This document shows, in pieces, positions 1 through 37,366 of a stretch of DNA of 37,366 nt. The notes under the pieces are model-generated. The model saw only the letters and a program-made list of their open reading frames with translations, searched no databases and was not told the DNA's origin. The position numbers and the translations under genes were made by a program. Numbering within the stretch: position 1 is the first letter of the stretch; each line of letters starts with the position of its first letter. Source of the DNA: a virus; the IMG/VR virus record IMGVR_UViG_3300044636_000846, positions 1-37,366 of that record; one strand, written 5' to 3'.

Positions 1-66
1 GCTGAAGCGGTGGTGCAGCTCAGCCTCAGGCTTCCGAGTCCGAACACCTCACCGAGCGAACCATGA
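1..66 (+). CDS. C-terminal end of an upstream gene (partial)
   Basis: Frame 1 is open from the window edge to a TGA at 64-66, which overlaps the ATG of the methyltransferase in an ATGA arrangement, the usual junction in this genome. Only about 21 codons are visible and they carry no recognisable motif. A terminase or another early-packaging gene would be expected before a portal, but nothing in these residues shows it. Frame 2 is also open over this short distance, so the reading is tentative. Confidence 0.4.
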   Translation, partial: AEAVVQLSLRLPSPNTSPSEP

Positions 67-1070
67 GCCACACCCTGCACCTGGGGGACTGCCTCGACGT
101 GCTGCGCACCATGCCCGACTGCAGCGTGGATGCGGTGGTGACGGATCCGCCCTACTACCGCGTCAAGGACGCGGACTGGGATCGCCAGTGGGACGACCCG
201 GCTGCCTTCCTGGCTTGGCTGGATCAGGTGGCCGAGCAGTGGCAGCGGGTCCTCAAGCCCAATGGGTCGCTTTATTGCTTTGCGTCTCCGCAGATGGCGG
301 CACGGGTTGAGGTGATGCTGGGACAGCGGTTTCAGGTGTTGAACAACATCCGATGGACAAAGGCCCAGGGATGGCACGAGAAGGCCGAGAAGGAGGCGCT
401 TCGCTCCTACCTGTCGCCATGGGAAGCGGTGATTTTTGCCGAGCAGTTCGGTGCGGATGGCGCCGCGATGGGCGGAAGCGGTTACAGCGGCGCTTGCGAT
501 GAATTGCGGGGGTTTGTATTTGAGCCGTTGCGTTTATACCTTGACAGCGAGCGCGAAGCGGCTGGCTTCACCGTTCGACAGGTGGCCGAAGCCTTCCAGG
601 CCAAGTCCGGGAGTCGCACAGTTACCGGGATGGCGGGGCATTGGTTCAGCCGTGTTCAGTGGACTCTGCCCACGGCCGAGAATTACGCCTGGCTGCGGGA
701 CTTGTTTAACGGTGAGCACCTCCGCCGCGACTACGAGCACCTCCGCCGCGACTACGAGGATCTCCGCCGCCCGTTCAAGGTCACCCGCTTTGATCCGTTC
801 ACCGATGTTTGGACCTTCCGCACGGTTCAGGCACGGCCAGGGAAGCATCCATGCGAGAAGCCCCAGGCTCTGCTCCGGCACATCATCATCAGCAGCACCA
901 GGCCCGGCGCCGTGGTGCTCGACTCGTTTGCCGGTAGCGGGGCAACGGGCCAAGCCTGTCTTGCCTTGGGCCGGGAGTTCATCGGCATTGAGCGCTGTCC
1001 CCACTGGCACCGCGTCGGGACGCAATCCCTTAAGGCAATTCAACCCGACCTGTTTTCTCTTGCTGCCTGA
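63..1070 (+). CDS. Site-specific DNA methyltransferase (beta-class, DPPY)
   Basis: Adds a methyl group from S-adenosylmethionine to adenine N6 or cytosine N4 in DNA. The catalytic DPPY motif is at residues 28-31 and the cofactor-binding FAGSG motif is at 289-293. Catalytic motif first and cofactor motif last is the beta-class order. The middle (about 120-260) should hold target recognition and contains a helix-rich segment followed by a heptad repeat EHLRRDY. The repeat comes from a 21-base tandem repeat at 714-770 (two full units and a partial third). In phages such orphan enzymes usually protect against host restriction or mark DNA for packaging; no partner endonuclease is visible. The ATG overlaps the stop of the preceding partial frame. 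The target sequence cannot be read from the protein. Confidence 0.9.
   Translation: MSHTLHLGDCLDVLRTMPDCSVDAVVTDPPYYRVKDADWDRQWDDPAAFLAWLDQVAEQWQRVLKPNGSLYCFASPQMAARVEVMLGQRFQVLNNIRWTKAQGWHEKAEKEALRSYLSPWEAVIFAEQFGADGAAMGGSGYSGACDELRGFVFEPLRLYLDSEREAAGFTVRQVAEAFQAKSGSRTVTGMAGHWFSRVQWTLPTAENYAWLRDLFNGEHLRRDYEHLRRDYEDLRRPFKVTRFDPFTDVWTFRTVQARPGKHPCEKPQALLRHIIISSTRPGAVVLDSFAGSGATGQACLALGREFIGIERCPHWHRVGTQSLKAIQPDLFSLAA
714..770 (+). repeat. 21-base tandem repeat inside the methyltransferase gene
   Basis: Units at 714-734 and 735-755 are identical, and a diverged partial unit follows at 756-770. Each unit encodes a seven-residue helical heptad, so copy number can change without breaking the frame. 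Confidence 0.85.
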
Positions 1071-1097
1071 CCGTCCCTGTCGCGACCGCCACGAAAG

Positions 1098-1114
1098 CGG
1101 GAAAACTCAGCCAG
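1098..1114 (+). promoter_or_regulatory. Start-associated motif, copy 1 (before portal)
   Basis: CGGGAAAACT at 1098-1107, ending 25 bases before the portal GTG. The second half is diverged (CAGCCAG instead of CTGCGGCAG). This is one of 16 plus-strand copies in the window. The 15 or so bases upstream of the core are not conserved between copies, so recognition seems to begin at the CGGG. Confidence 0.8.
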
Positions 1115-1132
1115 CAGGCATAGAAGGCGAAG

Positions 1133-2653
1133 GTGCGGCAGCAGATCAGCCATCCGACCGATAAGGGCGATCTGCCGTCTTTCCGTCATCCCCGGCTGGC
1201 GGAGTGCATGGCTGATCTTGACCTCGTGGCGGACTGCTGGGATCTGCTGCGGGGTGATGCCAAGCCGCGGCACCTTCCAAAGGAAGGCGGCGAGCCGAAG
1301 GACGCCTATCAGGCCCGCCTCAAGCGCAGCAGCTACCCGTCGTTCTTCCGCGATGGCGTCGGCGCTTTCGCGGGGGTGCTCAGCCGCTACCAGCTTCGAG
1401 GGGTGCAGAAAGGGCTTCTGGACGCCTCCGCCGACATTGACGGCGAGGGCAACAGCCTCAAGGCCTGGGGCCTCGGCGCCGATGCCCTGGTGCTCCGCGA
1501 TGGCGGTTGCCTGCTGATGGCCGACATGCCGCCGGGGGTGCCCGAGAGCAGGGCCGCCGAGCTGGCCCAGGGCCGCCGGCCGGTGTTCAGCGTGGCCGAG
1601 CGCCGCAACGTCCTCAACTGGAAGACAGCAAAGGTGGGCCGCAAGCGTGTGCCGATCGCTGTCACGGTTCTGGAGTGGCACGAGGTTGAGGACGGCGATT
1701 ACGGCTTGAAGCTGGAGCCCCGCTATCGCGTGATGCGGGGAGGTGAATGGCGCCTGCTCAAGATCAAGGGCGACGGCGGCAAGGGGGCCGCCGGCAACTA
1801 CGAGGTGGAGGTGGCCACCGATGAGCAGGGCCGCCCGCAGAAGGGCACCTTCACCGGCGCCAACGACCAGCCGCTGCAGTACCCGCCGGTGGTCTGGTAT
1901 GGCGCCACCCGCGATAGCTTCGGGGAAGGCGGGCTGCCGCTGCTGTCGCTGGCAAACCTCACCCTGGACTGGTTCCGCGAGTACAGCGACCTGAAGGAGC
2001 TCCTGCACCGCTGCGCCCTGCCGGTCACGGTGCTCAAGGACGCCGGCCGGGCACCGGGGCAACCGCTGACGCTGGGGCCTAACTCCTTGGTGGAGATCAA
2101 GGATCCCAACGGCTCGCTTTCGTTCGCCGAACCCTCCGGCGGCAGCCTCGACAAGCATCTGCAACATCTGCAGGAGATCGAGAAGCTGATTGATCGCTCC
2201 ACCCTGTCGTTCCTGTTCAGCGGCAGCAGCAACCGCACCGCCACGCAGGCCGAACTGGAGGGGGCCCAACTGCAGGCCACCATCACGGCGATGGCAGAGA
2301 GCAAGTCCAGCGCCTGGGAGTCCCTGTTTCAGCTCTGGGGCCAGTTCACCGGCGAGATGCCCCAGGCCGGCGCCGGGCTCGATCTACTGCCAGGCGTCAC
2401 CGATAAGCCCGTGGATGACGCCCTGCTCACCCTCGCCGGCACCCTTTATGACAAGGGCCTCCTCATGCGCGAGACGGTCACGCACCTGGCGCAAAAGCGC
2501 GGCATGCTCCGCCCCGGTGCTGATGGCAAGAAGGAGGCCGCCGAACTGGCCGCCGAGGATGCCCGCCAGCAAGCCCTCAACAACCCGCCGGTGCCGGGCC
2601 CCAATGACCTCGCAGGCGATGGCGTGGACGCCCAAGGGTTGCCGCTGAACTGA
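1133..2653 (+). CDS. Portal protein, DUF4055-like
   Basis: Forms the ring at the unique capsid vertex through which DNA is packaged and to which the tail attaches. The protein is 506 aa, typical of DUF4055 portal-like proteins. Consistent features are the N-terminal stretch of Tyr/Arg-rich helices (YPSFFRDGVGAFAGVLSR), a central segment around YPPVVWYG followed by LANLTLDWFREYSDLKELLH, and a long C-terminal helical part containing RTATQAELE. A GTG start at 1133 is preferred: it lies 25 bases after the start-associated motif and gives the expected N-terminus. Its stop lies directly against the motif for the next gene. The following Mu F-type gene supports portal identity. The terminase expected nearby must lie outside the window. 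Confidence 0.85.
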   Translation: MRQQISHPTDKGDLPSFRHPRLAECMADLDLVADCWDLLRGDAKPRHLPKEGGEPKDAYQARLKRSSYPSFFRDGVGAFAGVLSRYQLRGVQKGLLDASADIDGEGNSLKAWGLGADALVLRDGGCLLMADMPPGVPESRAAELAQGRRPVFSVAERRNVLNWKTAKVGRKRVPIAVTVLEWHEVEDGDYGLKLEPRYRVMRGGEWRLLKIKGDGGKGAAGNYEVEVATDEQGRPQKGTFTGANDQPLQYPPVVWYGATRDSFGEGGLPLLSLANLTLDWFREYSDLKELLHRCALPVTVLKDAGRAPGQPLTLGPNSLVEIKDPNGSLSFAEPSGGSLDKHLQHLQEIEKLIDRSTLSFLFSGSSNRTATQAELEGAQLQATITAMAESKSSAWESLFQLWGQFTGEMPQAGAGLDLLPGVTDKPVDDALLTLAGTLYDKGLLMRETVTHLAQKRGMLRPGADGKKEAAELAAEDARQQALNNPPVPGPNDLAGDGVDAQGLPLN

Positions 2654-2670
2654 CGGGAAAACTGCGGCAG
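2654..2670 (+). promoter_or_regulatory. Start-associated motif, copy 2 (before basic protein A)
   Basis: Full consensus: CGGGAAAACTGCGGCAG, directly after the portal stop codon, with its core ending 21 bases before the ATG. Here CGGCAG at 2665-2670 and CTGCCG at 2674-2679 could also pair as an RNA hairpin with an AGA loop. Confidence 0.85.
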
Positions 2671-2684
2671 AGACTGCCGTAGCC

Positions 2685-4043
2685 ATGCCCCGAGGAACCC
2701 GCCGAACGTCCTATGTGCGGGACAACCGCGGACGTTTCGCGAGCACGCCAGGCGGTGGCGCCCCCAAGCGACCGCCGGCCAAGCGGGCCAGCCGCGGCAC
2801 CAATCGCCTGACGCGGGACAACTCGGGGCGCATCACCAGCGTGGGCGGCAACGGCGCCACAGCCCGCGGGGGACGGCTGCGCACCGGGGCGGGGAACCTC
2901 AGGGCCAGGCAGACCGATCGCCTCAAGGGGGCGCCTCAGGGGGTGCTGAGCAGGGGAGGGAAAGCGCGGGGGAAGGTGGCCATGAAGCCGGTGGGGTGGA
3001 TGCAGTCACCAGAGGCCAGGAAGGACCGCGCCGATCCCATGGTGGCGGGGCACCGCAAGGACCAGGCAAAGCGGCTACGAGCCCTCCCCAAGGCGGCGCA
3101 GAGGGCGATACGGCTTGAGCGAATGAACTACGGGGGCACCGGGGTTAATCGCATGAGCGCTATGCGAGACATTGCAGAAGGTCGGGTTATTTTGATGGGC
3201 AATGTAGGCAAGCGAAAGAACAAGCGATCAGCCGGCGAGGTTCAAGCGATTGCTCAACAAATGAACCGATCAGCCACCCGCCTGAAGGCCGGCATGGCGA
3301 CGGGCAGCAGGGGGCGGATGAAGTACAACCCCAGGGCCGTGGAGGCAAGCGGAAAGGGCACCGCTGCCAGAAAGATCCGCGGGGCTCGCGTTGGTGGGGT
3401 GGCGCGGAAGGGCAAGGCAGCGCCAGCAAAGCCCGCCGGCAAACAGAGAAAGCCGCTAACAAAAGAAAGAATTAGCGCGGCTAAGGGCAAGATCACTGCC
3501 AAATTAACTGCCGTTTTGGATGAAATCAGGAAAGTTGAAAACGCCAAGAATCGCGATAACACCCCAGCCTCAGGCGGCTTTAGCCCCCGCTACCTTAAAC
3601 TGATCGCAAGAGGGCAAAAGGCTGATAAGCAACTGGAATCACTAAAAAGAGCCTCAAAAAGGCTTAAGCAAATTGAACTAAGCTACGATCCCGCAAAGTA
3701 TGGCTATGGTCGCGGCACAGATCAGCGCAAGTCTCTTGCGACTGAGATCCGCAACGCTCGCAAGCAGCTCACGACACTGCAACGCGAAGAAGCTACAGCA
3801 AAAAAAGTGTATGAAGCTGATCCTGTTGTTAGATTCGGCCTATGGGGAGAGATTGGCCAAAACAGAAGGCAATCGCGTAAGGCAAAAGAAAGAAACTCTA
3901 ATGCAGCGATGAACAGGGTTGATAGGTATATTGGCGCAGGGATTGCAGTAAGGCAGCAGCAAAACGCAATCAAGCAGCTAAGAGATAAAGCAAAGCGGCA
4001 AACACAGGAGACAAACAAGCGCCAGAAGCCCCGCAAGCCCTAA
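2685..4043 (+). CDS. Basic modular protein A (RDN-GRF family, helical C-terminus)
   Basis: Function unknown. This 452-aa, Arg/Lys/Ala/Gly-rich protein is one of four paralogues in the window. Its first 85 residues hold the shared module: SYVRDNRGRFAST, then NRLTRDNSGRI, then GATARGGRLRT and a RARQT segment. From about residue 250 it becomes a long charged alpha-helical or coiled-coil domain rich in Lys, Gln and Glu, ending in KPRKP. DNA composition changes with the domains: row 2821-2880 holds 47 G+C of 60, row 3481-3540 only 24. It sits between portal and Mu F head protein, so a role inside or on the head is plausible (inference). The ATG lies 21 bases after a start-associated motif. It lacks the GTIAKPKGLKPGAI-type linker of the other three. 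Confidence 0.75.
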   Translation: MPRGTRRTSYVRDNRGRFASTPGGGAPKRPPAKRASRGTNRLTRDNSGRITSVGGNGATARGGRLRTGAGNLRARQTDRLKGAPQGVLSRGGKARGKVAMKPVGWMQSPEARKDRADPMVAGHRKDQAKRLRALPKAAQRAIRLERMNYGGTGVNRMSAMRDIAEGRVILMGNVGKRKNKRSAGEVQAIAQQMNRSATRLKAGMATGSRGRMKYNPRAVEASGKGTAARKIRGARVGGVARKGKAAPAKPAGKQRKPLTKERISAAKGKITAKLTAVLDEIRKVENAKNRDNTPASGGFSPRYLKLIARGQKADKQLESLKRASKRLKQIELSYDPAKYGYGRGTDQRKSLATEIRNARKQLTTLQREEATAKKVYEADPVVRFGLWGEIGQNRRQSRKAKERNSNAAMNRVDRYIGAGIAVRQQQNAIKQLRDKAKRQTQETNKRQKPRKP

Positions 4044-4055
4044 CCCATGGCCACC
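4035..4055 (+). repeat. 21-base identical junction, copy 1
   Basis: The end of basic gene A, its TAA and the start of the next gene are identical over 21 bases to 10907-10927, the end of basic gene C and the start of its neighbour. The downstream genes are otherwise unrelated. Confidence 0.8.
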
Positions 4056-5114
4056 ATCGGCGACCAACAGCTCCAACTGGCCGACGACTACGCCGCCGCG
4101 TTGGACACCCTGGCCGATCGCTCGGTCAGCAACACGCAGGCGGCCCTGCGCCGGTCCCTGGCCCGCACCCTGCGGGATCTGCGTCGGTTCTACGGGCAGT
4201 TCGTGGACCCCGAGCTTCCCGACCAGCAGAGCGCCGATGGTGTGACGCGCCGGCCGGGCTCCTACTCGATCGCCGATGGCTCCGCCAAGTTCCGGCGCCT
4301 CCTGGAACTGGCCCAGGCCTTCGCGTCGGATCGGGAGCTCCAATGGCTCCAGAACCGCTACCGCGAGGACTTCGCCGAGGCGGTGGCCCTCGGCGGCGAC
4401 CTGGGCCAACAGCTCGCGCAGACCGCCAACCCTGACGCCACGGCACAGAGCACGTTCGTGGGCGCCAGCAGGGCCGCCGTGGAGGCCGCCGCCAGCACCG
4501 CATCGGCCTACATCCGGGGCGAGGTGGAGAGCTTCCGCGACAACATCGCCCGGATCGTCACCGATGGCATCGGCCGCGGGAAGGGGCCCCGCGTGCTGGA
4601 GGGGGAGATCAGGACCGCCCTCCAGGGGGCCCGCGATCCGCAGGGGCTGAACAACCGGCTGGGCCTGGAGCAGCGGGCCGAGCTGATCGCCCGCAGCGAA
4701 CTCGCCAACGCCTACGTGGGGGCCCAGAAGGCCGCCGCCGCCCGCAACGGGTTTAGCTACGCCCGGTGGATCGCCACCAAGGATGAGCGGACCTGTCCGG
4801 TGTGTGCCTCGCGCCATGGCCGGATCTACCGACTGGACGAGATCGTGGCGCCGGGGCATCCTCGCTGCCGGTGCAGCCTCTCCCCCGTGGCCACCGAAGC
4901 CGTGGAGGAGCCCGATCCCACCCTGCGGGCCGCCCTGCTGCGCGAGGCCTACTGGGAGCGGGCCCGCGAGGACGCCGCCCGAGAGTTTGCCGCAGGCAAG
5001 GGATGGCCGTTTGCCCGTGCCTCTCAGGTGTTGGAGGAGGCCGTGCGCAAGCCCTCCCCCAGCGAGCGACGGCAGTATCCCGACATTGAGCGGGCGCCGG
5101 TGCCGGTGGGGTAG
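4047..5114 (+). CDS. Mu F / SPP1 gp7-type head morphogenesis protein
   Basis: Minor head protein that associates with the portal and aids capsid assembly or DNA delivery. This 355-aa protein has the C-terminal Mu F signature: TKDERTCPVC at 244-253, then HG at 257-258 and HPRCRC at 271-276. The Cys and His residues (C250, C253, H271, C274, C276) probably bind a metal. The N-terminal 200 residues are predicted helical with no recognised domain. The start follows the stop of gene A by three bases and has no start-associated motif, so it is probably translated from the same message. Portal followed closely by a Mu F protein is a standard phage arrangement. About 80 residues follow the signature, with no toxin domain that I can recognise. 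Confidence 0.88.
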   Translation: MATIGDQQLQLADDYAAALDTLADRSVSNTQAALRRSLARTLRDLRRFYGQFVDPELPDQQSADGVTRRPGSYSIADGSAKFRRLLELAQAFASDRELQWLQNRYREDFAEAVALGGDLGQQLAQTANPDATAQSTFVGASRAAVEAAASTASAYIRGEVESFRDNIARIVTDGIGRGKGPRVLEGEIRTALQGARDPQGLNNRLGLEQRAELIARSELANAYVGAQKAAAARNGFSYARWIATKDERTCPVCASRHGRIYRLDEIVAPGHPRCRCSLSPVATEAVEEPDPTLRAALLREAYWERAREDAAREFAAGKGWPFARASQVLEEAVRKPSPSERRQYPDIERAPVPVG

Positions 5115-5136
5115 GGGCGTCTCGCCCGTCCCGTTA

Positions 5137-5148
5137 CTGGGATCCCAG
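5137..5148. repeat. 12-base perfect palindrome
   Basis: CTGGGATCCCAG between the Mu F gene and the metallophosphoesterase, three bases before a start-associated motif. It could be an operator or simply a BamHI-containing palindrome; nothing else identifies it. Confidence 0.4.
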
Positions 5149-5151
5149 CCA

Positions 5152-5168
5152 CGGGAAAACTAGGGCAA
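5152..5168 (+). promoter_or_regulatory. Start-associated motif, copy 3 (before metallophosphoesterase)
   Basis: CGGGAAAACT at 5152-5161 followed by AGGGCAA, a weak match in the palindromic half. Spacing to the ATG is 31 bases, the longest of the regular spacings. Confidence 0.75.
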
Positions 5169-5192
5169 CCAGCCTGAATCGCTGCCAAAAGC

Positions 5193-6341
5193 ATGGCTGA
5201 ACGCACCTACCAATGCCGCCGGCTCCGCAACTGCCGGGCCTGGGTGGGCGAAAGCGCCATTGAGTGGGTAGAGCAGTCCAACGGGGCCACGCGCCCCTAC
5301 TGCCAGCCGGGCATGTGCCCTAACAACAAGCGCAACGACACCTCAGAGGAGCTGTTGGCCCTGCAGCTCGATGCCCGCAGGCTCAGGGCTGAGGTGCGCG
5401 ATGCCAAGGCCTCGGCAGAAAGGGCTCTGGCCAAACTGGAGACGGTGCAGGATGCGCTGACCACAGCCCTGGAGATCAGGGACATTTTTGATCAGGGAAC
5501 CATCGAGCTGCCGGAAGATCCAGACAAGGAAGAGGCGGCGCCAATCTTGATGATTAGCGACATTCACTGCGGCATGGTGGTGAAGCCGCAAATTGTGAAC
5601 GAACTGAACGAGTTCAACCCTGATATTTTCGACGACCGGCTTGATGCGGTGTTCCGCAATGCCCTCAAGATCATCAACGGCCAACGCAACACCATGGCCA
5701 TCCGCGAAGGGGTCGTATGGTTCGGCGGCGACATGATCGAGGGAGAACTGCACAATGACGCCGTTCAGAATCAGACGCTGACACCAACTCAGCAGATCAT
5801 CCGGTGCCAGCTTGCCCTGGTGCGGGGGCTTGACTTCCTGTTGGCTCACTCTGATCTGGAGCGGATCATGGTGCCCTGCAACGACGGCAACCATGACAGG
5901 CTGACGAAGAAGATGCAGTCGAATCACAGTGAGAACTCGTTTGCAAACCTGATGTATCACAACTTGCGGCGCCACTACAGGGACGAGCCGCGCTTGGTGT
6001 GGCGGATCGCCGATTCGGATTGCCTGTACATGGATGTCTACAACAAGCGACTACGCTTCTTCCATGGTGATTCAGTGAAATACAACGGCGGTGCAGCGGG
6101 GCCGCTGTGGAATGTAGACAAGCACTGTAAAAACTTGGATCAAAGCATCCCAGCCGACAACACATTCCACGGCCACTTCCATACCCTGTCATTTGGAAGG
6201 GCTACCAGCAACGGCAGCCTTCCGGGGTGCGCCCCGTATGGCCACCGCCAGGGCTACAGGCCCGAGCGTCCGCAGCAGGGGATGAGGTTCCTGCACAGCC
6301 GCTTGGGTTTCGTTGGTTCATTCCCTGTCTTCACGGACTGA
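5193..6341 (+). CDS. Calcineurin-like metallophosphoesterase
   Basis: Predicted two-metal phosphoesterase (phosphatase or nuclease). The motifs appear in family order: DIH at 123-125, GGD at 178-180, GNHD at 232-235, HGD at 291-293 and GHFH at 327-330. The 120-residue N-terminal extension carries four Cys (8, 14, 37, 42) that could form a zinc knuckle, then a coiled coil at about 52-95. A nucleic-acid substrate is likely for a phage enzyme of this shape but is not shown by the sequence. It lies among head genes, between the Mu F protein and basic protein B, which is unusual: such enzymes normally sit with replication genes. It has its own start-associated motif, so it may be expressed with the structural set. 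Confidence 0.85.
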   Translation: MAERTYQCRRLRNCRAWVGESAIEWVEQSNGATRPYCQPGMCPNNKRNDTSEELLALQLDARRLRAEVRDAKASAERALAKLETVQDALTTALEIRDIFDQGTIELPEDPDKEEAAPILMISDIHCGMVVKPQIVNELNEFNPDIFDDRLDAVFRNALKIINGQRNTMAIREGVVWFGGDMIEGELHNDAVQNQTLTPTQQIIRCQLALVRGLDFLLAHSDLERIMVPCNDGNHDRLTKKMQSNHSENSFANLMYHNLRRHYRDEPRLVWRIADSDCLYMDVYNKRLRFFHGDSVKYNGGAAGPLWNVDKHCKNLDQSIPADNTFHGHFHTLSFGRATSNGSLPGCAPYGHRQGYRPERPQQGMRFLHSRLGFVGSFPVFTD

Positions 6342-6352
6342 CCAGGGCAAGC

Positions 6353-6369
6353 CGGGAAAACTCCTGCAG
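6353..6369 (+). promoter_or_regulatory. Start-associated motif, copy 4 (before basic protein B)
   Basis: CGGGAAAACT at 6353-6362, then CCTGCAG. The core ends 21 bases before a GTG, the same spacing as for basic genes A and C, which supports the GTG as the true start. Confidence 0.85.
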
Positions 6370-6383
6370 TAGCAGCGTTTCCA

Positions 6384-7856
6384 GTGGCGGGCGGTAGCAG
6401 GGGCAGGCGGACCTACGCCAGGGACAACCGGGGGCGCTTCGCCAGCACCGGCACCGCTCGAACCCGCCCCGCCCCCAAGAAGGCGGCCACCAGTGGTCCG
6501 AACCGCCTCACCCGCGACAACTCCGGCCGGATCGTTGGGGTCGGCAAGAACGGGGCGACCGCACGAGGAGGGAGGCTCCGCACTGGGGCAGGGAACCAGC
6601 GGGCAACGCAGACGGCAAGGCTGAAGCGGGCCCCGATGGCGGGAGTCGTCAGCAGGAGCGGCAAGGCGCGGGCAGTGGCCACCCCACGGGTTCCCTCACG
6701 CATCGCCAACCGCTCAGCGGCGGACCAGGCGCAGCGGGACAAGCTGGCCAAGCAGTGGAAGACCGTTGAGAAGCCCGCTCGCAGGGCTGACGCCACTGCT
6801 AGGGCAAACGTTGGCGTGGCTGCGACCGTTCCCAGTTATCCCCGGCTGACCAGGGCCAGCAAGATCCGCGGGGATGCCCGCTTTGTTCGGGAGAACGTCT
6901 ACGACCAAGTGGAGCGGCTGATGCGCAGCCCCAGCCGCGGCAAGAACAAGCTCACCCCCCAGCAGCGGGCGCAGATCGTTGCCGACGCCGTGGGTAGCGC
7001 TCGCAGCCTGAGGGCTCGGGCGGCAATGACCACGCCGCGGCGCTCAACCCTCAAGGCCCGCGCCGCTCGCCCTGGCGGCACCATCGCCAAACCGAAGGGC
7101 CTCAAGCCGGGGGCGATCAAGCCCAAGACCACCCCCAAGCCCAAGGCCCCCCGCAGCCCCGCCACAAGCCGCCTCAGGCCTGGGGAGTTGATGAACGCGG
7201 TGGCGCGGCCGGTGAACACGATGGCGAAGCCGAGGAAAGGGCGGAATCCGTATCAGGCTGGCATTGCAAACATGGAGTACCAAGTATCAGCCACGAATGA
7301 TGACAAAAAGGCTCGACTCGCCAACGCGCAAGCGACTAAGGCAATGTTTGAAGGCCAAGGACTATCTGTGAAATACAACAGCGGTCGCGGCAGCAGCACG
7401 GTCGCAAGTTACAACCCTGCCACAAAGCAAATGACCATTAACAGGTCGCACACTAGCTGGGTTAATCCGGCTGCGGCTGCAATCAAAGAGCGCAGGAGAG
7501 GGGCAAAATCAAGCTCTGCGCCTATGCACACCTTTTTCCATGAAATGGGGCACGCAAGGGACAAGAATCTGTTGTCTCGATCTACGCCGTTTGGTCAGTT
7601 CTGGGTGTTGGCCACGCAGAAAGGGCCAAGCCAAGAAGCCAGGGCGGCAAGGGGCAATCAGATGGCTCGGCTCGCCCGCCGCGTCAGCCGCTACGCCACC
7701 ACCAACCCCTCCGAGTTCATTGCCGAAACCTACGCCGGCCTCAAGACCGGCCGCCGCTACGACTTCCAGGTGATGCGTGCCTACCGCGAAGCCATGGGCC
7801 TCTCGCCGAACCCTGCCCCCCGCCGCCGCAGCCGCCTCAGAAGACCCAAGCCGTGA
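6384..7856 (+). CDS. Basic modular protein B with zincin-like metallopeptidase domain
   Basis: A 490-aa paralogue of A, C and D. The N-terminal module has YARDNRGRFAST, NRLTRDNSGRI and GATARGGRLRT. The shared linker (RPGGTIAKPKGLKPGAI) is at 229-245. The C-terminal domain (about 290-470) carries HEMGH at 386-390, an HExxH zinc-peptidase motif, and a downstream NPSEFIAE at 441-448 whose Glu would be the third metal ligand. This matches the general pattern of phage-encoded zincins. It ends in RRPKP, as does protein C. DNA at about 7255-7560, which encodes the peptidase domain, is visibly AT-richer than the flanking modules. A possible role is cleavage of head proteins, or of host proteins after injection; both are inference. 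GTG start chosen from motif spacing and paralogue alignment. Confidence 0.75.
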   Translation: MAGGSRGRRTYARDNRGRFASTGTARTRPAPKKAATSGPNRLTRDNSGRIVGVGKNGATARGGRLRTGAGNQRATQTARLKRAPMAGVVSRSGKARAVATPRVPSRIANRSAADQAQRDKLAKQWKTVEKPARRADATARANVGVAATVPSYPRLTRASKIRGDARFVRENVYDQVERLMRSPSRGKNKLTPQQRAQIVADAVGSARSLRARAAMTTPRRSTLKARAARPGGTIAKPKGLKPGAIKPKTTPKPKAPRSPATSRLRPGELMNAVARPVNTMAKPRKGRNPYQAGIANMEYQVSATNDDKKARLANAQATKAMFEGQGLSVKYNSGRGSSTVASYNPATKQMTINRSHTSWVNPAAAAIKERRRGAKSSSAPMHTFFHEMGHARDKNLLSRSTPFGQFWVLATQKGPSQEARAARGNQMARLARRVSRYATTNPSEFIAETYAGLKTGRRYDFQVMRAYREAMGLSPNPAPRRRSRLRRPKP

Positions 7857-7873
7857 CGGGAAAAGGACTGGCG
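7857..7873 (+). promoter_or_regulatory. Start-associated motif, variant copy 5
   Basis: CGGGAAAA at 7857-7864 followed by GGACTGGCG, a two-base variation of the core, directly after the stop of gene B. It lies about 24 bases before an ATG at 7891 and is the main evidence for that 33-codon gene. Confidence 0.6.
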
Positions 7874-7890
7874 TTTACGGGATTGGCATC

Positions 7891-7992
7891 ATGCGGAAAA
7901 ATCCCCGCATCCGAGCCGTAGACACCGGCATGAGCCAGCTCTCCCTGATGGGCAAGCCCAAGAAGCTCAAGCGCTACAAGCCCGTCAAGTAA
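7891..7992 (+). CDS. 33-aa basic small protein
   Basis: Small gene reading from MRKNPRIRAVD to a Lys-rich end, KKLKRYKPVK. It is supported by the motif 24 bases upstream and by a TAATG overlap with the next possible start at 7992. About a third of its residues are Lys or Arg. No family recognised. A longer reading from 7777 would run back into gene B and through the motif, so the short form is preferred. It resembles the basic proteins around it only in composition. Confidence 0.6.
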   Translation: MRKNPRIRAVDTGMSQLSLMGKPKKLKRYKPVK

Positions 7993-8045
7993 TGCAGCGC
8001 TCCGGCTCAAACACCGGAAATCCCGTTGTTTCACCACCACCACCC

Positions 8046-8297
8046 ATGCCCACCCGCAGCCCCACCCTCCGCCTCCTGCAGGCCCTGTCCGTCGCCGCCC
8101 TCCGCCGCGATGCTGCCGCCGCTCAGCAGGGCCTGCGGATGCTGGCCACCGTCACCGATGACCACGAGGGAGAGCAGATCCTGCGGCTGCTGAGCAACAG
8201 CCTCGACCCACAGGGCCGGTTCTGGTTCGGCAGCCTCCACGGGCCCCGCGTGGGCCTGGAGGATCCGGCTGCTGCGGGAAAACTCACGGCAGCCTGA
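8046..8297 (+). CDS. Hypothetical protein, 83 aa
   Basis: Not recognised. Mostly helical, alanine-rich, with a C-terminal WFGSLHGPR segment. The ATG at 8046 is preferred because it has the ACCC-ATG context seen before several genes here. An in-frame ATG at 7992 overlaps the previous stop and would add 18 residues of low complexity. A degenerate relative of the start-associated motif (CCGGAAATCC) lies about 30 bases before 8046. The next gene's motif lies inside its last codons. Position between head and neck genes suggests a virion or assembly role, without direct evidence. Confidence 0.6.
   Translation: MPTRSPTLRLLQALSVAALRRDAAAAQQGLRMLATVTDDHEGEQILRLLSNSLDPQGRFWFGSLHGPRVGLEDPAAAGKLTAA
8275..8291 (+). 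promoter_or_regulatory. Start-associated motif, copy 6
   Basis: CGGGAAAACT at 8275-8284 then CACGGCAG, embedded in the last codons of the upstream gene and 27 bases before the ATG at 8312. Its presence inside coding sequence shows the motif is selected independently of gaps. Confidence 0.8.
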
Positions 8298-8311
8298 GCG
8301 CGTCCTGATCC

Positions 8312-8827
8312 ATGGCCACCCTGCCGACCCTTGACCCGCTCTGGCGCCCCACTGCCACCAGCACCCGCAACGATCGCGACCTGATCCGCACCTACATCGG
8401 CTGGCCAGCCACCGATGGCAGCCTGACGGAGCTGATCCAGCAGATGAACACGGTCGCCGCGCTGGCGCCCTCCGCCGTGACGCAGATTCAGGGGTGGGTG
8501 GATGAGATCGCGAACCTGGAGGAAACGCAGGCCGACGCGATCGATGCAGGCACCGCCCACCTGGGGAACGCTGAGGAATACGACGGGCCGATCCCCGGCA
8601 CCTCCCCCACGCGGGCCCAGCAGCTCAGCCAGGCCGGCAAACTCTCGTGGGATACCTCCCTGCTCAAGGCCCGGTATCGCTTCGGCAGCGGCGCCAGGGC
8701 CACGGCGCAGGGGCAACGGGATGAGCGGATCGAGCTACTGACCAACCGCATCGCCAATGCCCTCAACTGCCGGCGCATGGCACCGCAGGGTGCGGCCGGT
8801 GGCGGCGGGATGCTGCTGCGGAGCTGA
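8312..8827 (+). CDS. Hypothetical protein, possible head-tail connector (171 aa)
   Basis: No family recognised with confidence. It begins MATLPTLDPLWRPTA and is largely helical; a middle segment (about 40-80) is predicted to form two long helices, and the end is Gly/Met-rich (GGGGMLLRS). Its size, helical make-up and position after the portal/Mu F block and before the neck genes fit a head-tail connector or adaptor. That is positional inference only. It has its own start-associated motif. Confidence 0.6.
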   Translation: MATLPTLDPLWRPTATSTRNDRDLIRTYIGWPATDGSLTELIQQMNTVAALAPSAVTQIQGWVDEIANLEETQADAIDAGTAHLGNAEEYDGPIPGTSPTRAQQLSQAGKLSWDTSLLKARYRFGSGARATAQGQRDERIELLTNRIANALNCRRMAPQGAAGGGGMLLRS

Positions 8828-8838
8828 GTAGGGGGACG

Positions 8839-8855
8839 CGGGAAAACTGCGGCAG
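8839..8855 (+). promoter_or_regulatory. Start-associated motif, copy 7
   Basis: Full consensus CGGGAAAACTGCGGCAG, 11 bases after the upstream stop and with its core ending 23 bases before the ATG of a 44-codon gene. Confidence 0.85.
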
Positions 8856-8871
8856 TCACCCAGAGAAGCCA

Positions 8872-9006
8872 ATGCCAGCAGGTGGAATGCCCTACGGGGG
8901 AAGCATGTTCGGCGGGATGCCCGCCAAGCCCGCCAAGGCCGGAAAGAAGGCCGCCAAACCCAAGGGCAAGGCCAAGGGCGGCAAGAAGGCCAAGCCGATG
9001 AAGTGA
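8872..9006 (+). CDS. 44-aa Lys/Ala/Gly/Met-rich basic protein
   Basis: A tiny gene with motif copies before and after it. The first 17 residues are Gly/Met-rich (MPAGGMPYGGSMFGGM) and the rest is a histone-H1-like Lys/Ala/Pro/Gly tail with 16 lysines. Such a tail would bind nucleic acid non-specifically. It stands directly before basic protein C. It could be a DNA-condensing or virion-internal peptide; that is inference. Codon choice is as GC-rich as its neighbours, and a full-consensus motif at 23 bases supports its reality. Confidence 0.65.
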   Translation: MPAGGMPYGGSMFGGMPAKPAKAGKKAAKPKGKAKGGKKAKPMK

Positions 9007-9018
9007 GGCCTAGGGCCA

Positions 9019-9035
9019 CGGGAAAACTGCAGCAG
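9019..9035 (+). promoter_or_regulatory. Start-associated motif, copy 8 (before basic protein C)
   Basis: CGGGAAAACTGCAGCAG: the palindromic half is CTGC-A-GCAG. The core ends 21 bases before the ATG, as for genes A and B. Confidence 0.85.
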
Positions 9036-9049
9036 TAGACCCCGATCCC

Positions 9050-10915
9050 ATGGCCCGCGGCGGCAGCAGAGGCAGGCGCTCCAACTACGTGCGCGACAAC
9101 AGCGGGCGCTTCGCCTCGACTCCCGGCGGCGGCCCTCCGAAGCGCAGCACGCCCGCCTCTCGCCGCGCAGCCAGGCCCACGGTCACCGGCGGCACCCTCG
9201 GGGCCCGCGGGAGTCTTCGCCGCAGCCGCGCCAAGCTGGCTGGCAAGAACCCGGCCGATCGCAGCCTGCAGGGCACGCTGAGCCTGCGGGCCCAGAAGGG
9301 GGCCGTCACCAGGGGCGCCAACCGCCTCGGCAAGGCGCGGGTGGCCTCCACGGTGCGGATGGCGGCGCGGGCGGGGGTGATTCGAGGTGGACGGAAGGTT
9401 GCGGCAGGGCCGGTGGCGGCGCCCAAGGACTACAAGCGGGGGAGGTCGGCGGCGCTGGGCTACAAGCCGAAGGCCGATGGGACGCGGCCCGCAACCAGTG
9501 GCGCTCGGGTGCTTAGCGCAAGGCTCAACGCCTCTCAGCGGAAAAAGGCGGCCGAGGCAAGGCAGCGTTACGGGGTCCGCAGCACGGCGCAACGTGCCCG
9601 CACAAGGGCCGGCAGCTACGACCCAGCCAAGCAGGGCGGTGGCCGCGTCACGTTCAGGAGCAGGCTTGCGGCCAAAAAAGCCTATTTAATGCGAGCTGTG
9701 GCTACAAAAAACATTGCAAATAGGAAAGCATCAGACTTTACCAGTGGACTTGAATATCAAGGATCATTGAAAGCCAAGTCTGCAACGGTTTCTCAAGGCA
9801 ACCTATTGACCGGCGACACTGAGCGGATCAAAAGGGTAAGGGTTCGATCGGCTTCCCCTAAGTCGGCAATCATGGGAGTCCTGAAAAGGGAAGCGGCTAA
9901 AAGCGGCAGGCCGATGGCGCCAAGGAAGCCTGTAACCCCCAGGGCGCCAAGATATGCCTACAAAAAGATCAACAGGGCAAACGCCAACCTTGATAGAGCA
10001 AGCAAGGCAATAAATAAACTTGAGAAACGTCTTGAGAAAAGCAATACGCCCAAGAGTCAAAAGGCTTTAGCGAAAGCCCGCAAAAGCGCTGCAGTTGCCT
10101 TTAAGGCAAGAAGGCTGCTCAACAGGGAGCCAAGCCGATTTTACGGAAGGGGTTCTGGTCGCCGAGTCAAATCCGGCGCCCCTCGCCCCTCCGGCACGAT
10201 CGCCAAGCCCCGTGGCCTGAAGCCCGGCGCCATCGCCGCCAGGAAAGCCAAGGCAGCCGCCTCCGGCGCACGGGCCGCCAGGGCAACCACCAACTACAAC
10301 CGGGCCCAGAAGGCGGCCCTAGAGGCGCAGCAGCGCCTCAACCGGCGGCGCTCGCCTAAGAATCAAGCCGCCGCCGACAGGGCCCAGAAGACCCTCAGGA
10401 CCGCCGCCCGCGCCTATCGGATCCTCGTGGGTCTCGGGGGCGAGAAGATGGCCACCCCCCGCAAGCCCAGCCCCAAGGGCGCAGGGCCCCGGATGAAGGC
10501 CGCACGGCCGGCGGGGACGGTGGCGAAGCCGAAGGGGGTGAAGGTGGAGGCGCTGGCCAAGGAAGCTGGCAAGCCTGGCAAGCGTCTAGGCCGCGTTGCC
10601 GGACCACTGCCTGTGGATGGCGTAAGAAGGCGTGGTGAAACCACAAGGAATCGATCAGATGTATCTGGCGCAGTTGCGGACATAAAGGCGCTAGGTCTAC
10701 CCATTTACAAGCCCAGAACGGCTAGATCTCCAGGCCAGGAAGGCATCCGAGTCCGCAAGGGGCCAAGGGCTGGGACCGTGGGGATCATTGCTCACACGCT
10801 GGAAGCCTTTGACAGGGCTCTTGCCCTGGTTAAAAAGCAAGGCGGAGAAATCCTGTATCAGAACAAACAAGGGCAAGCCTTCACCTTCAGGAATCCCCGC
10901 AGGCCGAAGCCCTAA
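9050..10915 (+). CDS. Basic modular protein C (RDN-GRF family)
   Basis: Function unknown; 621 aa and extremely basic. It opens with NYVRDNSGRFAST like its paralogues, but the second half of the N-terminal module (RDNSGRI/GATARGGR) is diverged or lost. The linker motif occurs twice, at about 379-395 (RPSGTIAKPRGLKPGAI) and 486-502 (RPAGTVAKPKGVKVEAL), bracketing a helical Lys/Ala-rich block. The last 80 residues form a separate small alpha/beta-looking domain (GTVGIIAHTLEAFDRALALV, then GQAFTF) and the end is RRPKP. DNA at about 9667-10150 and 10620-10890 is AT-richer than the modules around it. It is followed after three bases by the next gene across a 21-base junction shared with gene A. Confidence 0.72.
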   Translation: MARGGSRGRRSNYVRDNSGRFASTPGGGPPKRSTPASRRAARPTVTGGTLGARGSLRRSRAKLAGKNPADRSLQGTLSLRAQKGAVTRGANRLGKARVASTVRMAARAGVIRGGRKVAAGPVAAPKDYKRGRSAALGYKPKADGTRPATSGARVLSARLNASQRKKAAEARQRYGVRSTAQRARTRAGSYDPAKQGGGRVTFRSRLAAKKAYLMRAVATKNIANRKASDFTSGLEYQGSLKAKSATVSQGNLLTGDTERIKRVRVRSASPKSAIMGVLKREAAKSGRPMAPRKPVTPRAPRYAYKKINRANANLDRASKAINKLEKRLEKSNTPKSQKALAKARKSAAVAFKARRLLNREPSRFYGRGSGRRVKSGAPRPSGTIAKPRGLKPGAIAARKAKAAASGARAARATTNYNRAQKAALEAQQRLNRRRSPKNQAAADRAQKTLRTAARAYRILVGLGGEKMATPRKPSPKGAGPRMKAARPAGTVAKPKGVKVEALAKEAGKPGKRLGRVAGPLPVDGVRRRGETTRNRSDVSGAVADIKALGLPIYKPRTARSPGQEGIRVRKGPRAGTVGIIAHTLEAFDRALALVKKQGGEILYQNKQGQAFTFRNPRRPKP

Positions 10916-10927
10916 CCCATGGCCACC
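10907..10927 (+). repeat. 21-base identical junction, copy 2
   Basis: Identical to 4035-4055. It spans the stop of basic gene C and the first codons of the next gene. Confidence 0.8.
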
Positions 10928-11389
10928 CCCTTCGCCGACTTCGCAAACCTCCGCCTCCTCTGGCGGCGCCCCACCGCAGCGGCCACCAGCCTGCGGGAAG
11001 GGCTGCAGCGGGCCACCGATTTGGTGGTGATCGAGGCCTTTGCCGAAGTGCAGGGCCCCGGCGGTGAACAACCCTCCGGCGGGCGCTCCATCGGCTCGGG
11101 CAGCATCGAGGGCAACATCACCCGCTGGGCCGTGGTGCCCTCCGGTGCCAACTGGCTGGACGCGGGAACCGCCTGGAGTTGGACCGACACCGGCCTGCGG
11201 CCCACGGGGTTCCCCCGCGGCGAGAAGCTGGAGGCCTTCATGGGCGACCTGGCCAGCCTGCCGACCACCACCGAAGCGGAGCGCGGCTGGGTCACGATCG
11301 CCACCCTCTCAGGCGTCGGCGGCATTGATGCCCTGATCCGCGTTGAAGCCGGCGATGAGTTCACCGGCACCTTCGCGGCCGGCCGATGA
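10919..11389 (+). CDS. Hypothetical neck/connector protein, 156 aa
   Basis: Not recognised by motif. It begins MATPFADFANLRLLWRRP and the rest looks beta-rich with many Gly and Trp. It is followed with a four-base overlap (ATGA) by an HK97 gp10-like gene, so it lies in the neck block where head-tail connector or tail-completion proteins are normal. No start-associated motif: translation probably depends on the message from basic gene C, whose stop is three bases upstream. Confidence 0.6.
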   Translation: MATPFADFANLRLLWRRPTAAATSLREGLQRATDLVVIEAFAEVQGPGGEQPSGGRSIGSGSIEGNITRWAVVPSGANWLDAGTAWSWTDTGLRPTGFPRGEKLEAFMGDLASLPTTTEAERGWVTIATLSGVGGIDALIRVEAGDEFTGTFAAGR

Positions 11390-11886
11390 AGCTTGCCACC
11401 AGGGCCACCGTGCGGGTCAACCCGGCCACCCTCAGCCGTGCGCAGCGGGCCTCCGAGGCAGCGGCGCGGATCGTGTTCCCAGAGCTCAACAGCGCCTTTC
11501 AAGATGCCCTGGGCTCTAAGGTGTGGCCGTGGCCGCGGGTGACGATGCGCGGGGGAACCTTCCGCCGTGATGGCAGCCGCACCAAGGGTCGGCCGGTGGG
11601 CTCGCCTCGCAACATCGTGGACTTGGGCACCCTGCGGGCCAGCAACAGCTTCCAGATCACCGGCAACCTCTGCACCTTCCGCTGGGCCGTGGGCTATGCC
11701 ACGGCGGTTCACTACGGCGCCAACATCCATCCTTGGGGTGACAAGACCCGCCCCCTCGTCAACCTGCCCGCCAGGCCCTGGACTGATGCGGTGCTCGGAA
11801 CCATCAGAATCCCCGGCCTGGAGCCCTATGACTACCGCGAGCAATTCCAGGCATCATTCATCCAGGCCTGGCGCAAACTGCAGTGA
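11386..11886 (+). CDS. Neck / tail-completion protein, HK97 gp10-like
   Basis: Likely helps join head and tail. This 166-aa protein has the features of the HK97 gp10-like group: an N-terminal helix followed by a beta-rich core with YATAVHYGA (about 103-111) and the late PARPWTDAV (about 127-135). Order after a connector and before the tail chaperone fits this role, although in many phages the tail terminator follows directly; here the terminator candidate is 7 kb away. Overlaps both neighbours by four bases, so translation is coupled. Confidence 0.65.
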   Translation: MKLATRATVRVNPATLSRAQRASEAAARIVFPELNSAFQDALGSKVWPWPRVTMRGGTFRRDGSRTKGRPVGSPRNIVDLGTLRASNSFQITGNLCTFRWAVGYATAVHYGANIHPWGDKTRPLVNLPARPWTDAVLGTIRIPGLEPYDYREQFQASFIQAWRKLQ

Positions 11887-12659
11887 GCTTTGATCTTCTC
11901 CCCTGGGAAACAGCGCCCCAGGCCCCTGAGCAGCCGACCGCCACGATCGAGTGGAACGGCGGCGAGCTGGTGCTCCCCCGACTGGGCTACCTCACGGTGG
12001 ACGAGCTGAACAGCATCCGCGAGATCGATCCGCAGAACGCGCTCTATCGCCTGATCACCGCCGCCGCCGTGGCCCTCAGCCAGGCCGCAACCGATCGCAC
12101 CGCCCACTGGTGCTATGGCCTGCTCACCCGGCTTCTGGCGCAGGACATTGGCGCCAACGCCGGCCGGATGAGCACCGAGGAGGAGTCGCTACAGGTTGTG
12201 CATGCCGAGATCATCGGCCCGTTCTTGGAGCAGGCCAGGGCGATCCGCAACCGTGTCACGATCCGGTCTGTGACCGTGATCCTGCAGCGGATCAAGCCAG
12301 CGTGGAGCGATGAGCAGACCCGCCGCCTGCCGGGCGCCCTGCAGGAGATCCTGCACGCCTTTGAGCAGGAGGAGGAGCGGGCTGGCGCTGGCCTGAAGAC
12401 CGACCCCGCGGCCGAAATGCGGGCGCTGGAGGAGGCGCTGGGAAAGTTGCAGGAGGTCAGCGACTCGATTGCGACCGCCCCGACTGGCCCCGCGCCTACT
12501 GGGAATGCCGCAGACTCTGGCCCGGCGCCGCCGAGTTCAGCCGCGAGCGCTTCGGCAAGCTCCCCGGCGGCTATGTCCTCCAGGCGCTACAGGAGGGTTA
12601 CGCAGCCGAGCGAGAGAGGCTTCACCGCGAAGAACAGAGCACCGCGCAGATCGCCCTGA
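11883..12659 (+). CDS. Tail assembly chaperone, unshifted form (lambda gpG-like)
   Basis: Chaperone of tape-measure and tube assembly. The GTG overlaps the previous stop (GTGA). The 258-aa zero-frame product has a helical N-terminal domain to about residue 180. After the slippery site at 12440-12446 (residues 187-188) the zero frame becomes a low-complexity Ala/Ser/Pro stretch and then Arg-rich, as expected when only a fraction of ribosomes stay in frame. The chaperone precedes the tail tube rather than following it, which is an unusual order. Confidence 0.75.
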   Translation: MSFDLLPWETAPQAPEQPTATIEWNGGELVLPRLGYLTVDELNSIREIDPQNALYRLITAAAVALSQAATDRTAHWCYGLLTRLLAQDIGANAGRMSTEEESLQVVHAEIIGPFLEQARAIRNRVTIRSVTVILQRIKPAWSDEQTRRLPGALQEILHAFEQEEERAGAGLKTDPAAEMRALEEALGKLQEVSDSIATAPTGPAPTGNAADSGPAPPSSAASASASSPAAMSSRRYRRVTQPSERGFTAKNRAPRRSP

Positions 12660-13120
12660 TCCTCGCCGAGGCCAACCGCAACCGCGAAGCTCGGCCCGAG
12701 CCCTACAGCCTGCGGGAGTTCACCTTCTGGTCTGATGTGGCAGAAGCCCCCAGGCCCCCGAGCGAGGCCGGCGCCGCCCTGCTGGAACTGCTGGAGCGGA
12801 ACCTCCTGCCGGGGTTCGTGTTGGATGGCCCGTGGCTGGCCGATCTGGAGGCCCAGGCCCGAGGCGTCACCCCACCGCCGCGGCTGTGCTGGGCGGCCGA
12901 GGATGCCATCCTGCTGGCCCCCTACCGGGTGGATGCGAGCCACTGGGGCGGGTTCCTGGTGGCTCAGGCCAGCGCCGTGGGCCGGGTGCGGGAGTTCGCG
13001 TCGGAGGCCGGCGAGGTCGTGGCGCTGCGGGTGCCGTCTGATGCAGTGCAGGGGCGGGCGTTTGCCGCTGCGCAGGCCGGCGCGGTGCTGGTGATGGCGA
13101 GCCGGGAAAACTCCGGGTAG
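11883..13120 (+). CDS. Tail assembly chaperone, -1 frameshift product (lambda gpGT-like)
   Basis: Read as 188 zero-frame codons, then -1 from base 12446 to the TAG at 13118-13120, about 412 aa. The -1 frame is open from 12365 and its translation is plainly protein-like: DWPRAYWECRRLWPG, then ALILAEANRNREARPEPYSL and REFTFW. The ANR...RPEPYSLREF segment matches the usual T-domain pattern of tail chaperones. An extra domain of about 125 residues (from AEAPRPP) follows, longer than most chaperones. It could be made separately from a GTG at 12737, but no motif or ribosome site supports this. The last codons contain the motif for the tail-tube gene. Confidence 0.78.
12440..12446 (+). other. Programmed -1 ribosomal frameshift site GGGAAAG
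   Basis: The heptamer is in the required register (G GGA AAG in the zero frame) and is the same sequence used in the lambda G-T genes. A purine-rich GGAGGAGG lies at 12428-12435, four bases upstream, and could act as a stimulator. The -1 frame continues for 224 codons. Confidence 0.85.
13103..13119 (+). promoter_or_regulatory. Start-associated motif, copy 9 (before tail tube)
   Basis: CGGGAAAACT at 13103-13112, then CCGGGTA, inside the end of the frameshifted chaperone frame. The core ends 25 bases before the ATG. Confidence 0.8.
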
Positions 13121-13137
13121 AGAACCCACCCCTGGCC

Positions 13138-14004
13138 ATGCCCTCGACCGTTGACTACGCCGCCGCGCTTGACATTCAGCACTTCATCGTCCCGATGCGG
13201 CTCGCGTCGGTCGCACTGGAGGACGCCGCAACTGCCGCCGCCAACAACGGCGCCAACCTCAGCGCCTGGCTGAACACCGCCAACGCGATCAGCGGCACCG
13301 GCAGCGTGAGCACCAGCGGGCAGGCCTCCACCTTCCAGTTGCTGGTGAACAGCGCGGTTCGCACCGTCACTAACGCGGCGCTCGCCTCCAACGTGGTGAC
13401 CCTGACCCTCACCGCCGCCGCTGGCGTGGCTGTTGGCAAGCAGATCACCGTCGCAGCCCTCCCGAGCCCCTTCGCGAGCTGCAACGGCACCTTCACCGTG
13501 ACGGCGGTTACCACCGTCTCGCCGTTCACCGTGAGCTACGCCCTCACCGGCACCAACATCAGCTCCGCCTCGGTTGCCGCTGGCACCGTGACCACGGGCA
13601 TCTACCCCCTGGACGGCACCGGCGACCCGATCCAGCTCCTCAACGTCACCGGCGCCCCCCTTTCAACCCAGGAGGGCGACGAGAAGGTGCTCACCCACGA
13701 TCAGGTGACCCGCGGCGCGTCAATCTCCATCGGCATCAACACCGACTCCTCCATTGCCTTTAAGGGCATGACGGTCCACAAGTCCGTGGATCACAAGATC
13801 ATGGAGGTCATCCGTCAGCTTGGCGTGGCCGAGAAGCTGGCCGTCAAGTATTTGCGGGTGGGCCCCGGTGGCACCACGGAGAAGAAGCTCTGCTATGGCC
13901 GGATCACCTCCAAGCAGGAGGAGGGCGACGCGGGCGCCCTGGTGAAGTACGGCGCCAGCCTGATGGTGCTGGGCCAGGTTCACAACATCTTCGACAACGC
14001 CTGA
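13138..14004 (+). CDS. Major tail (tube) protein, putative
   Basis: Expected to polymerise into the tail tube. The 288-aa beta-rich protein has N- and C-terminal parts of the kind found in siphovirus tube proteins, ending ALVKYGASLMVLGQ. It follows the chaperone genes directly. Residues about 75-155 look like an inserted small beta domain (ASNVVTLTLTAAAG, GKQITVAALPSPF, NGTFTVTAV) of the type that recurs in phage tail and fibre proteins and may be exposed on the tail surface. Identity rests on context and fold pattern, not on a diagnostic motif. Confidence 0.65.
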   Translation: MPSTVDYAAALDIQHFIVPMRLASVALEDAATAAANNGANLSAWLNTANAISGTGSVSTSGQASTFQLLVNSAVRTVTNAALASNVVTLTLTAAAGVAVGKQITVAALPSPFASCNGTFTVTAVTTVSPFTVSYALTGTNISSASVAAGTVTTGIYPLDGTGDPIQLLNVTGAPLSTQEGDEKVLTHDQVTRGASISIGINTDSSIAFKGMTVHKSVDHKIMEVIRQLGVAEKLAVKYLRVGPGGTTEKKLCYGRITSKQEEGDAGALVKYGASLMVLGQVHNIFDNA

Positions 14005-14008
14005 TCGG

Positions 14009-14179
14009 GTGGACATTGACGGTCTCCTGCATGTGGTGACCGCAGACAGCCGACCGGGGCAGCGCCTATGGCGCATCTGCTCCGGCGGCTCCTGCGTGGC
14101 GCATCGCAACCTGCAGCGGCTGATGGAGGCCTACCGGGCGCTCCTGATCAGCCAGGGGCGAGAGGTTGGGGACGAGTGA
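14009..14179 (+). CDS. Small protein of 56 aa after the tail tube gene
   Basis: A GTG four bases after the tube stop opens a frame to a TGA at 14177-14179. The product starts MDIDGLLHVV and has a compact C-terminal helix (RNLQRLMEAYRALLIS); it has two Cys. No family recognised. The frame is well formed and fills the gap before a terminator that belongs to the opposite strand. It may be a tail accessory or a relic. Confidence 0.5.
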   Translation: MDIDGLLHVVTADSRPGQRLWRICSGGSCVAHRNLQRLMEAYRALLISQGREVGDE

Positions 14180-14183
14180 GCAC

Positions 14184-14215
14184 AAAAAAGCCCAGGGGCT
14201 CTCACCTCCCTGGGC
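14184..14215 (-). terminator. Intrinsic terminator of the minus-strand cassette
   Basis: Read on the minus strand, an 8-base stem (GCCCAGGG / CCCTGGGC at 14190-14197 and 14208-14215) with a 10-base loop is followed by six T (14189-14184). On the plus strand there is no T tract. It lies about 30 bases after the last minus-strand gene. Confidence 0.85.
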
Positions 14216-14244
14216 CGTCTCAGGTATCCCTCAGGCAGTGTAGA

Positions 14245-14490
14245 TCAGGACAGGGGCCGTTGGCCGTCCCCTGATTCCTTGCGCCCCTGCCAGATCAGCC
14301 GGGCATCGTCGGGGCTCAGCCGCGCCTCGCACTCGAAGACCACGATCGGCGGCGGGGTGAGCGTGCGCGGGCCTGGCGAGGTGCGCCGGGCGCAGTCGTC
14401 GCAGCCCTCGCGCCAGTACCACTCGCCGTCTTCCTGCTCACCCACGCCGGGGCAGCGCTCTATGTCCATGGGCAGGGCAAGCGTGCTCAC
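14245..14490 (-). CDS. Small Cys-rich protein, possible zinc finger (81 aa)
   Basis: Last gene of the minus-strand cassette. The GTG start overlaps the stop of the preceding gene (GTGA). An alternative ATG at 14469 would remove seven residues. It contains CPGVGEQEDGEWYWREGCDDCARR-type spacing: one Cys, then 17 residues later a CxxC pair, giving a possible metal site. Such small Cys proteins are common in phage accessory regions. The terminator at 14184-14215 follows. No function assigned. Confidence 0.65.
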   Translation of the reverse strand: MSTLALPMDIERCPGVGEQEDGEWYWREGCDDCARRTSPGPRTLTPPPIVVFECEARLSPDDARLIWQGRKESGDGQRPLS

Positions 14491-14822
14491 GACTCCAGCT
14501 CCATCAGCATCAACTCCAGACGCGCCAGCGCGTTCCAGGCCAGGTGCGCGGCGTGCAGCATCTGGCTTTCGCCGTCGCATTCCACCCCTTGGCTTTCGGC
14601 CAGCCAGTGACGGAGCATCGCTTCTGAATACCGCTCCACCCCATTGGGCACGGAGCGCCAGCCGTTGGGGGTGTACTTGATCGCGCCATAGGTGCCGACG
14701 TGCGACACGGCCATCAGCGCCCGACTAAATCCGCCCATCACCAAGGCGGGACGTGGTTTCAAGGCATCAAGCTTGGCGCCGGGTTCGTGCTGGTCCCGGC
14801 CGGTTGGATCGTGGTCGCTCAT
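14487..14822 (-). CDS. DUF5664 protein, dATP/dGTP diphosphohydrolase-like
   Basis: Helical protein of 111 aa from the phage DUF5664 group (MazG-like fold; annotated as dATP/dGTP diphosphohydrolase N-terminal domain). Matching segments are GAKLDALKPRP at 15-25, a central VGTYGAIKY and NGVERYSEAMLRHWLAE, and a C-terminal LHAAHLAWNALARLELML. The family may hydrolyse or sense deoxynucleotides, but activity is not proven from sequence. Overlaps both neighbours (ATGA upstream, GTGA downstream), so it is translated within the cassette. No nucleotide-modification genes such as PurZ or DatZ are visible here. Confidence 0.75.
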   Translation of the reverse strand: MSDHDPTGRDQHEPGAKLDALKPRPALVMGGFSRALMAVSHVGTYGAIKYTPNGWRSVPNGVERYSEAMLRHWLAESQGVECDGESQMLHAAHLAWNALARLELMLMELES

Positions 14823-14998
14823 ACCCTCCCCTCCCCCGTGGCCCGGCAGCCCCGGTGCTGATCGCCGAACCGCCGCCCGCGAGCCTCCAGGCCCCGCAGC
14901 GGCACCGGCATGGGGAGGATCTCCGTGGCTCCGCAGTGCTCACACCGGAACACCGGCGGCTGGGCGATCAGATCCACAACGACGTGATCAAGCGGCAT
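14819..14998 (-). CDS. Zinc-ribbon-like small protein (59 aa)
   Basis: ATG at 14998, stop at 14819 overlapping the next start as ATGA. The product begins MPLDHVVVDL and contains FRCEHCGA (CxxC at 19-22) and a late HRGC, giving three Cys and several His for a possible metal site. The 11-base overlap with the upstream gene and ATGA overlap with the downstream one strongly support it. Function unknown. Confidence 0.65.
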   Translation of the reverse strand: MPLDHVVVDLIAQPPVFRCEHCGATEILPMPVPLRGLEARGRRFGDQHRGCRATGEGRV

Positions 14999-15305
14999 CG
15001 GGATCCCCCACGATCATCCGGCGGAGCGTGGCCAAGGCAATGGCGTTGCTGCCGCCTTCCTTGACGCCTTCGCTCACCAGCGAAATCAGCAGCAGGGTTC
15101 GCTGTCGCTCCAGCTCCCTGCCCTGCCTGATCGCCTCCTCTCGATCGGCCTCGCTGCGCCGTGCTGCATCGCCATAGGCCGTTTCCATGGCCTCGGCGCA
15201 GCTCTGCCTGATCGCTGCGACTTCGGCCGCTTCGGCAGTCATGGCCTCCATCTCCTGCTGCAGGGCGTCAAGCTGCTGTCGCACGAGATCCAGAACCGCG
15301 CTCAT
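14988..15305 (-). CDS. Coiled-coil protein, 105 aa
   Basis: Directly after the endolysin gene with an ATGA overlap. Residues 1-70 form a long charged coiled coil (LVRQQLDALQQEMEAM, then EADREEAIRQGRELERQ), followed by a short hydrophobic run TLLLISLVSEG. The position next to an endolysin raises the idea of a spanin-like or lysis-accessory protein, but there is no N-terminal signal anchor or lipobox, so this is weak. No family recognised. Confidence 0.65.
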   Translation of the reverse strand: MSAVLDLVRQQLDALQQEMEAMTAEAAEVAAIRQSCAEAMETAYGDAARRSEADREEAIRQGRELERQRTLLLISLVSEGVKEGGSNAIALATLRRMIVGDPDAA

Positions 15306-16369
15306 GCGGCCTCCTGCAGCACGCTGATCCAGACCGTTCCCAGGTCAAGCAGGGGCAGGATCCGATCGCGCAGATCCTGGTTGTGGAGGCGGATGCAGCC
15401 CAGCGTTGGGTGGAGCGCCTGCCGTGGGCTCCAGGCCCCCGGCCAGCCGCAGGCCGATCCGCCGCCATGAACCATGATCCCGTCCCGGTAGGGCTTGCTG
15501 GTGGGCCCCTCCTGCCCCTCCAAGCCCTCCAGATCAAACGAATACCAGCCGTAGGCGCGGCGGTCGGGGGTGAAGTTCGCGGCCGGATCCTGCTCATAGT
15601 CCCGGTAGACCTTGCCGATCCGGTAGAGGCCCGGTGGGGTGTCGGTGCCGGTGCGGTTCCACTCGGCCTCCTTGCCCTGCCCGCGGCAGAGACAGGGGAT
15701 CCGCCACAGCCGGCGCCCGTCATGGCTCCAGGCCGTGAGGGTTTCGTTCACGTCGTTGGCGATCAGGTGGTGATCACCGGGCTTGAGGGTGGGGCGGAGC
15801 TTGGGGCCCACCATCCCCGGCGGCCAGGTCGGTGGGCCATCGGGAGCGGGGCCGCCGGGCGGGCGTGGTGGCATGGCGGTCGTGACAGGGGCAGGAGCAC
15901 CCGAGAGGAACAGGGCCACCTCCGCAGCCCGGCGCCGCGTCAGCCCCTCCATGACCCCGCCGCCGCCCTTGTTCCAGCGGGGCAGCTCAGCCCGCACCAC
16001 CACGTCGGGATCCTCCCCGGCCAGCAGCCGCCGCCGCAGGGTGGAGCCTTCCAGTGCGCCGGTGCCCACGTTGAAGGCGAACGAGATCAGGGCCGCCTGG
16101 CGCTTTGCAGTCCACCCCCCGGCCATCGGCAGCAGCCGGAACACCTCCGCCGCGAAGCGGCTCAGGTCAACCGTCAGCAGGGCCTCGGCGAGCGCCTGGG
16201 AGATCGTGGCGCCGGGGACCACTTCGGGGCCGGTGTGCCCGTAGCCGATCGTCCACGGGTCACCGCCGGTGCCGGGGTCGGGGTAGGCGGTGAGGCGGCA
16301 CCCCTCGAACTGCGCAACGATCCGCCGGGCCGGGGCCAGCCACTGGGGATCAGGTGGGTTGGTGCTCAT
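15302..16369 (-). CDS. Endolysin: GH24 lysozyme fused to an L,D-transpeptidase-like (YkuD) domain
   Basis: 355 aa. Residues 10-157 are a T4/P22-type lysozyme that cleaves the glycan strands of peptidoglycan: catalytic E22 in QFEGCRLTAYPD, D31, and T40 in WTIGYGHT. A Pro/Gly-rich linker (158-195) leads to a YkuD-like domain with HGGG at 301-304 and TLGCIRLHN at 322-330, where C325 would be the nucleophile. YkuD enzymes make or exchange 3-3 peptide crosslinks, so the fusion joins a cell-wall cutter with a crosslink enzyme; alternatively the domain may cleave or bind peptide stems. ATG at 16369 overlaps the preceding stop by one base (TGATG). A longer 524-codon frame upstream has shadow composition. 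No signal peptide, so a holin is expected. Confidence 0.85.
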   Translation of the reverse strand: MSTNPPDPQWLAPARRIVAQFEGCRLTAYPDPGTGGDPWTIGYGHTGPEVVPGATISQALAEALLTVDLSRFAAEVFRLLPMAGGWTAKRQAALISFAFNVGTGALEGSTLRRRLLAGEDPDVVVRAELPRWNKGGGGVMEGLTRRRAAEVALFLSGAPAPVTTAMPPRPPGGPAPDGPPTWPPGMVGPKLRPTLKPGDHHLIANDVNETLTAWSHDGRRLWRIPCLCRGQGKEAEWNRTGTDTPPGLYRIGKVYRDYEQDPAANFTPDRRAYGWYSFDLEGLEGQEGPTSKPYRDGIMVHGGGSACGWPGAWSPRQALHPTLGCIRLHNQDLRDRILPLLDLGTVWISVLQEAA

Positions 16370-16533
16370 CAGAGAGGCCATTCGGAGACGACACGCCAGC
16401 CCTCGGCCTGCAACCGGGCCACCTCGGCGGCCACTTCGGCGGGGGCAACATCCACCACCAACGGCCTGCCGTCCTGACCGGGCGGGGGAGCAGTGGGCTC
16501 CTCGCAGATCAGGCGGATCAGGCCGCAGGTCAT
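16369..16533 (-). CDS. Small protein of 54 aa
   Basis: Frame from ATG 16533 to a TGA whose last base is the A of the endolysin ATG. Product starts MTCGLIRLIC and ends with a helix (PAEVAAEVARLQAEG) and WRVVSEWPL. The ATGA overlap with the upstream gene and one-base overlap downstream make a real gene likely. Function unknown. Confidence 0.6.
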   Translation of the reverse strand: MTCGLIRLICEEPTAPPPGQDGRPLVVDVAPAEVAAEVARLQAEGWRVVSEWPL

Positions 16534-16748
16534 CGCCGCAACCCTTGGCGGATCGCCCAGGCCGTGGCCGCCTTCTGGGCGTACCAGGACTGCAGCAGGA
16601 GCTTCGCGAAGTTGCGGAGCGTCTGCACGTCGCTGATCTCGTCCAGCAGGCGGCTATGGCGCTCCACCTCGAAGGCTTGCGCGGCGCTGAGCTCCATCCC
16701 TGCGGGGTCCGCAGGGAGGAAGCCGGCAACAGGATCGGGGGCTGGCAT
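16530..16748 (-). CDS. Helical small protein, 72 aa, first gene of the minus cassette
   Basis: The ATG at 16748 is preferred over a longer frame that runs into basic gene D. The product is two or three helices, with LSAAQAFEVERHSRLLDEI near the start and TLRNFAKLLLQSWYAQKAAT later. The LSxxQxF beginning and length loosely recall NblA phycobilisome-degradation proteins, but the similarity is too weak to assign. As the promoter-proximal gene it may set expression of the cassette. It overlaps the next gene by four bases. Confidence 0.6.
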   Translation of the reverse strand: MPAPDPVAGFLPADPAGMELSAAQAFEVERHSRLLDEISDVQTLRNFAKLLLQSWYAQKAATAWAIRQGLRR

Positions 16749-16755
16749 GGCCTGA

Positions 16756-16767
16756 GGATAGCTATCC
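16756..16767. promoter_or_regulatory. 12-base perfect palindrome before the minus cassette
   Basis: GGATAGCTATCC lies seven bases before the ATG at 16748 in the 108-base divergent gap. It could be an operator, and it overlaps a weak -10-like TAGCTA. Read with the plus-strand motif at 16819, this gap probably controls both directions. Confidence 0.4.
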
Positions 16768-16818
16768 CAATCCAGACGGGCACCAGAGCGGCGGCGCCGA
16801 TCTGACCGTGGGCCGTGA

Positions 16819-16835
16819 CGGGAAAACTGCCGCAG
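16819..16835 (+). promoter_or_regulatory. Start-associated motif, copy 10 (before basic protein D)
   Basis: CGGGAAAACTGCCGCAG: the palindromic half is CTGC-C-GCAG. The core ends 28 bases before the ATG at 16857. It lies in the divergent gap, where plus-strand expression must restart after the minus cassette. Confidence 0.85.
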
Positions 16836-16856
16836 AGGATCCACCGCCGAACCGCC

Positions 16857-18776
16857 ATGCCCCGAGGTCGCCGCACCAGTTACACCCGCGACAATCGCGG
16901 CCGGTTCGCCAGTTCGCCCAACGGCGGGGCCCCGAAGCGGAGCACCCCAGCAACCCGGCGGGCAGCCACCAGGGCAGGGAACCGGCTGAACCGGGACAAC
17001 AGCGGGCGAATCACGGGGATCGGCCGCGATGGGGCCACGGTGCGGGGCGGGCGGATCAGAACGGCCAAGGGGAACCGCCGGGCAACGCAGATCGCTTCCA
17101 TGCGGCCGGCCGGATTCCGCTCGGGCACGATCGCCAAAGGTGGCCGGGGCGTGCGCGGGAGCGTGGCGCGGAGCCTGGCGGCGGTGCGGGCGGCTGGGGG
17201 GCGGAAAGCGGTAGGCCTCTCCCGTGCTCGCCCTGGACAGCAACAGCGAGCCATGCAGCGAGCGCAGGCAAACGAGAAGCGGCTCCAAGGCCCGGCAATG
17301 AAAGGGACCGGGCTCAGGACAAGGGCCGGGGTTGGCTATGCGGTCGCCAAGGGAGCACAGGGCTACTACAGCGGCTCCATGCCAAGACGAAAGGCTACAT
17401 TCTCGCCGCTTACTGGGTCTATGGATAAAAAGGCGCTGGCGGCGCGTCGTAAGCAGGTTGTTGATAACAACAAGCCGCAGAAAGGCAAGGCGGCGGCTGG
17501 CCTCTCCCGTGCTCGCCCCGGACAGGAACAGCGGGCCATGCAGCGTGTTGGCGGCGCCGGAACCGTCCTGCAGAGGCGGGACAACGCAGAGGCGCAGCGG
17601 GTTGCGGCAAGCGGTGGCCGCCGCACCTCAAGAAAAGAGGCAATCAACAGGCGCATGTACAACTCAATCACCACAGCAATTCGCGCTCGGTATGCCATTG
17701 ATAATCCCGGCAAACAAAGGCGCTACAGCACAGTCAAGAATCCCGGCCCCGCTGGGGTAAGCGCGTTGACCACGAAGGCGCCGAGACTGACGGCCAAGGC
17801 GTCACAGCCCAGCCCTCAGACCCGCGCCAAGCGGCCCGCCAGCACGGTGCGCAAGCCCTCTGGGCTTAAGCCTGGGGCGTTGGCGGCGAGGCAACAACCG
17901 CAGAAGCCATCCAAAAAGCCCGTGAACAAGGCGCAGCGGGCCTACCTCGACGCCAGAAGCAACGCACGCGACCGCAACAGGGATCTCCGAGGGGCCGACG
18001 CAGGCTCACGGCGCATGGCCAACTCGGCGGCAGCCGTGCTCAGGAACATGGAGCGCAGGCGGTCCACTGCGGTGCCCAAGGCCCCTGCTGATTCGCCTCG
18101 CGCCAAGCAGCAACAGAGGCAGGCCGCAAGGGTCCAACGGGCAAACAGCAACAGCCGGGCGGCATGGGCTCGGGAAGCTGACGGCCCCAACAGCAAGGCC
18201 AGCCGTAGCGCAACCGTCGCCAGGCGGGCCCAGCAGATTTACGCCGGCAAGGTTGACCCCAAGGCCAAGACGAAATCGAGGCTGACCAAAACCCGCGACC
18301 CTGAGGTGCTTCGCAAGCGGATCGCCAAGATCAAGGACAACACGGCGAGGGCTGCGGCGAAGGGAGTGGCCAAAGCCGCCAAGGCCTCCGCCAAGCCCGC
18401 CAAGCCAGCACGGGCGCGGCGCTCAAAGCCTGATCTGAGTCAAGGCTCATTTGAGCGCCGTGCTCGCGCCACTGAGAAGCGTGCAAAAGCCGCTGAGCGT
18501 GTTGTGTCAACTGTTGATCGCTTTAACCCCGCCAATCGCAGGTTGGTAAATCGTGCCAATTCGCTCCGATCTGCGGCGGACAGTTATGCGTACTATGCAC
18601 GGAGAGGCAAGAACGATCCTGACTTTTCAGCCGCTGATCTCTTTAAGGGAAGAAGCAGGGGCTCTACCGCTCCAAGGCTGACGCGCAGCGAAAAAGCGGC
18701 TGCCACTCGCCGTGCAAAAGCTGATAAGCGCTTCCGCGAGAACGTCCGCAGGATGGAGCAAGATCGCCGCCGCTAA
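16857..18776 (+). CDS. Basic modular protein D (RDN-GRF family)
   Basis: 639 aa, highly basic, unknown function. The N-terminal module matches A closely: SYTRDNRGRFASS, NRLNRDNSGRI, GATVRGGRIRT. The start at 16857 gives MPRGRRTSY, as in A; the upstream in-frame GTG at 16815 would translate the motif itself. A segment GLSRARPGQxQRAMQR occurs twice (47-base DNA repeats at 17214-17260 and 17499-17545). The linker motif (RPASTVRKPSGLKPGAL) is at about 326-342. The C-terminal half is helical and Lys/Arg/Ala-rich with AT-richer DNA from about 18430. It ends RRMEQDRRR rather than RRPKP. The stop overlaps the tail-terminator start (TAATG), so the two are coupled. Confidence 0.75.
   Translation: MPRGRRTSYTRDNRGRFASSPNGGAPKRSTPATRRAATRAGNRLNRDNSGRITGIGRDGATVRGGRIRTAKGNRRATQIASMRPAGFRSGTIAKGGRGVRGSVARSLAAVRAAGGRKAVGLSRARPGQQQRAMQRAQANEKRLQGPAMKGTGLRTRAGVGYAVAKGAQGYYSGSMPRRKATFSPLTGSMDKKALAARRKQVVDNNKPQKGKAAAGLSRARPGQEQRAMQRVGGAGTVLQRRDNAEAQRVAASGGRRTSRKEAINRRMYNSITTAIRARYAIDNPGKQRRYSTVKNPGPAGVSALTTKAPRLTAKASQPSPQTRAKRPASTVRKPSGLKPGALAARQQPQKPSKKPVNKAQRAYLDARSNARDRNRDLRGADAGSRRMANSAAAVLRNMERRRSTAVPKAPADSPRAKQQQRQAARVQRANSNSRAAWAREADGPNSKASRSATVARRAQQIYAGKVDPKAKTKSRLTKTRDPEVLRKRIAKIKDNTARAAAKGVAKAAKASAKPAKPARARRSKPDLSQGSFERRARATEKRAKAAERVVSTVDRFNPANRRLVNRANSLRSAADSYAYYARRGKNDPDFSAADLFKGRSRGSTAPRLTRSEKAAATRRAKADKRFRENVRRMEQDRRR
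17214..17260 (+). repeat. 47-base direct repeat in basic gene D, copy 1
   Basis: Matches 17499-17545 at 44 of 47 positions and encodes the same GLSRARPGQ-type peptide. Confidence 0.85.
17499..17545 (+). repeat. 47-base direct repeat in basic gene D, copy 2
   Basis: Second copy of 17214-17260 with three substitutions. The copies are 285 bases apart and in frame. Confidence 0.85.
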
Positions 18777-19216
18777 TGCCCCTCCCCACCACCACCTTGG
18801 CCCTGTTCGACCTCTTGGCGGCCGACACGGTGCTCACCCCCCTCCTGGGGGTCCACGTGCTCGAAGGCGGTGCCACCCGCCGCGCCCTGGCCCACTTCTG
18901 GCCAAAGGAGACGATCGAGCCCACCACGCAGCCTGCAGGGGTGGAGATCGTGGTCTGGCGCTCGCCCATGGGCACGGCCACCACGCAAGCCCAGACCGGG
19001 GAGGTGGACACCAGGCCCACCTTCCGCCTGTCGGTGACCCAGTGGGAGCCCCCAACCGCCGGGGGCGCCTGCAATCAGCTCGCCGTGCTGAACCGCCTCC
19101 TGCAGCTCCTGCCGGGGGCCAATGCCTCGGACGTGACCATCGATGGGCTCACCACGGGCCTGCAGCAGCACTCGGTCACCTGGACCTGTCCGGTGGCGGT
19201 GCTGCAGAAGGGGTGA
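18776..19216 (+). CDS. Tail terminator / tail completion protein, putative
   Basis: Would cap the tail tube at the head-proximal end. The 146-aa protein has the general pattern of this group: an N-terminal helix (TTTLALFDLLAADTVLTPLLG), then a beta-rich core with long strands and a central helix (NQLAVLNRLLQLLP), ending in a strand (SVTWTCPVAVL). It shares a one-base TAATG overlap with basic gene D. Identity is inferred from size, pattern and position before the tape measure; no diagnostic motif is seen. The minus-strand RHH gene overlaps its last 41 bases. Confidence 0.55.
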   Translation: MPLPTTTLALFDLLAADTVLTPLLGVHVLEGGATRRALAHFWPKETIEPTTQPAGVEIVVWRSPMGTATTQAQTGEVDTRPTFRLSVTQWEPPTAGGACNQLAVLNRLLQLLPGANASDVTIDGLTTGLQQHSVTWTCPVAVLQKG

Positions 19217-19364
19217 GGGTCTTGCGGTTCAGCAGCTCCCGCTTGATCAGCTCCCTGGCCCAAATGGCCATGGGCACATCAAAATCAGCGCAATGACTGC
19301 GGATTTCTTCGTATAAATCGGGCTTGCATGATATCTGTAGTAGGCGACGGCGATCTTTTGTCAT
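19176..19364 (-). CDS. Ribbon-helix-helix DNA-binding protein
   Basis: 62 aa. The sequence RRLLQISCKPDLYEEIRSH, then VPMAIWARELIKREL, follows the ribbon-helix-helix layout: a short strand that reads DNA, then two helices with a turn between. Such proteins are usually dimeric repressors. The ATG overlaps the ParB-like stop (ATGA), so the two form an operon, and it may regulate that operon. Its 3' end runs into the tail-terminator gene on the other strand. Confidence 0.7.
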   Translation of the reverse strand: MTKDRRRLLQISCKPDLYEEIRSHCADFDVPMAIWARELIKRELLNRKTLTPSAAPPPDRSR

Positions 19365-20299
19365 TCAGCCAGAGCGTTAGCGTGAATTGCCTCGGAGGCA
19401 TGAATTAGGGTTGGCATTGGCGGGAAAGATTGGACCTTAAATACTTTGAGCCTTTGCCCAGTGGCCCGAGCGTTAAACAATTTAATGTAATCAGCCAGGC
19501 GAGCTTGCGCACTGCATCTTTTGTCGCCAATGCCGGAAATCATTTTTGTCCTGTAAACCAAAATTGGATCGTGAGGTTTAAGGCCAGCGCCATCCCGTAG
19601 GGTGCTTGCAAAATCCTCAATAAACTCTTTGCTATAATTTGCGTGAACCATGGCAAGATACGCTAAGCACGCCATTGGGCTGGGAACCACGATATTTTTA
19701 AGCCTAAACGACGCAGCAATACGAGCTGCACACTGCCAGTTCTCTCTGTCTTTATTGTATTCGGCTATTGTTGCCGTATTCGTTCCTACTTGGCTTTTTT
19801 GCGCGGTTCTCCAAACAAGCTCTGGACTGAGTTGGTAGCAAATGTAAAGCCTGATTGCGGAAGCCAAGTGAACCGTGTTGGCAACTCCAATAATGGACAG
19901 CGCATCAGATGCTGTACGTGTGCGACCAGTATCAAGAACCAAAAACGTTTCGTCTGGCATGTCAGAGGCAACTAGCATGGTTGCCGGTATGCCCGTGTTG
20001 ACGATCGCGGTTAGACGATGCTGTCCGTCAAGCAATTTACCGGAAGAACCGATGGCAATTCCTTGATGAGTGAGCTGAAACTCACCCCGACGCAACTGCT
20101 CCTCAAAAAAGCTGATATTGCCGCTTACCAGGTTTCTATTGTTGTTGTTTGCCTGCAATAGCCTAGCCGCTTCGCTAGGCGAAATCTGGCGAACTTCAAG
20201 GCGCATGAAAGAATACCGGCAACCAAGGCCGGGAGATACGACGTGATCCCAGCCGATGGCCAGGAGCGGGACCGGGTTGCGGCCGGTCTTGTTCCGCAT
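19361..20299 (-). CDS. ParB/Srx-like nuclease-domain protein
   Basis: 312 aa from ATG 20299, or 281 aa from ATG 20206. Residues 87-99 hold GKLLDGQHRLTAI, the signature of ParB/sulfiredoxin-type domains that bind nucleotides and may act as nucleases or DNA-binding regulators. The rest is helical, with DTGRTRTASDALSI after the signature. The gene is AT-richer than its neighbours, while the first 31 codons from 20299 are GC-rich, which favours the shorter start. A TATGAT at 20307-20312 sits seven bases before the 20299 ATG and would favour the longer one as a leaderless message. With the RHH gene it forms a minus-strand insertion in the tail block, as expected of a moron. Confidence 0.75.
   Translation of the reverse strand: MRNKTGRNPVPLLAIGWDHVVSPGLGCRYSFMRLEVRQISPSEAARLLQANNNNRNLVSGNISFFEEQLRRGEFQLTHQGIAIGSSGKLLDGQHRLTAIVNTGIPATMLVASDMPDETFLVLDTGRTRTASDALSIIGVANTVHLASAIRLYICYQLSPELVWRTAQKSQVGTNTATIAEYNKDRENWQCAARIAASFRLKNIVVPSPMACLAYLAMVHANYSKEFIEDFASTLRDGAGLKPHDPILVYRTKMISGIGDKRCSAQARLADYIKLFNARATGQRLKVFKVQSFPPMPTLIHASEAIHANALAE
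20161..20180. repeat. Inverted repeat near the start of the ParB-like gene
   Basis: GCCTAGC and GCTAGGC with a six-base loop. It lies in coding sequence, 26 bases inside the shorter start, and could fold in the message. Confidence 0.4.
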
Positions 20300-20306
20300 G
20301 GTTCAG

Positions 20307-20312
20307 ATCATA
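20307..20312 (-). promoter_or_regulatory. Possible -10 box for the ParB-like/RHH operon
   Basis: TATGAT on the minus strand, seven bases before the ATG at 20299. No good -35 box lies 17 bases further up. If used, the message would be leaderless. Confidence 0.3.
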
Positions 20313-20348
20313 CAGTGCAAATCAAGACAGGGGCGGCTTCCGGTCGTC

Positions 20349-20365
20349 CGGGAAAACTGCGGCTG
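20349..20365 (+). promoter_or_regulatory. Start-associated motif, copy 11 (before tape measure)
   Basis: CGGGAAAACTGCGGCTG at 20349-20365, with the core ending 25 bases before the tape-measure GTG. Like copy 10 it marks the restart of plus-strand genes after a minus-strand insertion. Confidence 0.85.
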
Positions 20366-20383
20366 TAGCGCGGCGCGGCTCGG

Positions 20384-23300
20384 GTGGCTGATCTCCAGGT
20401 TTCACTGGCCCTCCTGCTGGAAAACGAGGCGGAGCTGGCCCGTGCCCTGGAGGCGGCCGGCGGGAAGGTCGGGCGGGACTTCGGCAATCGGCTCAGCGGT
20501 GAGGCGAAGAAGGCGTTTGACGAGCTGATAGCGCAGGCGGAGAAGGCCGCCAAGGAGGTGGGGGTCCAGTTCAGCCGGCAGGATCTGCGATTCCGCGACC
20601 AAAAGGGCAAGTTCCTCTCTGACGACGCGATCCGCCAGCTCCAGCAGGCGAACAAGGGCTTCGATGAGGCCGTGCAGGGGCTCGGCCGCCTCCGGTCGGC
20701 CTTAGGCGAAACCAGCCGCGAGGGGACTCGCAGCATGAACCTGCTGGAGGCCGCCGTCACCGGTGTGGCCGTCAGCCTCACGAGCAAGCTCACCGACGCC
20801 GCCGGCAGTGCCCTGGGCAGCGTGCGGGGATTGGTTCGGGGGTTCCTGGAGCTGGACGGTGAGCTGCGCCTGGCTGCCGCCGCCGCGGGGGAGACGGGCG
20901 GCTACCAGCGCCTCAGTCAGATCGTGGATCAGGTGGGCATCGATGCGGCCGGCACCACGAAACAGGTGGCGGAGCTCGCCACGTCCCTCGTGCGGGCCGG
21001 CTTCAGTGTGTCGGAGGTGGAGGGAGCCCTGGCCGGCGTGGTCCGTGGCGCCGAGGCCACGGGCACCGGGTTTGAGAGCTTCGGGAACATCGTGGGCAAC
21101 ACCCTGCGCGGGTTCGGCCTGGAGGTGGATCAAACCGCCCGCGTGGTGGACGTTATTACAAAAACGGTCAACGCCAGTAACGCCTCAGTTGAGGGATTGG
21201 GCTATACGTTCCAGTACACCGCGCCAATCGCCAAGGCTTTGGGTGTGAGCCTGGAGGACGTGGCCAGCGCAACGGGCTTGATGGCCAACGCGGGCATACA
21301 AGGCAGCGTGGCCGGCACTGGCCTGCGCACTTTCTTGGAGAAGATTCAGCAGGCATCAAAAGGCGCATCGCCAGAGGTGCTAGGGCTTTCCCGTGGCTCT
21401 GAGCGACTACAGAAGGTGATGGCCATGCTCGGCGCCACTGTTGTGGATTCAAGCGGGAAACTGATAGGTCTTGAGCAAGTTTTCCTGCAGCTAAAGGCTG
21501 GTATGGACAAATTAAGTCAAGCCGACAAAGTGCAATTATCTAATGTTTTGTTTGGCGACGAGGCATCGTCAAAGGTTATGGCGATAACCAATCAAAGTAC
21601 GACAAGCATCTCAAAGATGTTTCGCGAGATTTACAACAGCAAAGGCGCCACCGATACCGCTCGCACCGCCATGAGCGGCTTGGGCCTGGAAATCCAGCAG
21701 CTCACCGGCACCATGGACAGCCTCCGCAACAACATCGGCGGGGTGATGGCGGCAGGCCTCCGGCCCCTGGTGGGGGCGGCCAACGCTGCCGTGGGCGCCG
21801 TGTCCGCCCTGCCCAAGCCGGTGAAGGACACCGGGGCGGCGCTGATCGCCTTGGGGATCGCCTCCACCGGGGCGGCAATCAGCATCGCCGCGCTGAATCT
21901 CGTGCTGGCCCAGACCGGTGGGCTCGCAGGGCTGGCGGCAGCGGCAAGGCTGGCCGGGGTGGCAGTGGCCGGGGTCGGGGGGAATCTTGTGGTTGTGGCT
22001 GCTGCTGCCGCCGGTATCGCCCTGCTGACCGGCCGCTTCAGCGAGATGGACGCCACCACCAAGACCCTTGTGCAGACCACGATCGCGCTCGGGGCCGGGA
22101 TCTTGGTGTTCCGCGGTATCGCCGCCGCCGCTGGGGTTGCAGCGGCTGGCCTGGGCTTCCTGAACATTCAGCTCGGCCGAACAGCCGTGCTCACCACCCT
22201 GGCATCTGGGGCCGCAAAGGGCGGATGGTTTGTGGGACTGGTTGGCGCCGCCGCAGCCGCTGCAACGGTCTACGGGGTGCTCAACACCAACATCCAAGTG
22301 ACCGGCCAGGAAACCGAAGCCCTCAGCGGCAAGGCCCGCGAGCTGAAAGAGCAGATTGCGCAGCTACAGAAGGAGATCGCAGACGGCAAGAAGCTCGGGA
22401 TTGATACCAAGGACAACGAAAAGCGAGTCGAAGAACTGCAGATGAAGCTCAGAGAAATTGAAAAACCGTTGGAGCTTAAGCTAAGCATAGAAAAAACGAA
22501 AGCAGAGATTGGGACTCTTAAGAAAGAGTTGGAAAAGTTGAATGAAAACGACAGCCAGCGCCCCAAGGCTGAGGCTCAACTCAGCGCAGCCAATCGCTGG
22601 ATGGCAATTCTGCAACAGCTTGACAAAGGCTCAAAAGTTACCGACATGTCGCAGGGGGTGCAAGAGGGGATTGAGATGTTGGCTCGATACAAGGAAGTAG
22701 CTGAAAAGCTAATGCAAAGGCGTCTTGCAATTCCAGCGGACGTAAAGTTTGACGCAGAGCGCAGCACGATTGACAAGCAGATGGACGCAATACAGCGCCG
22801 CATTGATCTGACCAAAATAGCGATGCAGGTCTATGTCAACAAAGACGAGACGCTTAAGCAGATTGGCAAGCTGCAGGGCGAAATAGCCGTAGCGCTTTCT
22901 AAAGGCGTGAATCCAGCCGCGTTAAGGGATCAACTGCTGCCGCTGCAAATACAAATAGGCAGACTTGACCAAGAGCGGGCAAAGGTAATTAAAGACATTG
23001 CGGCACTAAGCAATGAGCAATACACCGCAGACGGCAAGCGGGTGCTCACCGCAAAGGAGCAACTGGAGGCGGCAAGGGGTCAGCTCACTGTTGAGCAGGC
23101 CCGCGCCAGCCTGGCCGACAAGATCGCGGGGCAGGACACCGCTCGCCTGCGGGCCATCCAACAGGTGGCCGATGCCTACGTGAACCTCGCCAACGCTCAG
23201 GCAGCCCTCACGCAATCAGGCTTTGACGTGGAGCGGAGCCGCAACAGCAACCGCCTCAGCCTGGCCGAGAGGGAGCTGCAGTTCCTGCGGGAGCGCGGGG

Positions 23301-24418
23301 CCAGCACCGGGGCCATTCAGGCGGCAGAGCAGCGGATTGCGGCCATCAAGCGAGACGGAGAGGGGATTGAGTACCGCAGCATGCAGGCCAGCATTGAGGC
23401 CACAGCCCAGCGCTTTGAGATGGAGCGCAAGGTGCTTGCGTTGAAGCAGGCAATGCAGGTACTGGAGCAGCAAAGCGCCGTTCGTGCCACTGAAAGAGCG
23501 CTACTGCAGGAGCGCTCTCAATTAGTGGAACTGAAGCGCAAGCTAGTTGATCCGCAAACTACGCCGCAGGAAAAGCCCTACCTTAATGATTTAGTCAGGC
23601 TTCAGAACCAATCCATTGAAGCCACCAAGTCTCAACTTGATTTTGACCGCCAACGGCTAACCAACCTGCCCCTTCTCTTGGGACTGGAGCAGCAGGCACA
23701 GGAGGCTCAGCGCGGGACCGTCGCCAACCAGCAGCGAGCCGCCGCAGCGGGCAAGGGCTGGGAGGAGAGCCTGGGCGGGGCGCTGGCCAAGGTGGACTTG
23801 GCCGCCGCTGGCGTGGACCGGCTTCAGAAGGTGCTGGTGGGGACCATCCAAGGGGGGAACGGCCCGGTGGAGAGGATCTACGCCGTGTCGTCAGAGCTCC
23901 CGAAGCCACTGCAGAACGCAACCGACGCGGTCAAGCAGCTCGGCGATGCGTTTGCGGTAGCCAACCAGCAAGCCGAGCCCCTGCTGCAAACCGTCTCCCG
24001 CCTCGCCAGGGCCCCTGCTGCTCGCTGGGCCGGTGGCGGGGTGGAGCCGGGCACCAGCTATCAGGTCAACGAACTGGGCACCGAGAGCTTCCTCTCGCGC
24101 TCGGGCGCCCTGTCGCTGATCCATGCCCCGGCCTACGGCTCCTGGAGCCCTCCATCGGCCGGCATGGTGCTCCCTGCAGGGCTGACCGCCCGCCTTGGCG
24201 CCATGGGCGCCTTCACTGGCGGCGCCCCGGCGCCCGTACTGGCAGGCATGGCCCCTGCTGTTGGGGGCGGCGGTGCGGCCTCGCAGGCGGCAGCCCTGGG
24301 GCGCCTTCAGCGCTCGATTGATGCACTGGAGGCCACCATGCGCACGCATCGCCCTGAGCTCACCGTCAACCTGCCGGGCAATGCCGGGCTCCTCCACACC
24401 CTCCAGAGCCTCCGATGA
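20384..24418 (+). CDS. Tail tape measure protein, TP901-like
   Basis: Sets tail length and is ejected with DNA. 1344 aa; at the usual 0.15 nm per residue this suggests a tail near 200 nm. The TP901-type core lies at about 165-430 (ATGLMANAGIQGSVAGTGLR). A long hydrophobic stretch follows at about 473-549 (GAAISIAALNLVLAQ and VVVAAAAAGIALL), then long coiled coils (about 645-1130) and a Gly-rich end with GGGVEPGTSYQVNELGTESF. GTG start chosen from the start-associated motif 25 bases upstream. AT-richer patches at about 21160-21640 and 22400-23060 contrast with GC-rich surroundings, suggesting mosaic exchange. Its chaperones are 7 kb upstream instead of adjacent. Confidence 0.88.
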   Translation: MADLQVSLALLLENEAELARALEAAGGKVGRDFGNRLSGEAKKAFDELIAQAEKAAKEVGVQFSRQDLRFRDQKGKFLSDDAIRQLQQANKGFDEAVQGLGRLRSALGETSREGTRSMNLLEAAVTGVAVSLTSKLTDAAGSALGSVRGLVRGFLELDGELRLAAAAAGETGGYQRLSQIVDQVGIDAAGTTKQVAELATSLVRAGFSVSEVEGALAGVVRGAEATGTGFESFGNIVGNTLRGFGLEVDQTARVVDVITKTVNASNASVEGLGYTFQYTAPIAKALGVSLEDVASATGLMANAGIQGSVAGTGLRTFLEKIQQASKGASPEVLGLSRGSERLQKVMAMLGATVVDSSGKLIGLEQVFLQLKAGMDKLSQADKVQLSNVLFGDEASSKVMAITNQSTTSISKMFREIYNSKGATDTARTAMSGLGLEIQQLTGTMDSLRNNIGGVMAAGLRPLVGAANAAVGAVSALPKPVKDTGAALIALGIASTGAAISIAALNLVLAQTGGLAGLAAAARLAGVAVAGVGGNLVVVAAAAAGIALLTGRFSEMDATTKTLVQTTIALGAGILVFRGIAAAAGVAAAGLGFLNIQLGRTAVLTTLASGAAKGGWFVGLVGAAAAAATVYGVLNTNIQVTGQETEALSGKARELKEQIAQLQKEIADGKKLGIDTKDNEKRVEELQMKLREIEKPLELKLSIEKTKAEIGTLKKELEKLNENDSQRPKAEAQLSAANRWMAILQQLDKGSKVTDMSQGVQEGIEMLARYKEVAEKLMQRRLAIPADVKFDAERSTIDKQMDAIQRRIDLTKIAMQVYVNKDETLKQIGKLQGEIAVALSKGVNPAALRDQLLPLQIQIGRLDQERAKVIKDIAALSNEQYTADGKRVLTAKEQLEAARGQLTVEQARASLADKIAGQDTARLRAIQQVADAYVNLANAQAALTQSGFDVERSRNSNRLSLAERELQFLRERGASTGAIQAAEQRIAAIKRDGEGIEYRSMQASIEATAQRFEMERKVLALKQAMQVLEQQSAVRATERALLQERSQLVELKRKLVDPQTTPQEKPYLNDLVRLQNQSIEATKSQLDFDRQRLTNLPLLLGLEQQAQEAQRGTVANQQRAAAAGKGWEESLGGALAKVDLAAAGVDRLQKVLVGTIQGGNGPVERIYAVSSELPKPLQNATDAVKQLGDAFAVANQQAEPLLQTVSRLARAPAARWAGGGVEPGTSYQVNELGTESFLSRSGALSLIHAPAYGSWSPPSAGMVLPAGLTARLGAMGAFTGGAPAPVLAGMAPAVGGGGAASQAAALGRLQRSIDALEATMRTHRPELTVNLPGNAGLLHTLQSLR

Positions 24419-25170
24419 TCACCCTCTCCTACGGCGGAACCTCCTACACCTTCCCGAACCTCACGGAGCACCCGTTTGGCTACGACGAGGTGGACGTGCG
24501 CCGCGGCAGGGCCGCCCGGCGGTGGGCGCTCTCGGGCATCGTGAACCGCGAGGATGGGGCCACGATCGCGAGCCTCTACGACGCCTGGAACGCGGTGCGT
24601 CTGCTGGAGGACGACCCGATCCGCACTGGCGTGGTGGGGGCCACCGTGAGCCTCACCGGTGCAGCGCCGGGGTTTGCGTGGGCCTCGGCGGTGCCGTGCT
24701 GGTTCGCGTCGGCCCCCTCAATCGCCATGGCCGGCATGTTCTGCCGGGCGGGCCTCACCCTTGTGGATGCGGCGCAATCTCTGGCGATCCTGCTACGGGC
24801 TGGCGAGGAGGAAGCGGAGCAGGCCGCACAGCTCAGCCTGGGCACCCTGACCTTCGGGACCGCCGTGGTGAACCTCACCGCCCGCCCCGATGGCTTCGCC
24901 GATCTGCCGGCCCTGGCGCTCACCCCCGCCGGCAAGCACGTGATCACCGGGCCGCTTGCCGTCACGCAGACGCGCCGGGTTCAGGGGTGGGTGACGGCTG
25001 CAAACCTCGCCCTGCTGGAGACGTGGGTGAGCACCACCACCGCAGCCAGCCCCTCCACCGGGGGATGGTTTCCGACCGAGTGGAGCGAGCCGGTGGCCCG
25101 GCGCCGCGCTGACGCCGGCACGATCGGCACCTACTACGACGTTTCCTTCGCCGTGAGCCGGATCCGATGA
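24415..25170 (+). CDS. Tail protein after the tape measure (distal tail-like), 251 aa
   Basis: Overlaps the tape-measure stop by four bases (ATGA) and the next gene in the same way. Beta-rich, starting MITLSYGGTSYTFPNL and ending DVSFAVSRIR, with a central GLTLVDAAQSLAILLRAG. Proteins at this position usually form the distal tail ring that joins the tube to the tip. No diagnostic motif is seen. Confidence 0.6.
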   Translation: MITLSYGGTSYTFPNLTEHPFGYDEVDVRRGRAARRWALSGIVNREDGATIASLYDAWNAVRLLEDDPIRTGVVGATVSLTGAAPGFAWASAVPCWFASAPSIAMAGMFCRAGLTLVDAAQSLAILLRAGEEEAEQAAQLSLGTLTFGTAVVNLTARPDGFADLPALALTPAGKHVITGPLAVTQTRRVQGWVTAANLALLETWVSTTTAASPSTGGWFPTEWSEPVARRRADAGTIGTYYDVSFAVSRIR

Positions 25171-28082
25171 GCGTTGACACCCGCGCCTACGCCTGGTGCA
25201 ACCTGGGCCCCCTGGCTGATGGCGCCAGCAGCATCGCCGACAGCCACGTGCAGGGCTCCGGGGTGATCACCACCAAGGGCACCATCAACCTGGCGGGCAT
25301 CGTTCGGCCAGCGCCTGGCGCCGTGGTGGAACTGGCCTACTCCGATGGGCAGAACTGGATCGCCAGAATCCCCCGGCGGCTGCGGGTGCTTTCCAGCTTC
25401 GCCAACCCGCTCGGCGGCAAGACGACCTCGATCAGCGTCGGCTGCGACCTGGCCTATTACGAGGCCCGCAAGCAGCCACCCGACAGCCTCACCGCCCGCC
25501 AAGCCAACCCAGACACGCCGGAATCGGTCTGGAGGGCCGCAGCGCCTGCGATCCCGGCAAGCTGGCTGGTGGGGCAGATCCTGAGCGCCCTGGGGCTTTC
25601 GGTCAGTGGATCCATCCCGCTCACCAACCAGTACACGCGGCAGGAGTTTGATCTGACGGCAGGCTATGTGGAGGAACTGGGCAAGCTGGCAGCCTCAGAG
25701 GGCTACGCCGTGCGGATGACCACGGCGGGGCTGGTGGAGTTTGTCAGCAAGGACGTGTCCCTTGGCCGCAGTGTGCTCATCACTGAAGATGATCTGATTG
25801 ATCTTAACCCGATCAATACAGGCGATCTGGCGGGTGATTCGGTCTTTGCGAAATACAGCAGCCTTAAGCTCACGGCGCCAGACAACCCTAGCGACAATGA
25901 GTTGCAAAAGCGCAACTGGGAGCGAGAGGAGAGCATCAGCGCACCACAGCAATACGTGCATCAGTGGACCGAGTACCGCAAAACGCCTGTCTACGATGAA
26001 AACGGCAACCCAACCTACAGGCAGCGCAAAGATGCCAACGGCAAGCCGGTATTTTATGTGCTTGGAAGTTCCATAGAAAACGGGATTGAGACGACAATCC
26101 TAGGCGGCGCCGTATTGGATCAGGTTTTCGAGATTAAAGCGTTTCAATTCAAGCAAATCATAGGCTACATCACAAGGACAACAACGGAAACCACCTACGA
26201 CGCATGGGATCGGGTTTCAATTCGCAAGACCTCAACGTATGGACTCTGGGGGCTGGAATACAGCGAAACTGTTTATGAGTACAAAATGACCGCCGCTCTT
26301 GGCCCGCAAAGCAAGCCCGATGACTATTCCGAAGTGCTGGCCGAACGGACAAAAGAATGGACCCCAGATGGCCCCCTTAGAGCATCTGTAGGCTATCAAC
26401 AGTCTTACTATGATCTTCGCGGACCCTACCTCGGCTTTCAGTATGTATCAAGCTATCGAGAAACAGAATACACAAGGAACAAGGCTAGCGGAATTACTAA
26501 AACGGTGACTACCTCGCTGGTGCCGTTCATCAATACCACCGATGGCTCAGAAACCATTTCCCGCTTGCGTGATGCCGGCAATCAGGTTGACGGCAGCCGA
26601 CTCGCCTACATCCTTGCGCTTGCAAAACAGCTTGTCAGCGCGGGCTCGGAAACCCGGATTCGCACCGAGCGAGAGTTTGGCCTGCAGAAGCGCCCCAGCG
26701 AGGCCGAGCGCACCGCCAGCGCCAACGCAAAGGCCCCCACGGTGGAAACCACGGCCCAGACCACTTGGGCGGTTGGCTCTGCAGCAACGCAAACCAGCGT
26801 TGAGCTGAGCCCTCCCTATGTTTCGGACGATCGGATCATTCGCAGCGGCAGCGCCTACACGGTGATCAAGTCGGACGCCGACCAGAAGGCGCTGAACTAT
26901 GCCCGCATCGAGAATCGGCTTTTGCTTGGCCATCGCAATGGGGTCGGCCTGCAACTGCTGCCCGAAATGCTGCCGCCGGGTGGGATCGGGCTGGTGTTCA
27001 TCCGCCTCAACGGCTGCACCGCTGCATTCCTGGTCAACGGCACCACCTTCAACCTGGACCCCCAGGGTGTGACGGCCACCACCGATGCCCTGTTTTGGGG
27101 GGCGGTTGATGGCGCCGTGGCCGATGCGTGGTTTCCGCTGCCCCCTGGCGCGTCGTCACTCCCTGCCCCTGTCGCGATCACCACCAACGCCTCCCCGCAG
27201 CCGGCCAACGCCATCGCCATCCCGAGCGGCTTCTCATTCACCGATCCGAACCTGACCAGCCTGTTTGCCTCCCTGCCCACAGCCACGGCCCCGGTATTCC
27301 CTCGAACGGTTCAGCCGGGTGTGCTGATCAAGCCCTACACCGAAACCCTGGAGCTCGCTGCGGGCGGCGGCGGTGGCGCCTTTGTGACCACGCTGCCTTG
27401 GGCACCGCAGACCGTTGAGCTGACCGTTGGAGCCGGCGGCGGGGCGTTTGCCAGCATCACGCGGCGACTGGTGGCCGGCGGCGGTGCCGGGGCGTTTGCC
27501 AGTGTCTCAAGCGCCATAACACTTCTTGCTGGTGGTGGTGGCGGGGTGATCGCGGAGGTTCAGCAAGGCGGGGGGCCAATGCTTGCCTTCAGCGGCGGAA
27601 CATCGCTGGCCTGGGATAACGACAACGTGTACGCCTACGGGTTCAGCTTTACGCTTGCATCGGCCAAGCAGATCAAAGCGGTTGGCTTCTACGATGCCGG
27701 CGGCAACGGCCTTGCCTATTCGTTTGCCGTTTCACTTGTCAGTGGCTGGGGGAGTTCTGTTACCACTGCCACATTCCCTTTCATCACGACAGCCAACGGT
27801 TACAGCGTGATCGTCCCCAGCGGCACCGCTGCTGCATTGGATGGAGTTTGGCGCAAGGTCACGATTGGCAACGGGGCAACACTCGCCGCGGGAACCTATG
27901 CCGTCGTCGCTACAGTTGACTCGGGGAGCGGAACCTTTGACGCGATGATCAAAAATGCAAGCACTGTTACACCATTGCCGGGTGTCACAATCAATGGGCC
28001 GTTTGGGTATGACTTTAACGACGACGTGATCAACACAAGCGGCGACACAAGCGGCTATTTTGGCCCGGTGCTGTTCTTCTGA
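25167..28082 (+). CDS. Large tail tip / hub protein with Gly-rich repeats and C-terminal adhesin-like domain
   Basis: 971 aa. The N-terminal 250 residues look like a tail-hub region (YVEELGKLAASEGYAVR). The middle (about 250-480) is AT-richer and strongly beta-structured with many Tyr and Thr. At about 730-800 come repeated LAAGGGGGAF / VAGGGAGAF units. The last 165 residues, after LAFSGGTSLAWDNDN, read like a surface beta domain seen in secreted adhesins (GFSFTLASAKQIKAVGFYDAGG, shown in part; and LAAGTYAVVATV). It probably contributes to host recognition at the tail tip. It starts within a four-base overlap with the previous gene. Confidence 0.65.
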   Translation: MSVDTRAYAWCNLGPLADGASSIADSHVQGSGVITTKGTINLAGIVRPAPGAVVELAYSDGQNWIARIPRRLRVLSSFANPLGGKTTSISVGCDLAYYEARKQPPDSLTARQANPDTPESVWRAAAPAIPASWLVGQILSALGLSVSGSIPLTNQYTRQEFDLTAGYVEELGKLAASEGYAVRMTTAGLVEFVSKDVSLGRSVLITEDDLIDLNPINTGDLAGDSVFAKYSSLKLTAPDNPSDNELQKRNWEREESISAPQQYVHQWTEYRKTPVYDENGNPTYRQRKDANGKPVFYVLGSSIENGIETTILGGAVLDQVFEIKAFQFKQIIGYITRTTTETTYDAWDRVSIRKTSTYGLWGLEYSETVYEYKMTAALGPQSKPDDYSEVLAERTKEWTPDGPLRASVGYQQSYYDLRGPYLGFQYVSSYRETEYTRNKASGITKTVTTSLVPFINTTDGSETISRLRDAGNQVDGSRLAYILALAKQLVSAGSETRIRTEREFGLQKRPSEAERTASANAKAPTVETTAQTTWAVGSAATQTSVELSPPYVSDDRIIRSGSAYTVIKSDADQKALNYARIENRLLLGHRNGVGLQLLPEMLPPGGIGLVFIRLNGCTAAFLVNGTTFNLDPQGVTATTDALFWGAVDGAVADAWFPLPPGASSLPAPVAITTNASPQPANAIAIPSGFSFTDPNLTSLFASLPTATAPVFPRTVQPGVLIKPYTETLELAAGGGGGAFVTTLPWAPQTVELTVGAGGGAFASITRRLVAGGGAGAFASVSSAITLLAGGGGGVIAEVQQGGGPMLAFSGGTSLAWDNDNVYAYGFSFTLASAKQIKAVGFYDAGGNGLAYSFAVSLVSGWGSSVTTATFPFITTANGYSVIVPSGTAAALDGVWRKVTIGNGATLAAGTYAVVATVDSGSGTFDAMIKNASTVTPLPGVTINGPFGYDFNDDVINTSGDTSGYFGPVLFF

Positions 28083-28089
28083 CCCAAAC

Positions 28090-28106
28090 CGGGAAAACTG
28101 CAGCAG
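28090..28106 (+). promoter_or_regulatory. Start-associated motif, copy 12
   Basis: CGGGAAAACTGCAGCAG, seven bases after the tip-gene stop and with the core ending 22 bases before the ATG. A GATCA-AG-TGATC inverted repeat follows at 28106-28117. Confidence 0.85.
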
Positions 28107-28121
28107 ATCAAGTGATCCGCC

Positions 28122-28565
28122 ATGCCTGCGATGACCCAGACCCCGTATGAAGCGGGGCGCATGTTCGCCAATGACTACGCCGGCAAGCGTGCCCGGCTGT
28201 GCCTGGCCAACAACACCGGATCGCTGGGGCTGACCAGCACCACGGCGCAGTGGGATGCGGCCGAGATCAGCGGCAACGGCTATGCACGGGTTGAATGGAC
28301 AATCCCCTCAGGCAGCTACAACAGCACCACCGAGCGCTTTGAGGTGGCCGCCCAGGCTGCCGCCTTCACGGCCTCCTCGGGCGGCAGCGGGCTGAGCTGG
28401 AACACGGCCTATCTGGTGATCGGCACCATCTCTGGCGGCGTGACCACCTGGGGCACTGGGGTGAGCTACATCCTGGTGGAATCGCCCACCGTGGCATTGA
28501 GCCCAGGCGAGCCGAGAACCTACAACACGACCATCTTTACTGACGGATTCCTGGTGGCGAGCTGA
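28122..28565 (+). CDS. Tail fibre-associated protein, 147 aa
   Basis: Beta-rich small protein with no motif of known activity. MFANDYAGKRARLCLANNTG near the start and YARVEWTIPSGSYNST later fit a compact beta-sandwich of the sort found in phage tail-tip accessory proteins. One-base overlap with the next gene (TGATG) indicates co-translation. Assignment rests on context. Confidence 0.55.
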   Translation: MPAMTQTPYEAGRMFANDYAGKRARLCLANNTGSLGLTSTTAQWDAAEISGNGYARVEWTIPSGSYNSTTERFEVAAQAAAFTASSGGSGLSWNTAYLVIGTISGGVTTWGTGVSYILVESPTVALSPGEPRTYNTTIFTDGFLVAS

Positions 28566-30130
28566 TGGCCGGTAGGGTTAACCTGAATGTGCCGCCGCGG
28601 CTGATTGAATCGGCCAGAGCGGCGCAGTACGCCAATCGAGAGGTGCAGAGCGCAGCGGAGCAGGCGCGGCGGCTGCGCGGCAGGGTTCAGCAGCGGCAGG
28701 AGGCAGCGAAGCGAGCGCAGCCCCAGGCGCAGACGGCAGACGGGCGAGGCGGGGTCTTTGATGCTGCAGCGATCAAGCGGGCCCCGAGGATCTGGAGGAA
28801 GCGGCGACCGTTGACGGGATACAAATACGGCGCGGCGTATCTAGTCAATTATCCGCAAGCAGATTACAGGCAGCACGTGTTTCGTATTTACGCCCCAAAT
28901 GGAACCGCCTACGCCAGCGTCAACTCGTCACACGAGAATCTTGTTCCGACACCTTCGGGCAATCACCTTTACTTTGGACCCCCTTTCTTTAATTTCGATG
29001 ATGACACAATGTTTTATCAGTTTAGTGTCACTGGGTGGCTTCCAGGCAGTTTAGTCCCTTCATCTGTTTATCGAGCACAGGCCACCAACTGGACAATTCT
29101 TCCAGCGGGAAACGGCAGTGTTGTTTTAGTCTTTTCTCATTACACTGCATGGACTGACTTTTACTTTACGCCAATAGTGGTCAACAATCAATCAGCAGAA
29201 GATGCAACCCTAGGTGTCAACGGTAGCGATCTTGCATTAACGCAAAAAGCCTTTCTTGTGTCCAGCAGCGCTGTCAAGGAAATAGCGGTAGGAGCGGGAT
29301 TTAGGGCTTTTACGGAGGGCGCTTTGCTGCCAATAGTGTGGCATGAATGGGACACGTACAACAAGGGCCCCCTGCCGTCAACGGGCGCCATTAAGTTTTC
29401 GGGTAGACTGCGATTACCCGAAGCCAGCCTTTCAGGCAGGACTTTGGCTGTTGCTCCGTGTCCAGGCGGCAAGCCATTTGCAGGTGGCTACGGAGGTAAA
29501 ACATTTGAGCCTTACGATCGGGCGCGTGATTACTACACTACGATTAGATTTGGCGACCTAGACTCTGGGGGTATTGCCCCCCTGTACGGCTTCGGTCCCG
29601 GCATTTATAGCTACTTGGCAAACCCTGCCGCAGCCAATGCAGCCGTTGACGCGGCAGGCACCGGGCCATGGGCAAAGCAGGCTGCAGCGGAACAATTTAT
29701 TGGGGACAACTTGTTGCCCAATGGCAGCCTTGCCGACTCGTCAATCAATCCTAAGCGATCCCTGCTTTACACCGGCGCCTTCCCGCCCGTTGGCCGAACC
29801 TATGGCACTATGTCTCAATTTAACGATGTTTTCCCAAGTACTCCTCCATTGATTTACAACCGAGCACCTGATCTTCTTAGGTACAATTTAATCCCTAATA
29901 ACGGAGCGGAGGACTCGCTCTGGGAAACTCAGGACGAGGAAGCGGAAGACAGCGTTCTGTATCGCACACCTTTTTCAGGCGGATTTGCACGCCCAGACCT
30001 TAGGTCGCCCCCTGGCTTTGATAGCGGCACTTACACCACCCCCATCCTGTTCTGGGACTGGGACAACCCCGATTACTGCCGTCGCCAACTTCTGAACCTA
30101 GGTTTCAGCGAGGCTGATCTGACGCCATGA
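28565..30130 (+). CDS. Hypothetical virion protein with N-terminal coiled coil, 521 aa
   Basis: Not recognised. Residues 10-60 form a basic coiled coil (AANREV-type heptads, many Arg and Gln); the rest is aromatic-rich and beta-structured (YLVNYPQADYRQHVFRIYAP). The DNA from about 28820 to 29970 is AT-richer than the first 250 bases, so the body may be a replaceable receptor-binding module on a conserved anchor. Between tail tip and scaffold genes, a fibre or spike role is the best guess. Four-base overlap with the following small gene. Confidence 0.6.
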   Translation: MAGRVNLNVPPRLIESARAAQYANREVQSAAEQARRLRGRVQQRQEAAKRAQPQAQTADGRGGVFDAAAIKRAPRIWRKRRPLTGYKYGAAYLVNYPQADYRQHVFRIYAPNGTAYASVNSSHENLVPTPSGNHLYFGPPFFNFDDDTMFYQFSVTGWLPGSLVPSSVYRAQATNWTILPAGNGSVVLVFSHYTAWTDFYFTPIVVNNQSAEDATLGVNGSDLALTQKAFLVSSSAVKEIAVGAGFRAFTEGALLPIVWHEWDTYNKGPLPSTGAIKFSGRLRLPEASLSGRTLAVAPCPGGKPFAGGYGGKTFEPYDRARDYYTTIRFGDLDSGGIAPLYGFGPGIYSYLANPAAANAAVDAAGTGPWAKQAAAEQFIGDNLLPNGSLADSSINPKRSLLYTGAFPPVGRTYGTMSQFNDVFPSTPPLIYNRAPDLLRYNLIPNNGAEDSLWETQDEEAEDSVLYRTPFSGGFARPDLRSPPGFDSGTYTTPILFWDWDNPDYCRRQLLNLGFSEADLTP

Positions 30131-30261
30131 CCAGCGCCCCCACCCCACCCCTGATCCAAACCGCACAGCTCGTGGCACTGGCCAACCGGCAGCGGCTGCT
30201 GCAGCGCCAGGCAGAGGAACGGGCCATCGCCAAGGCCGTGGCGCAGGCCCTGAAGGGCTGA
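30127..30261 (+). CDS. Small helical protein of 44 aa
   Basis: ATG overlaps the previous stop (ATGA). The product is one helix rich in Ala, Gln and Arg (LVALANRQRLLQRQAEERAI) ending in KG. No family recognised. The overlap and the following motif ten bases after its stop support it as a gene. Confidence 0.6.
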   Translation: MTSAPTPPLIQTAQLVALANRQRLLQRQAEERAIAKAVAQALKG

Positions 30262-30271
30262 GGTAGCAAAC

Positions 30272-30288
30272 CGGGAAAACTGCGGGGC
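30272..30288 (+). promoter_or_regulatory. Start-associated motif, copy 13 (before scaffold)
   Basis: CGGGAAAACTGCGGGGC. The spacing to the scaffold ATG is 41 bases, outside the range of the other copies, and no better start is in frame nearer. Confidence 0.75.
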
Positions 30289-30322
30289 AACTTGCACCGG
30301 CGGAGCGATTCCCCGGCAACGC

Positions 30323-31138
30323 ATGAAACGGACCCTGATTGATCAGCTCCTCGGGACTGCTGGCGAATGGCTGCGGCCATGGCCCACCGTGGACCCCGAC
30401 CCCGCAGGCGCGGGTGATGGCGGCGGCGGCACCTCCACCGAGGAAGTGGACGCGGACGACCCGAGCCTGGGGGAGGCCGGGCAAAAGGCCCTGCGGCAGG
30501 AGCGCGAGATCCGCAAGGGCCTACAGCGCGAGCTTGCGCAGCTAACGGCCCAGCTTGCCACCGTCAAAGATCTCAACCCCGAGGCGTACAGGGCCGCCCA
30601 AGACAAAGCCAACGATCTACAGCGCGAACTGGAGCGGCGAGAGCAGGCCACTGCCGCTGCAACGCAACGGATCGAGACCAAGGCACAGGAGCAGGTTCGC
30701 TCCGCCAAGGCGGAAGCAGCGACCGAGAAGGCCCGCCGGATCGCCCTGGAAGTCCGCACCCTGGCCCGCGGGGTGTTCTCGGCCGCCGAGGGCCGCGATG
30801 GTGCCGACGCCGCCGGGCTGTCGTTCTTTGACGCATGGATGGAGTTTCAAGGCCGCCGCCATTTCCGGGTGGATGAGGCCACGGGAAAGCTGTTTGTGGT
30901 GGATAGCGACGGGGACCGAGTGAAGTCCGCCGAGGGCGCCGACGTGGACCCTGTGGTTTGGCTCAACCAGCAGGCCGACAACTCCGCCGTGGTCGGCACC
31001 TTCTTCAAGCCCAAGGGCGGCGAGGGCTCCGGCGGTCTGGTGGGCGCTCGCGGTGTTCGAGGTGTCCACGCCCGCTCCGTGGAGGCAGCCCGCGCCACCT
31101 CTGGCAGCGCGTTCCTGTCGGAGCACTACGGCAACTGA
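30323..31138 (+). CDS. Scaffolding protein, putative
   Basis: Would guide capsid shell assembly and then leave or be cleaved. 271 aa, with an acidic, Gly-rich N-terminal part (residues 20-55), a long coiled coil (about 55-150; LRQEREIRKGLQRELAQLT), and a C-terminal part with LSEHYGN. Acidic start, central coiled coil and location directly before the major capsid gene are the classic pattern. It lies about 28 kb after the portal instead of beside it. Confidence 0.75.
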   Translation: MKRTLIDQLLGTAGEWLRPWPTVDPDPAGAGDGGGGTSTEEVDADDPSLGEAGQKALRQEREIRKGLQRELAQLTAQLATVKDLNPEAYRAAQDKANDLQRELERREQATAAATQRIETKAQEQVRSAKAEAATEKARRIALEVRTLARGVFSAAEGRDGADAAGLSFFDAWMEFQGRRHFRVDEATGKLFVVDSDGDRVKSAEGADVDPVVWLNQQADNSAVVGTFFKPKGGEGSGGLVGARGVRGVHARSVEAARATSGSAFLSEHYGN

Positions 31139-31145
31139 GGCGGGC

Positions 31146-31162
31146 CGGGAAAACTGCGGGTG
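31146..31162 (+). promoter_or_regulatory. Start-associated motif, copy 14 (capsid leader)
   Basis: CGGGAAAACTGCGGGTG, seven bases after the scaffold stop. The major capsid start is 168 bases away, but an ATG at 31175 is only 19 bases downstream, as for other copies. Confidence 0.75.
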
Positions 31163-31168
31163 ATCCAA

Positions 31169-31260
31169 GGCGCGATGCCTGCGGATCACTCGCCACCGGC
31201 GCGATGCCAGGGCACTGACCACCACCAGCACGGACGACCACCAACGCACGGCGCGATGCC
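31169..31260 (+). repeat. Three direct repeats GGCGCGATGCC in the capsid leader
   Basis: Identical 11-base copies at 31169-31179, 31198-31208 and 31250-31260, with starts 29 and 52 bases apart. They lie in the 185-base leader before the capsid gene, the longest noncoding stretch in the window. GGC/GCC ends make each a short imperfect palindrome. Confidence 0.85.
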
Positions 31261-31303
31261 AAGCCGAGGCCCTGCCCCTGTCTGGATCTGCAACTTCCTT
31301 TAA
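31175..31303 (+). CDS. Possible 42-aa leader peptide before the capsid gene
   Basis: An ATG 19 bases after the motif opens a frame through the capsid leader to TAA at 31301-31303, 20 bases before the capsid GTG. Product begins MPADHSPPARC and is His/Pro/Gly-rich, not typical of a folded protein. It may be a leader peptide or a remnant. Evidence is the motif spacing alone. Confidence 0.3.
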   Translation: MPADHSPPARCQGTDHHQHGRPPTHGAMPSRGPAPVWICNFL

Positions 31304-31323
31304 CCCTTCCGCATTTTCGACCC

Positions 31324-32292
31324 GTGGCAAGCACCACTCTTTGGGAGCAATTTGCGCTCCGCACTCAAGCCAACGCCTCCGGCCTGGAGCTTGGCGTTCG
31401 CGCCATCCTCAACACCGGCGAGCTCGCCCCTGTGATCCCCTGGGTCAACACCGAGGGCGGGGCCTACGTCTACGCCATGGACGACGAGCTGCCCGATTCG
31501 CAGCCTCGCCTGTTCGATGAGGCCAACGACGACACCCAAGGCAGCACCGTCACCGAAGCCGAAGTCCTCAAGATTTACGGCAAGGACATCAAGACGGACA
31601 GCAGCAAGATCGCCCTGTTCGGTGCCAACGCCCACGCACGCCAGATCGAGGCCTCGGCTCGCGCTCTGCGCATGACGATTGAGCGTGATTTCGTTCGGGG
31701 TGATTCCAGCCAGTCCAACGGCCGACAGATGGATGGCCTTCGCAAGAAGATCACCGTTGGATCGTCCCAGGCCATCGCCAACCACGCCTCTGGCGCTGGC
31801 TTGAGCTTTGCCGCCCTGGACGACCTGATCGATGCTGTGGACGGCCCCAACAGCATGAAGCGGTTGGTGATGGGCAAGAAAATGGCCCTGCGGTTCAATG
31901 CTGCCTCCCGCGCCGTTGGCGTTTCCGGCACCGTTGATTTCAAGCTCAACGAGCTTGGCCGTTCGGTCATGTTCTACGGCGATGTGGAGATCATCCGCAC
32001 CGACGTGGACAGCAAGAACGTCGCGATCCAAGGCTTTGATGAGGGCTCCAGCTCTAACACGACGAGCATTTATTGCGTGTCGATGGGCGAGGGCCTTGTG
32101 TCCGGTGTTCAGGGCCCGTCCCTGACCGCTGATGGCACCGTTCAGCCCGGCCTGACGATCTACGACGTGGGCGAGAGCACCACCACCCCAACCCGGATCA
32201 CCCGGATCTCCTGGCACGCCGCCATGGTGATTGAGAACAAGCGGGCCGCCGCTCGCCTTTACAACATCACCAACGCCGCGATTACTGCCTGA
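31324..32292 (+). CDS. Major capsid protein, HK97-like
   Basis: Forms the icosahedral shell. 322 aa, with the layout of an HK97-type capsid protein: MASTTLWEQFALRTQAN at the start, an early WVNTEGGAYVYAMD strand pair, a central IERDFVRGD helix region, and a late beta segment (SVMFYGDVEIIRTDV). It follows the scaffold. The GTG start is preceded by a pyrimidine-rich leader ending in GACCC, which is also found before the next gene; neither has the start-associated motif directly before it. Codon use is uniform and GC-rich. Confidence 0.82.
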   Translation: MASTTLWEQFALRTQANASGLELGVRAILNTGELAPVIPWVNTEGGAYVYAMDDELPDSQPRLFDEANDDTQGSTVTEAEVLKIYGKDIKTDSSKIALFGANAHARQIEASARALRMTIERDFVRGDSSQSNGRQMDGLRKKITVGSSQAIANHASGAGLSFAALDDLIDAVDGPNSMKRLVMGKKMALRFNAASRAVGVSGTVDFKLNELGRSVMFYGDVEIIRTDVDSKNVAIQGFDEGSSSNTTSIYCVSMGEGLVSGVQGPSLTADGTVQPGLTIYDVGESTTTPTRITRISWHAAMVIENKRAAARLYNITNAAITA

Positions 32293-32328
32293 TTCGTTCA
32301 TTCCTGCCCTTCATTCCCCTTTTGACCC

Positions 32329-32814
32329 ATGCCTAAGGCAACTGGCCTTGCAGCCCGCAAGGCATTCTTCATCGATCGCGATTCCGTCCTCCTCGGCGCC
32401 GTGCGTGCTGGCGAGGGGGTCGCGGCCGAAACCCGCACCGGGGCCGCCCGTCTCCTGCCGTTCAAGCTCAACACCTGCGATTTTTTCAAGATCGTGGCCG
32501 TGGGCGCCCTCAGCAATGCTGCTGGCGGTTACCACATTGAGGTGGCCCACGTGCCTGCCGGCGGTGTTGTCGGCGATGCCAACCCGTCCGGTTATTCCCG
32601 GATCGGCAGCATCGTGTTCAGCGGCACCGATCAAACTGAGGTCGGCTTCTCCGGCGCTCAGATTGAGGCCATCGTGAAAGCTGCGGCTTCTCCCTCGATC
32701 ACCGGCGATGTTCGCGTGGTGGCCCTGCGGCTTGTCGCTGGCCCCGGCGGTGCCGGCAACCTGGCGGCCCCCGCCAATGCCACCGGCGCCACGATCCACG
32801 TTCAGCGCGGCTGA
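32329..32814 (+). CDS. Capsid accessory / decoration-like protein, 161 aa
   Basis: Starts 36 bases after the capsid stop behind a matching pyrimidine-rich GACCC leader. Beta-rich (MPKATGLAARKAFFIDRD, then GYHIEVAHVPAGGVVG, then VRVVALRLVAGPGG), of a size usual for head decoration proteins, and the gene sits between capsid and a terminator. No family recognised, so decoration is an inference. Confidence 0.6.
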   Translation: MPKATGLAARKAFFIDRDSVLLGAVRAGEGVAAETRTGAARLLPFKLNTCDFFKIVAVGALSNAAGGYHIEVAHVPAGGVVGDANPSGYSRIGSIVFSGTDQTEVGFSGAQIEAIVKAAASPSITGDVRVVALRLVAGPGGAGNLAAPANATGATIHVQRG

Positions 32815-32832
32815 TCGCCCTGCTGTGTCCTG

Positions 32833-32855
32833 GGGGAGGCTTCGGCCTCCCCTTT
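32833..32855 (+). terminator. Intrinsic terminator with UUCG tetraloop
   Basis: An 8-base stem GGGGAGGC / GCCTCCCC closed by TTCG, followed by TTT. It stands 18 bases after the accessory gene and 18 bases before the next ATG, so it may limit read-through from the capsid genes into the fibre genes. Confidence 0.75.
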
Positions 32856-32873
32856 CCCATTGGAACCCAACCC

Positions 32874-33140
32874 ATGGCCCACCTTGCGCTTTACAGCTTC
32901 TCGCCCGGCATGACGCCGGAGCAGCAGCAGGCCCTGATCAGCGGCGAGCGGCAACCCGAGGAGGTCGCCGAGCACCTGGCTGCCCAACCCGAGGAGGAGG
33001 CGGCTCCGGCTGACGCCCCAGCAGAGGCAGCACCGGCCAAACCGCGGCGCAGGGCCCGCACCGATCGCGGCGCCTTTCGTGGCGACGACCCGGCCACGCC
33101 CGAGGTGAACGAGGCCTATGAGGCTGACCGGGAAAACTGA
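32874..33140 (+). CDS. Small acidic Ala/Glu-rich protein, 88 aa
   Basis: Starts MAHLALYSFSPGMTPEQQQ. The middle is disordered (Glu/Ala/Pro), followed by a basic KPRRRARTDRG patch and the end FRGDDPATPEVNEAYEAD. A DDPxTPxVNEA ending is common in small phage proteins near capsid or head-completion genes; function there is not established. The stop codon TGA is formed by bases of the start-associated motif for the next gene. Confidence 0.65.
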   Translation: MAHLALYSFSPGMTPEQQQALISGERQPEEVAEHLAAQPEEEAAPADAPAEAAPAKPRRRARTDRGAFRGDDPATPEVNEAYEADREN

Positions 33141-33145
33141 CGGCA
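33129..33145 (+). promoter_or_regulatory. Start-associated motif, copy 15
   Basis: CGGGAAAACTGACGGCAG, overlapping the last codons and stop of the upstream gene; the core ends 20 bases before the ATG at 33159. Confidence 0.85.
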
Positions 33146-33158
33146 GAGAGGTTGACCG

Positions 33159-33518
33159 ATGGCCTGGGTTGAAGGCGAAGCCGTAAAGCTGGAGCAAGGG
33201 CTCGATGGCTTGGTCACGTTTGAGCTGTTCGCAAACACCGCCCTAACTCAACCTTGGCCGTTTCCATCGTGGGACGTTAATGCGGTGCTGAGCGATGAGA
33301 AGCAGCGCACCAGTTACACCCTGACCACGATTGTTGATGCGTTGAATGGAAATATCAAGGTGATAATCCCCGAAGCGATCGTCAACAGTCTCAAGACCAC
33401 AAAGACGTGGTTCTTGAATGTGCTGATGGTGGCCCCTGGCAACACGCAGGCCGATGACCACCACCTGGCCTACCTGCCTGTGACCGTGGCCGCTCGCCCC
33501 GCCCGGAGGGATCCATGA
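33159..33518 (+). CDS. Hypothetical beta-rich protein, 119 aa
   Basis: Starts MAWVEGEAVKLEQGLDG. The protein looks like an Ig-like beta sandwich (TFELFANTALTQPWPF, SYTLTTIVDALNGNIKVIIP), of the kind that precedes fibre genes. It overlaps the fibre gene by four bases (ATGA), so a fibre-associated role is likely. No specific family recognised. Confidence 0.6.
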   Translation: MAWVEGEAVKLEQGLDGLVTFELFANTALTQPWPFPSWDVNAVLSDEKQRTSYTLTTIVDALNGNIKVIIPEAIVNSLKTTKTWFLNVLMVAPGNTQADDHHLAYLPVTVAARPARRDP

Positions 33519-35122
33519 CTTGTCCCACCGTCATTCGCGTCACAACCGGTACCGGGCCGCCGGGGATCGGGCTGCCTGCTGGGACTGGTGATGCAGGGAA
33601 GTTCGTTCGGAAGGCGGGCACCACGGCCTACGCCTACGAACTGGTAACCCCCGATCAGGTTGGACTGCCGCAGGGGCTGAGCAACACCAGTTCACCCACG
33701 TTCGCCGGGTTGACGCTCTCGGGGCAGGCCTCCCCGGTGGTGCGCCTGGTCGTGGTTGGCGCCAACGGCCAACTGGTCAGCTTGGCCATCGGCACCAATC
33801 TGGCGATTGTTGACGGGGCCTTAGTTGCAGCAGGTGGCAGCGGAGGCAGCGGCGGGTATCCGTCGCTGACGATGCCCACCGGCTTCTCGGTCGCAGGAAA
33901 CACCTCAGCCTCGCTGGTGGTGACGTTTGCAACGGGCTATTCACTGCCGAACAACACCCGGCAAGGGTTGTGGGATACCGCCTACAGCGAGCGGCTGTAC
34001 TGGGACGGCTCTAGCACGGGCCTGAACGCAACGACCGCCCGCGCCAGCCTGGCGCTGGGATCGGCCGCTACATCGGCCACAACTGATTTTGCTTCGGCAG
34101 CGCAGGGAGCCCTGGCCGCCACGGCGGTGCAGCCTGCGGCTCTGACGGCGGGGCTGGCCGGCAAAGCGGATCTGGTGGGCGGCCTGGTGCCTACCAGCCA
34201 GATCCCCGCCATTGCCCTGGTTCAGTACCTGGGCCAGGCGGCAAATCAGGCCGCAATGCTTGCGCTTCGCGGGCAAGGCGGTGACTGGTGTATCCGTACT
34301 GACTCCAGTACAGAATGGGTAATTGTTGCCAATAATGGCGCAACTCTTTCTGACTGGATTCAACTTCCTAATGGCATTTCGCCAGTTAGCTCGATCAACG
34401 GTCAGACTGGCGCCGTCACACTGGGAACCGGGGATCTCGGGGAGTCTGGCGGCAATCTGTTCTTTACCGCATCCCGAGCGATTGGATCGGCCTTAACGGG
34501 CTTTGTTGCTGGGGCGGGAACTGTTGCCGCCACGGATTCAATCCTCCAGGCCATTAACAAGATTGTCGGCAACATTGCCAATCGGGCGCTAACTGGGCTG
34601 ATCGGCTCCAGCGGGCTGACGATGAACACGAATCGCCTAATTGGCCGCAGCACGGCTGGCACAGGTGCGCCCGAAGAGATCAGCACATCCGGCGGCCTGG
34701 TGCTTGTCGGCGGTGTCCTGGTGCCCGGCGAAATTGTTAAGCTGGTGGTTTCTAATGTAGGAGAAACCGGGATAACAACCGGCAATTTCAAAAGTGAAAC
34801 TCGGATAGATCGAGCCTTTGTGGTTGTTGGTGTGTGGTGGAACTGTCACCCTACAGCAATGGGCAGCGCAGCCACCAGCGATGCGCGGCCCTACATCCGC
34901 ACAGGTGCCGGCACTACATCTGTCGGTACAAAAACAAACCTACTCACTACCACCAACAACGTCGCCTCACTGGCGGCCTCCGTTCACACCGTAGACGCGA
35001 CCTCAAGCATTAGCGGCGGCACCTATTCCGGTTCCGCTGGTGACTGGCTTGGGGTTGATTTCATGTCTCTAGGGACCGGATCATCTGGCCACATGCTCAC
35101 CTACGTCCTTCGCTACTCCTGA
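33515..35122 (+). CDS. Tail fibre protein
   Basis: 535 aa. N-terminal Gly/Thr-rich strand (TGTGPPGIGLPAGTG) is followed by long beta-repeat stretches with Ala/Thr/Ser. The fibre-type segment SSINGQTGAVTLGTGDLGE is at about 295-313, with a GNLFFTASRA stretch after it. The end (from about residue 410) is encoded by AT-richer DNA and probably forms the receptor-binding tip (LVVSNVGETGITTGNFKSET). It lies between two other fibre-like genes. Confidence 0.75.
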   Translation: MTCPTVIRVTTGTGPPGIGLPAGTGDAGKFVRKAGTTAYAYELVTPDQVGLPQGLSNTSSPTFAGLTLSGQASPVVRLVVVGANGQLVSLAIGTNLAIVDGALVAAGGSGGSGGYPSLTMPTGFSVAGNTSASLVVTFATGYSLPNNTRQGLWDTAYSERLYWDGSSTGLNATTARASLALGSAATSATTDFASAAQGALAATAVQPAALTAGLAGKADLVGGLVPTSQIPAIALVQYLGQAANQAAMLALRGQGGDWCIRTDSSTEWVIVANNGATLSDWIQLPNGISPVSSINGQTGAVTLGTGDLGESGGNLFFTASRAIGSALTGFVAGAGTVAATDSILQAINKIVGNIANRALTGLIGSSGLTMNTNRLIGRSTAGTGAPEEISTSGGLVLVGGVLVPGEIVKLVVSNVGETGITTGNFKSETRIDRAFVVVGVWWNCHPTAMGSAATSDARPYIRTGAGTTSVGTKTNLLTTTNNVASLAASVHTVDATSSISGGTYSGSAGDWLGVDFMSLGTGSSGHMLTYVLRYS

Positions 35123-35124
35123 TC

Positions 35125-35784
35125 ATGGCTATCGTCACCAACCCCATTACCGGCGTCGAATACAATGACCTCACCGGAAACAGCATCAAGAAGTATGTTG
35201 CCGTAGAGCCTGGCGGAATTGTTCGCAACCCAAGCGGCGATCTTTGGCCTTATGGCGACGGCCTCCCGCATACTCAACCTTACGAGTACTACGAGCTAGT
35301 GCCGTTCACTTCAGCCCCCTACGATCCCGAGCTTTTCGTAGTTGACAGCGAGAACAGCGGATGGGGGTTGCACCCTGCCCGCAATGCTCAGGGCGAGTTT
35401 ATAGCCGTGCCCGATGGCCACCCTAAGGGAGAATACAAATACACCGAAACCATTAAGCGCCGCAGCATAGCCGAACTAAAGGCGCTGGCCAAGGGCTATG
35501 CGGATCGCTATAACGCTCAACTGTGGCCGCAGGAAAATGGCTACACCGAAAAACTTCAGTACGCCAAAGAGCAGGTAGCCGCTAACAACAGCCTGGCGCA
35601 ATTTACCAGCTTGATCGCTAGGCATGAGGCGCTACTGCAAGCATCGTTCCACAATGACGCCCGCCTAGCGCAGCTTTACAGCGAGATCGAAGCAGCCGGG
35701 GAAACCGGCGCTGTTGATTTTGTGATTGGTCAGATGGCAACTGAAGAGTTCCCAGAGGGCTGGGCCAATGGCATTGCGGAATGA
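35125..35784 (+). CDS. Fibre-associated protein, possible tail fibre assembly factor, 219 aa
   Basis: Starts MAIVTNPITGVEYND two bases after the previous stop, so it shares that message. It has an N-terminal beta region and a helical end (KALAKGYADRYNAQLW) resembling small tail-fibre assembly proteins in general shape; no motif confirms it. The DNA is AT-richer than that of the capsid genes, as for the next gene. Confidence 0.55.
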   Translation: MAIVTNPITGVEYNDLTGNSIKKYVAVEPGGIVRNPSGDLWPYGDGLPHTQPYEYYELVPFTSAPYDPELFVVDSENSGWGLHPARNAQGEFIAVPDGHPKGEYKYTETIKRRSIAELKALAKGYADRYNAQLWPQENGYTEKLQYAKEQVAANNSLAQFTSLIARHEALLQASFHNDARLAQLYSEIEAAGETGAVDFVIGQMATEEFPEGWANGIAE

Positions 35785-36631
35785 TGGATTACGCCTTCCA
35801 CCACCCTGGATCACCCCTGCGGCCGGGAAGCCGGATCGGGAGGTGCGGCAAGTGATTATTGTTCCTAGGCGGCGGGTGGCGGCAACAGGTTGGACGCCCG
35901 CGCAGATCACCACAGCGCTGTGGCTGGACGCCAGTGACGCCGCCACCGTCGAGAGGGTTAGCGGTGCGGTTAGCCAATGGAATGACAAGAGTGGAAATAA
36001 TAGAAATGTTACTCAAAGCACATCTGGGAAGCGCCCTATCTACGTCAGCGCTGGCATTAACTCCCTAAATACCATCCGATTTGACGGGATCGATGATGAG
36101 CTAATAAATACATCAATAGGGCTCCCTGTTGGATTATCCGCAAGATCGGCTTTTTGTGTTTACAAGCCAAATAGAACTAGCGGAACTCAGTCCAATGCGA
36201 TATTTGGGCAGGGCGCAGCTACCAATGGCCAGATGTTTGCTCTTCAGTTTCGCGCAACGGCATCAGGCGCCCAAGGTGATCCATATTTTGCTGGATTTGC
36301 GGCAGACTTGACTAACGGAACTGCTCCTACGGCAACAGTAAAACAGGCTGCAATAGTTTTCGGAAGCGGAAGCGGGACACTTTTCAGCAATGGGTCTCAG
36401 ATTGCCAGCGGGTCACTTTCGCTTGATACGACAAACAACCAAATACTGGTCGGCAATAGTCCAGCCAATGTTGAGTTTGCGCAAGCAGACATCTGCGAAA
36501 TCATCTACACAGCAAACGCAGCCAGCACAACTGCCCGCCAGCTCATTGAGGGCTACATGGCCTGGAAGTGGGGACTCCAAGCCAACCTCCCCGCAGGCCA
36601 CCCCTACAAATCCGCCGCCCCCACGGCCTAG
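35768..36631 (+). CDS. LamG-like (concanavalin-type) fibre or adhesin protein
   Basis: 287 aa from ATG 35768, which overlaps the previous gene by 17 bases; an ATG at 35726 would need a longer overlap. The fold reads as a LamG/jelly-roll domain: WLDASDAATVERVSGAVSQW, then WNDKSGNNRNVTQS, then IRFDGIDDEL. It ends in IEGYMAWKWGLQANLPAGHP, a closing segment common in phage and bacterial adhesins of this type. It probably binds surface polysaccharide during adsorption. The DNA is AT-richer than its neighbours. Confidence 0.72.
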   Translation: MALRNDGLRLPPPWITPAAGKPDREVRQVIIVPRRRVAATGWTPAQITTALWLDASDAATVERVSGAVSQWNDKSGNNRNVTQSTSGKRPIYVSAGINSLNTIRFDGIDDELINTSIGLPVGLSARSAFCVYKPNRTSGTQSNAIFGQGAATNGQMFALQFRATASGAQGDPYFAGFAADLTNGTAPTATVKQAAIVFGSGSGTLFSNGSQIASGSLSLDTTNNQILVGNSPANVEFAQADICEIIYTANAASTTARQLIEGYMAWKWGLQANLPAGHPYKSAAPTA

Positions 36632-36691
36632 CCGCCCCAGCAATTTCGTATCGGCACCCTCGCCAGACTGACCCCAACCCCCACGCCTGCC

Positions 36692-36766
36692 ATGCCGCCT
36701 GAGCACGATGTGACGCACCGCGATCTGTGGGTGAAGCTGGCTGCACTGGTGCCCTATCTGGCGTAG
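36692..36766 (+). CDS. Possible small protein of 24 aa
   Basis: ATG at 36692 to TAG at 36764-36766 reads MPPEHDVTHRDLWVKLAALV and four more residues. It resembles the beginning of small phage proteins with a THRDL start and a coiled coil (XhlA-like), cut short. The next start-associated motif begins 12 bases after its stop. A remnant or a real tiny gene are both possible. Confidence 0.35.
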   Translation: MPPEHDVTHRDLWVKLAALVPYLA

Positions 36767-36778
36767 AGCTTGCTGCTT

Positions 36779-36795
36779 CGGGAAAACTGAGGCAG
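36779..36795 (+). promoter_or_regulatory. Start-associated motif, copy 16
   Basis: CGGGAAAACTGAGGCAG. The core ends 23 bases before a TTG at 36812 but 47 bases before the first in-frame ATG, so the regular spacing favours TTG. Confidence 0.8.
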
Positions 36796-36811
36796 AGCAA
36801 AAGACCTCTAC

Positions 36812-37030
36812 TTGCTATGTCACGCCAAGATTGCAATGGGCATTGCTGAATCCATCGCCCTGGGGGCGCTTGTGCTGACGGCAGGGGCAACTGCCGCCTC
36901 TGGGGTCAAGGCTCTTTGGTCTATCTCCCGAGGGTTGGGCACCTTTGAAGGCAAGATTTTGGAAATCCTGGCCCGCCATGAGGGCACGCTTGATGACCAC
37001 GAGGAGCGTCTCCGGGCGGGTCGGCTCTGA
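36812..37030 (+). CDS. Small membrane protein, 72 aa, TTG start
   Basis: One membrane segment (about 10-30: AESIALGALVLTAGAT) followed by a charged coiled coil (EGKILEILARHEGTLDDHEERL). Start chosen as TTG 36812 by motif spacing; ATG 36836 would give 64 aa. The stop overlaps the next start (TGATG). With the following gene it could be a holin or anti-holin pair, but it lacks a clear signature and lies 20 kb from the endolysin. Confidence 0.6.
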   Translation: MLCHAKIAMGIAESIALGALVLTAGATAASGVKALWSISRGLGTFEGKILEILARHEGTLDDHEERLRAGRL

Positions 37031-37278
37031 TGAACTGCCGGGAGCTGATCAGCGGCACGGTGGCCCTGTGCTTGGGGTTGGCAGCGGCTGGCGGCTTCGG
37101 TGGAGCGATCTACTGCCAGAGCAAGGGGGGCGACTGCCTGGAGGCCTGGAAAGCGGCCATCGCCGGGGCCTTGGCGGCGGCCACCACCGGCGGAACCCTG
37201 CTGGCCCAACTGGACGGCCGGAGGCGCGATCGTGAGGGGCTGGAGGGGCCACCGCGGGGCGACGGGGGGAGAGGCTGA
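37030..37278 (+). CDS. Small membrane protein, holin-like, 82 aa
   Basis: Two hydrophobic stretches at about 8-28 (SGTVALCLGLAAAGGFGG) and 39-60 (AWKAAIAGALAAATTGGTLL) separated by a short loop with Cys, then an Arg/Glu-rich tail (GRRRDREGLEG). This is the general plan of a class II holin, but many small phage membrane proteins look alike. It overlaps the previous gene by one base. The remaining 88 bases to the window edge (37279-37366) hold a weak hairpin at about 37281-37297 and no gene that I can support. Confidence 0.55.
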   Translation: MNCRELISGTVALCLGLAAAGGFGGAIYCQSKGGDCLEAWKAAIAGALAAATTGGTLLAQLDGRRRDREGLEGPPRGDGGRG

Positions 37279-37366
37279 GGCTTGCCGCAAGGGCAAGTGA
37301 TGCGCGGCCGATGCACCACCGCCAAGAAGCCATGCTGTGACAGGCTTTGTACTACGACATCCGCGA

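Follow-up and report, generated by a model that had tools for sequence, protein, structure and literature searches.

The window, meaning the whole 37,366-nt stretch of viral DNA analyzed here (IMG/VR record IMGVR_UViG_3300044636_000846), carries 15 exact copies and one variant of a short element, CGGGAAAACT, all on the plus strand. The repetition and all 16 coordinates had been given correctly in a first-pass annotation. Numbered from left to right, boxes 1 to 15 precede the portal gene (box at 1098..1114; GTG start at 1133), a basic protein gene at 2685 (2654..2670), a metallophosphatase-like gene at 5193 (5152..5168), a basic protein gene at 6384 (6353..6369), a gene at 8312 (8275..8291), a small gene at 8872-9006 (8839..8855), a further basic protein gene at 9050 (9019..9035), a tail protein gene at 13138 (13103..13119), a basic protein gene with its ATG at 16857 (16819..16835, directly following the minus-strand lysis cassette), the tape measure gene at 20384 (20349..20365), a gene at 28122 (28090..28106), the scaffold gene at 30323 (30272..30288), the major capsid gene at 31324 (31146..31162), a gene at 33159 (33129..33145), and a gene beginning at 36812 (TTG) or 36836 (ATG) (36779..36795). 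The variant, CGGGAAAAGG at 7857..7873, is followed by a 33-aa ORF from 7891; it is the weakest copy and may be decayed.

A scan allowing one mismatch gave 18 matches to CGGGAAAACT vs. 2.3 expected, a number reached by no shuffle, and a motif search of 11 related records returned the exact core 160 times in forward and once in reverse orientation. Counts are based on the strict core only, because a looser version of the pattern, applied near ORF starts, gave many chance matches, 10 of them on the reverse strand of the window. Contigs with a single match in the pattern scan were set aside as apparent chance hits, and a near-identity search of phage records returned no match.

The element had been described as a two-part motif with CTGCNGCAG, a description that did not survive closer analysis. 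The palindrome is complete in five motif copies (2662, 8847, 9027, 16827, and 28098), the remaining seven CTGCNGCAG matches in the window lie outside motif copies, and the right half of the motif is a weak GCnGCAG across 87 non-redundant copies; given its completeness in just five copies and the weakness of the right half, we rejected the palindrome as a functional unit. Conservation centers on one box, GGGAAAACT(G), with GCGGCAG as a weaker second part. The bases upstream, previously called unconserved, are close to that, with scattered weak biases at most (the strongest 0.33 bit at −2, 87 copies), and no clear information peak for a −35 element was seen ∼15–18 bp upstream in these copies or in cultured phages. 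A scan of window positions 1–19000 for sigma-70-like promoters found none, below the chance mean. The box, as GG(C/A)ATACTA or GGGAAAACT, presumably resembles the −10 elements of sigma-F and sigma-G.

In most copies the core ends 19–31 nt before a start codon, as first described, and the scaffold copy does lie 41 nt from its start; the exception is the copy at 31146, whose core is 168 nt from the capsid start at 31324. Across the 11 related records the median distance from core to called start is 25 nt, with most copies at 19–32 nt and the same two outliers constant throughout (scaffold 41 nt, capsid 158–168 nt). The longer scaffold spacing, ∼45–50 nt when counted from the box start, is also kept in the cultured phages S-CRES3, S-CBS2, and S-CRES1. 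Genes translated by overlap have no box, and the window genes at 12735 and 32329 follow intergenic gaps in which the exact box is absent. The predominant box-to-start spacing of 19–32 nt is tighter than a promoter alone requires.

Downstream of box 13, the capsid-gene leader RNA (31156..31323, plus strand) would form a 9–11 bp hairpin that begins within the box's right half and is followed by three GCGCGATGC repeats (31170, 31199, and 31251). The structured leader is conserved, the capsid box lies 158–179 nt upstream of the start in all relatives (167–179 nt in 10 non-redundant ones), and no Rfam family matched the leader. An ATG 19 nt after the core of this copy is located in the hairpin loop; as a conserved small ORF, this ATG (31175) was rejected, since the frames differ between relatives (read by eye). 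Because the capsid box sits 168 nt upstream of its gene, ahead of a conserved structured leader, we conclude that the box is not a start-codon element.

This result bears on the earlier suggestion of a translation enhancer, i.e., an RNA element that would aid initiation on late genes lacking a Shine-Dalgarno sequence. Most copies do lie 19–32 nt before a start codon, overlap-translated genes do without the box, and in several leaders no Shine-Dalgarno sequence is apparent, but the capsid copy is 158–179 nt away in all relatives, boxes in S-CRES3 follow terminators (below), the longest complement to 16S rRNA (E. coli 16S only) is 7 nt, the same as in shuffles, and a sigma gene of the right type adjoins the first box. 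We consider a translational role improbable. Cluster K mycobacteriophages have start-associated sequences, short same-strand repeats located ahead of start codons. The likeness drawn to them is superficial at best, as sequence, spacing, and neighbors differ and the boxes here have no fixed close spacing, with the capsid copy at 158–179 nt and the scaffold copy at 41 nt.

Related phages of 55–65 kb have 12–17 boxes each, none of them outside the late module; among the five long genomes, four show a box-free arc of 25–28 kb (P 0.003–0.007) and the fifth one of 18 kb (P 0.07). The box sequence diverges by lineage (GGAAAACTG, GGAAAACTA, GGAAACCTG, GGAACCCTG, and GGAAAACCA), and its co-divergence with the phage sigma is confounded by common descent. 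The late-module confinement differs from the stoperators of mycobacteriophage L5, asymmetric sites that lie in short gaps between genes, also in early regions, and silence the prophage when bound by the phage repressor. Sites in one orientation near gene ends would suit such a repressor, as would a weak tyrosine-integrase match in three relatives and a conserved HTH protein encoded in the early module. Repression would however be expected in the early module, which has no sites; the box looks like a −10 element and has diverged along with sigma, and box-bearing S-CRES3 and S-CBS2 gave no integrase match, in a search that also missed the annotated integrase of P-SS2. A stoperator role thus appears very unlikely.

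Four cultured relatives carry parallel boxes. De novo motif discovery gave GGMATACTA in S-CRES3 (GGCATACTA in 14 of 40 upstream regions vs. 1.2 expected), GGMATCCTA in S-CBS2 (GGAATCCTA in 15 of 43 vs. 1.3), and GGAARGCTA in P-SS2 (GGAACCCTA in 9 of 35 vs. 0.4), in each case 28–35 nt before late genes, the same place as the box; the parallel box of S-CRES1 is weaker. Strand bias is likewise pronounced in S-CRES3, S-CBS2, and P-SS2 (20:2, 28:2, and 21:3, respectively), and in each of the three an annotated sigma gene follows terL. Five of the 20 S-CRES3 boxes stand directly after intrinsic terminators, against an expectation of 0.18 (P 8e-7), an arrangement that requires a new transcription start and not a cut. 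It therefore counts against an mRNA-processing site, at which a nuclease would cleave a long late transcript to free each gene. Such a site could account for a repeated, one-strand element close to gene starts and for the capsid leader hairpin beginning right after the box; it leaves the adjacent sigma unexplained, we know of no candidate enzyme, and we judge it about as improbable as a stoperator.

The sigma gene lies between terL and portal, directly before the first box, in all nine relatives covering that spot. A sigma gene was likewise detected at 71 viral loci, and the gene was upstream of portal in 17 of 17 additional loci tested. Essentially every locus carrying both sigma and portal genes has a box before portal, in the same place as box 1 and often within the C-terminal coding sequence of sigma. 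The window itself holds just the probable end of the gene, nearly all of which lies outside: positions 1..66 (plus strand, frame 1), cut by the contig start, read AEAVVQLSLRLPSPNTSPSEP and a stop, an end placed by its likeness to QQALALELP in relatives with no statistical match of its own. To the left of the portal gene, an out-of-frame remnant of the sigma C-terminus (1071..1164, plus strand) reads ESGKTQPAGIEGEGAAADQPSDR and contains box 1 intact; the frame of the sigma tail has been lost to an inserted methyltransferase gene, and the DNA of the box has nonetheless been retained.

One of the earlier proposals was a site for a phage RNA polymerase or factor. The factor option is supported, because the sigma gene adjoins the first box and the two occur together at nearly all loci examined. 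The polymerase option fared differently. A compact, single 17-bp, one-strand element without a −35 would fit a promoter for a T7-type single-subunit enzyme, but PF00940 was absent from 13 contigs as well as from S-CRES3, P-SS2, and S-CBS2 (T7 control, E 1e-109), and this reading is largely refuted, with next to no probability left to it.

The encoded protein is a phage sigma of the sigma-70 family, closest to sigma-B and sigma-F. In Pfam searches the relatives' sigma matched Sigma70_r2 but gave no region 4 match toward the C-terminus, where region 4.2 is unrecognizable. Profile searches of solved structures matched a S. aureus sigma factor (8x6g, E 1e-10, aligned 27–217) and sigma-F (1l0o, E 5e-8, aligned 38–196), with alignments that stop short of region 4.2; fold matches were exclusively to sigma factors, the best by profile or fold being sigma-B, sigma-F, sigma-S, and sigma-A. 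A structure model, replacing a poor first one built from six sequences, has a shortened domain 4 (moderate confidence). The lack of a recognizable region 4.2 agrees with promoters that show no conserved −35 element. No relative turned up when host genomes were scanned with a profile of the sigma.

Group 3 sigmas such as Bacillus sigma-F, sigma-G, and sigma-B are thus the best structure-sequence relatives of the cyanophage protein, and both a group 3 type phage sigma (in relatives and cultured phages) and a −10 box before the regulon genes were found; the cyanophages differ in having no conserved −35 or recognizable region 4.2 and in the clamp-type tail of their sigma. ORF003 of P-SS2, a group 3 sigma, is the same gene in the same place as the relatives' sigma, 50% identical to that of S-CRES3 over 61% of it. 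Its target was left open by Sullivan et al. (2009; PMC2784084), who predicted sigma-70 promoters alone, with BPROM, and mention no motifs in the text. The box would supply a target sequence for this sigma, noticed in 2009.

Taken as a whole, the evidence makes it highly probable that the motif is a late promoter served by the phage sigma, most likely that of a cyanobacterial siphovirus lineage and controlling virion-building genes; the part assigned below to the clamp is held less surely. The promoter would comprise just one −10-like box, GG(G/A/C)A(N)(N)CT(A/G), or CGGGAAAACTG in this virus. The phage-encoded sigma (group 3, sigma-B/sigma-F type), which keeps regions 2 and 3 for core polymerase and −10 binding, would take over host RNA polymerase and recognize the box. 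Transcription would probably start ∼6–8 nt past the box, within GCGGCAG, giving late mRNA leaders of roughly 10–20 nt, with the structured capsid leader (∼155 nt) as the exception. Such a box would define the late regulon for a phage family of abundant cyanobacteria, testable now since cultured members are included, and would give compact, orthogonal promoter/sigma pairs for cyanobacterial genetics.

Nearly all of these sigmas end in QLxLF, a bacterial beta-clamp-binding motif conserved in an otherwise variable tail (Q 25/27, L 25/27, L 22/27, F 24/27). In S-CRES1 and S-CRES3 the C-terminus is QGSLF; the P-SS2 sigma has no QLxLF, and the motif is weak or absent in a few others (ALGLL in L227, none in L132 and L101). 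QLxLF is not found at the end of the group 2 sigmas that these phages also encode, and a bacterial-type beta clamp (PF00712) was absent from 14 records in a search that detected its control. From the tail motif we infer that the host sliding clamp may recruit or activate sigma, through which late transcription would follow DNA replication, much as with gp55 and gp45 in phage T4.

T4 late genes are preceded by one short, −10-only box. The T4 late system (gp55/gp33/gp45) and the cyanophages share a phage sigma lacking a normal region 4 and a −10-only late box; T4 gp55 also carries a short C-terminal clamp-binding epitope after a variable linker (PMC2988020), to which the cyanophage tail motif may correspond. 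The cyanophages, however, are siphoviruses unrelated to T4, their GGAAAACTG-like box is unlike that of T4, and their sigma is sigma-B/F-like, with regions 2 and 3, a shortened domain 4, and a tail motif of the bacterial QLxLF type that points to the host clamp; it had no gp55-family match in Pfam. Judging from sequence, it is conceivable, though we would put it at somewhat below an even chance, that this is a T4-independent, one-protein, replication-coupled late sigma, docked to the host beta clamp by QLxLF and acting at −35-less promoters on replicating phage DNA only. If true, it would nearly amount to the "fused late-transcription sigma" described in a review of T4 as not found in nature (PMC2988020). 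The conserved, putatively clamp-binding tail suggests that tying late transcription to replication, as in T4, evolved twice, here via the host clamp. The sigma tail perhaps contains a second clamp site, QxxLxL.

The window, a 37,366-base virus record from IMG/VR, carries siphovirus structural genes, including those for a portal, a Mu-F-like head protein, a tape measure, a scaffold and a tail protein; the major capsid gene was assigned from its place following the scaffold and from its homology with the S-CBS2 major head protein region. The closest named relatives of the portal (34–37% identity) are the cyanosiphoviruses S-CBS2, S-CRES1-3, and P-SS2. The core CGGGAAAACT occurs 15 times exactly, on the plus strand only, which together with the plus-strand variant CGGGAAAAGG at 7857 reproduces the 16 copies of the first-pass annotation. 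As also described there, both minus-strand units lack the box: a cassette with a lysozyme-like endolysin gene (14245–16748, read by eye) and a second gene (19361–20299). Four long basic proteins (2685–4043, 6384–7856, 9050–10915, and 16857–18776), for which no family was found, share the N-terminal RR(x)SYVRDNxGRFAST; each begins right 3′ of a box, and relatives have 1–4 copies. At 7857–7992, behind the weakest box of all (GGAAAAGG), come a 33-aa basic ORF and a gene that relatives have in a longer form; this may be a unit in decay.

When 87 non-redundant copies, drawn from both the window and its relatives, are aligned, the core is invariant by search design and a weaker GCnGCAG follows it (G 79%, C 56%, G 84%, C 61%, A 61%, G 66%). 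The bases 5′ of the core, previously called non-conserved, indeed show just weak scattered biases (maximum 0.33 bit at −2), with nothing resembling a second element. The proposed two-part motif survives in its core, but the complete palindrome CTGCNGCAG is present in just 5 copies.

Motif and portal scans of viral contigs returned largely overlapping sets, in which contigs of 33–65 kb carry 12–17 exact copies each, vs. 1 or 2 in unrelated contigs. The scan over relatives that the first-pass annotation had recommended gave 160 forward cores vs. 1 reverse in 11 records. In these records the core ends a median of 25 nt before the called start; the scaffold spacing, constant at 41 nt, had been given as the sole exception, but the capsid gene is a second, at 158–168 nt. 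Copies are restricted to the late module. Of the five long genomes, four have a longest box-free arc of 25–28 kb (P 0.003–0.007 under random placement) and the fifth has one of 18 kb (P 0.07). The copy-free stretch of one related record, G003, contains leftward early genes and terminase. This record also has a tyrosine-integrase-like gene (L145:1788–2789; weak match), present in some relatives only, and some members of the lineage may be temperate.

Where a locus has both sigma and portal genes, a box almost always lies 5′ of the portal, in forms that differ between lineages: GGAAAACTG, GGAAAACTA, GGAAACCTG, GGAACCCTG, and GGAAAACCA. Word enrichment in the cultured relatives, run without the motif as input, recovered the same class of box 28–35 nt before late genes: GGCATACTA in S-CRES3 (14/40 vs. 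1.2 expected), GGAATCCTA in S-CBS2 (15/43 vs. 1.3), and GGAACCCTA and GGAAAGCTA in P-SS2 (9/35 vs. ∼0.4–0.5), with forward:reverse ratios of 20:2, 28:2, and 21:3, respectively. The class was weaker in S-CRES1, ranking below that phage's own terminator words. GGCATACTA is near the −10 elements of Bacillus sigma-F and sigma-G, a lead rather than a test.

All nine relatives covering the spot between terL and portal encode a sigma-70-family protein there (Pfam Sigma70_r2 above cut-off in several). The top solved-structure profile matches taken as relevant were sigma factors, namely a chain of S. aureus 8x6g (E 1e-10, aligned 27–217; labeled a sigma factor, which we take to be sigma-B) and sigma-F 1l0o (E 5e-8, aligned 38–196). 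A higher-scoring repeat protein, matching over a short HTH-like stretch, was set aside. No region 4 model matched the C-terminus, and in S-CRES3, S-CBS2, and P-SS2 region 2 alone was detected. The structure model (mean pLDDT 70) has region 2 and 3 helices and then three helices, which we read as lacking a complete region 4.2 helix-turn-helix; its listed fold matches are sigma factors throughout. A sigma without 4.2 and a promoter without a −35 element are mutually consistent, and the box is very probably the late promoter of this phage sigma. The group 3 sigma was already recognized in the 2009 P-SS2 paper, which did not settle what it targets (PMC2784084).

The window retains just the probable end of the sigma gene (1–66), which a DNA methyltransferase gene (63–1070), absent at this spot from the relatives examined, separates from the portal. 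Box 1, the copy preceding the portal gene, still sits within an out-of-frame remnant of the original sigma tail (ESGKTQPAGIEGEGAAADQPSDR); in relatives the corresponding box is translated as sigma codons SGKT. Here the frame has gone but the box has been retained, so selection is at the DNA level.

A translation element, as the first-pass annotation had also offered, would fit poorly with the placement of boxes after terminators, where a gene directly 3′ requires a promoter. Five of 20 S-CRES3 boxes (0.18 expected, P 8e-7) start ≤45 nt after a terminator T-run. S-CBS2 shows this bias to a lesser degree (P 0.03), and in P-SS2 it does not reach significance (P 0.07). Also against translation, the longest match to the 16S complement, with E. 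coli 16S as stand-in, was 7 nt, like shuffles, and in 10 non-redundant relatives, with capsid proteins 42–99% identical, 167–179 nt separate the capsid box from its gene. The intervening leader (31156–31323, ∼155 nt), kept in 10 relatives, has three invariant GCGCGATGC repeats and a hairpin that begins within the right half of the box; it matched no Rfam family, and the P-SS2 leader also carries GGCGTGATGCC. At four sites a terminator hairpin follows a box at once (S-CRES3 60675, sequence L237; S-CBS2 32942 and 33353, L189, and 38745, L140), three of them with the hairpin just before the start codon, an arrangement that looks like built-in attenuation. No description of the box was found in the literature searched, limited to papers readable without a subscription.

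In bacteria, the pentapeptide that binds the beta clamp is QL(S/D)LF. Toward the C-terminus the sigmas vary except for QLxLF (Q in 25, L in 25, L in 22, and F in 24 of 27), in the forms QLDLF, QLGLF, QLALF, QLVLF, QADLF, and QPSLF; those of S-CRES1 and S-CRES3 end in QGSLF, and QLxLF is absent from the P-SS2 sigma and from the ends of the group 2 sigmas that these phages also encode. These phages lack a bacterial-type clamp gene, leaving host DnaN as the candidate partner. Clamp coupling on top of late-promoter function is plausible, at slightly less than an even chance. T4 gp55 resembles sigmas in domain 2 only and carries its clamp epitope at the C-terminus, behind a variable linker, and a T4 review asks why nature has no fused late-transcription sigma (PMC2988020). 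Our literature search for sigmas with a clamp-binding motif returned T4 work, with no other phage sigma recognized by title. The deposited S-CBS2 sigma (gp077, L140 21833–22560) stops early, with a QGSLF end in another frame, and the window's methyltransferase ends in QPDLF, another clamp-like pentapeptide. A second conserved Q-x-x-L-x-L stretch in the sigma alignment (A3 columns 255–260; QQALAL, QIDLSI, and QLSLRL in window 1–66) resembles the clamp-binding hexapeptide and is possibly a second clamp contact.

Follow-up and report, generated by a model that had tools for sequence, protein, structure and literature searches.

The lysin gene and its surroundings

The window (the whole stretch of 37,366 nucleotides that was analysed, IMG/VR virus record IMGVR_UViG_3300044636_000846) carries on its minus strand a gene for a two-domain lysin, and the rest of it is a tailed-phage structural module with portal, head genes, a tail protein and a tape measure. 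The lysin gene and its immediate neighbours are:

15302..16369, minus strand: GH24-YkuD endolysin, 355 aa, ATG at 16369 and TGA ending at 15302
16369..16533, minus strand: small upstream gene, 54 aa, kept 5' of the lysin in related phages
16530..16748, minus strand: second small upstream gene (MELSAAQAFEVERHSRLLDEI; MELSAAQAFE...), 55-72 aa (start uncertain), two genes 5' of the lysin and conserved in the related phages examined
14988..15305, minus strand: downstream gene, 105 aa

The lysin is part of a tightly coupled operon that is conserved in related phages. Its ATG (16369) overlaps the stop codon of the 54-aa upstream gene in a TGATG, and this coupling, together with the homologues, backs the choice of the start codon; its own stop overlaps the ATG of the 105-aa gene downstream. 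In several related phages the two small genes likewise precede the lysin in this order. The product of 16530..16748 has a weak match to phrog_27081, and the 105-aa protein matched no family in Pfam or PHROGs. The plus-strand reading of 15302-16369 is also free of stops; given the two strong domain matches in the minus frame, it was regarded as a shadow ORF arising from the high GC content of the DNA. No holin was seen beside the lysin by hydropathy, and no signal peptide was seen in the lysin itself.

Some other genes of the window deserve mention. Its right end (36836-37278, plus strand) has a pair of small genes that overlap each other and encode proteins of 64-72 and 82 aa; these contain hydrophobic stretches, match no family and are weak candidates for a holin pair. 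Downstream of the lysin, at 14487-14822 on the minus strand, is a gene for a protein with a dATP/dGTP diphosphohydrolase N-terminal domain (PF18909, 1.9e-23), the best PHROG label of which, “endolysin; inhibits RNA polymerase”, looks like a wrong label. Four Arg/Ala-rich proteins of 452-653 aa (2685-4043, 6384-7856, 9050-10915 and 16815-18776, all on the plus strand) have a near-identical N-terminal module (...[SR]Y[VAT]RDN[RS]GRFAS..., in most of them then NRL[TN]RDNSGRI); where they were scanned no family match was found, one marginal match excepted, and they look like a paralogue family dispersed across the structural module.

Domains and active sites of the lysin

The lysin gene encodes, in one reading frame, a GH24 muramidase domain and a YkuD domain in which the Cys/His site is intact, with the following features:

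15920..16312, minus strand: GH24 lysozyme domain (PF00959), residues 20-150
16304..16306, minus strand: E22, predicted GH24 general acid, invariant in 24 homologues
16277..16279, minus strand: D31, second catalytic position of GH24, varies among homologues
16250..16252, minus strand: T40, third catalytic position of GH24, conserved to at least 90%
15815..15901, minus strand: low-complexity Pro/Gly/Ala linker, residues 157-185 (pLDDT below 50 at 160-174)
15368..15763, minus strand: YkuD domain (L,D-transpeptidase fold, PF03734), Pfam envelope residues 203-334
15467..15469, minus strand: H301, predicted catalytic His in HGGG (301-304), invariant in 53 distinct and 37 diverse domains
15395..15406, minus strand: active-site motif T322-L323-G324-C325, of which T, G and C are invariant
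15395..15397, minus strand: C325, predicted Cys nucleophile, invariant
15389..15391, minus strand: R327 (Cys+2), invariant

The GH24 domain was matched by Pfam at 3.8e-36 (124.6 bits; curated cut-off 22.3), with GH24 relatives in the PDB at 4e-21 and a fold match at E 1.8e-11, and by PHROGs the N-terminal half is an endolysin. The YkuD domain was matched at 1.4e-8 (35.8 bits; curated cut-off 23.4), and the conserved region extends from about residue 186 to the end of the protein. Neither of the two Pfam matches is due to chance. An earlier note, made from the DNA letters, had described an endolysin with exactly these coordinates, leaving its strand unstated, and had read it as a GH24 lysozyme joined to a YkuD-like domain with an active-site cysteine; the Pfam matches and the predicted fold bear this reading out, and E22, D31, T40, HGGG and TLGC with C325 all lie where it had placed them. 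It would have given up the reading if no YkuD fold were predicted or if C325 varied among close homologues; the fold is predicted with high confidence and C325 is invariant, as detailed below.

AlphaFold2 modelled the YkuD domain (35 sequences) with a pLDDT of 88.8 and a pTM of 0.85. A sequence search of the solved structures with the domain or its profile gave chance matches only, so that a comparison of folds was needed. Foldseek returned YkuD-family structures from the PDB (Pgp2, B. subtilis YkuD, Bd1075, L,D-transpeptidases, DpaA and Tlde1a), ranked by E-value with Pgp2 first (7e-7), followed by B. subtilis YkuD (1y7m, 4e-6) and Bd1075. The TM-scores of Pgp2, Tlde1a, DpaA and Bd1075 (0.50-0.57) were at or just above those of the transpeptidases (about 0.39-0.50), Pgp2 being the top match with 0.57, a moderate value that no solved YkuD structure exceeds. 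The modelled fold thus leans toward the hydrolases by a small margin, which cannot decide between hydrolysis and transfer, a matter of loop features that lie beyond the reach of such moderate scores.

Among the 53 distinct domains H301, G302-304, T322, G324, C325, R327 and N330 never vary, and the invariance of the active site extends to the wider alignment of 37 diverse domains, isolates and host genomes included. The position of the His in the canonical [S/T]HGC is occupied by L323, so that the motif in the window is TLGC. At this position 81 of the 99 domains have L, 7 H, 4 R, 2 Q, 2 F, 1 W and 1 Y (one was unreadable); the canonical THGC (7/99) is kept in Synechococcus phages S-CRM01, S-CBS4 and B23, in one further locus (L132) and in three host-genome copies. 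At 22 residues, the spacing from H301 to C325 exceeds the H(S/G/D)X14-19C given for this family (PMC4599014). When the lysin gene was compared codon by codon with close relatives, the purifying constraint proved stronger on YkuD than on GH24 (in one relative, L010, the changed codons were 36 synonymous and 10 non-synonymous in YkuD, and 29 and 28 in GH24), and it is therefore very unlikely that the YkuD domain is a degenerate remnant or a decaying passenger.

Relatives, partner exchange and ancestry

From a scan of 2.9 million viral contigs we obtained 254 candidate relatives and retained 80 loci. Among 50,697 phage records, the Synechococcus phages S-CRM01, S-CBS4 and B23 were the only ones with full-domain matches of the YkuD subfamily, and in the scan of bacterial and archaeal genomes the subfamily was found only in cyanobacteria (45 loci). 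It thus recurs across uncultivated phage contigs, Synechococcus phages and cyanobacterial genomes. The earlier note had proposed to look for the same fusion in other phage proteins; GH24-YkuD is present in phage relatives and also in cyanobacterial genomes, and the relatives show the fusion to be a recurrent cyanophage module, not a one-off. The virus of the window is most likely a tailed phage of freshwater picocyanobacteria of the Synechococcus/Cyanobium type, because S-LBS1, S-CRM01 and S-CBS4 infect Synechococcus and a near relative (L086) is on a contig of a cyanobacterial MAG.

The nearest isolate is S-CRM01, in which g113 (endolysin) and g112 (hypothetical protein) together encode GH24 and, after it, a YkuD domain of the same subfamily (P0005 3.3e-9; about 60% identity to the domain of the window). 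Unlike in the window, the protein is split into two overlapping frames inside GH24 and the canonical THGC is retained. In S-CRM01 (L082, 5800-7109) g113 ends within GH24 and g112 contains the rest of GH24 and YkuD in the other frame, near an A-rich stretch; the pair may represent a split gene, a frameshift that is programmed, or a slip in sequencing. S-CBS4 gp063 and B23 gp319 have the same YkuD subfamily in a lysin-like protein, with a glucosaminidase as partner in the former and a C-terminal GH19-like domain (below the Pfam cut-off) in the latter, and both keep THGC, unlike the window. The lysozyme of the freshwater Synechococcus phage S-LBS1 resembles the protein of the window in having a second, C-terminal wall-acting domain after GH24, which is however Peptidase_M15_3 where the window has YkuD.

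The partners of the YkuD subfamily are diverse: GH24, Phage_lysozyme2 (above the Pfam cut-off in L055, below it in L064 and L067), glucosaminidase (S-CBS4 and L132), the GH19-like domain (B23, on the C-terminal side) or none, YkuD being the whole protein in several phages. Among the 19 records with stand-alone YkuD, which are fragmentary contigs and were searched for GH24 and Phage_lysozyme2, the former was found elsewhere in two and the latter in one, and neither in the rest. On the tree of YkuD domains (99 rows, unrooted, many weak forks) the partner label requires at least 16 changes, and GH24 at least five on well-supported branches alone, so that the domain must have changed partners repeatedly. 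Two large proteins of marine cyanophages in BFVD, A0A6G8R6K7 (Synechococcus phage S-N03) and A0A0K0KVM9 (Prochlorococcus phage P-TIM68), also have a region with a YkuD-like fold, and one of the two is labelled GH19.

Two YkuD forms were found in host genomes. The first is a chromosomal GH24-YkuD of 467-504 aa that lies among ordinary host genes (e.g., a sulphate permease gene) in Cyanobium, Synechococcus, Aphanothece and Acaryochloris; 10 of the 150 genomes from the order contain it at full length. The copies of Cyanobium (L088, 5062-6465) and Acaryochloris (L125, 4960-6474) begin with ~100 residues that lack a Pfam match. No study of the chromosomal picocyanobacterial form was found in the literature searched. 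The second form is a stand-alone YkuD with a short helical N-terminal module, present in several copies per genome in Synechococcus Cruz-7E5 and J7-Johnson (L116, L118, L121 and L123); in at least one case (L116) the gene adjoins phage-like genes, as judged by eye. Close relatives among these proteins differ at the motif (THGC or TLGC), and the position therefore switches readily.

The presence of full-length GH24-YkuD beside host genes in four cyanobacterial genera speaks for a capture of the fusion by the phages from a chromosomal wall-remodelling enzyme, or else for the host form being a domesticated lysin. An origin of this kind is plausible, though we would put it a little short of an even chance: the host clade stands apart from the clade of the window, and the tree, unrooted and with its many weak forks, does not settle the direction. 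It concerns ancestry, not mechanism, and is compatible with a bicatalytic endolysin or with any of the mechanistic alternatives discussed below.

Function of the YkuD domain

We judge it somewhat probable that the protein is a bicatalytic endolysin, the YkuD domain of which mainly cleaves wall peptides. It combines two wall-acting domains in one phage protein and its relatives have recurrently exchanged the partner, with catalysis being predicted. The endolysin would be released to the periplasm at lysis, and GH24 would cut the glycan strands. C325 of YkuD, activated by H301, would attack the L,D bond mDAP(3)-D-Ala(4), and the acyl-enzyme would be passed mainly to water; with a 4-3 cross-linked tetrapeptide as donor the cross-link would be opened, and a free tetrapeptide would have its D-Ala trimmed off. 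The sugar cut and the peptide cut would then combine as in other two-domain lysins.

In YkuD enzymes, an attack on the mDAP-D-Ala bond yields an acyl-enzyme, from which the acyl group passes to water, a D-amino acid or another stem. The earlier note had seen a paradox in the joining of a wall-degrading domain to a cross-link-forming enzyme; the paradox is weak and dissolves, because the bond is broken first and several of these enzymes hydrolyse it. YkuD proteins include carboxypeptidases, namely Csd6, Pgp2 and Bd1075, and the amidase DpaA (PMC4599014, PMC10653827), so that cross-linking is not a necessary function of such a domain in a lysin. Of the functions that the same note had listed, exchange or cleavage stands, with cleavage favoured; pure wall binding is unlikely, and sealing of the envelope after entry found no support.

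Cleavage is favoured by the two-domain architecture and by the M15 domain that replaces YkuD in S-LBS1, and it is supported by the closest solved fold by E-value, that of the LD-carboxypeptidase Pgp2, as well as by the usual absence of the [S/T]HGC His together with the classification of YkuD as a peptidase lysin domain in PhaLP. A bicatalytic protein is further supported by the predicted fold and the invariant active site of a YkuD domain that is under constraint and is paired with several unrelated wall glycosidases. Against it stands that neither a signal peptide nor an adjacent holin was seen, and against cleavage that R327 is invariant and that some relatives retain the canonical THGC. 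The Cys+2 Arg is present in transpeptidases and absent from DpaA and the LD-carboxypeptidases (PMC8263019). Pgp2, Csd6 and Bd1075 share the fold, the catalytic Cys and the His-Gly with the YkuD domain of the window, but they are cellular, have other accessory domains and lack this arginine. The L,D-transpeptidases (B. subtilis YkuD, LdtMt2) share the fold, HG...[S/T]xGCxR...N and the Cys+2 Arg, but most members of the subfamily have another residue in place of the [S/T]HGC His, and no sequence match of the subfamily to any solved L,D-transpeptidase was detectable. A firm call of hydrolase or transferase from the motif alone was rejected, because L323 (His lost) and R327 (Arg kept) point in opposite directions.

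The invariant transpeptidase-type arginine is also what speaks for a true acyl-transferase, which would exchange D-Ala(4) with free D-amino acids or form 3-3 links and so block repair or cross-linking of the wall while GH24 lyses it, in the manner of Tlde1a. This effector has the YkuD fold, acts both as a carboxypeptidase and in exchange, and was one of the structures matched (TM 0.52-0.54); its H129A variant, altered at the [S/T]HGC His, has greatly reduced cross-linking and partly reduced carboxypeptidase activity but intact D-amino-acid exchange (PMC9638812). We nevertheless hold such a transferase to be unlikely: the clade of the window lacks the very His whose loss hurts cross-linking by Tlde1a, S-LBS1 has a domain of endopeptidase type where the window has YkuD, and slow editing would presumably be of little use to a lysin in fast lysis.

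In many lysins a binding domain stands at the C-terminal side, after a linker. The YkuD fold has this position and is swapped among several glycosidases, as would suit a non-catalytic module docking on stem peptides; a role in pure wall binding is quite improbable, since H301, T322, G324, C325, R327 and N330 are invariant in the 53 domains, with no natural loss of the Cys, and since YkuD stands alone as the whole protein in several phages. An enzyme of the virion that opens or reseals the wall at entry is very improbable: YkuD-like folds do occur within large phage proteins in BFVD and relatives of the partner Phage_lysozyme2 are named tail lysozymes, but the lysin carries no virion or tail domain, its gene lies in its own operon on the strand opposite to the tail genes, and the annotation of the named relatives is endolysin or lysozyme.

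The YkuD subfamily, restricted to cyanobacteria and cyanophages, may have turned from a former of cross-links into an L,D-endopeptidase (or D-amino-acid exchanger) for lysis, with the Arg kept and the His usually lost, and may have passed back and forth between phages and the chromosomes of cyanobacteria as an exchangeable partner of unrelated glycosidases; we offer this scenario tentatively, as one that is possible rather than probable.

YkuD as a lysin domain is already known: in the passages concerned, PhaLP lists it among peptidase lysin domains (10 occurrences; PMC8310338) and it also stands among the enzymatic domains of lysins in a survey of the Yellowstone virome (PMC5017753); these passages mention neither the cyanophage subfamily nor a GH24 fusion. 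For GH24-YkuD or the cyanophage YkuD the literature searched yielded domain catalogues only, the subfamily, the fusion and the motif loss being undescribed there, which given the limited coverage is weak evidence. What would be new here is a recurrent, cyanobacteria-specific YkuD module with a GH24 fusion. If its YkuD part is lytic, it would show the conversion of an L,D-transpeptidase fold to wall cleavage inside one family, with natural variants (with or without the His, with or without a glycosidase) at hand for comparison; it would also provide a defined lytic enzyme for cyanobacteria and would explain the uneven annotation of the lysins of freshwater Synechococcus phages.
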